Shown: in pieces, positions 1-64,000 of the stretch
How the letters are laid out: every line of letters begins with the position of its first letter
Position numbering within the stretch: the stretch's first letter is position 1
DNA from: Nereocystis luetkeana
Lineage: Eukaryota; Sar; Phaeophyceae; Laminariales; Laminariaceae
Assembly: GCA_031213475.1 (NCBI GenBank)
Contig: JARUPZ010000035.1
Location: 1,625,699-1,689,698, forward strand
Direction of reading: 5' to 3'
Length of the DNA: 64,000 bases
The notes under the pieces: generated by a model
What the model was told of the DNA's origin: nothing
The model's input: only the letters and a program-made list of their open reading frames with translations
Databases searched by the model: none
Translations under genes and position numbers: made by a program

Positions 1-612
1 GTTGAACCAAATCCCTGACGACGACTCCGACGTGTAACGCAGCAGCGAAGAGCACGTTGAACAATAACGGTTGTAGCACGCAGCCTTGCCGCAGCCCCTG
101 CGTGACATCAAATCAATCTTGGGAAGCACACATTCAGGGGGATTTTCCCCTGTCGTCCGAGCTCTTCTTGCAACCCGTGCACGGCGAACAACCTATCAAT
201 CGTTGATCGTGCGAGGCGGAAGCCGCGCTGTTCCTCCGGGAGTAATCTCTCGGTCTCGCAGCAGTGTAGTTGCTGAGGCCGGACGACGAGACGAGTTTTA
301 AAGACACTTTGCCTGCATATAGGCAACAAGCGAAGTCCCCCTGTAGTTGTCGCAATCAGTTCCATCCTGATATATATATATTTGTGAAGGACCTCGATGG
401 TCGCATATTTCCATTCCTGGGGGACTTTCTCCTGTTACCCAAACGTTGACAAGGATGTCGTGAAAGCAATGCGCGAATGCATGCGGGCTGGTCGATCTTT
501 TTAGGGAGTTCGGCCGGGAGGCTATCTGGCCCAACAGCTTTCCAATTTGACATGCCCTCAAATACTTTCGTCACCTCGTCCATGTATGTATGGTTCATCT
601 CCGAGTGACAGT
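1..612 (-). pseudogene. Non-LTR retrotransposon reverse transcriptase fragment (RTE/Jockey-like), broken
   Basis: The minus strand carries conserved blocks of a LINE-type reverse transcriptase in the right order but in different frames. They are NWKAVGPDSLPAEL near 505-560, DCDNYRGTSLVAY near 310-360, LLPEEQRGFRLARSTID near 190-255 and GLRQGCVLQPLLFN near 40-95. These correspond to the fingers and early palm of the polymerase, which copies the element's RNA at a nicked target. The catalytic YADD block would lie beyond the left edge of the window. At least two frameshifts separate the blocks, so this is a dead copy. Its upstream end abuts a MITE at 613. The fragment at 5,345-6,480 has later domains of a similar polymerase and may be the same family; that link is inferred. 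Confidence 0.75.
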
Positions 613-709
613 TTAACCCTTTTAGAACCGCAGTCCCGTTTTGGGGACAAACCACTCAAATTTCAAGTAGTTTGTCCCCACAGCAGGACTGCGGTTCTAA
701 ATGGGTTAA
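613..709. mobile_element. MITE family F2, copy a (TTAACCC...GGGTTAA)
   Basis: A 97-bp near-palindrome starts TTAACCCTTTTAGAACCGCA and ends with the inverse, with an inner stem built on CAGTCCCG and GGGGACAAAC. Four related copies lie near 1,897, 8,050, 9,804 and 25,981. There is no coding capacity. The shape is that of a small non-autonomous DNA transposon or foldback element. Confidence 0.75.
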
Positions 710-1890
710 ATAATAAGTGGTCGAGGGGGCAAGAGGTCAATGATGGTGGGATCGATTTTCAGCGATTTCGTGTTCCAAGAGTTCGTGGTAGGACCCCGAC
801 CAGAGAGCCACCCCACGGCAGTATAGGGGTTCACCAGACGTTCCTGAGCCCCCCCCACACTAGGAGCTCAATATCTCACCCGATACAATACTTACTTGGA
901 AGAAATTTGTTCGCGGCACGCAACCGGCAACTTGTATGCGCTATTATATTAATAGTAGTCCTGAAACGATTATACGAGTAAAATGTTCTCCGTAACTAAC
1001 TGCTGGTTCCTCACTTACTTACTTGGGGAACTCAATCGGTCAGAAAACTTTCGCACCTATAGAGTGCAACCCCTATTTACCGTGGGGTGACTCACCATCG
1101 TTCACGAATTCTCGCACCTTATCCCGCAACAGCATACCGCCGCTCGGCCCGAACGAACTGCTCGCTCCTCGCTTTATTATTAGTCCCTTCCAATCCCACC
1201 GCACGTACTCTTCAGGTGCTCGTAGGATCCCCTCTTCTGGTCGCTATTCGCTATAATAATAGGAGGGTCTTGTGGTTTCGGCGAGATAATCTTCAAAATA
1301 TGGATGCAGTCCTTCGGCGATCACTTCTGCAGGTTCGCACACGCAGATCTCAAAGTGTCTCCCACGCGGTTCTATCCCGCACGCAAGAATTGTCGCGCGT
1401 CCTCCCTCGCTGTCGATGCTACCTGTATGTAGCATGAAAGCCGCCTAAAAGGCCCTAGGTTTTAGCGGACTCACCCTATATCCGTGTCTGTGCGGCGAGG
1501 TGAAGAGGGCGGTACCTTTTTTTCGACCGCATCAATACGTGGTGAAACACACCCACATCAACCATATTCCAGACGTATCACGGGGCTGGATGATGATAAG
1601 CTGATTGAGAATGGAAACGACCCTCGCGACAACTCTTTTTGACGACAATTCTTTTCATCTGGCATGAAAAGCTGCCTGTTGAACTCTCGGTGTTTTTGAG
1701 GCTTTCGTATTTGTCTCTTGGGGGCAAAGTTTTTTTTTTCTTTCGCGCCCCGGAGAGCGAGAGGAAACCCCTGTCCACACTTATTTCTCAAGTGACTACG
1801 AGTACTGAGGAGTCGGGGCCTTGCTACGTACCAGGTATACAACAAGAAGTTGTGGTCTGGGTCGGCCTTAGCTGGGGGTGCCTTAGCTGG
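710..1890. other. No recognised gene
   Basis: Only short open frames without recognisable domains are present. One TACCAGGTA 9-mer lies at 1829-1837 and one TATTAATA 8-mer at 947-954. Confidence 0.4.
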
Positions 1891-1896
1891 GGGTGC

Positions 1897-1986
1897 AGGC
1901 TGGACCCCAGTCCCGTTTTTGGGACAATTCACTTGGAATTAGACTGGTTTGTCCACAAATCGGGACTGCGGTACTAAAGGGGTTAA
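1897..1986. mobile_element. MITE family F2, copy b (diverged)
   Basis: This copy has the family core CCCAGTCCCG...GGGACAATTC, the inverse TTTGTCCAC...CGGGACTGCGGT, and the GGGGTTAA terminus. The left end is eroded, so the left boundary is approximate. Confidence 0.6.
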
Positions 1987-2336
1987 CATAGTATGGCGTA
2001 TGTACTCTATTAATAGGTCGACGTGTGGGCTTGACGGGTTATTTTTAATAGGATGTGCAGTCGATCTCTGCTTACTACAATGGTCATTCTGGGTGGTGCC
2101 GTGTTGTTTGTATGCGATACTCCACCCTTACGCGTCCTGAAAAACGTGTTGTAACGAGAGCGCTGATTCAGGGTATCTGAAACGGATGCTGGCTGCCTGG
2201 GCTGAGGTCTTAAGTCATTGTCACAAGGCAACACATGTAGGGTTCTCCAATAGTTGGTAGGAGTGGCAGCTGGGGACCCCAGGTTACCACTCAGAGATGC
2301 ATAACCCAAAAAGAGAACACAAAGACGAGACATCAA

Positions 2337-2720
2337 TGACCAACCGAAGAGGCCGTGTTGGTTCTTTTCCGTTTAGTTCTCGTGGTTTTCGATTTTATTT
2401 ATCCAGTGTTTCAACCGAAGAGGCCGTGTTGGTTTTTTTCCGTTTAGTTCTCGTGGTTCTCGATTTTATTTATCTAGTGTTTCTGCTTGCTTTTGGTGTG
2501 TCGTGTTTCAACCGAAGAGGCCGTGTTGGTTCTTTTCCGTTTAGTTCTCGTGGTTTTCGATTTTATTTATCTAGTGTTTCTGCTTGCTTTTGGTGTGTTG
2601 TGTTTTAACCGAAGAGGCCGTGTTGGTTCTTTTCCGTTTAGTTCTCGTGGTTTTCGATTTTAGTTTTGCGTTTGCTTTTCGCCTTGCCTTGTAGGCTAGC
2701 TTATGGTTTTAACCGAGGAG
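2337..2720. repeat. Minisatellite, about 70-100-bp unit
   Basis: Four close units and one diverged unit begin with ACCGAAGAGGCCGTGTTGGT. The units differ by an extra segment containing TGCTTGCTTTTGGTGTG, giving alternating lengths of about 70 and 99 bp. The last unit (ACCGAGGAGGCGGAGTTG) is diverged. An open frame crosses it but its protein is just repeat translation. Confidence 0.85.
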
Positions 2721-2729
2721 GCGGAGTTG

Positions 2730-3235
2730 CCTTCTCTGTTGTGTTCGATTTTCGTTGAATTGTTGAGGACGCAATAGAAGCGATTTATATGCTTAGGCGT
2801 TAGGGGACACTGCGCTTATTTCATCGCTGAATGAGCGTGGGGGGACTTTAGCCATGGAATAGTGGTCGGGCAACCAAACACGCAGTGAAAAAGCAAGGGT
2901 GGGGGTTTTTCTCAGGGATTTCCCACTGATGGCCTTTGCGATTTCGGTTTGGTTGTTTATCCCTGAGGCCGTTATTTGTGTTAAAGGGCTTTGCGGCTCT
3001 TTAAACTTGGTTATAGTCACAAGATTGCGATAGCATAATGCTCATTCCGTCATTCGCATTATGCTAGGGGGCATGTTACGGTTCGGTTGACCGTTTCAGG
3101 AGTTATGATGACATAGAGGCGTTTTCATATTGTAGCTCCGTATATCAGTATACATGTCACGTACGTACGTAACGTACAAGTACATCCAGTAGTAGTGAAT
3201 ACACTCTATCATCACGAGAGAAGCAGTCACTGTAG
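2730..3235. other. No recognised gene
   Basis: No conserved coding pattern or match to the other repeats of the window was seen. A CGTA-rich stretch lies near 3,155-3,180. Confidence 0.4.
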
Positions 3236-3239
3236 TAGT

Positions 3240-3864
3240 TTGTTCTTTCCTGGTATTGTTTTTCACGCGGCAGAATAGTATCTACCGGTACTTGGTATTA
3301 ACGTCGTCACTGGTCTTTGTAGTTTAACGAGTTGTATACCCTTCATGGGGAATAACCCACCACGCAATTATCAGGGACGTGGTATCATAACTACAGTGCT
3401 GCTGCACCTTTTTGTGTCAGACAGTCCAGGAAGAGATGGCGATCGTTGATATTCGTGTGGTAGTAAGGTTCGATTGCTCCTTTTTCACTGCATATCCGCG
3501 AGTCTTCACTCTGACAGCACTCCAGATAGCAGGCAGGTGTGTTCCTCTTTCGTTTTCACGACTACCGTGCGTTTCGTACGGGGTGCAGGCAGCATTTCAG
3601 ACAGTATCCGCTGTAGTCAGCAGCCACGAGTTGGTTAGTGGTGGGAACGGGGGTACTCTATGTTATAGTTGAGAGGATATACCCGCGGCCATGTTAGTTC
3701 AGTTTGCACATTGGTTTTAGCTCGTGTCCGCTTTCTTCGTCTCGTGTATTTTGAGGCAGCCGAATTTTCGGGGGGGTTTTTTTCGAATCTTCCTAAGGCT
3801 CCAGCACATTTATTTGTGTGACCACGGACTCCTTCGTCAGAGAGTTAACGTGAGAACAACAACG

Positions 3865-3913
<49 letters not shown>

Positions 3914-3914
3914 C
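3240..3914 (+). mobile_element. Retroposon family RP1 ending in (AAC)n
   Basis: This is the longest of four copies. Its left part matches 20,713-20,930 and its right part matches 25,525-25,950. A reversed tail is at 27,237-27,345. All three preserved 3' ends run through a segment with GTGTGACCACGGACTCC into an (AAC)n tract, here 3,855-3,914. Variable 5' truncation with a constant simple-repeat 3' end is the hallmark of target-primed retroposons. It has no long open frame, so it depends on another element's enzymes. Boundaries on the left are approximate. Confidence 0.7.
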
Positions 3915-3929
3915 TGCAGTATCATACAC

Positions 3930-4425
3930 CTGGTACATACAAACCTGGCACACAGCAAGAAGTATCATACTATTAATATTAATACTCACTCGTAGTTGGG
4001 ACTTGAGGCGCGGATTTGCTCGTAATTACGACATAATTTACATTCAGAATTAATGTTGTCCGTTTGACACAAAACTTGACATAATTTGTCAACTTATTTA
4101 ACCAAATTGCCGACTTTGACCAAATTTGTCAACTTTAGTAAAATATTTCAGATTGGGGGATACAAAACAGCGGTTCCATTCAACTCGGAGCCCTTCGACT
4201 GACTTTTTGTTCCGGGGCGGCAAAAAACAAAAAATCAAATTACACCCCATCCATCCATGGAGATAGAGCTCTGTTCTGTCAAGGAGTTCGAACGTATTAT
4301 ATTCGTAGGTAGAGAGGCGTATTACTTTGTCAGTTATATACTAGTTCAGAGTACGTACGCTTGTTTCCGGACAATATACATACCTGGTATACTGGTATAA
4401 TAAAAGAATACCGGTAGCATCGGCG
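3930..4425. other. No recognised gene; AT-rich with short direct repeats
   Basis: Near 4,060-4,140 there are several short repeats of the type TTGACATAATTT and CCAAATTTGTCAAC. Two overlapping TATTAATA motifs lie at 3,971-3,984 and one TACCTGGTA at 4,381-4,389. No domain was recognised. Confidence 0.4.
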
Positions 4426-4429
4426 TCTA

Positions 4430-4785
4430 CGGTGGCTTGGTAGGTGGTCCGCGTGCCGCGTGCCGCGTGCCCATCAAGATCAATTCGTGGGTTCAAGTCT
4501 CACGGAGTGCATGTATGTGTGCTCGTAGGGACTTTTCTCCCATAAGAAAAAATGATTAGCGGAAAGCGCGAGAGCGTGAGTCAGCTATACATTCGATGAA
4601 CATCGACGAGCAGTGGGAATGCTGAACCCTATATAATATGCGCGACAGAAAGTACAGGCACGTACCGGGGGGGAGAAGGGACGACACCTCTGACCACGGC
4701 TTGTCCAGAAGATCGCCGAGGGTAAAACCTCCTACGAGCTAGGCTGGTAAGTAAAAGTAATGTTGAAAATAAAAATAAAAAAATC
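4430..4785 (+). mobile_element. tRNA-derived SINE family S1
   Basis: The head has a polymerase III box A-like GGTGGCTTGGTAGGTGG followed by box B-like GGGTTCAAGTCTC. The body contains GATTAGCGGAAAGCGCGAGA and GACGACACCTCTGACCACGG, and the tail is A-rich (AAAATAAAAATAAAAAAAT). A second copy at 10,030-10,440 lacks the head, and a third lies in reverse at 46,410-46,690. No acceptor stem can be formed at the ends, so this is a SINE, not a tRNA gene. Confidence 0.75.
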
Positions 4786-4819
4786 GTACAGCAGTAGCGC
4801 GCAGATGTGAAAGGTCTTA

Positions 4820-5225
4820 GTCCGTTGGGCTTAAGGTAAAAGGTTAACCAATCGCCTATCCAATCTAAGCCTTATAACACTCTCCCCCCCTGGAACGGAG
4901 CGGATATACGGGTCGGCGCGTGACACCAACACGCGGTTCCAATTTCTGGGGATCCAGAAGTATTTTTCAGATTCTTGACATACATGAGGAAACTCACTTT
5001 TCTTTTAAAAGCGATTTCATGTTGGACGTGAGATTCGAACTCACGACCAACTGCCCATGTCTTGCCGTCGTTGGGCTATTACGGGGGACCATAGTTAATA
5101 GGACCTATGGTATACATAAAAACCTATATATTTAACCATTTTCACCAACAATATTTGGTCCTATTAATTATGGGCCCCCGTAATAATAAAGGTGAAAGGT
5201 TAACCAGTCGCCTACCCAATCTAAG
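4820..5225 (-). mobile_element. tRNA-derived SINE family S2, reversed pieces interrupted by a MITE
   Basis: Read on the minus strand, 5,225 to 5,184 has the S2 head (ATGAGGCTTAGATTGGGTAG, then CGACTGGTTAACCTTTCACC). The sequence resumes after the MITE at 5,078 with the box A-like TAGCCCAACGACGGCAAG and box B-like GAGTTCGAATCTC. A further reversed head lies at 4,820-4,895. Related plus-strand copies are at 7,713, 7,976 and 37,697. The intervening 4,900-5,015 was not recognised. Confidence 0.6.
5079..5183 (+). mobile_element. MITE family M, copy 1
   Basis: A 105-bp element begins TTACGGGGGACCATAGTTAA and ends with the inverse GGGCCCCCGTAA, flanked by TA on both sides. Its outer arms pair through TAATAGGACC and GGTCCTATTA, and the centre is asymmetric, which lets copies be oriented. 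It lies inside a reversed S2 SINE between the head and the internal promoter boxes. TA duplication and short length fit a Tc1/mariner-type MITE. Confidence 0.85.
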
Positions 5226-5296
5226 CCTCATAACAACAACACCAAATTGGCGTTTGCCAACATAGGACGCCCGCTGCTGTAGAGCTTACTACTGCA

Positions 5297-5333
5297 CAGA
5301 TTGGGTAGTAGGTAATCGGTTAACCTTTCACCA
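5297..5333 (+). mobile_element. S2 SINE head fragment
   Basis: GATTGGGTAGTAGGTAATCG followed by GTTAACCTTTCACC repeats the S2 head in the opposite orientation to the copy just upstream. It abuts the LINE remnant that follows. Confidence 0.4.
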
Positions 5334-5344
5334 GTGCCCCAATG

Positions 5345-6480
5345 GACTATTACTAATAATAAGACCTTAACAAAATGTCGTCTGTCGGCACAGGATGACG
5401 CAGGGATTGTCTCGAAGTCGGCTGAAGGGCTCGCGAAAATGATGACTGTCATGGTGACTGTCTTCGAGGCAGTAGGCCTCACAGTGTCGGAAAAGAAGAC
5501 AGAGACAATGCTCCTACAAACACCAGACCAGACAACCCTCGCACCACCGCTCGTCATCGAGGCAGAGGTATAAATAAGCAGACAACCCAGTTCTTATACC
5601 TCACCTACTACTAGGCGGCATTATCCACGAAAACGCTGACCTCTCGCTCGAAATCGACCGACGGATCCGCCTCATGCGAGCATGACTCAAACGGTTCGGC
5701 CCGGAGTTGTATGATAGGACGACCGCCCCCCTTATCATAAAAGTCCGAATGCTGAAGGCCGAGGTGATTGAGACCCTGCTGTACGGGTGTGTGACGTGGA
5801 CCCTCAGAGCGGAACACTTTTCCAAGCTTCGAACGGCTCACCACCAAGTCCTGCTGCGAGTCATTGGCTTCCAGCGCCGACTTCGTACTGACCATGCAAC
5901 CGTCTCGTACGCGAAGGTCCTCAAGATGACACGTTGCGAGAGCATCGAAACGACCATTCGTAAACGGCGGCTCTTCTTTGCGGGGGGCGTGGCACGGCAA
6001 AGCAAGGAGCGATTACCCAGTCGGGTAATGTTCGGGACGATGGCCGGTTGGGGAGAACCCGAGACCAGGCGGACAGTTTAAGACTTGGCATAGATGCATA
6101 GTCGAAGACCTTAGAGAGTTCCGAGCCACCGAAGGGTCAACGGAAGTTGCCCCCCTGGTGTTTGGAGTTGAGACCGCGTTGTGGTCCACTGCAGCCAGAA
6201 GGCGGGAAAGTGGTACCGGGGGATCCTTGGAGCAGCCGAATGGTTCATGGTGAGGTGGCACGAGGCTGAGGCTGAGATGAGTAGGCAGCGCAGCGCATTC
6301 GCCGTGGATGGTGCCCAAGGGAACGGGGGGGGAGGGGGCAACAGGAGAAGTGGCAGAACACCCGACCAAGGGAATGCGGAGAGGGGGGGGGGAAGGAGGA
6401 GTAGAAGGGAAACTGCGGTGAACGAAAGTAGGAAGGAGGTGGCAGACAGGGTAGCAAGGCACCAGGCCGGCTAGGAAGTA
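5345..6480 (+). pseudogene. LINE reverse transcriptase C-terminal half, broken
   Basis: The frame at 5,334-5,573 has AQDDAGIVSKSAEGLAKMM, the active-site block of a non-LTR reverse transcriptase with Y-A-D-D degraded to A-Q-D-D, followed by GLTVSEKKTETM. After an 11-bp insertion near 5,600 and a stop near 5,684, the frame at 5,707-6,081 gives the thumb and connection region (LLYGCVTWTLRAEHF, then IRKRRLFFAGGVARQSKERL). A shifted frame to about 6,300 carries the C-terminus (YRGILGAAEWFMVRWHEAEAE). No endonuclease domain is present, as expected for a 5'-truncated insertion. It is non-functional. The family is RTE-like by motif order; the exact clade is not determined. Confidence 0.8.
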
Positions 6481-6560
6481 GAACATGACCATACTACTAG
6501 TGCCACCAACTGATGCAGCTGGTTCGAACGTGGTCTTCCCTTGTCTTTTATCTGTTTGTT
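6400..6560 (+). repeat. LINE 3' tail, first copy
   Basis: The segment with GACAGGGTAGCAAGGCACCA and the following CTACTAGTGCCACCAACTG recurs diverged at 6,717-6,850. The duplicated tail suggests that a second, more truncated insertion lies directly downstream. Confidence 0.55.
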
Positions 6561-6716
6561 TTGTTTTTTCTTTCTTACGCTGATTCTCCGTGATTTTCAT
6601 TTTATTTCTTTCTATTTCCTTTTTTCGATTGATAAGCCGTATGGAAGGAGTCGTGTGGCGTGGGTTGATGACGAACCTGCTCTGCTTGTTTCGTATTGGG
6701 CTGGGCATAGTTGACG

Positions 6717-6850
6717 AACGCAGGGCGGAGACGGCAGTCTGGGTAGCAAGGTACCAGGCGGGTTAGCAGGGAGAACCTGGCTATACTACGCGTACCACAA
6801 ACTGCTGCCGGTACCTGGAGGGTGCTTCGGGCTCTGGTCTGCCTGTTATT
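6717..6850 (+). repeat. LINE 3' tail, second copy
   Basis: This is a diverged repeat of 6,400-6,560, recognisable through GGGTAGCAAGGTACCAGGCG and CTACGCGTACCACAAACTGC. It probably represents a separate short insertion of the same LINE family. Confidence 0.5.
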
Positions 6851-6859
6851 TTACCTTGT

Positions 6860-7200
6860 CATTTTCCCCTTGGTTCTTCGTCTTACTCTGTTTACAAGTA
6901 TTAATAGTGGTGCTTTTGTTCTTTAGTTCTTTTTTTCCCAGCTCATTATTTTTCAAGTGTGTGCCACCTCGCTTGCGAGGGGGGGGCACGACAGTTTGTT
7001 TCTTCTATTTTTCTTTCATTTTCTTTTATTTCCTCTTCTTCTGATTTGTCTTCTTTGTTTTTATTTTCTCTTGGATTGTTTCCCTTCGTTTCTCTATTTC
7101 ATAGAATGTGTAAGCCGTACCTGTCGTATCTAGTATTATGACATGGCATTTCATTGCCCACTGCTGCTGTGCATACTGCATACGTGGCAACGTAGTATCT
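6860..7200. other. No recognised gene; T-rich
   Basis: Pyrimidine-rich tract with runs of TTTC and TTC and no recognisable coding content. Confidence 0.35.
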
Positions 7201-7212
7201 CTGTGGCGTAGC

Positions 7213-7320
7213 TTTGTGACCACAGAACTTGTATCTATTCTAGGATTGAAGAATCGGCACGGACACTGGTTGTGCTGGATGTCGACGGATAGAAAGAACG
7301 GTTTAATGTGAAGAACACAC
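7213..7320 (+). repeat. Interspersed repeat RP4, copy 1
   Basis: It contains CACGGACACTGGTTGTGCTG and AGAAAGAACGGTTTAATGTG. Related copies are at 21,721-21,823 (same orientation) and 61,935-62,040 (reversed). Downstream, 7,330-7,372 has a box B-like TGAGTTCGATCTCAC, so it may belong to a tRNA-derived SINE. Confidence 0.6.
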
Positions 7321-7712
7321 ACACACACGGATCGTTGGTTGTGAGTTCGATCTCACGTCCACCATGAAAGAAACCGCTTTGTAAAGAAGAACGAATTTTC
7401 CCATGTACCAGGTATGTCATGAATCTGATTCGTACAGCACTCTTGAAACTTCCTGGATCCCCCGAGATTTCTCCGGACACGGCCTGTGTATACGGCCCCA
7501 TACGAAGGCGATTGACGCGTTCTGCGACAGAGGTGGCACATTTCCGCTGAAAGGTTTTCTGAATGGCGGGGTTCCTTGACCCAGACTCGCCGGAATGCCG
7601 TTCTTGTTTCGAAAAATGACGTTTTCGTATACTCGGGCCATGGGATTATTCATCATCACAGGATGCAATTAGGTTTTTGCTGGCGTCAGTTTTCGGGTGA
7701 GGTATGGAGCGG

Positions 7713-8049
7713 ATTACCTTTGGCTGGGTAATCGATCGATCTTTTACCCCTATAGCTCAGTAGGTAACACCTTCACATTTTGACGTCGTCCAGGTCACGG
7801 GTTCGAACCTCACTTCGAACGTTTCTTTTACAGAAACGCTTGCGCGTGCACACCTAAAAAACATATGTCCCTGGTTCCCCAGGAGGTAATGAAACGAAGC
7901 GGGTAGGTCAGCGTACGGACGCATGTATACGGTCCCGACGCCCCAAAGACCCCGCCGTTCAGAGGGGGGGAGAGTGTTATAAGGATTACCCCGGGCTGGG
8001 TAATCGATCGGTCTTTTACCCCTATAGCTCAGTAGGTAACACCTTCACA
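7713..8049 (+). mobile_element. tRNA-derived SINE S2, full head plus second partial copy
   Basis: The head GGATTACCTTTGGCTGGGTA leads to box A-like CTATAGCTCAGTAGGTAAC and box B-like CACGGGTTCGAACCTCAC near 7,798-7,815. From about 7,976 the head and box A repeat and then break at 8,049, where the F2 MITE begins. A G-run (GAGGGGGGGAGAGTG) marks the junction between copies. Confidence 0.65.
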
Positions 8050-8147
8050 TTAACCCCTTTAGCACCGCACTCCCATATGTCGGGACAATTCACTCTAATT
8101 ATAAGTAGTTTGTCCCCAAAACGGGACTGGGGTCCTAAGAGGGTTAA
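8050..8147. mobile_element. MITE family F2, copy c
   Basis: TTAACCCCTTTAGCACCGCA to GGGTTAA with the inner CCCATATGTCGGGACAATTC stem side. It interrupts an S2 SINE immediately after CACCTTCACA, so it is the youngest of the three stacked insertions here. Confidence 0.8.
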
Positions 8148-8199
8148 GTGAGGAGCCTCAGAAAAATGAGGGTGAACCTCTATCGTAGAGCCCCTCTAT

Positions 8200-8640
8200 C
8201 TTCCCCGTTGTTCTGAAGGGGGGAAGAGTACTACAAAAGGCTTAGATTGGGCAGTGCGCGAATTGGTCAACCTCCAGGAGGAGCCCAACGGACCAAGACC
8301 TAAACAACACGAGAAAGCCAGCTTATGTTCGTATGTACACGACGCACGACCCACCTCAAATTCGACTCTTCAAATGTTAATGATTTTACTTTTTGCGTCA
8401 GCCAACGACCCGATCCGAAACGACCGATCCCCGTACAGCTACAGCAAGCAGCACGCTTTTTTTTTATATTGTCTACAGAACGTTCATAAATTTTATAAAA
8501 TTGGGAAATACATCACTAGTTACTGCTGTGAGTTCGACTGATTGAATATTGTGATACTCAACCTTGATTTTTATGAACAGGACCTAGGTAGGCATCGATA
8601 GCCGGCACACACAGGCGGCCTGCTCCAATTCCCACCTTTT
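8200..8640. other. No recognised gene
   Basis: One open frame of 95 codons on the plus strand has no recognisable motif. Nothing else was seen. Confidence 0.35.
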
Positions 8641-8644
8641 TGTG

Positions 8645-8760
8645 AGGGGGCCGGGGGGGGGGGGGGAGGGAGGACGAGGAGGGGTCGGGGGGGGAGGGGG
8701 GGGTACTCGATAGGAGAGATGTACTCGATCTCTCGGGGAGGGGGGGCGGGGGGTGTACTC
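8645..8760. repeat. G-rich low-complexity tract
   Basis: Successive runs of 8 to 14 G separated by A, GA or CGA on the plus strand. Several G runs in close succession could form G-quadruplexes. Proline-rich minus-strand frames across it are artefacts of composition. Confidence 0.8.
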
Positions 8761-8774
8761 GATAGGAGTATATG

Positions 8775-8783
8775 TACCTGGTA
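8775..8783. repeat. TACCTGGTA scar with empty-site evidence
   Basis: Here the RP5 repeat reads ATGTACCTGGTACTCACTAT, while its relative at 44,843 reads GTGTACTCATTAT. The difference is 7 bp at a TA. Confidence 0.7.
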
Positions 8784-8990
8784 CTCACTATCATGCATGG
8801 CCGTAGTCGTATGACCACAGACGCTCGCATCCCTACAATGCCGGGACGGAGCATGTCGGGTTTTCGCCGACCAGGCAGACATTGCTGGCACCAAGCTTCT
8901 GCGAAGCGCCGCGAGGTGTCTGCCCGGCGAGTCGCATGAAGGGTGAGCTGCATCCTACCAAGAACCGCTTGTGTAAAGAGGACTTGCACA
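8784..8990 (+). repeat. Interspersed repeat RP5, copy 1
   Basis: This matches 44,843-45,050 through GCATGGCCGTAGTCGT, CTCGCATCCCTAC, ATGCCGGGACGG and GGCGAGTCGCATG. No coding function was recognised, and the two copies differ by short indels. Confidence 0.75.
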
Positions 8991-8994
8991 TACA

Positions 8995-9300
8995 TACATA
9001 CATGGATGGCAGCTTGAATGGACTAATTTATGTGCCGGTGTGGCCACGTCTAGAGGCAATAATGGGGGTACTATGCAACCGCCTCGTGGGTGCCTTAACC
9101 CGGAACACCAGGTGGTGCGATCATTCCCCTCGTGCGGTGTAAAGGTTCTCCACCCCGCAAAAAAATAACTCGATCGCCGGCTGTGACCGACCGCCGAAAA
9201 AAAAAAACGGTCCCCTGGTCGTCTAGCTCCCGTAGCGAACGGCATGTTTTACAGTGTCCTAGCCAATCAACGCCTACCCAACCTATACACTCCGATGTAC
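8995..9300. other. No recognised gene
   Basis: Unrecognised sequence between RP5 and a G-rich tract, with a TACCAGGTA 9-mer at its right edge (9,298-9,306). Confidence 0.35.
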
Positions 9301-9311
9301 CAGGTATAATA

Positions 9312-9460
9312 TATGGGGGGGGGGGAGAGGGGGGGGGGCGGGGGGGGCGGGGGAGGGGGGAGGGGAGAGGGGAGGGGGGGAGCGGGGGCGGGGGAGGGTA
9401 GGGGCAGGGGTAGGGGGGGGGGGGGAAGGGGGGGGGGGTGAGGAAGAGGGGGGCGAGGGG
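9312..9460. repeat. G-rich low-complexity tract
   Basis: About 150 bp almost purely of G with A, C or T interruptions, in runs of 4 to 13 G. It has strong G-quadruplex potential. Open frames read through it encode only Gly/Arg or Pro-rich strings. Confidence 0.85.
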
Positions 9461-9803
9461 CGGACTCATTTGTTGCTTTTCCTTACTCAGTCGTCTGACC
9501 ATTGACCACGCATCCCTTTCGAGACGGAGCACCGTTCCTACTCCAAATAGAGACACCTCGCCAACAGTTGGGCGCTCATCACGTCGTTGCCATGTATTAC
9601 CTACAAGTGTTCTTGTTGTTGTTGTTGTTGTAAATCTTATCCCCTTTCCCGTTTCACCACCTAACCTGTCTGTGTGCCCACCATCTCTATGTCTCTCACG
9701 AACGGGCAGTAGGACAGCGATCGTGCTGGGTTGACGAGAAATACCGGAGTATCGGTATTTCTATATCGGTTTTGTTGTGTAGTTTCGATATGCCTCACTC
9801 GAC

Positions 9804-9896
9804 CCTTTTAGCCCTGCGGTCCCGTTTTGAGGACGAAACCGCTTGGAATTTGAGTGGTGTGCCCCCCCAAACGGGACTCCAGTCCTGAAAGGGTTT
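9804..9896. mobile_element. MITE family F2, copy d (diverged)
   Basis: It runs from GACCCTTTTAGCCCTGCGGT to ACGGGACTCCAGTCCTGAAA and GGGTTT. The stem pattern of the family is kept but the terminal TTAA sequences are eroded. Confidence 0.65.
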
Positions 9897-10029
9897 TTAC
9901 ACGTAACAGACGCCGTTTTACGGTGTTTCCGGTGCTATGCGGTACCGATACGGTGTCGGGTATCCCCATCACTGACAGAGTTACACACGTTCGTTAGCGA
10001 TGGGTATCGCAATTGCATTGATTTTTTCT

Positions 10030-10440
10030 TGCGCACAAAATTGATTAGCGGAAAGCGCGAGAGCGTGAGTTAGCCACCCTTGGTACATCCGATGAAAATC
10101 GGTGAGCGGTGAGAATGCTGAACCCTATGCCCGATCTATGCGCAACGAAAAAAAGCACGTACCGGGGGGGAGAAGGGACGACACCTACCTGTGATCGCGG
10201 CTTGTCCAGAAGATCGCTGAGGGTAAAACCTCCTGTCGCGGGGGACCATAGTAAACAGGACCAAATATTGTTAGTAAAAATAGCTAGGTACTCGTAAATA
10301 TATACTGTAGGTTTTTGTTTGTACCGTGGGTCCTATTTAAAATCCCCCCCCCGTAATACGAGTTAGGCTGGAAAGTACAAGTGATGATTAAAAATAAAAT
10401 AAAATAAAATACAACAAAATAAAATAAAGACTTTTTTTGG
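10030..10440 (+). mobile_element. SINE S1, headless copy carrying a MITE
   Basis: From GATTAGCGGAAAGCGCGAGA to the A-rich tail (AAAATAAAATAAAATAAAAT) this follows the copy at 4,540-4,785. It is interrupted between AAAACCTCC and ACGAGTTAGGCTGG by a family M MITE. The polymerase III boxes are missing upstream. Confidence 0.75.
10234..10356 (-). mobile_element. MITE family M, copy 2 (inside SINE S1)
   Basis: CGCGGGGGACCATAGTAAAC to ATCCCCCCCCCGTAA with the reversed centre GGACCAAATATTGTTAGTAA. The left TTAC terminus is mutated. Comparison with the SINE at 4,728-4,745 shows the exact insertion point. Confidence 0.8.
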
Positions 10441-10540
10441 AACATACCTGGTGGCAGATTTTGATACGATTACTTCGTCGGTCTCGCTTTTCCACTGTTT
10501 TTACCTGAAAGCACCTGTATGTGCATACGACGGACAATAG

Positions 10541-11360
10541 TATTAGAGATGATACTTGTCAGTAACCATCATATTCGTTACTCGATTACACTTACGTCAT
10601 CTGGTATACATTTACGCATTCTATGTACAACAGACAGTTTTCCAGTCTGAGTTATAGTAGGATAGCAGCAGCTGTCTTTTTACACATATTATACTGCTGT
10701 GCACCCGTACGCACAGAATATAGTCCCAATGACGAGTAGTGCCATGGATCTACTGTTGTTGTGGTACGTACGTACATGATCTACGGTAGACAGCACATTT
10801 AGTACGTGCTATCATTGGTAAATAATGGAAAGGATATCTTCAGTATCCCTCCGAGACCGGTAGCATAGTTTTACTGTAGTTCTGGTTGGAGAAACAACAT
10901 AGGCTACACTGGGGTCATGGATATGTACCCCAAGATATATTGTTCTTTACAGTAAATCTGGGGGTTCTCTTCGTTGTTTTATTTTGAACGGAATACGAGG
11001 GTATTCCCTTATTTTGTTTTTGTTTGACCGAAGTGCAAGGGTCGTCCTTTGTTGCGAGCTGCGAGCGCACACGCGCACCGCCCTCCCCTTTGAGCTCACT
11101 CTACTTTTGCTCACCATCATCAGCTTCCAGCTGAGCAATCAATCAACAATGTGGCTTGGGGTCACCACACCATCTTCTTCTTCTCTTCTATGTTGAAGCT
11201 TCACGTACAAGTCACCTGACAGTGACTACGTGTTTGCCTCGAACATTTTGACTGTGTATTGCCGGCCATCGGCAATCGAGTCTAGGCGTACACACCAGCT
11301 ACGAGCTGGTACACACGCCAATCGCCATACCTAGTAGGTTATGCGCCATGAGCTTTAATA
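10541..11360 (+). mobile_element. LTR 1 of tandem LTR-element array
   Basis: An 820-bp repeat begins TATTAGAGATGATAC and ends GAGCTTTAATA. Its ends are imperfect inverted repeats (TATTAGAG against CTTTAATA), so the termini are TA...TA rather than the usual TG...CA. It is preceded by AATAG, the candidate target duplication, and followed directly by a primer-binding site. It matches the LTRs at 13,641 and 16,744 almost perfectly and the last one at 19,850 with several differences. No coding frame is meaningful within it. Confidence 0.8.
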
Positions 11361-11373
11361 GGTTATGAGCCTC
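11361..11373 (+). promoter_or_regulatory. Primer-binding site (half initiator-tRNA type)
   Basis: GGTTATGAGCCTC follows the LTR without a gap. It is complementary to the anticodon stem-loop of eukaryotic initiator methionine tRNA (GGCTCATAACC), as in the Drosophila copia element, which primes from a cleaved tRNA half. The same site recurs at 14,461 and 17,564. Confidence 0.65.
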
Positions 11374-11894
11374 GTAACGCGTAAACGCGGCAAGCTACTA
11401 GCAGCGGTGGCCCAAGACTGCCACCCTGGACTGCTACTGGCTCGCTATACATACAGCAGGAGGAGGACTGGACTTTTTCAAGATCAAGAAACCTGCTGCT
11501 ACGTACGACGAAAAGGAAGCTTCTTCTGCGACGAGAGGAACGAAACATCGAAGGTCCACGTACTTCGTTGAAACGTGAGTGACACGTGGTACATATACCG
11601 CGTGCTTGTACGAGGGTCCTGCGTAGGGCATTATATTACTGCTGTAGTTCACTACTGCAGTACTGCTGTAGTTCACTGCTGCTGTAGTCTAGTTGCTGTA
11701 ACTACCATAGAGACACCTACAGAGTACCACCGCGTAGGAGTTGTGACAATCTCACCTTCTCCGCTTTGTCTTTCCATAGACGAGGACCAATAATCTCGAG
11801 AAAACCTTGAGTGTACCTGCTGCTGTACGCTGAACAACAGCAACTCCACTTTACAACCCAGCAAACCTGAGGTTAGGAGCTCTGCTGAGCGTAG

Positions 11895-11930
11895 TCCATC
11901 TCGTGGATCGTAAGCCTCAGTTACTCTGAG
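11895..11930 (+). ncRNA. Two-hairpin motif R1 (copies at 14,995 and 18,098)
   Basis: Stem a is TCCAT(CTC)GTGGA with one G-U type pair. Stem b is CTCAG(TTACT)CTGAG. They are joined by TCGTAAGC. Transcription is inferred from position inside an LTR element; a functional RNA is a hypothesis. Confidence 0.45.
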
Positions 11931-12088
11931 CAACAGCGACATTTAAGTCAACTCCCGACAAGCATTTCTGCTGTCTGTTAAAGGAGCGCTGAACTTCGAT
12001 AAATAAATTAACCCGCTGTACGCTGCCCAACAGCAACTCCACATTACAACCCAGTAAATCTGAAGGTTAGGAGCTCTGCTGAGCGTAG

Positions 12089-12124
12089 TCCATCTCGTGG
12101 ATCGTAAGCCTCAGTTACTCTGAG
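12089..12124 (+). ncRNA. Two-hairpin motif R2 (copies at 15,189 and 18,292)
   Basis: Both stems are identical to R1 while the surrounding subrepeat differs at many positions, which indicates that the motif is the best-conserved part of the subrepeat. Confidence 0.45.
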
Positions 12125-12190
12125 CAACAGCGACATTGAAGTTATCTCCCGACAAGCGTTCTGCTGTCTCTGAACTTATTTCGATACATT

Positions 12191-12265
12191 TCCAAGAGGG
12201 CCTTCGGCCCCAGAGAGATTTTCTTTTCTCCAAGAGGGCCATCGGCCCCAGAGAGATTTTGTTTC
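12191..12265 (+). repeat. Duplicated GC-stem hairpin
   Basis: Two copies of CCAAGAGGGCC-NTC-GGCCCCAGAGAGATTTT lie head to tail. Each can fold as GGGCC(TTC or ATC)GGCCC. The first contains the stable CTTCGG loop closure. Confidence 0.6.
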
Positions 12266-12579
12266 GACAGTCGTCATTGGACTCCACGTGGATCCGTGAC
12301 CCCACACGACCGTTGAAACAAGAACTATAATAATAGCAAATAGTTTCTCCGAGGAGGATACGTACGACAACAGTTTAGTTTCGTGTCTTGATCACACAGC
12401 ACAGAGCAGTACTGCTATCTACTGTGTGCATCTCACCTCCGGCCATATTTCTCATACGAAGTGTGGACTCGAAAAATCTTGACTCAACGTCGAGTATTAT
12501 TATACTGCTGTACGCTGTCAAGGACAACTTCGCCACAACTCACAGCACCGCTGGGGTTAAGGAGCTCTGCCTAGTGTAG

Positions 12580-12615
12580 TCCACATCGTGGATCGTCAGC
12601 CTCGGGCAATCCGAG
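12580..12615 (+). ncRNA. Two-hairpin motif R3 (copies at 15,680 and 18,783)
   Basis: Stem a is TCCAC(ATC)GTGGA, where the G-U type pair of R1 is now C-G. Stem b is CTCGG(GCAAT)CCGAG, where the A-T pair of R1 is now G-C. Linker TCGTCAGC. Both changes keep pairing. Confidence 0.5.
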
Positions 12616-12858
12616 CTGCAGTTGTATAGAAGTAACTCCCAGCGGTACCACCGTCTGTAAAAAGGGACCCTGACTCTGCCTGACTTCAAAATTTTCCAAC
12701 AGGGACCTCCCCGCGGGATCATCAAGGAGAAGCCCCCGGAAATAACTCAAATCTCGATAGTGCATCGCGTCGAGTACTTACGTAGCTTGGTGCTGTTTTA
12801 ATAGCTACCCCAAAGACAATCACAGTACTCCTGTAGATTAGAGGCATTGCTAGGCGCC

Positions 12859-12900
12859 ATCCACTACTACTGTGGATTTGTCAGCCTCGTGAATCACGAG
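12859..12900 (+). ncRNA. Two-hairpin motif R4 (copies at 15,959 and 19,062)
   Basis: Stem a is ATCCAC(TACTACT)GTGGAT and stem b is CTCGTG(AAT)CACGAG, each 6 bp. Loop lengths and sequences differ from R1-R3 while the stems stay perfect. The linker is TTGTCAGC. Confidence 0.5.
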
Positions 12901-13628
12901 CAAAATCTATTATAGGGAGCTGGAGTATCCTCGCCAGGGGCCGGGAAACACCATCACCAAGAACTACAATATTTAACAAAAGATTCCTCACCAGGGACCG
13001 GAACGTCATCATCAGAGAATGGAACACTACCACCGCAACAAGCTGGAGTGTCATCATCATCAGGATGTATCATCGTGTGCATCTTCTTTTTTACCCGGGG
13101 ACGCACCTGGGGGATACAGCAGGGAACTCTGGTAAAGTACTACTTACTGCCTGTATCTGGTTGTCTTTTGAGCAAGCAGTAAACCACTTGCAGTGATCGT
13201 CCACATTGTTCCTTTGTTTGTTTTTGGGGCGGCAGGAACTTTCGACCAGGTTTATTCTTTCCTGTGATTGTAGCGGATCGACAAACCATTTTCACTTCAT
13301 AAAGACTACCAGGTACTCCTGCAGCAACCCTCGTAGTATGTAGTTTAGGTATACACACCCACCTCATACAAGCAGGTGTTGCAGTAGTATTAAATAGAAC
13401 AGAACGATTCTATGTTCGGTAATTTTATTGTGCCCTTTATGTGTTGAATTCACTCCTTGGATCTCATACGGTCGGTACATCATGTACAACTGATTATCCT
13501 TGGAACCATCATGCAGGTACATTATGTACAAATAAGTGTTCCCAAAACAATATCACTCCTTGATGTTGCATGTGTGTTTCTTTTTAAGAAGTTTTAGCAT
13601 GTAACGCAGAGTAAGAAAGTGTACGCTT

Positions 13629-13640
13629 AACGGGAGGAGG
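13629..13640 (+). promoter_or_regulatory. Polypurine tract
   Basis: AACGGGAGGAGG ends immediately before LTR 2, the expected place of the plus-strand DNA primer of an LTR element. Identical tracts end at 16,743 and 19,846. Confidence 0.65.
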
Positions 13641-14460
13641 TATTAGAGATGATACTTGTCAGTAACCATCATATTCGTTACTCGATTACACTTACGTCAT
13701 CTGGTATACATTTACGCATTCTATGTACAACAGACAGTTTTCCAGTCTGAGTTATAGTAGGATAGCAGCAGCTGTCTTTTTACACATATTATACTGCTGT
13801 GCACCCGTACGCACAGAATATAGTCCCAATGACGAGTAGTGCCATGGATCTACTGTTGTTGTGGTACGTACGTACATGATCTACGGTAGACAGCACATTT
13901 AGTACGTGCTATCATTGGTAAATAATGGAAAGGATATCTTCAGTATCCCTCCGAGACCGGTAGCATAGTTTTACTGTAGTTCTGGTTGGAGAAACAACAT
14001 AGGCTACACTGGGGTCATGGATATGTACCCCAAGATATATTGTTCTTTACAGTAAATCTGGGGGTTCTCTTCGTTGTTTTATTTTGAACGGAATACGAGG
14101 GTATTCCCTTATTTTGTTTTTGTTTGACCGAAGTGCAAGGGTCGTCCTTTGTTGCGAGCTGCGAACGCACACGCGCACCGCCCTCCCCTTTGAGCTCACT
14201 CTACTTTTGCTCACCATCATCAGCTTCCAGCTGAGCAATCAATCAACAATGTGGCTTGGGGTCACCACACCATCTTCTTCTTCTCTTCTATGTTGAAGCT
14301 TCACGTACAAGTCACCTGACAGTGACTACGTGTTTGCCTCGAACATTTTGACTGTGTATTGCCGGCCATCGGCAATCGAGTCTAGGCGTACACACCAGCT
14401 ACGAGCTGGTACACACGCCAATCGCCATACCTAGTAGGTTATGCGCCATGAGCTTTAATA
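13641..14460 (+). mobile_element. LTR 2 of tandem array
   Basis: 820 bp, identical to LTR 1 as far as read except GCGAACGC in place of GCGAGCGC near 14,160. It serves as 3' LTR of unit 1 and 5' LTR of unit 2. Confidence 0.8.
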
Positions 14461-16743
14461 GGTTATGAGCCTCGTAACGCGTAAACGCGGCAAGCTACTA
14501 GCAGCGGTGGCCCAAGACTGCCACCCTGGACTGCTACTGGCTCGCTATACATACAGCAGGAGGAGGACTGGACTTTTTCAAGATCAAGAAACCTGCTGCT
14601 ACGTACGACGAAAAGGAAGCTTCTTCTGCGACGAGAGGAACGAAACATCGAAGGTCCACGTACTTCGTTGAAACGTGAGTGACACGTGGTACATATACCG
14701 CGTGCTTGTACGAGGGTCCTGCGTAGGGCATTATATTACTGCTGTAGTTCACTACTGCAGTACTGCTGTAGTTCACTGCTGCTGTAGTCTAGTTGCTGTA
14801 ACTACCATAGAGACACCTACAGAGTACCACCGCGTAGGAGTTGTGACAATCTCACCTTCTCCGCTTTGTCTTTCCATAGACGAGGACCAATAATCTCGAG
14901 AAAACCTTGAGTGTACCTGCTGCTGTACGCTGAACAACAGCAACTCCACTTTACAACCCAGCAAACCTGAGGTTAGGAGCTCTGCTGAGCGTAGTCCATC
15001 TCGTGGATCGTAAGCCTCAGTTACTCTGAGCAACAGCGACATTTAAGTCAACTCCCGACAAGCATTTCTGCTGTCTGTTAAAGGAGCGCTGAACTTCGAT
15101 AAATAAATTAACCCGCTGTACGCTGCCCAACAGCAACTCCACATTACAACCCAGTAAATCTGAAGGTTAGGAGCTCTGCTGAGCGTAGTCCATCTCGTGG
15201 ATCGTAAGCCTCAGTTACTCTGAGCAACAGCGACATTGAAGTTATCTCCCGACAAGCGTTCTGCTGTCTCTGAACTTATTTCGATACATTTCCAAGAGGG
15301 CCTTCGGCCCCAGAGAGATTTTCTTTTCTCCAAGAGGGCCATCGGCCCCAGAGAGATTTTGTTTCGACAGTCGTCATTGGACTCCACGTGGATCCGTGAC
15401 CCCACACGACCGTTGAAACAAGAACTATAATAATAGCAAATAGTTTCTCCGAGGAGGATACGTACGACAACAGTTTAGTTTCGTGTCTTGATCACACAGC
15501 ACAGAGCAGTACTGCTATCTACTGTGTGCATCTCACCTCCGGCCATATTTCTCATACGAAGTGTGGACTCGAAAAATCTTGACTCAACGTCGAGTATTAT
15601 TATACTGCTGTACGCTGTCAAGGACAACTTCGCCACAACTCACAGCACCGCTGGGGTTAAGGAGCTCTGCCTAGTGTAGTCCACATCGTGGATCGTCAGC
15701 CTCGGGCAATCCGAGCTGCAGTTGTATAGAAGTAACTCCCAGCGGTACCACCGTCTGTAAAAAGGGACCCTGACTCTGCCTGACTTCAAAATTTTCCAAC
15801 AGGGACCTCCCCGCGGGATCATCAAGGAGAAGCCCCCGGAAATAACTCAAATCTCGATAGTGCATCGCGTCGAGTACTTACGTAGCTTGGTGCTGTTTTA
15901 ATAGCTACCCCAAAGACAATCACAGTACTCCTGTAGATTAGAGGCATTGCTAGGCGCCATCCACTACTACTGTGGATTTGTCAGCCTCGTGAATCACGAG
16001 CAAAATCTATTATAGGGAGCCGGAGTGTCATCGACGGCAGACAGCGGGAAACACCATCACCAAGAACTACAATATTTAACAAAAGATTCCTCACCAGGGA
16101 CCGGAACGTCATCATCAGAGAATGGAACACTACCACCGCAACAAGCTGGAGTGTCATCATCATCAGGATGTATCATCGTGTGCATCTTCTTTTTTACCCG
16201 GGGACGCACCTGGGGGATACAGCAGGGAACTCTGGTAAAGTACTACTTACTGCCTGTATCTGGTTGTCTTTTGAGCAAGCAGTAAACCACTTGCAGTGAT
16301 CGTCCACATTGTTCCTTTGTTTGTTTTTGGGGCGGCAGGAACTTTCGACCAGGTTTATTCTTTCCTGTGATTGTAGCGGATCGACAAACCATTTTCACTT
16401 CATAAAGACTACCAGGTACTCCTGCAGCAACCCTCGTAGTATGTAGTTTAGGTATACACACCCACCTCATACAAGCAGGTGTTGCAGTAGTATTAAATAG
16501 AACAGAACGATTCTATGTTCGGTAATTTTATTGTGCCCTTTATGTGTTGAATTCACTCCTTGGATCTCATACGGTCGGTACATCATGTACAACTGATTAT
16601 CCTTGGAACCATCATGCAGGTACATTATGTACAAATAAGTGTTCCCAAAACAATATCACTCCTTGATGTTGCATGTGTGTTTCTTTTTAAGAAGTTTTAG
16701 CATGTAACGCAGAGTAAGAAAGTGTACGCTTAACGGGAGGAGG
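14461..16743 (+). mobile_element. Internal region 2 of LTR array (non-coding)
   Basis: 2,283 bp, nearly identical to region 1. The clear difference is one block near 16,019-16,050, where CCGGAGTGTCATCGACGGCA replaces the CTGGAGTATCCTCGCCAGGG of region 1, a net gain of 3 bp. Subrepeats, hairpins, primer site and purine tract are all kept. Confidence 0.75.
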
Positions 16744-17563
16744 TATTAGAGATGATACTTGTCAGTAACCATCATATTCGTTACTCGATTACACTTACGT
16801 CATCTGGTATACATTTACGCATTCTATGTACAACAGACAGTTTTCCAGTCTGAGTTATAGTAGGATAGCAGCAGCTGTCTTTTTACACATATTATACTGC
16901 TGTGCACCCGTACGCACAGAATATAGTCCCAATGACGAGTAGTGCCATGGATCTACTGTTGTTGTGGTACGTACGTACATGATCTACGGTAGACAGCACA
17001 TTTAGTACGTGCTATCATTGGTAAATAATGGAAAGGATATCTTCAGTATCCCTCCGAGACCGGTAGCATAGTTTTACTGTAGTTCTGGTTGGAGAAACAA
17101 CATAGGCTACACTGGGGTCATGGATATGTACCCCAAGATATATTGTTCTTTACAGTAAATCTGGGGGTTCTCTTCGTTGTTTTATTTTGAACGGAATACG
17201 AGGGTATTCCCTTATTTTGTTTTTGTTTGACCGAAGTGCAAGGGTCGTCCTTTGTTGCGAGCTGCGAACGCACACGCGCACCGCCCTCCCCTTTGAGCTC
17301 ACTCTACTTTTGCTCACCATCATCAGCTTCCAGCTGAGCAATCAATCAACAATGTGGCTTGGGGTCACCACACCATCTTCTTCTTCTCTTCTATGTTGAA
17401 GCTTCACGTACAAGTCACCTGACAGTGACTACGTGTTTGCCTCGAACATTTTGACTGTGTATTGCCGGCCATCGGCAATCGAGTCTAGGCGTACACACCA
17501 GCTACGAGCTGGTACACACGCCAATCGCCATACCTAGTAGGTTATGCGCCATGAGCTTTAATA
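16744..17563 (+). mobile_element. LTR 3 of tandem array
   Basis: 820 bp, sharing the GCGAACGC variant with LTR 2. This marks units 2 and 3 as the most recent duplication. Confidence 0.8.
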
Positions 17564-19849
17564 GGTTATGAGCCTCGTAACGCGTAAACGCGGCAAGCTA
17601 CTAGCAGCGGTGGCCCAAGACTGCCACCCTGGACTGCTACTGGCTCGCTATACATACAGCAGGAGGAGGACTGGACTTTTTCAAGATCAAGAAACCTGCT
17701 GCTACGTACGACGAAAAGGAAGCTTCTTCTGCGACGAGAGGAACGAAACATCGAAGGTCCACGTACTTCGTTGAAACGTGAGTGACACGTGGTACATATA
17801 CCGCGTGCTTGTACGAGGGTCCTGCGTAGGGCATTATATTACTGCTGTAGTTCACTACTGCAGTACTGCTGTAGTTCACTGCTGCTGTAGTCTAGTTGCT
17901 GTAACTACCATAGAGACACCTACAGAGTACCACCGCGTAGGAGTTGTGACAATCTCACCTTCTCCGCTTTGTCTTTCCATAGACGAGGACCAATAATCTC
18001 GAGAAAACCTTGAGTGTACCTGCTGCTGTACGCTGAACAACAGCAACTCCACTTTACAACCCAGCAAACCTGAGGTTAGGAGCTCTGCTGAGCGTAGTCC
18101 ATCTCGTGGATCGTAAGCCTCAGTTACTCTGAGCAACAGCGACATTTAAGTCAACTCCCGACAAGCATTTCTGCTGTCTGTTAAAGGAGCGCTGAACTTC
18201 GATAAATAAATTAACCCGCTGTACGCTGCCCAACAGCAACTCCACATTACAACCCAGTAAATCTGAAGGTTAGGAGCTCTGCTGAGCGTAGTCCATCTCG
18301 TGGATCGTAAGCCTCAGTTACTCTGAGCAACAGCGACATTGAAGTTATCTCCCGACAAGCGTTCTGCTGTCTCTGAACTTATTTCGATACATTTCCAAGA
18401 GGGCCTTCGGCCCCAGAGAGATTTTCTTTTCTCCAAGAGGGCCATCGGCCCCAGAGAGATTTTGTTTCGACAGTCGTCATTGGACTCCACGTGGATCCGT
18501 GACCCCACACGACCGTTGAAACAAGAACTATAATAATAGCAAATAGTTTCTCCGAGGAGGATACGTACGACAACAGTTTAGTTTCGTGTCTTGATCACAC
18601 AGCACAGAGCAGTACTGCTATCTACTGTGTGCATCTCACCTCCGGCCATATTTCTCATACGAAGTGTGGACTCGAAAAATCTTGACTCAACGTCGAGTAT
18701 TATTATACTGCTGTACGCTGTCAAGGACAACTTCGCCACAACTCACAGCACCGCTGGGGTTAAGGAGCTCTGCCTAGTGTAGTCCACATCGTGGATCGTC
18801 AGCCTCGGGCAATCCGAGCTGCAGTTGTATAGAAGTAACTCCCAGCGGTACCACCGTCTGTAAAAAGGGACCCTGACTCTGCCTGACTTCAAAATTTTCC
18901 AACAGGGACCTCCCCGCGGGATCATCAAGGAGAAGCCCCCGGAAATAACTCAAATCTCGATAGTGCATCGCGTCGAGTACTTACGTAGCTTGGTGCTGTT
19001 TTAATAGCTACCCCAAAGACAATCACAGTACTCCTGTAGATTAGAGGCATTGCTAGGCGCCATCCACTACTACTGTGGATTTGTCAGCCTCGTGAATCAC
19101 GAGCAAAATCTATTATAGGGAGCCGGAGTGTCATCGACGGCAGACAGCGGGAAACACCATCACCAAGAACTACAATATTTAACAAAAGATTCCTCACCAG
19201 GGACCGGAACGTCATCATCAGAGAATGGAACACTACCACCGCAACAAGCTGGAGTGTCATCATCATCAGGATGTATCATCGTGTGCATCTTCTTTTTTAC
19301 CCGGGGACGCACCTGGGGGATACAGCAGGGAACTCTGGTAAAGTACTACTTACTGCCTGTATCTGGTTGTCTTTTGAGCAAGCAGTAAACCACTTGCAGT
19401 GATCGTCCACATTGTTCCTTTGTTTGTTTTTGGGGCGGCAGGAACTTTCGACCAGGTTTATTCTTTCCTGTGATTGTAGCGGATCGACAAACCATTTTCA
19501 CTTCATAAAGACTACCAGGTACTCCTGTAGCAACCCTCGTAGTATGTAGTTTAGGTATACACACCCACCTCATACAAGCAGGTGTTGCAGTAGTATTAAA
19601 TAGAACAGAACGATTCTATGTTCGGTAATTTTATTGTGCCCTTTATGTGTTGAATTCACTCCTTGGATCTCATACGGTCGGTACATCATGTACAACTGAT
19701 TATCCTTGGAACCATCATGCAGGTACATTATGTACAAATAAGTGTTCCCAAAACAATATCACTCCTTGATGTTGCATGTGTGTTTCTTTTTAAGAAGTTT
19801 TAGCATGTAACGCAGAGTAAGAAAGTGTACGCTTAACGGGAGGAGGTAT
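17564..19849 (+). mobile_element. Internal region 3 of LTR array (non-coding)
   Basis: Matches region 2 including its variant block, with a C-to-T change at CTCCTGTAGCAACCC near 19,526 and an extra TAT just before LTR 4. Confidence 0.75.
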
Positions 19850-20653
19850 TATTAGAGATGATACTTGTCAGTAACCATCATATTCGTTACTCGATTACAC
19901 TTACGTCATCTGGTATACATTTACGCATTCTATGTACAACAGACAGTTTTCCAGTCTGAGTTATAGTAGGATAGCAGCAGCTGTCTTTTTACACATATAC
20001 TGCTGTGCACCCGTACGCACAGAATATAGTCCCAATGACGAGTAGTGCCATGGATCTACTGTTGTTGTGGTACGTACGTACATGATTTACGGTAGACAGC
20101 ACATTTAGTACGTGCTATCATTGGTAAATAATGGAAAGGATATCTTCAGTATCCCTCCGAGACCGGTAGCATAGTTTTACTGTAGTTCTGGTTGGAGAAA
20201 CAACATAGAGGCTACACTGGGGTCATGGATATGTACCCCAAGATATATTGTTCTTTACAGTAAATCTGGGGGTTCTCTTCGTTGTTTTATTTTGAACGGA
20301 ATACGAGGGTATTCCCTCATTTTGTTTTTGTTTGACCGAAGTGCAAGGGTCGTCCTTTGTTGCGAGCTGCGAGCGCACACGCGCACCGCCCTCCCCTTTG
20401 AGCTCACTCTACTTTTGCTCACCATCATCAGCTTCCAGCTGAGCAATCAATCAACAATGTGGCTTGGGGTCACCACACCATCTTCTTTTTCTCTTCTATG
20501 TTGAAGCTTCACGTACAAGTCACCTGACAGTGACTACGTGTTTGCCTCGAACATTTTGACTGTGTATTGCCGGCCATCGGCAATCGAGTCTATCTAGGCG
20601 TACACACCAGCTACGAGCTGGTACACACGCCAATCGCCATACGGGCTTTAATA
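19850..20653 (+). mobile_element. LTR 4 (terminal, diverged) of tandem array
   Basis: It shares the LTR sequence but carries several private differences: a 3-bp loss near 19,997, small gains near 20,206 and 20,592, three or more substitutions, and loss of about 20 bp near the end (CGCCATAC joined to GGGCTTTAATA). It keeps the GCGAGCGC variant of LTR 1. The greater divergence marks it as an original outer LTR. Its start may be 19,847 because of a TAT duplication. Confidence 0.75.
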
Positions 20654-20665
20654 AATACCTGGTAG
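20654..20665. repeat. Target-site duplication split by TACCTGGTA
   Basis: The right flank reads AATACCTGGTAG. Removing CCTGGTA leaves AATAG, identical to the 5 bp at 10,536-10,540 before LTR 1. This supports a single integration of the whole array's founder and a later 7-bp insertion. Confidence 0.7.
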
Positions 20666-20712
20666 TTACATTGGTTTTCGTACGTACCTTGTGCCATGAT
20701 AGTCTAAAGTTT

Positions 20713-20930
20713 GCTTGTTTTTTTGCTGGTTTTGTTTTTCACGAGGCAGAATAGTACCTACCATGGTACTTGTTATTAACGTCACTGGTGTTTCTAGTTT
20801 AACGAGTTGTATACCCTTCATGGGGAATAACCCACGCAATTATCAGGGACGTGGTATCATAGCTGTGCTGCCCCTTTTTTGTGTCAGACAGCCCAGGAAA
20901 AGATGGCGATCGTTGATATTCGTGTCTGGT
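20713..20930 (+). mobile_element. Retroposon RP1, partial
   Basis: It follows 3,248-3,465 through TTTTTCACGAGGCAGAATAG, TATACCCTTCATGGGGAATA and GATGGCGATCGTTGATATTC, then stops. No (AAC)n tail is present, so the copy is cut at the 3' side. Confidence 0.65.
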
Positions 20931-20939
20931 ATAGTATAA

Positions 20940-21720
20940 GGGTATAGGGGGGTGTATATAGCTGACTACCAGACACAGGATAACAAAAGGGGCAGTATGG
21001 GGCAGGCCCGACTACTGCAATGCAGGTCGGCCTAGACGTGTATACTTATACTCACAGAGATTGATGTCTTATCTTGATGATTCCCACTTTCCTGGCTTTC
21101 AGAGAGTTCTGAGAACAGCGGGGGTTTGATAAAAAAAAATTGCGTGGCGCGTTTCATCAGAAACACACCTCCTCGACAACGGACGGGGAACGGGATCATG
21201 AATACCATGACACAAGCCCACCTTGAAGGGCTACATGTATGTGCAGATGCATAGAAATCAGGAGGGGGTGCAAAACCCATCCAGGAGATTATGGGTCGAA
21301 GATACGGCGCATAACAACCCACTCCCACACCTCTATAACTTGCAAGGCGGAAGCCGATTAAATCAAACAAAAATCTACCTCCTACGGTAGGAAGCAGATT
21401 TGTCCCGAGAGAGACGCGAGGAATCTAAAGATACGCGGCGTGCGATGTGGCGAAAAAAAAAAAGTTCGCGAAAAAAAAGGCTAACAGTGAAAACAGAACG
21501 GCTCTAATCCGAGTGACGTAATAAGTGCTAGCACGAATCTTTTTTCTTCTTCTTTTTTCTTCTTTTTTTTCATTTCAGATTTTTTTTTTATTGTCTTTTT
21601 GTTCTTATTTTTCCGGTTTTGCGTGTGTTGTTGTGTTCTCGTACCCGGTACGCTGACAATTCACTTGCTTGACACTTGAATTTGAAATTTAGTTTTATTT
21701 TCGGTCTTCCTCTGCCTCAA
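20940..21720. other. No recognised gene
   Basis: Unrecognised sequence; a 112-codon minus-strand frame at 21,032-21,370 has no recognisable motif. T-rich runs occur near 21,540-21,620. Confidence 0.35.
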
Positions 21721-21823
21721 CAGTCTGTGACCACAGGATCAGTATCTCTCTAGGATATGGAATCAGGACGGACACTGGGTGTACCGATGAAGCTGGGTAG
21801 AAAGGGCGATTTAATGTGAAGAC
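21721..21823 (+). repeat. Interspersed repeat RP4, copy 2
   Basis: GTGACCACAGGATCAGTATC and CGATTTAATGTGAAG align with 7,213-7,320, with substitutions throughout. Confidence 0.5.
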
Positions 21824-21829
21824 AACGTA

Positions 21830-22510
21830 TGAACTCCGGCCTACCACAGGGGGGGAGAAAGAAGACAAAAAGGAAAGCACACCGATATACGCAAGTCAGG
21901 TGCCAGGTGCTAAAGGAGGAACAGAGGCGTAACACGAGAACGGGCACGGTAGTAGTCCAGACCCAAGGATGATACGCAACGGGCGATCCTAAAATCGGTG
22001 GTCTGTGGTGGAACGTTGCAAAGCGGTAGAGAACGAAACACATCGGCGACGAGAACCACCGACCCGAGTGGGAAAGGGAAGGAAGGGCGCTCGATAGTCG
22101 AGGTAGCCAAACGGTCTCGGGAACTACTTGCACACCACACCCAACCGGGGGTGGCGCTGAGAAACTCGAAACTAAAATCTGAAGAAAAAAATGAAATAAA
22201 TCAGAATGAGTGGGGGGGGTGTGTGTGTGCCGAGGTGGAGGGAACGAAGAACACCCACCCCCAATACGTACGTGAAGGCCAACCTTACGGTCCTACAAAA
22301 GAGAAGAAGCCGGAAGCAGCAAAACACCACTTACTTCCATGAAAAACGTCGTCAAGCAGGAATATCAAAATTCGCAACGTCGGGACTAGTCCTAAAAAGA
22401 CAGAGTGCGGAGGGCAAACTAAGCTGAGAGAAAATTACCGGCAGTTAACGCGGCACCCGAACCAAGCGGGGGGGGCGAGAAATGTGTGGTATACTATTAA
22501 TAGTTCGGAT
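21830..22510. other. No recognised gene
   Basis: Overlapping open frames exist on both strands (largest 127 codons, minus) but none shows a domain or composition that supports a real gene. Confidence 0.3.
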
Positions 22511-22516
22511 ACGACG

Positions 22517-22830
22517 AACGTTTCAGGTCTCCAGCATTAAAAGAAAATGCGAGAGATAGCATAAAGAAATCGTCGAGGCGGAATACCGACAAATAAGTCA
22601 AGTTGAAAACAAGAGCAAAAAAAAAAGGAAGAATACCGAAAAATAAACCAAGTTCAAGAAAAGAGCAACGAATAACGCGACACCTAAGCCAAATCCAGGG
22701 GCGAGCGTTGTGGCGGTATATTTTGCTAGTCCGGTCTAAAAAAACGTTTCAGGTCTCGGGCAAAAAGATGCGAGAGAAAACGTGAAGAGTTCATCGAGGC
22801 GGAACGCCATACAAAGGGGGCCAAGTTCCA
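22517..22830. repeat. Imperfect direct repeat next to gypsy remnant
   Basis: ACGTTTCAGGTCTC, ATGCGAGAGA, TCGAGGCGGAA and CCAAGTT recur in the same order at 22,517-22,603 and 22,743-22,830. The position just beyond the 3' end of the minus-strand gypsy element suggests long-terminal-repeat debris, but no partner LTR was found. Confidence 0.4.
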
Positions 22831-22981
22831 AAACTAAAACAAGATGGACTGACGTAAGCAGAGGCACACCAGCCTACGTGTCGACGAAATGGCGACCGTG
22901 TCAGTAGCTACAAAAACAAAAACAAAGGGAAACCCGTGGAGACCCAGCGTTGATTACTGTACTAGCTACGAACGAGCAAAA

Positions 22982-25400
22982 TCAGTTGGTCACTGCGGGG
23001 TCGGCCAGTTCGACTCCGCGAGACTCGTCGGCGTCGCGTAAAACTCCATGCTGAATAGCTCTACCTTGCCGAGTTTGGAGGCACCAGGAGTTGCGCCCCG
23101 CCCCGAAAGCGGTAGTGTAGCGGGAAGGAGAGAGCTTGATCTTGACTGGTCCGGGATCGTCCAAGAAACGAACGATGTAGATGGCGGCTGTCGTGGTATG
23201 GGCGGAGATCTTGCCGAGCCACCAGTGATTGTCGCGGCCATGTACCAGAAGTGGGCGCCGACGGGGAGGATGGTGCTGCAGAAACGATTCGTCCAATCTT
23301 CGTGCGTGACGAGGCTGTAGCCTGGAGACAAAAAATCGGGCGCCCTGATCCCGTGAGAGTTCTCGCTGGGCAGCACCGACGCGCATGCGGCGGTACAACC
23401 GATTTGCTCGTTGGAGTTGAAGTGGTGTGCCTGCCCAGTAACGAAGAACGTGCTGCCTGAAGTGCTGGAGGTCCATCTCGCGCTCCCACGAGGGCTGCAG
23501 TAGCGGTAGGTCTTTCCAGTGGGTTTCGTAGAGGACGGCGATGACGCCGCCCCGACCACGTACCGACCGATGGCTGGTGATTTTGTCGACTTCCAGGCGG
23601 TCGATGGACGCGGTAACGTCGTCCTCGGTGACGTGGTAAGGAGGGGATTTCGAGGTGTAATTGCTGAGGACATACGGTGTTAGTCCCGCGGGGAGAAACC
23701 GCGGAAGGTCGGAGCTGTCGTGGGGGTTCGCGCAAGGCTTGCAGCGAACCACTGACACTCGGCAGGGCGTGTCCGCGCCCGGCATTGTCGTTGGGAAGGT
23801 CCAGGTAAAGGAGCTTGCCGGTCAGAGGGCGACCGTCAGGCGTCGATTCCGCAGGGGCGGGACCGACCGCCAAAACCTTGAAAGGTCCCGTCCAGCTGAG
23901 CGAAAGCTTCGCTTTAAGGACCTTGGCGTCAGTGCCGGTTTGGGTCCCTTGTCGGATGGTAGAGGCGGGGTTGTAAATCCACACCCCTACCATCGACGGC
24001 GTAGGTGGGGAGTTGTTTTAGCCCGTCTGGCAGCGCAGAATTGCGGCGTTCCACGCGGGCAATATTAAGGGCGTGTTGTTCGCCAACGAGGGCGAACGAG
24101 CGTTGCTGTCGGTCGGCGGCCAGGTCGACATACTCGAGCTGATCCCGGGCGAGGCTTTGATGCCCGCGAGCATGCGGCTGCTCGAATACGGTGAGGGGTA
24201 GGCGGGGGAGGCGGTTCATGTGAACCTCGTTGGGGGCCAGGCCGGTGGCGGCACGGACGGAATTGTTGTAAGCAGATTCCACGTGCGGCAAATGAGCATC
24301 CTAGTCATTTTGTTGTTCATTGACGACCATAGCGAGCATCTGAGCCATGGTATGGTCCACGCGCTCGACGCCGCCGTTCCTGATAGGGTGATAGGAGCTT
24401 GTAGATGTTTTCCGCATGCCTTGGAGCTTGTAAATAGCGTGGGACAGCTCGGAGCAGAATTGGAGGCCGCTGTCGGAGTGGAGACAAACGGGGCATCCCC
24501 AAAGAGGGATATACTTGTTCACCAAGATGTCAGCAGTGCCTTCGGCTGTAAATTCGGCTGCGGAAGCGGCATACATGTCTGCGCGCAGGCTGAAACGGTC
24601 AGTGAAAAGGAGAATGTAGGAGTTTCCTTTTGGCGTAACCGGGAGGGGGCCGAAATAGTCGACGCTGATCGCGATGCCAGGGCCGGAGGGCAACGGCGGT
24701 GACAAGACGGGCCAGCGTACTACCTGTCTGGACGTTTTGCGTGCTTGGCATTGTAGGCAATGTCGAAGCCACCATCGTGTGCTCTCGTGCATGCCGATCC
24801 ACCAGTAAAAGTGCTCGAGCATAGAAAGCGTGCGAGCGACTCCAAGGTGGCAGCAGGCGTTGGCGTGGCAGGCTTGCATAACCCACGGCCGCATGAGTAG
24901 CGGTACGTAAATTCGAGTGTGGACTTGTCGTTAAGCAGACGAGCGGCGCGCCCGCTGGGCGCACCAGGACCGGCTGTCAGGGCAGGGGTTGGTTTCCGCA
25001 CCACCAGAAGGGTCCCATCATCATCCCTGTGGAGACGCCCTTTTTCAGCCAAAAAACGGATTTCCGACAGGGGGGGGGGCGTTTTTTGTGATGAAAGGTG
25101 TAAAAGAAAACCATCGGGGAGGGCCGGAGGGCTCCCAAGGAGGAGGTACCGAATGGCCGAGTCGCAGGCGGGCTCGGCGCGTTGTTCGCGCGCCCAATCC
25201 GCGTGTGAATACCGCTCGACGGACTCGCAAAATTCGAGCTCCGCTGGGGATGGTGCTTTGGGAAGGGGAGTCGGAGGGTCGGCGTCCGAGCTTGTAGTAC
25301 CAAGGTTCAACCGCGACGGTGGCCGACTGGGCAGTCACGGCGGGTGCCAAACAACGGGTACTGTCGGGCCTCTCGATGGAGGGCGAGGGTACCGACGACC
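22982..25400 (-). pseudogene. Ty3/gypsy polyprotein remnant: integrase and chromodomain-like C-terminus
   Basis: Read leftwards from 25,400, a proline-rich linker leads to the integrase in 24,301-24,894. Residues H10, H16, C46 and C49 form the zinc-binding HHCC module. D79, D141 and E177 form the catalytic D,D35E triad that inserts element DNA into the genome. The frame then hits TAG at 24,301 in place of a tryptophan codon. It continues in 23,929-24,291 and 23,061-23,993 (ADAKVLKAKLSLSWTGPF-like region) and ends in 22,982-23,785. There GRGGVIAVLYETHW and PSWEREMDLQ resemble a chromodomain, which targets integration to marked chromatin. Protease, reverse transcriptase and RNase H are absent. 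At least three frame disruptions make it a pseudogene. The RP1 retroposon at 25,525 bounds its 5' side. Confidence 0.85.
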
Positions 25401-25524
25401 TTGAAGGACGGCGCATGACGGCGGGTGATTTTGCCGCCGGTGGCGGGGCGGGGGCCGGGGAGTCATAACCGTAGTTGACTGCGGGCTTCGGGGATCCAGC
25501 GGCGGCGGCGCGTCGCCGACACGT

Positions 25525-25955
25525 GTGGTAGTAAGGTTCGATAGCTCCTTTTTCACTGCATATCCGCGAGTCTTCACTCGGACAGCACTCCAGATAGCAG
25601 ACAGGTGTGTTCCTCTCTTCTTGTATTCACGACTACCGTGCGTTTCGTACGGTGCAGACAGCACTTCAGACAGCATCCGCTGTAGTCAGCAGCCACAACT
25701 TGGTTGGTTAGTAGTGGGAACGGGGGAACTCTATGTAGTAGTTGAGAGGATATACCCGCGGCCATGTCAGTTCAGTTTGCACATTGGTTTTATCTTGTGT
25801 GCGCTTTCTTCGTCTCGTGTATTTTTTACGGCAGCCGAATGTCGATTTTTTATGATTTTTCGGATCTTCCTAGGGCTCCAGCACCTTTTTGTGTGACCAC
25901 GGACTCCTGCGTCAGAGAGTTTATGTAAGGACAACAACAACAACAACAACAATGA
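25525..25955 (+). mobile_element. Retroposon RP1, 5'-truncated, with (AAC)n end
   Basis: It matches 3,455-3,880 closely through GTGTGGTAGTAAGGTTCGAT, GATATACCCGCGGCCATGT and GTGTGACCACGGACTCC, and ends in (AAC)n at 25,931-25,951. It begins abruptly next to gypsy sequence, consistent with insertion into that element. Confidence 0.75.
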
Positions 25956-25980
25956 ATGGCAGCAGTACGCCAAAATACTA

Positions 25981-26068
25981 TTAACCCTTTTAGAACCGCA
26001 CTCCCATATTTGGGGACAATTCACTCTAAATATAAGTAGTTTGTCCCCGAAACGGGACTGGGATCCTA
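25981..26068. mobile_element. MITE family F2, copy e
   Basis: TTAACCCTTTTAGAACCGCA to ACGGGACTGGGATCCTAAT; the right terminal repeat is cut short. Confidence 0.7.
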
Positions 26069-26209
26069 ATAACTAAATACCCTCTCGAACGGCTGGTGGC
26101 ATGTTGAGCATGGCCAGGCCCCCACTAATAGCTAGATATTGCACCACTGTATATATATACCAGGTATACTACAATATACCAGGTACGGAAGGGAGGTAGA
26201 CTTGGTGCA

Positions 26210-26510
26210 TGGGTTTCCTTTTGTTTCCGAGGTTTTCTTCTTTCGGGAAAGTTATGAGTGATCCATGTTGAAGATCATGCTACACATTGTCGGATGGCAA
26301 GAGAAATAATAATATACCAGGTACCAGGTACCAGTTTCGCGTGCTACGTACGAGTACTGCTGTAGGACGGCCAATCATGTATGTGCATTTATTATTATTA
26401 TTATTATTCCTCTTGCCATCTGACATCTGACAATGTGCAGCATGATCTTCAACATGGATCACTCATAACTTTCCCGAAAGAAGAAAACCTCGGAAACAAA
26501 AGGAAACCCA
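26210..26510. mobile_element. Long inverted-repeat element
   Basis: The left arm 26,210-26,314 (from TGGGTTTCCTTTTGTTTCCG) and right arm 26,390-26,510 (ending GGAAACCCA) are inverse copies. About 70 bp of the outer arm appears perfect and the inner arms carry a small insertion. The loop of about 75 bp contains two overlapping TACCAGGTA motifs. A diverged single arm lies at 36,880-36,965. A transcript would form a long hairpin. There is no coding capacity. Confidence 0.75.
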
Positions 26511-26529
26511 TTGCTTTTTTTCGTTCCCA

Positions 26530-27230
26530 AATCTCTACAGCAGCAAGTAATATTACAGGTAGGTCTGAATCGCAAACCCCGTTCGTTCTTAACGTCGTCA
26601 TCTATCTACCCGCACAGTCGGCAGAGAGCCACGCTTTGAGGGCAGCTCATCAGCCCTTCTTTGGCTTTACAGCGCTTGATTTCGTACTCCACGGGCACCA
26701 TCTACCTGGTGAAGACACAGACAGTTAAGACGCTGAACAGTACGTACACAGCCAATATATTAGTGCACCGCTGTGGGAACTTCTCACCTCCTCACCGAAC
26801 TCGCGACATCAGATTCTCTGCGGAACCGACCTACCACACCACAACCAGCCGGCAACTAAACTGCAGAAGAAGGAGGTGAACGCACGTGTGTGTGTTGCCG
26901 CCGGGTCTAATTACTACGCTGAAATCTCGCTCGGTGCTCGTTTTCCCCTCCTTTTCTTCTTTTTATTTTTCATATTCCTCTCGCCTTTTTTTTTTTTTTT
27001 GTATTTTTCGCTTTCCTCTGCATCTCTTTCCTTCTCTCCCCCTTTTTTTTGCCTTTCTTCGTTTTCGTTCTTTGTTTTTCCTGTTTATTATGTACCCTGG
27101 TATATCATGCTACCCTGTGAGCTGGTATTGGTACGTAGCTCTTCCGCTTCGCTCGCGAATCGCTTCGATTTATGTTGTGTTTGTTTCGTCTGTCAGGTCA
27201 CGTATTAATAGTACGCGTGCGTACGTACAG
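26530..27230. other. No recognised gene; pyrimidine-rich centre
   Basis: T- and TC-rich from 26,940 to 27,080. The frames there encode Phe/Ser/Leu strings dictated by composition. Confidence 0.35.
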
Positions 27231-27236
27231 ATATAG

Positions 27237-27345
27237 TTGTTGTTGTTGTTGTTGTTGTTGTTGTCACATTAACTCTCTGACGAAGGAGTCCGTGGTCACA
27301 CAAAGGTGCTGGAGCCCTAGGAAGATCCGAAAAACAAAAAAAAAT
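27237..27345 (-). mobile_element. Retroposon RP1 tail, reversed
   Basis: (GTT)n at 27,237-27,263 followed by ACTCTCTGACGAAGGAGTCC and GGTGCTGGAGCCCTAGGAAG is the reverse complement of the RP1 3' end. Confidence 0.7.
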
Positions 27346-27397
27346 CGAAAATTCTACTACATACCAGGTACCAGGTAACCCTTTGGTCTCCCTTTGG

Positions 27398-27490
27398 GTT
27401 TGATTTGATTCGATTTGATTTGACGACATTCGATTTGACTTGACCGTCATTGATTCGATTTGATTCGACTTGTTTCATTTCATTTCGTTT
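27398..27490. repeat. Degenerate GATTT/GATTC simple repeat
   Basis: Repeated TTTGATTTGATTCGATTTGA-like units, diverging towards TTTCATTTCGTTTC at the right. Confidence 0.7.
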
Positions 27491-27835
27491 CACTTTTTTT
27501 AGTTCATTTCGTCTGCCCGGAATTCGGGATATATAACTACAGAGTAGGTCCCTCTATTTTCATCACATTTAGGCGTGTCTTAACTCCCTCAAAAGAACAT
27601 GGTTTCGTCTCATTTTTCCCCATTTGGATTCTTACTGCTGTATCGTGATATTGCGAATAATAAACTCCCCCAACACGGTAAACGCCCCGGGGCGCTACTT
27701 CAAACAAAAAAAAACGGGAAAAATCCGGAGAAAATGCCTCCCCTCAATAACAAAATTGGGGAGGATAACAGCACGGTATCACAACAGTATTACGGAGGAC
27801 CATAGTTAATAGGACCTATGGTATACAAAAAAAAC

Positions 27836-27844
27836 TACCAGGTA
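27836..27844. repeat. TACCAGGTA scar in MITE M3, first half
   Basis: AAAACTACCAGGTATCTATT here corresponds to AAAACCTATATATTT in copy 1, a 7-bp gain at a TA. Confidence 0.65.
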
Positions 27845-27917
27845 TCTATTTAACCATTTTTACTATTACAATATTTGGTCCTATTAATTAATAGGACCTA
27901 TGGTATACAAAAAAAAC

Positions 27918-27933
27918 TACCTGGTACCAGGTA
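27918..27933. repeat. Double scar TACCTGGTACCAGGTA
   Basis: Two overlapping 9-mers share a TA at the site that has one in the other half of the dimer. This fits successive insertion at the same TA. Confidence 0.6.
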
Positions 27934-28009
27934 TATATGTTGAACCATTTTTACTAACAATATTTGGTCCTATTATCTACCTGGTATTAACTATGGTCCC
28001 CCGTAATAG

Positions 28010-29060
28010 TAAACATCAACCCCGCTATCATTTTCTGGGGGAAACGCCCACGGCCCGAGCTGGCAAATTATTTTTTGAGCGTCGCAGATGTGGAGAGCTG
28101 TTTCCGAAGCGGGCAAAGCGGTGCTTTCCATAGTAGATATCACACTTCATGCCTGTTGGTAGGTGGGTAAGTTTACATGTTTAGCGCAACAACAGCACAA
28201 CGGACAACAAAGCAGAAGCCAGACGCGGACAGAGAGAGCCAAACACATTTCATACATAAGTTCTGCCTCTTCTTTTTTTTTTCAAGTATGTCACACTGTC
28301 AATCGAACGAGACCGTCCTAATAACAAACATTCGGGGCGCGAGGGGGGGGGGGGTGGCGTTTATAACAGCTCGCCGGGCTGGTTGGTGTGTACGCGATGA
28401 CGATATGCCGCGCTCGAATCCTGGTGACCAGCGGAAAAAATACACAGCCCAGATCATACCGATGAGGCAAAAACGAGATCGCGAGACACACAGCTGAGTA
28501 GTGTAGCGCACATGCCAATATAATTGCGCGCGCCGAGCGATAAAACTCGGAAGTACGTTTCAGTTCCCAAATATTCGAGGTGAAAAAAAAAAATGAACCA
28601 AAGACCGGGGCAGAGGGGGGGGAGCACCGCCGTATCATGTACCAGGGTACGTACGTACGACTTTATTCGTTCAGAAGTGTGAGAACCGCCTGGCTGGTGC
28701 GCAACTAACCACTTGGTTGTGCATTCTGTCACCACGGGTGAGTATAGGACTGTTGTGGCGAAAACAATGTTCAAATTTCGGGTCTCGACCGGCCGAATCT
28801 GACTGTTTTTTTTTTGTTTTGTTTTGTCATGATCCGTACAAAAGTTTCTCGCGAACATCTGAAGGGCGCACAAAAAAAAGAGAAAATTGCCTACTACTGG
28901 TATACGCTCCTTCTGAGGTCAGAATCAGAGACAAAAAAACAGGATTGGTGGGGACCAGAAGAAGTGGTGAGAGTTCCGGACGAAACGACGAAAGCCTGCT
29001 TTGAAAAAAAAAACTACCGGGTATTTTACATGGTTTTAGTATGCTGTCTACCTATGTACG
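28010..29060. other. No recognised gene
   Basis: Frames of up to 139 codons occur on the minus strand (28,454-28,873) without recognisable domains. Confidence 0.3.
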
Positions 29061-29349
29061 TTGTGATGGTATCCCCTCTCCCCTGATGCGGCGCTATGAT
29101 TTGTACCAGGTAGTAAGTTTTCCCTCATCATTTTGCACCTGGCAGGCGTTGTCGTCTGCCTGTCTGGTGTGAATATCTCGCCCCTTCGTTCAGAAGGCAT
29201 CCGGCGATCAACCAAGCGACTACACAGTAGTAAAAAGATGATAACTTTCAAGCACCTTTGTGTTGGCGACTACAGCAGAGCAGAGCTGGAAGCACTGCCT
29301 GCTAGCTGTACTCGGTCCCTAGATCCATGCTGCCCCAAACCAGAACAAC
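29061..29349 (+). repeat. Interspersed repeat A, left copy
   Basis: It aligns with 36,239-36,502 through CACCTGGCAGGCGTT, GAATATCTCGCCCC, GTTCAGAAGGC and CCCTAGATCCATGCTGCC. The two copies bracket the copia element in the same orientation, but their order relative to repeat B is mirrored, so a simple LTR pair does not explain them. Confidence 0.65.
29104..29112. repeat. TACCAGGTA scar in repeat A
   Basis: GATTTGTACCAGGTAGTAAG in this copy corresponds to GATTTGTAGCAATT at 36,280-36,295, again 7 bp extra at a TA. Confidence 0.65.
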
Positions 29350-29359
29350 TGGCGTCGTC

Positions 29360-29665
29360 GGTAGGACGCTTCACGTTCCACGCAATCGTCTCGTTTGTAG
29401 TTGACGAGGCTGCGGGTCTGGTACTTTGTGTCTAACTTTTTTGGGGGCTCGGTTGGTTTACTAATATCGTGGCTGTTCAGCTTTGCTTGACTGTTCACGA
29501 TGCGATTTCTCCAGTCGTTTCCCTTTCTCACGGCATCCTACTGCCGAGTTATTGTACCGTTGGGCACACGACTGAGTCACCCCCCCCCCGTCTCTCCTCC
29601 TTTCGCCATCCTGTCAAGCGTCTCTCGCGCGCTCCTTCTATGATTGTGTTCGCCCCCTCCTGAGA
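29360..29665. other. No recognised gene
   Basis: Unrecognised sequence between repeats A and B; no supported frame. Confidence 0.35.
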
Positions 29666-29673
29666 GCGGCGGA

Positions 29674-29800
29674 AGAATATCCGATGATACCCCCGCGCAG
29701 TAGGCTGCAAAGATTGGCGCTGTCGCTTTTTCAACTGACCGAGCAGACACGGTGAGTGTCGAGGATGTAAAGTCAAGAGTGGATGACTCTTGTAGAAGCG
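29674..29800 (-). repeat. Repeat B, left copy: probable 3' LTR remnant of copia element
   Basis: CGATGATACCCCC, GGCTGCAAAGATTGGCGCTG, GACCGAGCAGACACG and GTGTCGAGGATGTAAAG recur at 35,430-35,552. The pair flanks the copia coding region in direct orientation. The minus-strand purine tract GGGAATGGGGGAGA (29,929-29,942) lies between this repeat and the coding end, where an LTR element's polypurine tract is expected. Confidence 0.55.
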
Positions 29801-32800
29801 ACAGAAACATTACTCAAGTACCGATCATGGCTAACGATCGCCAGTACATGTTGGAAGCAACGCTACTTCTTCACTACCGTAGAACACTGATAATGTATAC
29901 AAAACCATGAAGCTTGTGCAGTGTATCTCCCCCATTCCCGGCGAAAGTAGCAAAGTAAAGACATTCAGGCCCTGAATTCTCAGATCAACTCGAGGAGGTA
30001 CCGCTGTCTTTGCTTACTGAGATGCTTCGTGCCAATATCAGCACGCTGGTCCTCTGTTTTCACACATTTGACGGTGATTCTGCCCTCCTTGGCTAGTTTC
30101 TGGATGAAGAAGTACCGTAGAGCCACGTGCTTAACTCGCGAACTGTAGGTCCGATTTCTGGCGACGTGCCGAGCAGAGGTGTTGTCGATATATAGTGGTA
30201 CGCTGTTGAAGCGCGTGCCGAATCCCAGTTCCTTCATCACGTTAGAGCAGAACACCGCTTCCTTCATTGCCAGCGCTGCGGCCACGAGATTTGCCTCCAT
30301 AGTGGATTGCGCTGTCAGTCCCTGCAGCCCCCCCCCCACCTTGAAGCTAACCGGGGCGTTCGCAAGGAAGACAATATACGAGGACATCGACTTGCCGCTA
30401 TCCGGTTGTTGCCCCAGTTTGCATCGGAGAATGCAGTCAACTTGAAACCACCTTGCCTGTACTTGATGGCGAAATCCACCGTCCCGGCCAGGTAGCGAAG
30501 TAGGTGTTTGGCTGCCGCCATGTGAGCTTTGGACGGTTCAGACATCGCCCTTGCCAGTTGATTGACGGCGTATATGATGTCGTAGCGAGTCACCTGTCCG
30601 AGGTGCATTGCGCTGCCCGTGATGGCCCGGAAACGCTGTTTCTCCTCCTTACTTGGAAGCCTCCCCTCCGGCTGGTTCAGCGACAGCTCTTTTCCCACAC
30701 CAGGCGTGTAGAGTTGAATTGCAATTGCAGTTTGCCATACCGTACCGCTCCAGCAGGGACTAGGTATATTTCTCCTGGGCGATCGTCACTTCCCCTTCTC
30801 GTGGTCACGAGTAACACCCATCCCGAGAACGAGTGACACGTCTCCCATGTCCGTCAATGAGAACCGACTCACGAGCTTCTGCTTGATCCGCCCCAGCACT
30901 AGGACGTCTTTTCCGAGCAAGAGAACGTCGTCGACATTCGAAGTCAGGAGATAAACGGCACCGCACTCCGAGTAGGTGTAGACGCACGGGTCCGACTTGA
31001 GACTTTCGAAGCCAATTTCCAATCAGATATTTGACGATCGTGTTCCACCAGTTGGTCGGGCTCTGGCGGAGGCCGTATAGGCTTTTTAAGAGCCTTGTTA
31101 CCGGTGGGACTCCGTTTTCGTCGATTTACCCGTATCCGGGTGCCATCTTAACGTACACTTCCTCTGTGACATCGGCGTTGAGAAAGGCGGTATTGTAGTC
31201 TAGCTGCCGACACTCCAGATTGTACTCCGCCGCTATTACCAGCACCATACGGATGCTCTGGAGCCTGCAGACGGGGGCGAGCGTTCTGCCGCAATCAATG
31301 TCCGGCATTTGCCCCCATCCTAGTACAACAACGCGCCCCTTGTGTCATTTGTCCGCCATGACCTTGTAAACCCATCTACTGCCGATAATCTTGTGTCCCG
31401 GGGGGACAGAGATCGCCGGCAGGAGGGTGTAGACATTGTTATTTTTCAGGCTTGCCACTTCCTTGTCCGAGGCCTCTTTTCACTGAGCTTTAGCTGGTAG
31501 AGTCATGGCCTCTTTGAAGGTGTTTGGAGTTATTTCCGCATTTCCCCCGGCCGAACAGCTTTGAATGATCGTCGCGGCGTAGGCGTATTCGACGGTAGGA
31601 TCTGCTCCGTACGTCTCATGCGCGATATCCGGCAGGATTTCCTTGGTATAGAGCCTCAGCCCGCGGAGCCCAGACAGCACGGGCCCGGTGGCGATCGCCG
31701 CCAGGTGAGCAGAATCTGAACGGTTGCAGTGCCGGCACGTGTAACCGCAGGAGTCGCTTCTTGACGCAAACGTCCCCGCTGTTGAAGCGGCTGTGATCCA
31801 GCCAGTGGTGTTCCCAGGGACGCTCCCGCGGGTGATATCGCCTGCTCCTGTGGTTCGAGAACAACTCCTGCGAAACTCCATCCATAGACTCTCCTCCAGG
31901 CATCGCCCCTTGTTGTGGTGGTACTGTAGCTCCTCCGTCCAAGGGTGTCCCTCCTAGTGATCTCGCTGATCTGCTCCAAGAGTTCAGCCACCGGTGGATT
32001 GTTTGAGAGCCCGCCGACGGCGATGTGGTCAGCAGAAGCACCGGGGAGCGATTCCAACACGGAAGCGTAGTCACGAAGATCGCGTAGAAAGTCGTTGTCT
32101 GTGCTGTAGTTGTGGTCGTTCATGCCGTTGCTTGGCGGATTAATCTGCCGCGAAGTTTCTTCCAACGGTGGCGAGAATAGGCGCGATGGTGTCTCGATGA
32201 AGACGACGTTCCGGCTCTCCATAATGCGCCGGGTGGCCGGATTGTACACTCGATAGCTCTTGCTGTTATTGCTGTACCCAACCTATCGTCCTTCCACCGC
32301 CTTACGTTCAAGCTTTTGGAGTAGGTCTCAATATGCACGAAGGCCCGGGCACCGATGACTCGAAGAAGTCTCAGATCCGCTCCGTTCCGTGCAGCATTGT
32401 GTACGGAGACTGCATGCCGATAGCAGAATGCGGCGCCCTGTTGCCCAGAAACGCCGCCGTGAACATCAATTTTTCCCCGCAGAAACTTTGGCAGCCCGCT
32501 GTCGGCAAGCATACACCGCACCATAGCTGCAAGAGTTCTTCCAACGCGTTCGTACATGCCAATTTGCTGCGGCGTATTGGTGCTGGCGTACTCGAGCGAC
32601 ACCCCCGTCTGAAGGCAGTAGTCCTGGAACTCCTTGCGGATGAATTCGCCTCCTTTGTCCACCCTCAAGCGCTCAACGCGGAATCCACTCGGAATCACCA
32701 CAGATTGTACGAATACCTGAAATGAGCTGAGAGCGTCGTACTTGGACTTCAGCAACTAAGTCTCCGTCCACTTGGTGTACTCGTCGGAAATCTTAGGGAT

Positions 32801-33656
32801 GTATTTATAGCCCCCGAGGGCCTCTGGGGTTAAAGGCCCCATCAGGTCTGCGAAAGCGAGTTGGAAAGGGAGGTTAACCTTGTGATCGGCGGCCTTGCAA
32901 TGAGCCAGCTGGTGACTCTTGCCCACGGCGCACACGTCGCAGTCTGGCACAGGCCCGTCGAAACTCACTCCATTGTTATCAAGGTTTTGAGATGGTTCAA
33001 GCTCGTGCGGTTGAGATGTCGTAGTCGCCGACGCCACAGGTTGGCGTTTCGCGCAGCCTGCATCGCCAGCGCCGGCCCGTTGCCACCGCCGGCGAGGTCC
33101 AGCGAGAAAGAATAAAGATCGTGCCCCAGCTCTTGGAGCGGAAACATGTGGCTGTGGGTTTCCAGCCTTGGGTTGGTGATATCAAAGATAGACACCACAC
33201 CGTTACGCGCAGCTTGCTTGGCCGAGAACAGGTTACGTCCTAGGCCAGGCACAATCAGGCACGAAAGCTTAATAAATCGTTGCACTCCTTTGTCGTCGAT
33301 GACCTGGTCCCGGAGCACTCCATGCGCGGTGCCATTCAATTGCCTCCCTCCTGCGGTTGAGATTTTTCGCGGCTCGTCCAACACCTTATATTATTTCACT
33401 CTGTCCTGAAATCCGGGGATGATGGCGGCGTCGAACTAGTGTCCTGACGCGCCACTGTCCACCAGCACATTCACGGGGTCGTTGCTGTAGCGTGTCCGCA
33501 GCCTCGCGGTGGGACCGATCGTGAGGGCCGACCCAACGTCCGTACTGGTGACGCCTCCAAAGACTTCGGGCTGTCCATGGGTGCTCTTGGCCTTTCGGGC
33601 TTACAGGGAGTTGTCAAACGAGAGCCACAGATAGTGGAGAATATCCACCATAACGT

Positions 33657-33767
33657 TTACGAGGGACCATAGTTAATAGGACCAAATCTTGTTAGCAAAA
33701 ATAGCGAGACATATAGCTGTTTGAGTGTACCTTAGGTCCTACCTGGTATTTAATATGGTCCCCCGTA
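33657..33767 (-). mobile_element. MITE family M, copy 4 (inside copia)
   Basis: TTACGAGGGACCATAGTTAA to ATGGTCCCCCGTAC with the reversed centre GGACCAAATCTTGTTAG. It lies between gag and the protease region of the copia element and so inserted after it. Confidence 0.8.
33740..33748. repeat. TACCTGGTA scar in MITE M4
   Basis: GGTCCTACCTGGTATTTAAT here corresponds to GGTCCTATTTAAAAT in copy 2, exactly 7 bp more at a TA. Confidence 0.7.
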
Positions 33768-34989
33768 CTAGAGCACGGGTCATAGCCGTCAAACCCCCGA
33801 CGATGTGCTCTCAGAATCCCAGTTGGTGGGCCGCTTCTTCCTCGACCATGAAGAGCGAGTCACCAGTCTCTTCTCCGCTGACGCCGCCGAAAGATCCGAA
33901 CAGCCCACTGGTGTCGACCGGTTCATCCGTGGGGCCGAATGACCAAAATGCTTTCTCCCACGTCGGCGCTTCCACTGCGGTGAATGAGATCGGGCGGTCG
34001 ATGTAGTTAGCGGCATAGTTGGCGTTACCGGCGTTTGCACTGCCGACACCATGCTGGGCACGGCAGTCCGCATCGATATGCGTAGTGCTCTTATGGAAAG
34101 AGCACCACTAATTTATATCTCCCCTTCCACTCGCGTCTCCTGATCCTGTCTTTCCGTGGCGAGGCAAGTGCTGTTTTCGCTGATGATGCTGCTGATCCCC
34201 CGGATTGGGCGTACGCCGGTGCTCCTTCTTCAGGGTGGCGCATTCCTGCGTGACGTGTCCGAATCCTTTGCAGTAGTTGCACTGCACGTCACTGCTGGTG
34301 TGTCCTACCACCTGCATGGCAATGCCGCGGCCTGCGATCGGCTTAGCGTTGATGGAGCGCGAAAGGTTGTCGACGTACATAGTGTGTACCATGCACCGAA
34401 TGTCGTCCAGTCCAAAGTCCCGCCTCTCGTCGTGCACTGTCCGTCTCATTCCCTCGAGGAGGTCACGGCATTCGTCCAGAACGAAAAATAAGTCGTCCGG
34501 ATCCTGGCCGGGGTCCATCTTCGCGTTGACGAGTTTTTCGTGGCACGCCTTTCTGGCCTCCTTAAAGTGGCCGTTGTACTTCTCAGTCAAAACCTTCCAC
34601 GCCAGCTGTCCATGCCCCGCTCCGTCTTCTGGCCGCTTCTCCTCGGGTTTCTTCACGGTATTTTTGGCGGAGCCAGATGTGGTGAGAAGTAGAACCACTC
34701 CAGAGATCTTGATTCGCCTGTAGCCATTTGTGCTCAGCGACGGCATTAAGCGTCGCGGTGTCGGTGATGCCCGGAGTAGATGATGGCTGGGCCTTGCCTT
34801 GAAACACTTCGAATACGACCTCGCTGTAGAGAGACAGGCAGACGCGCAGCTTGCTCTTGTATTCTCGAAACGACTCCTAGTCCTTGCCGGCGAAGACGGG
34901 GCAAACTCTTGATGACTGCCTGGATGTTGTTGGACGCCACGCCCTCCGTGGCGACCTCTCGACGCTACGGCGGGACGGTTCCTTCGAGG

Positions 34990-35345
34990 CGCACGATATA
35001 GTAGATAAAAGAGGAATCTGGGTCTCGGTCGCTGTACTGTAAACCAAAGAAACAAAGAAACAAACAGACGTATACAGACAAACAAACGAACGAACAGGCA
35101 AACCAACAGACAAACTCGCCCGAGTCTGTGTTGGGACATAGGGTAGATACAATAGAGTAGATAAAGACGAACTCGAGTCTCGGTCACGGAGTTGAAAAAT
35201 ATAACAAACACCCTCCCGTGTCTGTGTTGGGCCGTTGAATCGCGGAACCGAGTTGTGTCGTCGGATCGCTGAAAAATCAGAATAAAGCAGAGGAGCTTTG
35301 TGTAAAATCAAAATAAGGCTGAGAAGCTCTGGGTAAAATCCCCAG
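34990..35345. repeat. Short tandem and simple repeats upstream of copia gag
   Basis: There is a degenerate (AAAC)n at 35,041-35,117, a repeated TAGATAAA...TCTCGGTC unit, a repeated GTCTGTGTTGGG, and a two-copy unit of about 36 bp (AAAATCARAATAA...AGCTYTG) at 35,274-35,340. They sit in the expected untranslated leader of the element. Confidence 0.55.
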
Positions 35346-35412
35346 CTGCTGCTCCTGCTCTTGCTCCGGGCCCACGAAGGTTCCCGATGCACGCGCCGCG
35401 CTGAAAAACGAT

Positions 35413-35424
35413 GGCTCAAAAACC
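35413..35424 (-). promoter_or_regulatory. Probable copia primer-binding site
   Basis: The minus strand reads GGTTTTTGAGCC, one base away in type from the GGTTATGAGCC site of the tandem LTR array. It lies 5 bp from repeat B. It fits the half initiator-tRNA primer used by copia-type elements. Confidence 0.45.
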
Positions 35425-35429
35425 TGTCC

Positions 35430-35552
35430 AGAATATTCGATGATACCCCCTGCCAGTAGGGGCTGCAAAGATTGGCGCTGTCAGTCTTTCGACAGACCGA
35501 GCAGACACGCTGTGTGTCGAGGATGTAAAGAATGTATGACTCTTGTAGAAAG
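35430..35552 (-). repeat. Repeat B, right copy: probable 5' LTR end of copia element
   Basis: This aligns with 29,674-29,800 over about 125 bp. Similarity fades beyond, so the full LTR length is not resolved. Confidence 0.55.
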
Positions 35553-35579
35553 GCCGCTAAAGACCGCTTCAGGGCAATA

Positions 35580-36230
35580 AATGCTTAGGACGATGAACTG
35601 TGGTAAGTTCAGATGCGGTTTGACGAGTGAACCGTGGGGTGTGTGCAAACACTCCAGGTCCTCAATCTTGATGGCTTCCTACAGCAACGTCTATCGACGA
35701 CTGCTTGTGGCTGCAACTCGTCGACTACAAGAACTGCTGAACAGGTGATCCAAATATCCCGTTACTCATAATGCGGTGTAATTAGTTGAACGGCAATTTA
35801 CGAAGCATTGACTCAATAGGCTACGTACATGCTGCCTATTTCTTAACACAACTGGCGTTGTCGTCGACTGTAGCTATTTTTAGCAGGATATACTAGAAAA
35901 AAGCCAACCAATGGTACACTGCTCGACTGTAGTCTCAGCTTGCGTCGCTCGTGGTTGCGCGAGCGACGCCGCTTCCTCGAGTTTTGTTCCTCAATTTCAG
36001 CGTCCGGGTAGTCCTAGCTTTTTAGTTGCCTACTTTCGTGTACCCGGATGTTCGGACTCGTAGTTGTCTGATTTCGATGTTGAATAAGTGTAACCGACGT
36101 CCGCCTCGCAAGTTAGAGGTGTGGGAGTGGGTTGTGAAGCGCCGCATCTTCGATCCCTTCTCCGAATTATCCGGATGGGTTTGGTTCCTACCTGAGCTTT
36201 CTATGAACCTGCATATTTGGTATACGGTCC
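35580..36230. other. No recognised gene
   Basis: No supported frame and no match within the window. A short inverted repeat around GCTTGCGTCGCTCGTGG...GCGCGAGCGACGC lies near 35,938-35,970. Confidence 0.35.
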
Positions 36231-36238
36231 TTCAGGGG

Positions 36239-36502
36239 GGTCTAGTGTTGGGGTATCCCTTCTCCCCTGTTGCAGTGTTACGATTTGTAGCAATTTTTCC
36301 CCTTATAATACCTGGCAGGCGTTACCTGCTGCCTGGCTGATGAATATCTCACCCTTTTGTTCAGAAGGCTTTCGACGAGCAAGCAAGCGACTCATGCAAG
36401 AATGATAGCCTCCAAGCAAGTGACCAGAGCAGACCCAGAAGCACTACCTGCTGTTAATAGTAGGAGTCGATCCCTAGGTCCATACTGCCGCAAACCATAA
36501 CA
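36239..36502 (+). repeat. Interspersed repeat A, right copy
   Basis: See the left copy at 29,061. This copy lacks the TACCAGGTA insertion and carries TTAATAGTAG near 36,455 where the left copy has AGCTGTAC. Confidence 0.65.
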
Positions 36503-36519
36503 TACGGCCACGCGTCACG

Positions 36520-37610
36520 AAAGTACACTATTGAAAACCGGTACCTACACCGCTGAAACTATAAAGGAAGTGAACACGAGAACAACAGAACAGGTGAACA
36601 CCAGGGGAAACCCAAGAGAGAACAAACGAAGAATCAAAAGTTCACCGATGCCACTTTCACGGTGCTGCAGGCACCGGTACCGCCTTCAATCGAGGAGTTT
36701 CCAAGCCTACCGTACCCATGCTGAACCGCGGCAGAAAATACGAAGGTGTAAGTAATTGCCACCCTTTCAGATCTGATTGGTGAAACGTAGGTTAGGAGCC
36801 AGTGAAGTCAGTCGAGGGGGGACTGCATCATCATTGGTACACTTCTGTCAAGTTCTAATGTCTGATTATTATTCTTGCCAAACCCGACAATGTGTATGTA
36901 GCATGATGAGCTTTAACGTTGATCACTCACGAGCACTCCGAAAGAAGAAACCCACGGGAGCAAAAAAATAGCCGTGATTGATACGAGCACCTTCCGCTTT
37001 TTCACTCACCGGGTTAGTAGATAGATACCCCCGTTGTACGTGGAAGGTACGCATATAATTGAAATAGGCGCTGCCTGCGCATTGTCGGAAGGCCAAAGGA
37101 ATAATGATGCACGCGTCGTGTGTTACCTTGATGTGCCGATCTTATGCACAGGCCCAAAAACACCGGTAGATTACGTTGACTCTTCACCCAACCAAATGTG
37201 CGACCGCATCGGTAACGCGCACGGTACTGAGCAGCAGCAGGTACCGGTGGGATCGGGGCCGCGGACTCGATCGGCCCGCTGCTGTGATGGGGCGCAGCAG
37301 TTGCCTCCGGTGCCGGCATCCATGCCGGTGCGCGCCGTGGATGACGAATGGGGTCCCCCGGATGGGTGTGGCATCCAACGTACCCCCGGTGTCAACCCAA
37401 CGGTCGGAAAACAAATAACAAATATATCCCCGGGTGGCTGTCGCCACCGCACCTGCCCCTCTCGGGGGTCAGATCGGGTCAACGTGCCCAAGCGCCAGTG
37501 GTGACAGCAGCCTGCTCAGCTGTTGCAACGGGAGCTATGGGTTAAATTGGCACCCGGCACGGCACCTGAACGTGGGAGTGTGGTGAGTTTGAGCTTTATT
37601 TTTTCCAATC
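36520..37610. other. No recognised gene; one arm of inverted-repeat family
   Basis: 36,880-36,965 resembles one arm of the 26,210-26,510 element (ACAATGTGTATGTAGCATGA, CTCCGAAAGAAGAAACCCAC). 37,040-37,100 resembles the reverse complement of 38,430-38,515 around GGCGCTGCCTGCGCATTG. A 156-codon frame at 37,034-37,504 has no recognisable domain. Confidence 0.35.
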
Positions 37611-37614
37611 CGCC

Positions 37615-37616
<2 letters not shown>

Positions 37617-37683
<67 letters not shown>

Positions 37684-37691
37684 TCATATAT
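37617..37691. repeat. (TA)n microsatellite
   Basis: About 75 bp of alternating TA with few interruptions. Confidence 0.95.
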
Positions 37692-37696
37692 ACTGT

Positions 37697-37770
37697 TATA
37701 AGGAGTACCTTGGGCTGGGTAATCAATCGATCTTTTACCCTTATAGCTCAGTAGGTAACACCTTCACAAT
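37697..37770 (+). mobile_element. SINE S2, head only
   Basis: TTATAAGGAGTACCTTGGGC and CTTATAGCTCAGTAGGTAAC match the S2 head and box A; the copy stops at CACCTTCACAATAC. Confidence 0.65.
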
Positions 37771-37779
37771 ACATACGAA

Positions 37780-38870
37780 TCGTATATATGTATAATTATA
37801 ATAGATATACATATATATATGATATATATATTCTCTGTCGTGGTCTTGCAGGGGGGTGTGCTATCCTGCGTGCCATACCTTATTATGGCCCACCCCGTAG
37901 CATTTGTGTTTTTCAAGTGGCGTTGATAGTCAGAAATGTGATTTTTTTTTTCAGAGGATGCTGTACGATACATTCGTGATCGCACAGACGAGAAAACGGA
38001 ATCGATGCTGATCGCGAGAAACTAACAAATATCGCAGCACGAAGATAAAGTATGTTACGCAATTATGCATCAAAAAACGAATCTCGGGAACCGGCCAGAA
38101 TGCGTGATTTGGGGTAAAGCATTGAACATATCACGCGTTTTCGTTTTTCGGACAATTTAAGAAAACGGCCCTGCGAGAGTGAATGCGATGTATCGATTGA
38201 CGGCCGGAGTTGATTTCAAAAACGCACATAAATGGTGTTCAGAAATTAACGTATTTTGCAAAAAAACGAGGCAAAATAACGTTGAATCAGTACTCCTCAA
38301 TTTGCCATCTGACAATGTGTAGTGTGAGTGTCCACAACCAAAAACATGATGAAAAAACAGAGAATCCAGACCACGAAAAGCAAAAGCGCGAGACGCTGTT
38401 GCCCATAACCAGAATTTTCGAAAACTAGATGTACCTCACTGTTCTTCTCATTAGTATTATTTTTGCCACCTGCCAAAGCGCAGGCAGCCCTTATTCCAAT
38501 CACACCCTCCACATATAGAAGGGTAAAAGTATTTCAATAACTTTAAACATGGCAGGTGCTACGTGTCAACTAGATCTGAATGCTTGACGAAAATATACCA
38601 AATAACGCAGCCTATGAATGGCTCTAGATTCCTGGCCGACGTTTCACCGGTCAAATCTGAAAGGGTGACATTTATTTACTTCGAAGTATGCTTTACCAAT
38701 CAAATCTAATCAAGTGACGAATTCATCCAGATTGTGTTCTCCCTCATGAAAATATCGACACACCGATTACACGAAGATGCTTTGCAACGACCGGCCTACA
38801 AAATCCGCAAGCAGTATGTTCTCAGACTCATTTGCTTCCCCGTTTCAGGCGGAATATCTCCAATCCTTTA
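37780..38870. other. No recognised gene
   Basis: AT-rich on the left. 38,300-38,345 has a short fragment of the inverted-repeat family (CCATCTGACAATGTGTAG). No supported frame. Confidence 0.35.
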
Positions 38871-38873
38871 CTT

Positions 38874-41770
38874 TTAATAGACTTCTTCTGTCCTTACAAA
38901 TTCCCACTCGGCATCTACATGTGCCAACCCCACGCCATCGGCATCAGCCCTCCCTCCTCTTCCCTCCTCCCTCCCATATCGCTCGACGACCCCGTAAAAT
39001 GCGAGCTTGCACCGGTGAACTCGGCATGAAATCGCAATCTGAGAGGCCACTGGAACTATCTGTAAATGGCGTCCTTTGCAGATGCCTTTCTTGGCCATTG
39101 CCTTCCCATCTCTTCCTCCGTCAACACTCGTTGCCAGCTGATCGATGAATTCGCTTCCTTCTCTTTCGATACGCCCAACGTTTTCCACCGCAAGGCTGAT
39201 GAGTTTGTGGCTGCGCTCGTCAAACGACACATGTCCAACGCCGGCATAGTAATTTCGCTTTCGCGCCTCAGAAGTTGAAGCAGCTGGTCTATCTTGGTCA
39301 GCACTTCCGACACGCAGGTGAACCCCTGATTGGGGGCCCGCCCAGGCGACATCGATGAGTATTCTCGTGTGTCGGAAATCCGATGCCGACGCGCTTCGGA
39401 GGCCTCCCCCCTCGATAACGATGTCCACACGCAGGTCTCTGTTGGTGTGAAAGAGCGCACTGCTTTCCACTTGCTGGCGGACGGACATCCGCTTCAGGAA
39501 GCGGGAAGTTGCGTAGATCAACGGCTGACGTTGGTTTACCCGCGCTCCTGCGCGGTGGCACAAAAGTGCATGTCGCGTGTTGACATCCGCTGCACCACAG
39601 ATGGGGCGCGTCGCCGCCAACTGCTCCTCGATCCCCAATATGTCGCCGCCCTGCGTACAGGAACCCCTGGGCTGGTATGACGCGTCGAGCGTCCACCGGC
39701 CTCGCTCGTAACCACGCGGCAGCTCCTGACCCTGACTGACTCCGTTGCCTGGCATCTGCGCATTCGCGGGTATCTCTCTCTCCGAAAGGACTTACCCCCT
39801 CTATTACGGGGGACCACTGTTAATAGGACCTACGGTACACACCAAAACCTATATTTTTTCCTTTTTTTACCATCAATATTTTGGTCCTATTAACTATGGT
39901 CCCCCGTAATAGTGGGCGTGCATGGATGAGGACTCCGTCCAGAGATGTGATGTACCGGTCGTACCGCTCCCGGCTGACCTTTGTTCCAAGTTTTTCGTCG
40001 GCTTTGAGGGAGTTGGTGGTACCGGCGTCGTTTTCTGCCAACACCTCTCGCTCCGAATTCTCGGATGCGCTTAGCTCATCAGGTCGGAAAGCCCTGTCCC
40101 TCCAGAGCCCGCGGCACTAATTCAACCATCTCCTCGGTAACCCCGCCATCCTCTCGGAGGCCTCGCACTCCCTCCCAAATACTGGTCACCAAGTTCTGAA
40201 CCTGGTAGGTTCCTCCGTACCTTCTCCCCCTGACTGCCAAAGAGGTCAGTCAGAAGTGCGGGTAGCCGTTCCGCCTTGCACCACTCCTCGAAGAACGACG
40301 ATCCCTCCGCCAATCCAAGAAGATCGATAAGGTTTTCGAGCATCCACATTGCGCCGGGGACAGCTTTGGGCCCATCACTCGCTTGACATACACCGTTCGC
40401 TGCACCATAAAGCCGGTGGCTATGAGGTCGGCCGCTTGTGTATCCGGCATTCGTGGCAGTATCCGCACGAGTTGTTCCGCCCCCCATCTCGCGCGATTCC
40501 AATGGCGCTTTCTATCGCAAACAACTCGTCAGTGCCGACGGGTACCCCAACCACCTTTATCCCTCCCTCGTCCACGATGCGGACACCCACTCCAGCCAAA
40601 AATGATGTATTTTCCGGCGTGGGCACGTGCCCCTCCGCGGCCAAGGTAACCGTCTTACTCTGGTTGAGGTGTATTCCCCTCGCTGTCAACTCTCGCTTGA
40701 GGAAGGGCACCACTCCCACCATCCCGGGTGATATCTCGTCGGCCGCGGTAATAGCGTCGTCGAGGTATGCATCGGCTTCGACCCCCTGCGACCCGTACTT
40801 CCCGAATCCTCGTAATCACTGACTGCAGCGGCAGGCAGAACAGAGCCGGTCCCATAGCGTCTCCTTGTTCCACCTCACGGGAGAATTCGAGCTTAGTCCT
40901 TTCTCCCGAGTCCATCTGGATGAACACTGCGGCGAGCCTCTCACCATAGCGTTTGGCTACGAACCCCGCAAGCGCTGGCGTGCAAGCGGCCACCTGCTCG
41001 AGCATGGCATGGGTTTCCGTAAGATCGAGTTGAACGCGCCAGACGCGTCCGTCAGGATAATCCAGTTGCCTGCCTCATGGTGTATTCGGGCACGCAACGC
41101 TACATGCTCAACCCCTCCCGACACCCCAGCCCCAAACTGCCTTGGTTCGTCATTGAGCTCCTCCATGCGCGATCCCCACTCCCTTACTATCCCTGTCGCA
41201 ATAATGCGCCTCCAACGTCATCCCCACACAAAGGGCCCCCCAGGGCCGTCGGGCTTGACTGCAGGAAGAGCTCCCAAAATGCCGGCGGGAAAGCGTCAGA
41301 TTCATCCACCATCCTCCTCCAGAAGGCTTCGATGCCGGCGCCGAATTGTTCTTGGCCAAATTGGGATGATAGACTGCAGGTGCGAAAAGCGCGGGTCGTC
41401 ACTCCCCGCTCCTGATAGTGCGTTGCGAGAGTTGATGATCGCCGCCTGAGGGTTAAGCTCTCCTCCCGTGCACCACCACGTGGGGGCCGCTCCCTTCCTC
41501 TGGTTCGGCCACACTTGCCACCCTAGCAGCCGCCGTTGCTACCTGGACGAAGATTCGGTCTTCTTCCAGGAATTGCGCCTTTACTATTGCCCATGTAGCC
41601 TCATTGCCGGGGTCGCGCGGGCCCCCTAGAAGGCCACGCGCTGCTGCTGTTATCCCCCCTTGGTGTCTGCATGTCGATGCGACCCTCTCGGAATTGGTCG
41701 CGTGCGTTGCTTCGCGTGCTGGCTCTCGGAGACGTGTCTCCGTGCCTTCGGTGTACTCCAAAACCCATCG
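38874..41770 (-). pseudogene. Non-LTR retrotransposon with reverse transcriptase and R2-type endonuclease-like end
   Basis: Going leftwards, 41,453-41,761 holds an N-terminal helical region. 40,957-41,166 has WIILTDASGAFNSILRKPM, the first catalytic aspartate block of the polymerase. 40,655-41,005 has REVEQGDAMGPALFCLPLQ, the palm. The expected YxDD block near 40,760 is frameshifted. The thumb follows in 40,250-40,720 (RGIHLNQSKTVTL, GVPVGTDE). After a MITE, the frame at 38,874-39,755 has HALLCHRAGARVN, then DLRVDIVI and ILIDVAWA. This order (Cys/His cluster, R-x-D, then I-D-V) resembles the restriction-like endonuclease that follows the polymerase in R2/CRE-type elements. That assignment is inferred. 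Several frameshifts make it inactive. Confidence 0.75.
39804..39909 (+). mobile_element. MITE family M, copy 5 (inside LINE)
   Basis: TTACGGGGGACCACTGTTAA to GGTCCCCCGTAA, 106 bp, flanked by TA. It separates the polymerase and endonuclease-like parts of the LINE. Confidence 0.9.
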
Positions 41771-41799
41771 GAGAATCGGGGTCAGGTCCCCACGTTAGG

Positions 41800-43580
41800 T
41801 AGACTTGAACCTCGCCGTCCGTCCTGAGAGTTCAGCAGGGCGGATAGGGTGTATCACAGCTTGAGCGCACGCTAAAGGGAGTTCGGTGTGTTCGGGCCCC
41901 AGCTCGGTCGGTGCACCCGCAAAGCGTGGCTGACGAGACCGAGCGAGTGGGTGATAAGCTTGGCGTGAACAGTTGCCAGTTTTGGCTGCACGAGACCGAG
42001 CCAAGTTGCCAGTTTCGGCTGCACTATGACGACGGTGATGAACCGCATCTGGAGGTTGTTCTAGGACACTTTGTCGAAGGGATCTGCCACCTCCAAACTT
42101 TCTACGCCTGGCGGCGTCCCTCGTCGTCCTCTTCGCGCCTCTCCCTTAGGGCAGCGTCTGCACATCGACGACCGGAATCGGCCTTTACAGCGGCATCAAG
42201 GGCCTCCTGTCTCCCGTGAAGGGCTCCGCACCCAACCTCGCTGCAGACGAGCGGCGCTTGTGTCCCCCTTCGCGCACAAACGAATGATGCCGTTACCTGC
42301 GCGCTGAGACGGACGTTTTAACGGTGTCTTCGATATTTCGAACAACCTACTTCTCAAGGAGAAAACTTGTACCTTGGTGACCATGGAAGCTTGGGAGTTT
42401 CGAAGTAGATAGACTATACCATTGTTTCTCAAAGTTTTATCTCCTCTTCACATTGTCCTTTTTCGTTTCTTTTCCAAATAGACCCCTCCCTTTTTTTTCG
42501 CAGTAGCAGCAGCAGTAGCGTTTGAATAAATCGGCGTGGTGCTTTCGGAGCTCTCATTTTTTCATTTTGTGGCACCGGCAGCGGCAGCGGCAGCTGCGTA
42601 TTGTAAATGAAGCGACAACCTCGGCAACTGCAACAGCGACAGCAGAAACAACCGCGGCAGCAAACATCGACATAGTGAAGTATTTCGCAGTTTTAAGTGA
42701 GAGAGCGTGTGCGTTAGTTTTATTTTGCGTTTTTGATTTTGGTGGCTTGCGCCTTGTTAAGGTACTGAGACGTACCGAGACCAGAGGCATAAGCCCACCA
42801 CTATGATACGCGCTATCTCGATTCAATATTTTCTCAGAATGATCCAAACCCTACGAGACCCGGACACCCAATAACAAGCGGGCAAGCTGTCCCGGGCTGA
42901 ACTTGTTTTTGGAGAATGGGTGCGTTCCACACTAACTTCAGTATATAAATGCGGCGCGAATTTCATGTTTTCCTGTAACTATGTATCCGCTTGCCTTTCA
43001 CATTGCTCGAATTCTTACTATATAGGTGTCCTGTACTGTGCTGGCTCCGTCCCCGGCGCGGGTATTCATTGTGCTGAGTTGGCTCGCGAAACAGAGACTG
43101 AGAGATCCACCTGGGCCAGGCACGGAACCACTCCTGGAGCCGAAGAAAAGCCAGCAGTTCCAACTTGAAAACCAGCATCCGACATTCAAAGGATGCCGAA
43201 CCAAGGTGACTCGGATAGTGGATCGCTTGAATGCTAGGGGTTGCCTCGGTGACGAGGAGGAGGGGGTGTAGACCCGGGACGCCATGAGGCGGTGGAGCAT
43301 GAAGTGGAAAACATAGATTTCATCGAAATCGAAGTCGAAGTCGAAGTACTATTAATAGTAGAGGTGACAAAAAGAGACTGTTCCTCGTCCGTCATGTAAA
43401 GGGTCATCTGGGACCCTCATAATGGAACAATAACTCCTCGAAAATATTTTGGCTCCCGGGTCAATCTCCGTAGATCTTTGGCAGATACACCTTAGTCGAT
43501 ATTGACGCAAGTATACCATGAAATCCTACAGCCTCTCTGCTTGCTACATTGTCATACTATTATTAGTTTTTATGATGTGC
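41800..43580. other. No recognised gene; trinucleotide-rich patches
   Basis: 41,800-42,310 may be the degraded 5' part of the LINE but no motif was seen. 42,503-42,525 (AGCAGCAGCAGTAGC) and 42,573-42,600 (GGCAGCGGCAGCGGCAGC) are short trinucleotide repeats. 43,321-43,347 repeats GAAGTC and is followed by TATTAATA at 43,350-43,357. Confidence 0.35.
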
Positions 43581-43582
43581 TA

Positions 43583-43694
43583 TTACGGGGGACCATAGTT
43601 AATAGGACCAAATATTGTTAGTAAAAATGGTTAAATATATACCTGGTAGGTTTTTATGTATACCATAGGTCCTATTAACTACGGTCCCCCGTGA
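43583..43694 (-). mobile_element. MITE family M, copy 6
   Basis: TTACGGGGGACCATAGTTAA to CGGTCCCCCGTGA with reversed centre and TA on the left. It contains the scar at 43,640. Confidence 0.85.
43640..43648. repeat. TACCTGGTA scar in MITE M6
   Basis: TATATACCTGGTAGGTTTTT here against the reverse of copy 1 (TATATAGGTTTTT) and copy 8 (CATATAGGTTTTT). The sole difference at this point is 7 bp at a TA. Confidence 0.75.
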
Positions 43695-43699
43695 TCCTG

Positions 43700-44430
43700 T
43701 AGATCCACAATCATCTAACTTGAGTCATCATGATGTGACACTACAAGTAGTAGTGGTATTCCCCGGGAGACAGAAAATTCGAAATGCACTTGTAGAAAGA
43801 CACAGCTGTCTCTCTCCTTCAAACCCACTCTAAGCCCAAAAGCTCAATATCAAAGAAAGTTATCAACTCTACTGGAAGTAATTCAACCCCGACGCCTCTC
43901 CGGTAATCAACACGGCGCCGTCGAAGCTGGGACATTTCTGTCGCGGTATCAGACGAGAGTACGTAGTATACAAAAATACACTACGATCAATCACCAAGAC
44001 AAGAATCGCAAAAATCCCAACGCACGCTCACGGAGTAACACACCATAAACCATACTTCGAGCACCGATTTATCTACCCATACCGAAAATCTCGCGAGTCC
44101 CAGAAATACAAGTTGCTCTGATACTCATCAGCTACAAGAAAACCTATCCGACGTTAGCTCACGCGCCGAACAGCACACCCAAATACCACGAGGCAAGATT
44201 TTTCGACACACAAAGGAGGAACAAGCCCGACAACTTCAGTAACGACCGCACTAAAGCTCATGTGATCGTCTACAGTAGTTCTCTTGAGGGGCTGCGATGG
44301 CGCCGTGCCCGCAGATAGCTGGCTGTGCCTCACATCGGGGAGCAATACGAACGACCCTGTAGATTTTGCTTCGGTCTGTGGCAGAATTGTTCAATAGAGC
44401 TCACCATTTTTTTTAGATTTGGTCTGATTT
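43700..44430. other. No recognised gene
   Basis: No supported frame or repeat match. Confidence 0.35.
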
Positions 44431-44436
44431 TGTCAG

Positions 44437-44486
44437 GGTCAGGGTTAGGGTTGGTCTGATTGGCTTAGGGTTAGGGTTAGAGTTAC
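44437..44486 (+). repeat. Interstitial telomere-like TTAGGG repeats
   Basis: CAGGGTTAGGGTTGG and GGCTTAGGGTTAGGGTTAGA are short degenerate runs of the TTAGGG telomere unit, separated by a repeated GGTCTGATT. Confidence 0.7.
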
Positions 44487-44489
44487 ACT

Positions 44490-44838
44490 GTGTGTCAACC
44501 ATTTCCCCGAGTAAGCGGTAAGAAACCCTCAAAATGCTCCCACTCGCATCACGAGGAAGCCGTTCATTGGTCAAACTACCGAAAAATCAACAGCTTCAAT
44601 AAAAAATAAGATAATCTGCCTTTCACGTATGAAGAATTGCCTGAATTCACCCCCCTTAAATTCAACATCGCAGGTGAAGTATGCGTTTCGGACGAGGCCG
44701 TGAACTCGAGCGAGGTCGATGCTGTATGCATAGAGATCCTCGTGATGCACACGCGGAACCGCATAGGTGAGAAGGCCAACGAGGTGTGGAGGCGAGGGAA
44801 GGCGAGGGGAGGAGTTGGAGGGGTGCAGTGCAGGGGGG
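44490..44838. other. No recognised gene
   Basis: A 115-codon plus frame from 44,637 runs into repeat RP5; no domain was recognised. Confidence 0.3.
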
Positions 44839-44842
44839 GGGG

Positions 44843-45050
44843 TGTACTCATTATCGTGCATGGCCGTAGTCGTGAGACCATAGACCCTCGCATCCCTACG
44901 ATGCCGGGACGGGGCTCGTCGGGTTTTCACCGACCGGGGACAAAACATTGCTTGCACCAAGCGCGAAGTGCCATGAGGTGTTGAGGGCGAGTCGCATGGA
45001 GGGTGAGCCGCACCCTACTACAGAACCGCCTCTGAGGCGGCCTTGCATAC
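44843..45050 (+). repeat. Interspersed repeat RP5, copy 2
   Basis: See 8,784-8,990. This copy has plain GTGTACTCATTATCG where the first has the TACCTGGTA scar. Confidence 0.75.
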
Positions 45051-45059
45051 GGGGGACAG

Positions 45060-45560
45060 ATACGAATGCGTTGATTGGGGGGCGCGCAGGTTATTCGAAA
45101 ACCCTCGGGGGGTTGAGGTCACACACACCGTATCGCGCGGGTGACCAGATGACACGCCCCTCCCCACCAGGGACGAATATCACAAGTCGACTATCTCTCC
45201 AAAAGGACCGAAAGTGGTGGCGTCGGAGAGAGCTCTTCTTCCAGATGCTCTGGGCGTTTTTTGCACTCTCCCACCTTTCAACATTCGTCGGAGGGGTTGC
45301 ACAGAGAGGGGGTTGCGATCGCTTTTCAGCGCGCGCTCGCTGTTTCCTCAACAACGGCAGGGGTGCTGTGAACGTACACCAGGTACCTGGTACGGTGGAG
45401 CATTGTATTTTCGGAAGGCTCTCTCTCTCGGGGCTACATGTGTTCCCCCCGCCCCCCCGAAAACGCACCATTGCTCGGTATTCTGGCAAACCTTCCCGTC
45501 TTTTTGGGGGGGTAAAAAATCGTGAAGTCGAGAGCTGAAAAAGCGATAGTGCCCCATCGT
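45060..45560. other. No recognised gene
   Basis: Overlapping frames on both strands without domains. A TACCTGGTA at 45,384-45,392 lies next to a CACCAGGTA variant. Confidence 0.3.
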
Positions 45561-45589
45561 CTGCGCGATTTCTCGACGGTCTTTGCGGA

Positions 45590-46040
45590 CGTACGGTTCG
45601 CCAAGCTTAAGCGTCCGTTTTTTTGTTTTGTTTTGGTTAAAAAAACGAGTAGTTTTCTGCGAAGAGAGGTATAGAGTTCCTCAAGTTAGGAGCCCCAGAA
45701 AAAGAAAGTGCTCGTACCTCTACCGTATGCGCACGTCGAGATTCGTTTACGCGCTATATAAGCGCCTGCCACGAGAGGGATACAGGGCACTTTTTGACCA
45801 CTTTTTGTTTCTTACTGACGGCGCTCCTTGAGGGCACTGACAAGACTACCCAATACCGTTAATTTCAGGTTCGTTCGCAATTATTTTTTGGAACAACACC
45901 TACGTGCGATAGGCCAAGCTCAAGCGCCCCGTTTTTTGTTCTTGTAAAAAATCAGTGTTTTTAGGAAGAGAGGTCCAGAGTTCCTCAAGCTGGGAGCCTG
46001 AAAAGAAATACAGTAGGTGCTCGTACCTCTGTACCGCTTA
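45590..46040 (+). repeat. Diverged direct duplication
   Basis: A unit with GCCAAGCTTAAGCGTCCG, GAGAGAGGTATAGAGTTCC and GTGCTCGTACCTCTACCG at 45,600-45,735 recurs at 45,913-46,040 (GCCAAGCTCAAGCGCCC, GAGAGGTCCAGAGTTCC, GTGCTCGTACCTCTGTACCG). It resembles F3 in its GGAGCC and GTACCTC ends. A third fragment is near 46,692-46,745. Confidence 0.55.
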
Positions 46041-46062
46041 CGCGTTACATAGGCGCCTACTA

Positions 46063-46166
46063 CTACGGGGGATCATAGTTAATAGGACCTATGGTACACA
46101 TAAAACCTATATATTTAATCATTTTCACTAACAATATTTGGTCCTATTAACTATGGTCCCCCGTAA
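46063..46166 (+). mobile_element. MITE family M, copy 7
   Basis: CTACGGGGGATCATAGTTAA to ATGGTCCCCCGTAA with TA flanks. Confidence 0.9.
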
Positions 46167-46179
46167 TAGGAGAGGAAGA

Positions 46180-46400
46180 CATTGCACCTTTGACCGCTTT
46201 TTTCTGACTGGTAGCGTTCCTCACTTTTTCTTCCGAGTCAGTTGAGAAACTGCTTCCCAATCCCGTCGGGCGCCTCGTTTGTGCATTTTTTTTAGGATTT
46301 TGTTCATGTCAAGCCTACGAGGCCATGAGATTCTGGTGCAATATGCATCAAAAGTCAGTTTTATGGAGAGTTTTTTTGTTTTTTTTTCTGTGATCCATCA
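46180..46400. other. No recognised gene
   Basis: T-rich sequence without supported features. Confidence 0.3.
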
Positions 46401-46409
46401 CGTTTACTT

Positions 46410-46690
46410 GTTAGCTTCTGGACAAGCCGTGGTCACACTAACAGGTGTCTGCCCTTCTCCCTCCCCGGTTTATACGTGCCTTCATTTTTATCGCGCATAG
46501 AGTTCAGCATCCCCACTCACTGCTCGCCGATCCTCATCGAACGTTGCTAACTCACGCTCTCGCGCTTTCCGCTAGCCAGTTTTTGACCGAGAAAAAGTCC
46601 CTATGAGTATGTGCACTCGGTGGAAATCGAACCCGCGTAATTGATTTTAGTAGGCACGAATGCCACCTACCAAGCCACCCGGGATGCCAG
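46410..46690 (-). mobile_element. SINE S1, reversed
   Basis: On the minus strand the head GGTGGCTTGGTAGGTGGCAT gives box A and GGGTTCGATTTCCACC gives box B. It is followed by GCGGAAAGCGCGAGAGCGTG and, near 46,425, the GGACAAGC/GTGACCACGG segment of the body. This copy has the best-preserved promoter boxes of the three. Confidence 0.75.
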
Positions 46691-46749
46691 CAATAGAGCT
46701 CTCCAAGTGGGGAGTCTCAGAAAAGATAAGCACCATCCCCAACGGTAGC

Positions 46750-47185
46750 AGCCAACGGAGTGGGGGGAGCGTGGTCTCGGCCAAGAGGGTGATCACGCTT
46801 CTCCCCTTACCGCCCGGTCCCCCGATGTTCCATTCGTAGAGCGCCCCCCTCGCGCTCCTCCGGGCCGTTGCTGGACTGCAGCTGCCAACATTGAGATATC
46901 ATATTTCGCTGAGTAGATGGGGCGTCGGGGCACTCAATATCTACACCGATACCTGCCGGTATAGCAACCCCCTTCCCCCGCTGAAAACAAAATATGATCT
47001 CAGCGGCTCTGGTCTAGCGATGGCCGGGAACAATGCGGGTGGAAAAGGGGTAGGGGGGACACTCCAGCGAGGGAGGTCACGGGGGGTAGGGCGTAAGCGG
47101 GGGGGGGGTGTTAACACCCACTTGACTGACATGCGTAAAAAACCCATGTTGATTTTCAATCGCCGTCATAGTGAGCAATGCTGTA
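46750..47185. other. No recognised gene; G-rich at right
   Basis: No domain in any frame; 47,038-47,110 is rich in GGGG runs. Confidence 0.3.
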
Positions 47186-47188
47186 CTA

Positions 47189-47293
47189 TTACGGGGGGCC
47201 ATAGTTAACAGGACCAAATATTGTTAGTAAAAATGGTTAAACATATAGGTTTTTATGTATACCATAGGCCCTGTTAACTATGTTCCCCCGTAA
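47189..47293 (-). mobile_element. MITE family M, copy 8
   Basis: TTACGGGGGGCCATAGTTAA to ATGTTCCCCCGTAA with reversed centre, TA flanks and no internal scar. It is a useful reference copy. Confidence 0.9.
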
Positions 47294-47299
47294 TATCTC

Positions 47300-47765
47300 G
47301 TTCACCGAGTCCGTAGAGTCTACGAGGCGTGCGAGATGGTTGTAATAATGGTCGGGGAATGCGTAGAGAGTTCAGGCTTGTTTCTCTCGGGGGCCTTTTA
47401 TATGTAACAGAGATAGGTGCCCGGTAATTCACTCTTGTCTATTCCCAGATCGATACACACAATCGTCTCGTACACCTTGTACGTTTGATGCCGCCCACCC
47501 GCTCGCTGCCGTCTACTTCCTTCCGTAAGCACTCAATACTCGTCAGTTCGTTGAAAGCAATCAAGCAAGCATTGGGCGTGGTCGCTTCTTTCTGCCTGCG
47601 GCGTGGCTCAAAATTGAGCGCAGCGAGAAGGATGCCCTGTACAATGAATACCAGTACACTGTGAGTGAAGGGTGCTCTCGATTCGGCCCCGCTTGAGGCT
47701 TAACGGGCGCCGTGGGTGGCGGTGGCAGTGGCAGCACCGTCGATTTAATCCCGCCTTAGGTTTGG
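47300..47765. other. No recognised gene
   Basis: No supported frame or repeat match. Confidence 0.3.
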
Positions 47766-47781
47766 CGAGACCCGGCCCTGA

Positions 47782-47835
47782 GTGGCGGTGGCGGCCGTGG
47801 CGGTGTCAGTGGCGGTGGCGGCGGCAGCGGTAGCG
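47782..47835. repeat. GGCGGT-type trinucleotide repeat
   Basis: Imperfect GGC/GGT repeat (AGTGGCGGTGGCGGCCGTGG and following). Confidence 0.75.
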
Positions 47836-47867
47836 AGTCGACGACGTCACCACAACTTCCCCGGGGC

Positions 47868-48056
47868 CTCCGACGTTCCCTCGCCTTGCTTTGCACTGGG
47901 GGGTAACCCGGGTGATTCCACGCCAGAGATATACCTCAGTCGTGGTTCACGGTGACCCTCCAACGTCCCCTCGCCTTGCTTTGCACTGGAGGGTAACCCG
48001 GGTGATTCCACGCCTATGATATACCCCAGTCATGGTTTACGGTGACGCCGACGGGG
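47868..48056. repeat. Tandem duplication, unit about 92 bp
   Basis: CCTCGCCTTGCTTTGCACTG and GGGTAACCCGGGTGATTCCA occur twice at a spacing of about 92 bp, followed each time by GATATACC and a GGTTYACGGTGAC end. Confidence 0.8.
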
Positions 48057-48223
48057 CACACTCCGACCCTATGTACCCCCCTCTCCCGCCCCCCACCTCC
48101 CTCCCCCTTTGCAACCCCTGCCTCTAACCACCCTCCATTCCTTGCCTAATATCCCTCCCCCTCCCCCCCCCCTCCTCCACTGTTTGCCCCCCCCGCCATC
48201 CGCTTTTCTCCCCGACGGGCATT

Positions 48224-48430
48224 GTGCGCGAAAAAAAACCAACAGGGGTGAACGCCCTCAAGTCGTGGCGGGTGGCGGACCTCAAGAGACGCCTGGCGTA
48301 CCTTGGGGCAATCGCGTCGGCGGAAGCGATCGCCTTGGTACCTAGGTTTGAAGACCAGGCGCTGGGGGACAACGTGTCGCTTGGCGCCCTCGACACGAGC
48401 GCCACTTACGAGGCCCGAAACGACGCCTAG
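48224..48430 (+). pseudogene. Possible SAP-like domain fragment
   Basis: The frame has VNALKSWRVADLKRRLAYLG followed by AIASAEAIALVPRFED. Spacing and hydrophobic pattern resemble the SAP helix-extended loop-helix DNA-binding motif (V-x-x-LK-x-x-L...A-x-L-V-x-R-x-E). No complete gene surrounds it and no start is supported. The assignment is weak; it could be a transposon-associated fragment or chance. Confidence 0.25.
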
Positions 48431-48464
48431 CTCGTCGCGGTCGCCGTCACCGCCATCAGACCCG

Positions 48465-48691
48465 TTATACGATAGAGGTAGCACATTTCCGCTATCTTTG
48501 TTTCTGAAAGACGGGGTTCTTTGACCCCAATCTTGATTTCGAAAAAAAAACGTTTTGAAGACTAGGGCCATGGGAACATTCGCCGCGATGCGTTTTGATT
48601 TTTACTGAAGTCCGTTTTTCGGGCGAGGTATGGAGCTCCATAGACGAGGAGCCTCAGAAAAAATAGGGTGAACCTTCATCGTAGAATGCCT
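48465..48691 (+). mobile_element. TIR element family F3, intact copy
   Basis: It starts TTATACGATAGAGGTAGCAC and its right end AACCTTCATCGTAGAA is the approximate inverse. The 14-bp CGCCATCAGACCCG occurs immediately on the left (48,451-48,464) and on the right (48,692-48,705), a long target-site duplication. It is non-coding. Other copies are 7,520-8,189 (split), 53,298-53,532 (reversed) and part of 51,512-51,595. Confidence 0.7.
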
Positions 48692-48719
48692 CGCCATCAG
48701 ACCCGAGTACGTATATAAC

Positions 48720-49790
48720 TACCAGGTATGCTATAACTATCATGCACAGTGTAGTGTAGATGATTTTTTGTTGGGCTTGACTCGAGGCGGAAGGTGTCTC
48801 GTGTGGCAGTTCAGAAACCGTTGAAAAGGGGTGGCTGTTCTCTCGTATCTCGTGAACCGTTGCGCTCGAGGCGTGTACACTGGAGCGGTTATTCTGGCAG
48901 TTGATTTCTTCGAGCCGCAAGCACGGTGGCAGTCCCACGACTAACAAAGGCTGCCTTGGAGGCGTAAAATTTGCTTTTTTTCAGGATGTCCGTCTGTTGC
49001 AAAGGTGGCTATTCTTTGCTTCCGTAACTTTTTTTTTTTTGTTACGTAAAACCGTCGTGATGGAGGTGGATTAGACGGGGTGCGATTTTGGGTATATATA
49101 GGCGTCTGAGGCATGCGAAGGGGGTTGGCTGTTCCGCAGCCATTTGCTTCGAGGCGCAAGGTGGCCGTTTCGGTACTCGTTGAAATGCTTACTGGTCGTT
49201 CTTGCGACCGCTATCTTGAGGAGAGGACGGCCTGCCGTGCGGGTGTGCACGCCCTTGGCTTGAGAGGAGGGAAAAGCGGCCTTGCGCAATTACTGCTGGT
49301 TATCTTGTGGTCTCTACAATACCGGAAATTACTTTTCGGTCTCGACTGATAATAATCCTATTTTTCTGCCACAATCAAACTACTCGTCAGCCGTGGCTTT
49401 GCCAAAAAGGAAACATCAGTTCGCTGCGTCAAACGATCCCGAACGATTAGAGCCCCGTAGGGCCACGAGCATCGATAGCCGCCACTTGCCCCATTTCTGG
49501 GTTGTTGTTCGTACATATGGAGCACCACTGCCTGTTTGGGCTGAACGCCCGTCTTCCAGTCCATTGCGTATGGGTCCAGCGGTCGTACCACTTTCGGCTG
49601 GTACCACAGCGACGAGCGCACGTAGTTGTAATGAGGCCATTTTGCCTACCTGGTATTATTTACGAGGATGAGGCCGAAAAAGCCTCTTCATACCAGGGTG
49701 CGTACAGGAAACCATTGGGCAGAATAGTAGTAATAATAATAGTAAGAATAATAATAATAAGAAGAATAATAATGGTGATGATGATAATAG
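48720..49790. other. No recognised gene
   Basis: A 129-codon frame at 49,282-49,671 shows no domain. Two TACCWGGTA motifs lie at 48,720 and 49,647, and an (AAT)n-like tract at 49,727-49,790. Confidence 0.35.
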
Positions 49791-49795
49791 CACTA

Positions 49796-49900
49796 ATACG
49801 GGGGACCCTAGTTATTAAGACCAAATATTGCAAGTAGAAAAGGTTAAATATATAGGTTATATTGTATACCACAGGTCCTATTAACTATGGTCCTCCGTAA
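49796..49900 (-). mobile_element. MITE family M, copy 9
   Basis: ATACGGGGGACCCTAGTTAT to ATGGTCCTCCGTAA with reversed centre, TA flanks. Confidence 0.85.
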
Positions 49901-49994
49901 TAATTACAGTATTAAATAGTATGTCTATCTGCCGATGTTATTTTATTTTTCAAGTTTTTTCCTGATCGCTATAAGGATTCGTTTCGCCGATCAC

Positions 49995-50165
49995 GACCTG
50001 ACCCGTAAGCTCCTCATCACCTCTTCACCCGACCTGACCCGATCCGTGAGGTTTAAAAAACTCTTGACGCGACCCGACCCGACCCGTGAGAATTGCAGAA
50101 TTCTTGACCCGACCTGACCCGACCCGAGAGATTTGAAAACCTCTTGACCCGATCTGACCCGAACG
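49995..50165. repeat. GACCC-based repeat with 40-50-bp higher order
   Basis: Clusters of (GACCC or GACCT)n alternate with AT-rich spacers such as GTGAGGTTTAAAAAACTCTT, GTGAGAATTGCAGAATTCTT and GAGAGATTTGAAAACCTCTT. Each spacer is itself a short inverted repeat. A related block is at 62,775-62,940. Confidence 0.75.
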
Positions 50166-50169
50166 GTTT

Positions 50170-51505
50170 TTGAGGATTGGATTGTTGCGTATTTTTGTTG
50201 CTGCACTGGTATTTTTGGTTGCGGAGGCGTGTTGTGGCAGTACTCGGCAAATTGGTTCCGGAAGCATGTCTCGTTTATTACGGAGGGTGTGTATTGGTTG
50301 TCCGTGGTTGGTTTAAGCATCATTTTTGAGAACGACCGGTAACGTTTTCGAAATTCGTACACCCTTTCGAGATGAACACCGTTTTCGATTTTCGTAAATC
50401 CTTTCGATTGTCTTGTGTACCCCGGCCCTCACGTTAGAACTGCTGCCTCAGTGCACGAAATGATACTGACCAAAATCAACTGGAAATCGAGCCCTGTAAG
50501 TACTATCTTCTCGTCGACCCTGGTAGCATCCAGGGGGAGTCACCGGCCAGTAGTCAATCGCGGGGGAAATAATGGAAAAAAAAAACACGCGAACGGTTAT
50601 CACGCAGCTTGCAAAATTGAGCATTGACCGATCGGTTGAACTCACAGCTGACGTGCTTTTTTAGGTTTTTATAAAATCCTTGCGGTCTTGATTCCGTGAT
50701 TTTTTCAGTTCCGTGGCGGTCCTACTTACAGTAAGTGCGGTACCTTTGAATGCGGACCCACACGTAATTCGAGCGGTGGAAATCTCTAGGCGCAAATTTA
50801 TCCCACTCAAGTGCGGCTGCAGCACTCAATCAAGTGAAACCGGTCCCGCGGTAGCTTCCAGATGTTTTCGTGCCTGGTACAGAACAGCAGTGCCAGCGGG
50901 CAGCAGTGGTAGTCCCCGAAGAAACGAGGTGACATGTACCGCCTCCCTCGTACAGACGTCTACAAATGGAAAAATATAACAAGAATTGTTTGCTATTCTC
51001 TGCATGTATGTATGTGGCGAATTTTTCATCTGGCGAACATTTTCAGCCGTTCCTCATTCTGAGAGAAGATGAATACAAAACAACGTCGAAAATTCGGGAT
51101 TGAAATAGAAATCAAAGACACGAAAGGGGAAAAGAGAGATAAAACAAGCAAGAAACTGGAAAGAAAACACACTAAAGAATACGCATATTTTAGGAGATTT
51201 TCAGCGCGAGGGGGCGCTGAACAGAAACCCGAAGATGTACGGGGTTCCAACACCTCATACAAACCCGACCAACTACAACAAACGGATACGATTACACACG
51301 CTTGTTGAATAAGCACGCCAACCCTGTCCCTTGGCCGTGCAATAACAATGTATATACATATAGCTCAGCACAGCAGCAACGAACTGAATGTGGGAGAAGC
51401 TAGTTTGCAACCTTAAACCCGAGGAATATTCCCATGGCCAATACTTGTAGTTGTATGCTGGATGGTATTGTGCACAACACTAATGGGATAAGGTATGCCT
51501 TATTG
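50170..51505. other. No recognised gene
   Basis: Frames up to 123 codons, none with a domain. A splice-like pair (donor at 50,496, acceptor at 50,708) is discussed among the rejected items. Confidence 0.3.
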
Positions 51506-51511
51506 GGATAG

Positions 51512-51595
51512 TTCCTCACTTGAGGAGCTCCGTCAGTCACAAACAATTTGCCTTGCATGGCAAGAAAGTGCTACCTACCCGTATCGTAGCACGCG
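51512..51595 (-). repeat. F3-related fragment
   Basis: CTTGAGGAGCTCC and GTGCTACCTACCCGTATCGT match the end of the reversed F3 copy at 53,340-53,532 with most of the body missing. Confidence 0.45.
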
Positions 51596-51609
51596 TCCCC
51601 TTTTGCCGC

Positions 51610-52310
51610 TGAGATACTACTGAAAATGCTCAATTTCAAACAGTTATGTCCCCGAAAACGAGTGTCTGTGCACTTTTGAAGGAGAGTTGAGGGTCGCCAT
51701 TGTCTCGCCACCTTTCGTATAACCTGTGCCTTCTGCAGCCTGCCACTGATTTATGTTGAATGTGCTTTTTGGCTTGAAAGCCCTCCTCATCATAATCATT
51801 GCTGTCGACGGAAGAGGCCACACCGGAAAATAAATCAATGCATCCAACGCTGTCACCCGTACTGGTATGCGAGAAAGTACGCACAAGGTGCCGAATCCCG
51901 CCTTACAAGCGGTTCTTTTATAGTAGGACGCAGCTCACACCCTTCTGTACTCACTCCCGGCTTGAGTCGAGAGAGTTTGTCTCATGGATACTCCAAACTC
52001 ATGGCTTCCATTCCCCCCGAAAAAAATTCACAGCACGGCGGCTGTACGTATCAGCTTGGGTGGGCCCATTCCCTCTGCCAACGGTGGCTTTGAAAACTCT
52101 CTCGCCGCGACGGGGTGCTCATGGCCACTATTGCCCCGGCCTGATCTCCCCATTTACCATTTACCCCTTCTTAAACCCTACGAATCCACCCTATATGTGT
52201 ATACCTGGTAGGTGTATGGACCATACAGAACAGTAGTTCGACGCGATTCGACGAGGGAAGAAAGGGCTGAAGACGTCTCCTCGCGATAAAAAACGCCTTC
52301 GAAGGCAAGA
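51610..52310. other. No recognised gene
   Basis: A 145-codon frame at 51,799-52,236 has no recognisable domain and no supported gene context. TACCTGGTA lies at 52,202-52,210. Confidence 0.3.
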
Positions 52311-52317
52311 ACCGTAG

Positions 52318-52470
52318 TGGGGAGGGGGGGGAGGGGAGGAGCCTGCTACGTATGTGACCTCGGATCTGAGTACCTACTACAGTTAGAGGGTGCGAAGCTA
52401 TTATAGTAGAGGTAGCAGTAAATGGGATGGAAAAAAAAAAACGAAAACAAGAAAAAAAAAAAAACAAGAA
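52318..52470 (+). mobile_element. Retroposon family RP6 with A-rich end, copy 1
   Basis: GGAGCCTGCTACGTATGTGA, GTGCGAAG and AATGGGATG followed by A-rich tail align with 61,255-61,385. A-rich 3' ends in both copies suggest retroposition. Confidence 0.5.
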
Positions 52471-52474
52471 GCAA

Positions 52475-53000
52475 CGTATTATGGGGGCAAATTACTTGGG
52501 ACGAGTACAGGGCAGGCGACAACACCAGCGATGAGAGCTTTGGGAGATCAGTGCCGAGGCAACGTGCCCGTGGGTCTTGGGGTGGGTAGCAGTCCAATTT
52601 CGGCCGGGCGGAGGGCCAGAGGCCGCCCCTTTTTTTTCTCCTTGAGAGCCCAGCTGGGGTGAGCGATTTGGCAGATTTGTAGCAGCTCGGAAAGACATGC
52701 CTCGCCACCAGATACAAGCACCGCGCCTCGGCAACAAGGGGTCAGTCGATACGGCAATCACGACGAGCCCCCCCCTATGTTGGTCTGGTAGTGTGTCGCT
52801 GTCTGTTTCCCCTAGCTACGACGTGCCTCGCATCAGCCTGAACTGGGAATGTGGATCCTCGTTTGGGGCTATTCATCATTTTTTGGTCGCCGTTAGAAAA
52901 AACAATTATCAAATAGGTTTCCTGGAAAAAACAGGGACTTCTGAAACAGGGACCCCTGTGGTACGTGGGAGATCGTGCTACTGAGCACTGAGTTACTGAT
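52475..53000. other. No recognised gene
   Basis: No supported frame or repeat match. Confidence 0.3.
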
Positions 53001-53030
53001 CAGCAACTCGGTAGGCAATTTTTTGGCTTA

Positions 53031-53216
53031 GTGCTTGAAGCGAAGCACTTATCACCAACACGAGCCCTCGATGGAGGTGACATCATCAAACTTGCTCTTC
53101 GATACCGAATGATTGAATTCCTCAACTCTCCGCAATCTCGAACACCTGCACAACAATGGGTTTCGCTGCAGGAAAAATGTGTTCTGCTACTGCTGGAACT
53201 CATGGGCAGCAATTGA
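53031..53216 (+). CDS. Unrecognised exon-like fragment
   Basis: The frame (LEAKHLSPTRALDGGDIIKL..., ending in MGSN) has protein-like alternation of charged and hydrophobic residues. It is preceded by TTTTTTGGCTTAG, a plausible 3' splice site at 53,028. I recognise no family. It could be a last exon of a host gene, a decayed fragment, or chance. Confidence 0.15.
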   Translation: MLEAKHLSPTRALDGGDIIKLALRYRMIEFLNSPQSRTPAQQWVSLQEKCVLLLLELMGSN

Positions 53217-53297
53217 ACAACACATTCCGGCTCGTGTATGAACGGCGGCAATATGGGTGCAGCCTTGGCACATACTCTACTCGTGGCTTGAACGAGG

Positions 53298-53532
53298 CGT
53301 TCTACGATAGGGGTTGATCTTAATTTTTCTGAGGCTCTTCACTTAAGGAGCTCCATGCCTCACCCGAAAACTTCAGCAAAACTCAAATAGCATCCCGATG
53401 AATAGTCCCATGACCCAAGTATAATAAAACGTTATTTTTCGAAACAAGATTAGCTTTCCGATGATTATGGGTTAAACCCCGCCATTCAGAGAACATTTTG
53501 GCGGAAAAGTGCTACCTCTATCGGAGAACGCG
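53298..53532 (-). mobile_element. TIR element family F3, reversed copy
   Basis: The ends CGTTCTACGATAGGGG and CCTCTATCGGAGAACGCG are inverse to each other. The body (AGGAGCTCCATGCCTCACCC, CGTTATTTTTCGAAACAAG) is the reverse complement of 48,500-48,650. Confidence 0.65.
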
Positions 53533-53734
53533 TCTTACGTACGTTACCAAATAACGATCAAGAGCAATAATACCCCAGCGATCAGTTAGTTGACCTAGAA
53601 ATGATGAAGAAACAAGCTGCAATATCACAGTCTGCCACGTCTCCAGCCACCCTGTACAACCTTCAAGTTTTGGGCAGATTTATAGACTACTAGCCAACAA
53701 AGACTTCTGCACTGCATTTGTAGGATCAAAAGCA

Positions 53735-53842
53735 AGAAATTGTTGTGATGCTGCCTTTAATGAGGTTGAAAGCCCGGTAACTATCTGGGTTCTGGCACTG
53801 GGATCGTATTTAGTACTCGGGAGGCGTATCTTAGGTGGAAGG
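53735..53842 (+). repeat. Left direct repeat of gypsy 2: LTR or leader remnant
   Basis: AATGAGGTTGAAAGCCCGGT, GCACTGGGATCGTATTT and GGCGTATCTTAGGTGGAA recur at 58,117-58,222. The coding remnant starts immediately after this repeat, so gag, protease and most of the polymerase appear deleted. Confidence 0.6.
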
Positions 53843-53849
53843 CCACGGA

Positions 53850-56800
53850 CGCAAATTTTCTGGGCCACTCCAAAATGACCGCCTTATATACCCAAATGCG
53901 AAAAAAAGTTTGGCTATGATGAAAATGCCCATACCAAAGAACCTCAAGCAGGTCCGTGCGTTGGTGGGCGGCGTGGGATATTATCGCAAAATCCGCCCTC
54001 TCACCGCCCTTCTCCGGAAGGGGGTTAAGTACGTCTTTACGCCGGCCATGGGAGTTATCGTTCGCCAGATCCTCGCCGAGCTCGCTGCCTCGCCACTTTT
54101 GGTCTTCACGGACTGCGACGCTGTAGCCGACGGCTCCCGCCCTTTCCACGTGTACTATGACGCCTGTATCGATGGTTTTGGTGCCGCGCTCGAACAAGAA
54201 CAACCGGACGGCTCGGTACGGCCCACTGCTTATATCAGCCGCGCTACCCTCGATTCCGAGAGGCACTGACTCCCGTTGGACCTGGAAGCTGGCAGCATTG
54301 CCTGGGCCATCAAGCAACTCCGAGGCTACCCATGGGGGACGAAGTTCCGCAATTTTTCGGACCACAAAGCACTTGAGAGCGTCGGCCAAGTAGAGCACCA
54401 CAACGCGCGAGTCCAGCGGTGGCTCGAGTTCCTCACTGCGTTCGACTACACCCTCGAGGCCCGCAAAGGCAGCGCCAACGGAAAAACTGATTTTCTCCCC
54501 CGCTTGCCGGAAACCGCCACAGAACACGACCGCAGTGGGTCTAGCAGCCTCACCCCCGTCGAGGACGTTGGTATCTTGGCTACCTTTCACCTCTTCGGGT
54601 TTTCGCGATTTTCGCGCACACGGGCGAGGTATGAGGATTGACGGCCTCTCTGCTTGTTTGGGGAGATTCGTCGCTCGTGTATCTGCTCACGTCGCCACCG
54701 TCGATCGCCGTCCTGGCTTGAGTTTTTTTTCACCCGCCGCCAGCACCGCTTTCGCTTCGGTTTTTGTCGTACCCTCCGGGGGCGACCAAGGCTCTGCAGA
54801 AGCTCCCGCTGCAGCGACGATTGTCGCCCAGCGCGCTCCTCCCCCGACGAGCACTTTACAGGGAGAAGTTTCCGCTGTGATCACTGATCCCGCCGCGTCA
54901 GCCCCACCGCCGCCTGGCACCCCGACGCCTTTGAATATTGTGCCGCCTTCAGGCTGCATCTCCACTCGGACGCGCCGACGAACAGCCGCCGCCGCTGGCA
55001 CCACGCCACCTGGTGTTGATTATGACTTCGGGCCCGGCGGGGCCCCTAGACCATCCTCCCGGCGTTCTATCACCCCGCCGCGAGTCGGACGACCGCGACC
55101 GCCCGTACCCGTCGTTTTTGGCCCCGGCTCCTGCCGCCTCGTCGGTCCCGACGGTACCCATCCCGTCCGACCGCGTCCGCGCCGGGCCCGTGGGACTTCC
55201 TCTTTTAAGGCTTCCGCCTCCAACTGACGCACCGCCCGTCACCACGACCGACTTGGACGCCCTCGGCGCAGCTGACGAATTTCAGTTCGGTGATTCCGCA
55301 GCGCGCTATTCGCACGCCGACTGGGCTCGGGACCAACAGGCTGAGCCCGCGTGCAACGCCGCCATGCGCTACATAGCCTTTGGCCGGCCGGAAGTTTTGC
55401 CAGCCGACTTTTTGTCGTGTTTCCCTTCTCACCAGCGCCCTCCTTTTCGGCTAAGAAAGGAGGTGTAGGGAGCTGGCTAAGAAAGGGCACTTGCACACCA
55501 CGGACGCGGGTATCGTTCTCCTCGTCCGACAGCCCCCCCCCCCCCATTACGTCCAACACAACGCCCGGTGCGTCGCACGGCCTGTTTACTGAACGACGAG
55601 CCTATTCACATTTATGTGACGCTGCTCATGCGCCTCTGGGTCTTGCAGGCTTGCCACCCCACCGCTTCCTGCTACCTAGGAACTGCGCGCACCCTACGTA
55701 TGCTCGAAGGTTTCCACTGGTGGATGGGGATGACATCTGCACCCGGCGGTGGACGCGCAACTGCTTGAAGTGCCAACCACGGAAAACGTCGCGGCAGATG
55801 GTCCGGTGGCCCACCATCACATTACCCTTTCCAGAAGGACCCGGCATCGCCGTCAGCATCGACTATTTCGACCCTCTCCCGGTGATGCCTCGAGGAAATA
55901 CCTACTTCTTGCTTTTCACTGAGATCGTTTCAGCCGCCGAGCCGACATGTACGCTGTCACAGCCGCAGAATTCACAGCTGAGGGCACGGCAAACTTTCTC
56001 ATCAACCGGTATATTCCCCTCTGGGGGTGCCCGTGCAGCATCCTCTCGGACACCGGCCTCCAGTTCTTCTCCAAGCTTTCGAACGCCGTATATCAGCTTC
56101 TCGGTTTTCGAAAAATCGTCACCAGCTTCTACCACCCAAACGGCAACGGTGGGGTGGAACGTGTAAACCACACGATGGCACAGATGCTGGCAATGGTCGT
56201 CAGCGAGCTCCAAAACAACTGAGATGAACAGCTCCCTCATGTCTAATTTACGTACAACAATTCGGTCAGTGCCGCCACGGGTTTGGCTCCCAACGAGGTC
56301 CATACGGGTCGGCTGCCGCGCCTCCCTCTCACGATTTTCGGGCGTGCTGGAGTCGCCGGCCACCAGAGCTTGGCCCGCGACCACCTCGCCTACTGCGATC
56401 TGGCGACGGACCGCCGGCAGCGCGCGTACGATATCGTTCGCGGACACCACGCCCTCACTGTTGCTCGCGTGAACCGCCGCAACTCCGCCCTCGCCGACGC
56501 TCTGCGTCCAGTCTCCAAATTTGACGTTGGCGGCTGGGCGTGGGTGTACAATACGGCGGCCACCATCCGCCAAGGCGCGAAACCCGACACGGACGCCAAG
56601 GTCCTCAAGGCCAAACTCTCACTCAACTGGACGGGCCCCTACAAAGTCCTCGCAGTTGGCCCATGCTCCTCAGCGGACACCCTGGACGGATCTCCTCTCG
56701 GGGCAAAGCTCCTGTATGTGGATCTTCCGTCCGATATTCCCGGCGCTGATGCTCACCCGGCGCGTATCCGTTCAACGCTGCAAGCTCTGTGCCAACCCCC

Positions 56801-57519
56801 ACGACCGTGGCGACATGCCGAAGTATTTGCCGGCGGGGTTGACGCAATACGTGCCCAACAACTTCTCCAATAACCCCCCCCCGTGCCACGTCACCGAGGA
56901 CGACGTTTCGAGACCTCTTCAACGACTCGAAGTGGAAAAGATCACTGGATACCAATCGGTTAGAGATCGAGGTGGTGTCATCGCGATGATGTACGAGACG
57001 CACTGGACAGGACTGTCCCGTCCATCCTGGAAACGGGAAATTTACCTTCAGCTTTCTTGCCACGCAATTTTGCGCTACTGGGATGGCACCCCGAACCAGC
57101 ACCGCCAAACCAACCGCCTGTACCGCCAGATGAGAATCGGCGAGGCACCACGAGAGCTTTATCGGAGTAACGGCGAGCGGTTTCTAGCACCCGGCTATGG
57201 CTGCATCTCGCACGCCGACTGGCTTCGCCGATACTGCAGCACCGTACTTCCCAACGGGGCCTATTTTTGGTACAAGGGCGACGACGGTCTGTGGTGGCTC
57301 GGGAAAATCAGCGCGACTAAGCCAACGGATGGAGTATATTTGGTTCGACTTTTGGACGACCCGGGACCGATCAGGCTTCCTCTTTCTCCGGCGCGCCACA
57401 CGACTTGGACAAGAGCCGTACGAGGTTCTTGGTATGTTCAAATTCACTTGGCTAGCGCGTTTGCACGGGGGGTCCAGCGTAACGTAGACGAATCTCGAGG
57501 CGCCGCCGTGGATAGTTGA
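53850..57519 (+). pseudogene. Ty3/gypsy polyprotein remnant: polymerase end, RNase H, integrase, chromodomain-like
   Basis: The polymerase thumb (LKQVRALVGGVGYYRKI) is at 53,940-53,990. RNase H follows (YYDACIDGFGAALEQ at about 54,150, FSDHKALES at about 54,355), which removes the RNA template strand. A Pro/Ala/Arg-rich linker fills 54,535-55,230. The HHCC region is in 55,568-55,768 and the integrase core in 55,850-56,222 (LSDTGLQFFSKL, GGVERVNHTMAQM). 56,283-56,873 and 56,521-57,519 encode the C-terminal region with GGVIAMMYETHW and PSWKREIYLQ, chromodomain-like. TGA replaces tryptophan codons at 54,267 and 56,220, and frames shift several times, so it is inactive. It is the same family as the minus-strand copy at 22,982-25,400. 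Confidence 0.88.
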
Positions 57520-57571
57520 CTTTCGTTTCTTGGCCGCACTCGATTTTTTTTCTTGACGTTTTCCTGGACTT

Positions 57572-57582
57572 TGGGGGGAGGT
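57572..57582 (+). promoter_or_regulatory. Candidate polypurine tract of gypsy 2
   Basis: TGGGGGGAGGT lies 55 bp after the coding end, where the plus-strand primer of an LTR element is expected. The 3' LTR would start just after it. Confidence 0.4.
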
Positions 57583-57589
57583 ATTTTCT

Positions 57590-58116
57590 ACTGCTTGACG
57601 TTTTCCCGAGTTTTCGGGACGGGGTTTTTCTGCTATTAATAGGTGTGTTTCTGGTTTGTTTGTTTTTTCTTGGGCTTGGTTGGGGATGGTTTTGTGTATT
57701 TTGTCCTGCCTGCCCCCCCGCTCAGTGTCGGGGCTGGTCTGGGTAATCGGGCCACTCATTTGCGGCACAGGGCGCGTTTCCACTTGTGGCCTGGGTTTAG
57801 GTGGTTCTTGGCATCTCCCGCGTTATTTTTCTTCTCGTTTTTGATATCCACTTTTCGCTTTTCCACGAATCTTCCTCGCCCCCCCCCCCCCACGTTGCGG
57901 GTGACATGGCGATGGCTTTCGTTGACGATCTCTTCCTGCTCGGTCTTCCTTTAATTTTCGTTCCCTACTTTGCCAGCTTCGTTGCCTTGCCATTCAGAGG
58001 TGTTGGGGTGGGTTTTGAGGACCCGCATCTTCGACTCATGTTCTAGTTCGTGGAATCGGGGTTTCCATGATTCTCCCATAATTCTGCATGACAATGTACG
58101 GCTCATCAGCGTGGGC
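57590..58116 (+). other. Probable 3' LTR body of gypsy 2
   Basis: This lies between the candidate purine tract and the right direct repeat. It is T/G-rich on the left with a poly-C run near 57,880. No second copy is present in the window, so the LTR assignment is by position only. Confidence 0.3.
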
Positions 58117-58222
58117 TAGTGTTATGATACTGCCTTGAATGAGGTTAAAAGCCCGGTAATTACCTGGGTTCAGGCACTGGGATCGTATTTGTATTTCTTT
58201 GAAGGCGTATCTTAGGTGGAAA
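58117..58222 (+). repeat. Right direct repeat of gypsy 2
   Basis: Partner of 53,735-53,842, with about one substitution per 8-10 bases, so the insertion is not recent. Confidence 0.6.
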
Positions 58223-58229
58223 ACCAGGG

Positions 58230-60090
58230 GTTTTCCAGAGAGGCACGAGCTTGGCCTCAGTCTCCACCGTGTACGAAAGGAATAAAACTGCTCTTCTTCT
58301 ATCTCTAAGCAAACAACACATTTGAGTACCAACGCGTTCCGACTTGATAGGCAGACCTGTCCAGGGTTTTACCACGTGTCCTTCCTGCTAATATTCCAGT
58401 CGACCAAGAAATAAAATGTTACCACAGTACTATTATTTAGCAGTCTAAAACAGTGACTCTGTTCATTTCGCAACAAACATAGAATCGAACGGTCTCCCAA
58501 TGTTCCTGCCGCCCACAAACAAAGAAAGGAACAATGCGCTTTACGTTCGTACCGCCAGGTACTGCGCTGTACCAGTACCTTTCGGTCTTTTGGCAAAAGC
58601 CAGAAAACGCCGAGAAAAATTACCCGCGGTGCATCGCAACCAGGAAGTATAAGACAGAAGAACCACCCTCCACATGCATGGCCTACCCTTTCAACTGGCG
58701 GAGACGTTGAGACAGTACTGCTGCTGGTTGTAGTTGCGTTGTTGATACGGGTATACCGTTATCACTGTGTACACGCTACACAACAGCAGTATACTACTGT
58801 TGTACACACTATGCAACCCAGTTGTTAGTACTACAGCAGCAGAGTAGTAGTACACTGACTGGTGTTCCGTTACGTATTGCTAAACAAAAAAAGTGTTACC
58901 GTCGCGTAAATCTATTTCCTGTTCCTCGAAACGGTCCAACCAGTTATTCTGCCACAACGCCACAACAACAACAACAACAACAACACCGCTCGCTGTTGAT
59001 GCCCCCCCCGTATGTGCGTGGCCACTGGGCGCGCAGCCTCATAATTCGGCAACCAGCTCTCTTTCACGACAACTTGGCGCTTTCTCTACGTATGAGTATA
59101 AGCATGCTCTCGCATCACAACAGGCCTTCCGGTACTTTCGAGAGCAATCCGCGCGCAGCGGGGAGTTTGCAGGAAGGAGGAGACAACTCTGTCCCGATAC
59201 ATAAAAGATCGTTTGAATTCGAAAATAATATGAAAATATCCTTTACATTTCGGGAAAGTGGTATTTTAATTTGGACCGGTAAATTAGTTTAGATCCAAAT
59301 CTGAGAAGGTGGCCATACTACAGTCAGTCTGCTGTATCCTCGGCAATGACATTATGGACAACAACGACATGTTGCCCACAGAGTTTTGAACAGCAGCAGT
59401 AAGTAGTCCCTGTTTGTATGCTGAACACGTGGGTGGGTCATTGGTTAGATACAGCACGGATAGTATGTACTCGAGGAAGGTTGTTCTTGGTACCTGGTAC
59501 CTGGTATGTATCAGCAGCATCCGCAGCCGGCAGCCGGTAGAAGCTACCTGGTACAGAGCAGTAGTGCTACGAGCTGCTCGAGATCGCTAATCGATTCGTC
59601 ACCACAGGACTATACACTCGCAGGTGATTGGTCAAAAAAAGGTGACGACGATCCTCGATCTCCCATGGATATCGGAGATCTTGCTTCTTCGTGGCCACGC
59701 AAGACCGCAGACATCCGCCCGGGGTTTCCACGCGGGAAGTTCCGTAGTTACTCAAAGCCCATTCTGCCGTCCCATCGAAAAAGTAGTGCACCGTCCCCCC
59801 GAGCCCCTCGACCCCCTATCGCCGGCAACGACACTTGATCCCAAGTTTTCCCGTTGCTGTCTCATTGTGGTGGGTTTGTTGCTGCAAGGTCGGCGATTGT
59901 GATACAGTCTTGTCTTTGTTCTACGGTTTTTCTCAAACCGTTAGGCGATAATACTAGACTTCAAGAGTGATTTGTAGCAACAGAATCAAACACGAACAAA
60001 CCAGTTTCAAAGCCGTAACAAGGTCCTCGAGACTCGAGACGGAGGAGCAGCAGCGCAGCAGCAGCGCTCCACGGAAGGAACTACCGCGTG
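58230..60090. other. No recognised gene; simple repeats and scars
   Basis: (CAA)n lies at 58,963-58,985. TACCTGGTA occurs at 59,491, 59,498 and 59,545. A CTG/CAG-flavoured stretch with inverse short repeats spans 58,710-58,860. A 110-codon frame at 59,506-59,838 has no domain. 59,900-60,094 may be the 5' untranslated region of the exon that follows. Confidence 0.35.
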
Positions 60091-60094
60091 GACC

Positions 60095-60237
60095 ATGCTT
60101 TGCTTCAAGGCTTCCTTGATTCTGCTCGGGGTGGTGGCGGGGCAGGCTTTCGTTGCCCCGAACGCAGGGCTCCCGACAATATCGGGAGGGCGCACCTCCC
60201 GAAGTGGGACGTTTTCAACCCCGCCGCACTCAAGATG
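60095..60237 (+). CDS. Candidate first exon of a nucleus-encoded plastid protein
   Basis: An ATG at 60,095 opens MLCFKASLILLGVVAG, a compact hydrophobic signal peptide, then QAFVAPNAGLPTISGG and further Ser, Thr, Arg and Pro-rich residues. There is no acidic residue in the 47 codons. Cleavage before F in QA-FVAP fits the ASAFAP-type motif that directs proteins across the complex plastid membranes of diatoms, brown algae and relatives. The stretch ends at G-GTGAGT (60,238), a consensus 5' splice site; without splicing a TGA follows at once. The mature protein is not identified. One possible acceptor with a pyrimidine tract is at 61,482 and would continue the frame for 53 nt to another GTACGT donor, but that is speculative. 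Confidence 0.45.
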
Positions 60238-60378
60238 GTGAGTAAAACATTAGAGAGTCGCGCCCGGACGTGCCCTGTACCGAGCCCGCAGGCAATCTGT
60301 CGAACACGCTCGGGGGTATGGTATGGGTGCGTGGTACTCGCGTCGCTCCCCGCTGCTGGGAGTCTCGTCGGGTTTTAG

Positions 60379-60399
60379 CCGGGGGGGGGGGGGGGGGTA
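60379..60399. repeat. Poly-G run
   Basis: An uninterrupted run of about 20 G. Confidence 0.9.
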
Positions 60400-60603
60400 G
60401 CGGCGATTCCTAGCTTTGTTCTTTTTCAAAACAAAGAAGTTGTGAGGATTTTCTCATCAGTTTCCGGCCGGCTCGAGGCAAGATGAGATTAGATATTGAC
60501 TGCAAACCGAGAAAAAATTAGCGGAACAGGCCAGAGCTGCAACATCAACTGCAGCAGTTTGAAATGTATCGGAAAAGTACGTACCAAGTTCTCATCCTGC
60601 ACA

Positions 60604-60632
60604 GCAGCAGCAGTAGCAGCAGCAGCATCTTT
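60604..60632. repeat. (CAG)n-type repeat
   Basis: AGCAGCAGCAGTAGCAGCAG, short and interrupted. Confidence 0.85.
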
Positions 60633-60696
60633 TTTTCCCTCTGAGTCGACTCTCGTTGGTAGACAGGCATCAAGGGCAGGTTGCATGTGCACATCC

Positions 60697-60742
60697 CACC
60701 CCCCCCCCCCCCCCCGCCGCCGCCGCCGCCGCCGCGCGCGCG
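60697..60742. repeat. Poly-C run followed by (CCG)n and (CG)n
   Basis: About 18 C, then CGCCGCCGCCGCCGCCGC and CGCGCGCGC. Confidence 0.9.
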
Positions 60743-60899
60743 CTGCTCGTATTTTCCTCGAGAAGGGCCAGCGAGGTGCCGTGACAAATCTCTCTGCATC
60801 ACACTCGTTCCGCTGCTCTCACCGCACAAATACGTACTCGTACGTACGAGTATTAATATTAATGAGTGTAAAACGAGTGCAGCTGCTGTGTAATAATAA

Positions 60900-61255
60900 T
60901 ACCTGACCCACCTGGTACCTTGCTTGTACCTGGTACCTGGTATTTCTTTCGACGAGGCGATACAACCTCCCTTCCATGATATCATAGCGTATCATAGCGT
61001 GCCGCCGACACGCAACTCGCCGTGATGTACTTTACTCGTACTCTCGCACTCTCGTACTCTCCTATTGCTGCAAAGTCTACTGATTGCTCTAACCTCAACG
61101 ACTTACTGTATTAATATGTAGGAGGACGTTCTGTACACATAACATCGTACCAGATACCAGTATGCACGTATGCACGTAGGAACGGGAGGGTACCCGATTC
61201 TCTTCATGTACTATTAATACAGTAAATAAAACTCGGGTCGTGTACAGCGATACCG
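60900..61255. other. No recognised gene; TA-site motifs
   Basis: Double TACCTGGTA at 60,927-60,942 and TATTAATA at 60,851, 61,109 and 61,212. Confidence 0.4.
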
Positions 61256-61385
61256 TAGCGGGAAGGGGGGAGATGAGCCTGCTATGTGACCCCGGATTCG
61301 AGTTACGAGTTGGAAAGAGAGAGAGAAGATGTGCGAAGATAATGAATGGGATGAGAAAAATAAATTAAAAAATAAATAAATATGA
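61255..61385 (+). mobile_element. Retroposon family RP6, copy 2
   Basis: GATGAGCCTGCTATGTGACC, GTGCGAAGATAATGAATGGG and an A-rich tail (AAATTAAAAAATAAATAAA) align with 52,318-52,470. Confidence 0.5.
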
Positions 61386-61389
61386 TGGC

Positions 61390-61905
61390 CAGGGTATTAT
61401 AATACTGGTGATGTCATCATTGGGTCGAATGCACACAGCGGTTTTTGCTTTCCTTTTTTTCTCCGCTTCTCCTTCACAACAGCGAAATGACGCAGCCAGT
61501 GCCTGTCAAGACCTATTCGCTGCTGGTACGAGCACGTACGTGCCAGGGGTTTTGATTGTATTTCGAACTTTGAGGTGGAACAAAATCTGAAGTCCCCGTT
61601 GTGCGCGAAAACGTCGGAACACGTTCCAGGTATATACATGCCGCACGTCGTGTAACACACGGGTGATAATATAACACACCCCCTGGGACGAATTTTAGAC
61701 CCGGTTTCGAGCAAAACTTGGCGTGGGGGGCACACACGGACAGTGTGCATTCGACCCACCGAAAATGTTGGCTAGAAAGATTTCGTCGAGACGGTTGCGT
61801 AGACGCATCACTCGGCGTAATCAGTACGACGCCCTCCCCGTTATTGAGAAACCAAGCTTTCAAAATCAAAATCGCCCCAGGGGGTGTGCGTGATCTGTCT
61901 TGCGT
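61390..61905. other. No recognised gene
   Basis: Apart from the possible 53-nt exon at 61,483-61,535, nothing is supported. Confidence 0.3.
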
Positions 61906-61934
61906 GTTACCTGGTATTAAATAGTACCAGGTAT

Positions 61935-62040
61935 GGTGTGTGTGTTCTCACGTTAAACCGTTCTTTCTACCCGTCGACATCCAGCACAACCAGTGTCCGT
62001 GCCGATTGTTCAATCCTAGAGGAGATACTCGTACAAGTTC
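61935..62040 (-). repeat. Interspersed repeat RP4, copy 3 (reversed)
   Basis: CACGTTAAACCGTTCTTTCT and CAGCACAACCAGTGTCCGTG are the reverse complement of 7,245-7,315, closely matching that copy. It lies next to TACCWGGTA motifs at 61,908 and 61,925. Confidence 0.65.
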
Positions 62041-62049
62041 TGGTATGCA

Positions 62050-62465
62050 AGATTCGCAGCTCGCAGCATAGACAATGTAACACGTACATGCAAACGGCGC
62101 TACTTGCTGGTGTAGGTGGCAACGAACCCAATGTTGGTGGTATCATCATCATGCATGCGATGATCCATGCGCGGCTTTTGAGTTATCAGCTCGTGCTGAA
62201 GTGCGGGTATCGTACGCAATCGCCGAAGTGATGAATGGAGTTTGCGTTTTATTGGGGGCCTTGAGTGCTCCCCGGCCTTTGGTCTCCTCGCCAGGAAACC
62301 TTTGGTCTCCTTGTAGAACGTGCGAAGCAACAGGCACTCGTACCCTCGCGCACGAACAACGCGCCACGGCCTCGGGGAATCGTTCCGTGATGTGCGGGAC
62401 TGGTCGGCACATTGTGCGGGGGGCTTGTGTCGTAAATTTCAACCTTGCACGTCGGCCCAGACCAA
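62050..62465. other. No recognised gene
   Basis: Frames up to 115 codons without domains. Confidence 0.3.
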
Positions 62466-62474
62466 CCCGACCCC

Positions 62475-62530
62475 AGGACTAAACCCTAGCCCTAATCCGA
62501 ACCCTAACCCCAACCCGAACCCTATCCCTT
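62475..62530 (-). repeat. Interstitial telomere-like CCCTAA repeats
   Basis: AAACCCTAGCCCTAATCCGA and ACCCTAACCCCAACCCGAAC form a degenerate CCCTAA array of about nine units. Confidence 0.75.
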
Positions 62531-62774
62531 AGGGGGGCTCGAGGTCGGCAGGGGCGGCCACGCGCCTCTGCCGCGTGTGTTGGTGGCGTTTTTCCAAAAA
62601 ACATCCAGGCGACCCTAAGGCCAGCCTTGCCTTATAAGCCCTGCGCCCTGCACCAGATTTTTTTCGCTGACCTGTCCTGCACATAGGACGAGTCGGCCTC
62701 GGGTGGCGTTGATAGTGATGATGGTGGCGTTTTTTTCTCCTCGTTTTTTTCGTTGGTTTTTTTTCCAGGGCTCT

Positions 62775-62940
62775 TCACGGGTCAGGATTTTTTTTATGTC
62801 TCACGGGTCGAGTCGGGCCGGATCGCGTCGGGTCAGGAGGTTTTCAAAGGTCTCACGGATCGGGTCGGGTCGCCCTTACCCGACCCGACCCGACCCTACC
62901 TGACCTGACCTGACCCGCGAGGTTTGACCCGACCAGTGAA
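62775..62940. repeat. GACCC/GGGTC-based repeat block
   Basis: The left half is GGGTC-rich with spacers like GGAGGTTTTCAAAGGTCTCA. The right half flips to GACCC (CCCGACCCGACCCGACCCTA), so the block is an inverted arrangement of the unit seen at 49,995-50,165. Confidence 0.75.
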
Positions 62941-62944
62941 CAAC

Positions 62945-63825
62945 CTTGATTTTTCCATCTCCGGCTACAGCAGTGGTGGTCAGAACTCAGCTCCGGGACC
63001 ACATAGCAAGCTCCCCCCGCTCCCCCCCTCCTCTCCCCCCTACGGTTTGTGCCTTGCATTTTTGTCGCGAGAAGACTCCAGGCCTTTCTTCCCTCGCCGA
63101 CTCGCGTCTTATCCATCCCGCCTATATACCCGCGCTACGCGCTCTGAGCAGCTGATTCAATTGGAGGGTGTTGCATACCAGGTACCTGGTACTTTTTTTC
63201 AATGCAGATGGGGGGGGGGGGGGGGGGGGGGGCATCTTGGTCATCGACAAGCCCCCCGAGCGTCTTGCGCGAACTGACTTCTACACAGTCTCATCGACTT
63301 ACTGCAGTAGCTTTAGACGGTGGGGTACAACCGCTGCTGCGCCAGCGGGGCCGGTGGATAGCCACGGTTCACGTGAAACGCCCAACCACCTCACCTAGAG
63401 AGCCCACCCACACTGCCACCCATTCGCGACGCACCCACCAACCCTCCCACAAACCCACGCACACTGAATAGATACTTGAGACCTATCATACCGGTAGTAC
63501 TAATGTTATCCCCTCTAGAACCCCCCCCCCCCCCCCACACCGAGATAGAGACCCAATAATGATAACTCTGTTCGGTGCTATCAATCGCCTACTGCTGTTG
63601 GAGCAGCATGCTTCCGGCAGCTCAAGCAGATCATGCTGTGGCCGTGCCGTACGGCCGTACGAGACTCTCCCTTGGGTTGGATCTCGGACCACCATTTTCT
63701 GTCACCTTCCTATCCACACGCCGTGACCATCGTGGTGCTGTAATCGTTATTTTTTTTTAGCAACAATTTTTTCCCTTTGAAGTCCATGTAAGAGGGTTAT
63801 TTATAGTACTCTACGTACAACTCCT
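62945..63825. other. No recognised gene; homopolymer runs
   Basis: Poly-G of about 23 at 63,210-63,232 and poly-C of about 16 at 63,521-63,537. Double scar TACCAGGTACCTGGTA at 63,176-63,191. Frames are short and lack domains. Confidence 0.4.
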
Positions 63826-63828
63826 GTA

Positions 63829-63933
63829 TTTACGGGGGACCATAGTAAATAAGACCTACGGTACACTTAAAAAACTACATCATCACCTTTTTTTACCAAC
63901 TATATTTGGCCCTATTATCTATGGTCCCCTGTA
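63829..63933 (+). mobile_element. MITE family M, copy 10
   Basis: TTTACGGGGGACCATAGTAA to ATGGTCCCCTGTA, diverged but with the same arms and centre. Confidence 0.8.
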
Positions 63934-64000
63934 TTAGTACTTCGAAACGTGGGATTTTTCTTGTACTTTTTATGTTTTGTGGATATATATAAACCGCTGT

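What the first reader, a model, noticed from the sequence alone, without database searches (positions are those of the whole stretch)
1829..63191. TACCWGGTA: a dispersed 7-bp insertion at TA, probably an excision scar of an unknown transposon
By eye I count about 35 exact TACCAGGTA or TACCTGGTA sites (1829, 4381, 7406, 8775, 9298, 13307, 16410, 19513, 20656, 26158, 26177, 26315, 26322, 27362, 27369, 27836, 27918, 27925, 27978, 29104, 33740, 43640, 45384, 48720, 49647, 52202, 59491, 59498, 59545, 60927, 60934, 61908, 61925, 63176, 63183). Chance expects about 0.5 in 64 kb. In seven cases a related repeat copy shows plain TA at the same place: 8775, 20656, 27836, 27918, 29104, 33740, 43640. The form TA-CC(A/T)GG-TA, palindromic with a variable central base, is what repair of a central mismatch leaves after Tc1/mariner-type excision (compare TACWGTA for Sleeping Beauty). 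Here it would imply ends starting CCWGG and a 5-nt stagger.
Basis: partly seen in the sequence, partly recalled or inferred. Interest (0 to 1): 0.92.

Follow-up and report, generated by a model that had tools for sequence, protein, structure and literature searches.

The report
Mass excision scars of unknown transposon
A genome that is probably a seaweed's carries a tiny seven-letter insertion, always at the letters TA, about 180,000 times; it looks like the scar left each time a jumping gene that has not yet been found leaves, so the genome seems to keep a record of the jumps.

Summary
All 35 TACCWGGTA sites are at the stated places (0.43 expected). The window's own genome (465 Mb) holds 182,395 sites against 1,744 for the reversed control pattern. 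Repeat copies show plain TA at the same place: of 25 events with a homologous copy spanning the site, 13 have an empty copy, against 56 of 374 control TA-N5-TA sites. The sites share a target context beyond TA (TA at -7 in 50 of 188 flanks, 12.8 expected), seen on both sides of the scar. Rarer variants (CCAG, CCAGGG, CCATGG between the two TAs) share it. This is best read as sloppy end-joining after excision of a TA-inserting cut-and-paste transposon. The element was not found: about 318 kb gave no convincing transposon with CCWGG ends, nor did 20 of 289 non-canonical hotspot copies. The genome has at least 28 DDE_1 (pogo/Tc5-type) matches; neither of the 2 loci read is bracketed by such ends. 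The host is probably a brown alga. The scar reading is likely; the 5-nt stagger and the transposon's identity are inferred.

The parts
1829..1837 (.). scar TACCAGGTA
4381..4389 (.). scar TACCTGGTA
7406..7414 (.). scar TACCAGGTA; plain TA in the copy at 4967-5051 (minus)
8775..8783 (.). scar TACCTGGTA; plain TA in genome copies elsewhere
9298..9306 (.). scar TACCAGGTA
13307..13315 (.). scar TACCAGGTA in the 3.1-kb tandem array
16410..16418 (.). the same scar, next array unit
19513..19521 (.). the same scar, next array unit
20656..20664 (.). scar TACCTGGTA (claimed empty copy not confirmed)
20759..20768 (.). variant scar TACCATGGTA
26158..26166 (.). scar TACCAGGTA
26177..26185 (.). scar TACCAGGTA
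26315..26330 (.). tandem double scar (A,A) sharing one TA
27093..27102 (-). variant scar TACCAGGGTA (with 28640-28649 also one end of an unproven inverted pair)
27362..27377 (.). tandem double scar (A,A)
27836..27844 (.). scar TACCAGGTA at the MITE hotspot; plain TA in seven other window copies
27918..27933 (.). tandem double scar (T,A) at the MITE hotspot, 14 bp longer than the empty copies
27978..27986 (.). scar TACCTGGTA in the MITE end, with 7 extra bases beside it
28640..28649 (+). variant scar TACCAGGGTA
29104..29112 (.). scar TACCAGGTA; plain TA in the copy at 36252
33740..33748 (.). scar TACCTGGTA in a MITE end; plain TA in 8 of 9 aligned window copies
43640..43648 (.). scar TACCTGGTA at the MITE hotspot; plain TA in seven other window copies
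45384..45392 (.). scar TACCTGGTA
48720..48728 (.). scar TACCAGGTA
49647..49655 (.). scar TACCTGGTA
52202..52210 (.). scar TACCTGGTA
59491..59506 (.). tandem double scar (T,T)
59545..59553 (.). scar TACCTGGTA
60927..60942 (.). tandem double scar (T,T)
61908..61916 (.). scar TACCTGGTA
61925..61933 (.). scar TACCAGGTA
63176..63191 (.). tandem double scar (A,T)

Best explanation
TACCWGGTA is the footprint of a TA-inserting cut-and-paste transposon. Shown: the allele without it is plain TA, the allele with it is TA-CCWGG-TA, and the insertion sites share a TA-rich target context on both sides. Inferred: a transposase of the Tc1/mariner-pogo kind inserts the element at TA and duplicates TA. On leaving, it cuts 4-5 nt inside each end and leaves 3' overhangs beginning CCAG(G). 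These anneal apart from the central base, and repair gives A or T. Rarer joins leave CCAG, CCAGGG or CCATGG. The element later re-inserts into TAs, including those of its own scars, which gives tandem scars. Because cut-and-paste movement does not by itself add copies, scars can pile up to about 180,000 while elements stay few.
For: 182,395 sites in 465 Mb against 1,744 for the reversed pattern. Exact TA edges and a W-only centre in the window. Filled/empty pairs: 13 of 25 events with a spanning homologue have an empty copy, against 56 of 374 controls (Fisher P 4e-5, or 8e-6 after dropping two AT-repeat events and one tandem family of controls). Target context over 188 pooled flanks: TA at -7 in 50 (12.8 expected), at -4 in 41 (14.8), at -2 in 36 (13.6), T at -1 in 13 (background 20%). 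In 89 single scars oriented by the central A, TA at -7 occurs 29 times on one side and 20 on the other (6.1 expected each). Variants TACCAGTA (12 of 50 flanks), TACCAGGGTA (6 of 18) and TACCATGGTA (4 of 10) carry the -7 signal; TACWGTA does not (14 of 162, 11.0 expected). Tandem scars: 8 seen, 0.63 expected if TAs are picked at random; two of the 8 (L018, L019) are copies of one; two are A/T mixed pairs. Precedent: Stowaway footprints and re-insertion at the TA of an old footprint (PMC1925063, passages). The genome has DDE_1 transposases, at least 28 matches.
Against: No donor element was found. About 318 kb holds 105 scars and no convincing terminal-inverted-repeat pair with CCWGG ends, and the 20 of 289 hotspot copies read showed variant, decayed or tandem scars or unclear sequence. 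The two DDE_1 loci read (of 28 matches) have no such ends. A 5-bp footprint is longer than the 2-4 bp and 0-4 bp reported for this group (passages). PF13358 gave no match. Of 25 events with a spanning homologue, 8 had only unclear copies. TACCATA also shows a weak -7 signal (12 of 84, P 0.01), and TACCSGGTA shows none (3 of 20, P 0.2). The context is not perfectly symmetric: T at -1 is 2 on one side and 10 on the other (17.6 expected each).
Confidence: 0.74

Rival explanations
1. The 7 bp are the whole insertion: an integrase-like or end-joining activity adds a 5-bp CCWGG piece at TA, and no larger element was ever there.
For: No larger element was found in the sequence read, although there are 182,395 scars. 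The TA duplication and target context need an integration reaction but not a long element.
Against: No enzyme known to me does this (recalled). Variants of 4, 5 and 6 bp sharing the target context look like end-joining products of longer ends, not a fixed payload.
Confidence: 0.12
2. Programmed elimination: TA-bounded elements are cut out in every generation or tissue, like ciliate internal eliminated sequences, and each leaves CCWGG, so the sequenced genome shows scars almost only.
For: Many scars and no element in the sequence read. Scars lie in many sequence contexts.
Against: Repeat copies of one family differ by presence of the scar, and tandem scars need repeated rounds at one site, which fits transposition over time. 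Ciliate excision usually restores plain TA (recalled).
Confidence: 0.05
3. The motif spreads as part of repeats, or as a 7-bp satellite growing by slippage.
For: Some scars are copied with their repeat: 13307/16410/19513 and L018 with L019. 6 of 8 tandem pairs have the same central letter.
Against: In the window most flanks are unrelated. Exact TA edges, the target context and empty copies do not come from slippage. Two tandem pairs are mixed A/T.
Confidence: 0.04
4. TACCWGGTA is a functional binding site kept by selection.
For: Sharp 9-mer with few one-mismatch neighbours in the window.
Against: Present in some repeat copies as a clean 7-bp insertion. In the larger sample there is an excess of one-mismatch forms (100 against 64.2), as expected from decay.
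Confidence: 0.03

Closest known systems
Sleeping Beauty and other Tc1-type elements (footprint TACWGTA, recalled)
   Same: TA duplication; odd palindrome with a W centre between two TAs; preference for a palindromic AT-rich target (reported for ZB in PMC7913693, passages).
   Different: CCWGG (5 bp) instead of CWG (3 bp). TACWGTA sites in this genome do not share the -7 TA signal, so they are probably from another element.
Stowaway MITEs / rice Osmar5 (PMC1925063, passages)
   Same: Scars made of short terminal fragments between two TAs; several footprint variants; re-insertion at the TA of an older footprint.
   Different: There 2-4 bp from one end and 1-2 bp from the other; here one dominant palindromic 5-bp product at about 180,000 sites.
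pogo-type transposons such as Passer (PMC9976928, passages)
   Same: DDE_1 transposases, one with a sub-threshold Tc5-type DNA-binding domain, exist in this genome.
   Different: Reported footprints 0-4 bp; no link between these genes and the scars was found in the two loci read.
Mariner-Tc1 families of Ectocarpus (PMC12477816, passages and outline)
   Same: Probably the same host group; Mariner-Tc1 elements are abundant there.
   Different: The words footprint and excision do not occur in that main text; the ends of its elements were not available to compare.

Membership tests
Tc1/mariner-pogo (ITm) superfamily | Insertion at TA with duplication of TA | tested here: met
   Empty copies have TA, filled copies TA-CCWGG-TA.
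Tc1/mariner-pogo (ITm) superfamily | Palindromic AT-rich target preference around TA | tested here: met
   TA at -7, -4 and -2 enriched and T at -1 avoided in 188 pooled flanks; enriched on each side separately in 89 single scars.
Tc1/mariner-pogo (ITm) superfamily | Footprint of 2-4 bp between the TAs | tested here: not met
   Dominant footprint 5 bp; minor 4- and 6-bp forms. The range is from PMC7913693 (passage).
Tc1/mariner-pogo (ITm) superfamily | Element with terminal inverted repeats | tested here: inconclusive
   No convincing CCWGG-ended element in about 318 kb or at 20 of 289 hotspot copies; the rest of the 465 Mb was not read.
Tc1/mariner-pogo (ITm) superfamily | DDE/D transposase | tested here: inconclusive
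   At least 28 DDE_1 matches in the genome; 2 loci read, neither linked to scars. PF13358: no match. PF01359: no match, control silent.
piggyBac | TTAA target and seamless excision | tested here: not met
   Target is TA and a scar remains.
PIF/Harbinger | 3-bp target duplication | tested here: not met
   The unit present twice in filled and once in empty copies is TA.

The most novel reading that the evidence does not exclude
A TA-targeting transposon lineage whose ends leave a self-complementary CCAGG overhang (a 5-nt stagger, beyond the reported 2-4) has moved on the order of 180,000 times through one genome while staying at very low copy number. Its scars now form one of the most numerous dispersed features of that genome and act as a genome-wide, datable record of excision.
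Probability: 0.45. Interest if true: 0.87.

Novelty: new variant of a known kind. Interest (0 to 1): 0.74.

Why it matters
Excision footprints are mostly known one locus at a time (recalled). About 182,000 of one type in one genome would allow direct study of excision rate, repair outcome, target choice and age distribution, and of how a transposon can move massively without gaining copies. The scars add 7 bp each and can shift reading frames, so they are also a large mutation source. If the donor uses a 5-nt stagger, it widens what is known of TA-targeting transposases.

Tried and rejected
Intact element: compared all TACCWGG/CCWGGTA half-sites for shared ends (in the window; in window plus 210 kb) and all pairs within 6 kb for inverted repeats, and ran a general finder of TA-flanked inverted repeats (297 candidates, output cut in the middle; the ends beginning CC were in the part shown). 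Nothing convincing. One pair is not excluded: two TACCAGGGTA variants in inverted orientation at 27093 and 28649, whose first 14 bases inside TA match at 12. I read them as two variant scars, because no other such pair was seen. Half-sites in the sample are 103 against 76.7 expected, a small excess that includes tandem copies and variant scars.

A 53-bp palindrome at L025:388-440 with TACCWGG ends looked like an element, but the symmetry runs on into the flanks (61 bp), so it is more likely an inverted duplication carrying one scar.

289 hotspot copies with a base other than T after TACCWGG looked like element ends; in the 20 read, 12 were 6-bp variant scars, 5 were decayed or tandem scars after which the MITE resumes, and 3 were unclear.

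Tandem double motif in viral contigs: 9 loci, which I judge near chance (no control run); one of them (L002) has a third site. Triple motif: none. Copia and Gypsy proteins in viral contigs: none confirmed. MITE end in viral contigs: none. 5.6 kb of the window (53700-59300) against phage records: none. Relatives of the Gypsy C-terminus as probable contaminant contigs in bacterial MAGs: 3 loci, one motif in 19.4 kb, too little to count. TACAGCAGTA and TATTAATA are also enriched but lack the -7 signal.

In print: the 9-mers were searched in 5.39 million papers; 217 hold one, 30 were listed, and none of those 30 titles concerns transposon footprints. No paper holds at least four of the two 9-mers, transposon, footprint and excision. 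5-bp and 7-bp footprint phrases gave 6 papers, none on point by title, not read. Supplements were not searched.
Full report
Observation. The 35 sites are exact and at the stated coordinates; dinucleotide shuffles give 0.43. Among TA-N5-TA words only CCAGG and CCTGG stand out (18 and 17 of 245, next 5). In the de-duplicated window, one-mismatch neighbours are close to background (16 against 11.5 expected).

Genome. The window is C35:1625699-1689698 of a 465-Mb assembly whose transposons show it to be eukaryotic. That assembly holds 182,395 TACCWGGTA sites; the reversed pattern holds 1,744. Before that answer, 26 stretches of 10 kb gave 72 sites in 260 kb. With the window (array reduced to one copy) the sample has 105 sites against 2.6 expected in 317.8 kb. 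The host is probably a brown alga: two Gypsy polyproteins in the sample carry a NADAR domain. PMC12477816 reports this for one Gypsy lineage of Ectocarpus, other hits being almost only bacterial, with divergent ones in oyster LINEs (passages read). This is an inference, not a record name.

Filled and empty sites. In a MITE family with 11 aligned copies in the window, copies at 27785, 27890 and 43572 carry one, two and one motif at a central TA where seven others have plain TA, and 33646 carries one at another TA. Across the sample 97 events remain after merging tandem sites (8 double). Of 94 that could be tested, 25 have a homologous copy spanning the site and 13 of these have at least one copy with plain TA; 6 have a copy with the motif; 8 have only unclear copies. 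For 1,052 other TA-N5-TA sites the figures are 374 spanning, 56 with an empty copy (23 from one tandem word) and 256 filled. Two of the 13 (L038) lie in AT repeats and are weak.

Target context. Over 188 pooled flanks of separate events, TA lies 7 bases before the scar's TA in 50 (12.8 expected), 4 before in 41 (14.8), 2 before in 36 (13.6); T directly before is avoided (13 of 188, background 20%) (window alone). Pooling cannot show symmetry, so 89 single scars were oriented by the central A: TA at -7 is found 29 times on one side and 20 on the other (6.1 expected each), at -4 18 and 20 (7.0), at -2 12 and 22 (6.5); T at -1 2 and 10 (17.6). The context is thus on both sides, though not equal in every position. 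It is independent of the motif and points to an integration complex that reads a roughly palindromic target centred on TA. A scar itself supplies TA at distance 7, which helps explain the tandem scars (8 against 0.63 expected from random TAs; the two in L018 and L019 are copies of one).

Variants. TACCAGTA (27 sites outside a satellite array in L029, which holds 25 more), TACCAGGGTA (9) and TACCATGGTA (5) show the same -7 signal (12 of 50, 6 of 18 and 4 of 10 flanks); TACCAGTA also avoids T at -1 (1 of 50). TACWGTA (14 of 162) and TACCSGGTA (3 of 20) do not show it; TACCATA is weak (12 of 84, P 0.01). At the MITE hotspot 289 genome copies have a base other than T after TACCWGG (control 3). Of the 20 fetched, 12 are CCWGGG-TA, 5 are decayed or tandem scars and 3 unclear. 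A dominant product with 4- and 6-bp relatives at the same kind of site is what imprecise joining of overhangs gives.

Age. Over the sample the excess of one-mismatch forms (100 against 64.2) relative to exact sites (105 against 2.6) gives about 4% change per base if all of it is decay. It includes some joining variants, so it is an upper guide.

Mechanism. Overhangs CCAGG from the two ends pair at four of five bases with A opposite A; repair gives CCAGG or CCTGG. Four-base overhangs CCAG, offset by one and filled in, give the same product, so the stagger is 4-5 nt by this reasoning, not measured. Cut-and-paste without copy gain can leave many scars and few elements.

What was not found. No convincing element with such ends in about 318 kb; one inverted pair of variant motifs (27093/28649) is not excluded. 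PF13358 none; PF01359 none with a silent control; PF03184 28 matches, a lower bound. Two loci were read: ORFs of 352 and 415 aa with DDE_1, one with a sub-threshold Tc5-type DNA-binding domain, no inverted repeats by the criterion used and no bracketing CCWGG ends in 2.7 kb each.

Known work. Reported footprints of this group are 2-4 bp (PMC7913693, passages) and 0-4 bp for Passer (PMC9976928, passages); [quoted passage not shown] Stowaway footprints and re-insertion at an old footprint's TA are the nearest precedent (PMC1925063, passages). The searches did not turn up this scar.

Noticed in passing
L031:1057-7338 (+), L018:1-2730 (-): Gypsy polyproteins carry an N-terminal NADAR domain, as reported for Ectocarpus (PMC12477816).
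   Followed up: partly
window 10303-10309: A MITE copy has TACTGTA (5 bp longer) at the same TA that carries TACCWGGTA in other copies. TACWGTA is mildly enriched in the sample (81 against 47.6 without L029 and repeated contexts) but lacks the -7 TA signal. Possibly the scar of a second, Sleeping-Beauty-like element.
   Followed up: partly
window 5077, 10225, 27785, 27890, 33646, 39802, 43572, 46061, 47178, 49785, 63830: Palindromic MITE family with ends TTACGGGGGACCATAGTTAATAGGACC, also in other stretches of the genome; its central TA is a scar hotspot.
   Followed up: partly
window 10540-20508: Array of 3.1-kb tandem units, three to four copies, mostly 98-100% alike.
   Followed up: no
sample of 26 stretches and window: TACAGCAGTA (31 against 1.8 expected, 18 loci) and TATTAATA (101 against 9.4, both strands counted) are also strongly enriched; unexplained.
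   Followed up: partly
L029 (C1:16000001-16010000): Array with 25 copies of TACCAGTA at spacings of about 343-348 bp or twice that.
   Followed up: no
L025:384-444: 61-bp perfect palindrome with two TACCWGGTA sites, probably an inverted duplication.
   Followed up: yes
window 62482-62529: Short interstitial run of AACCCT telomere-like repeats.
   Followed up: no
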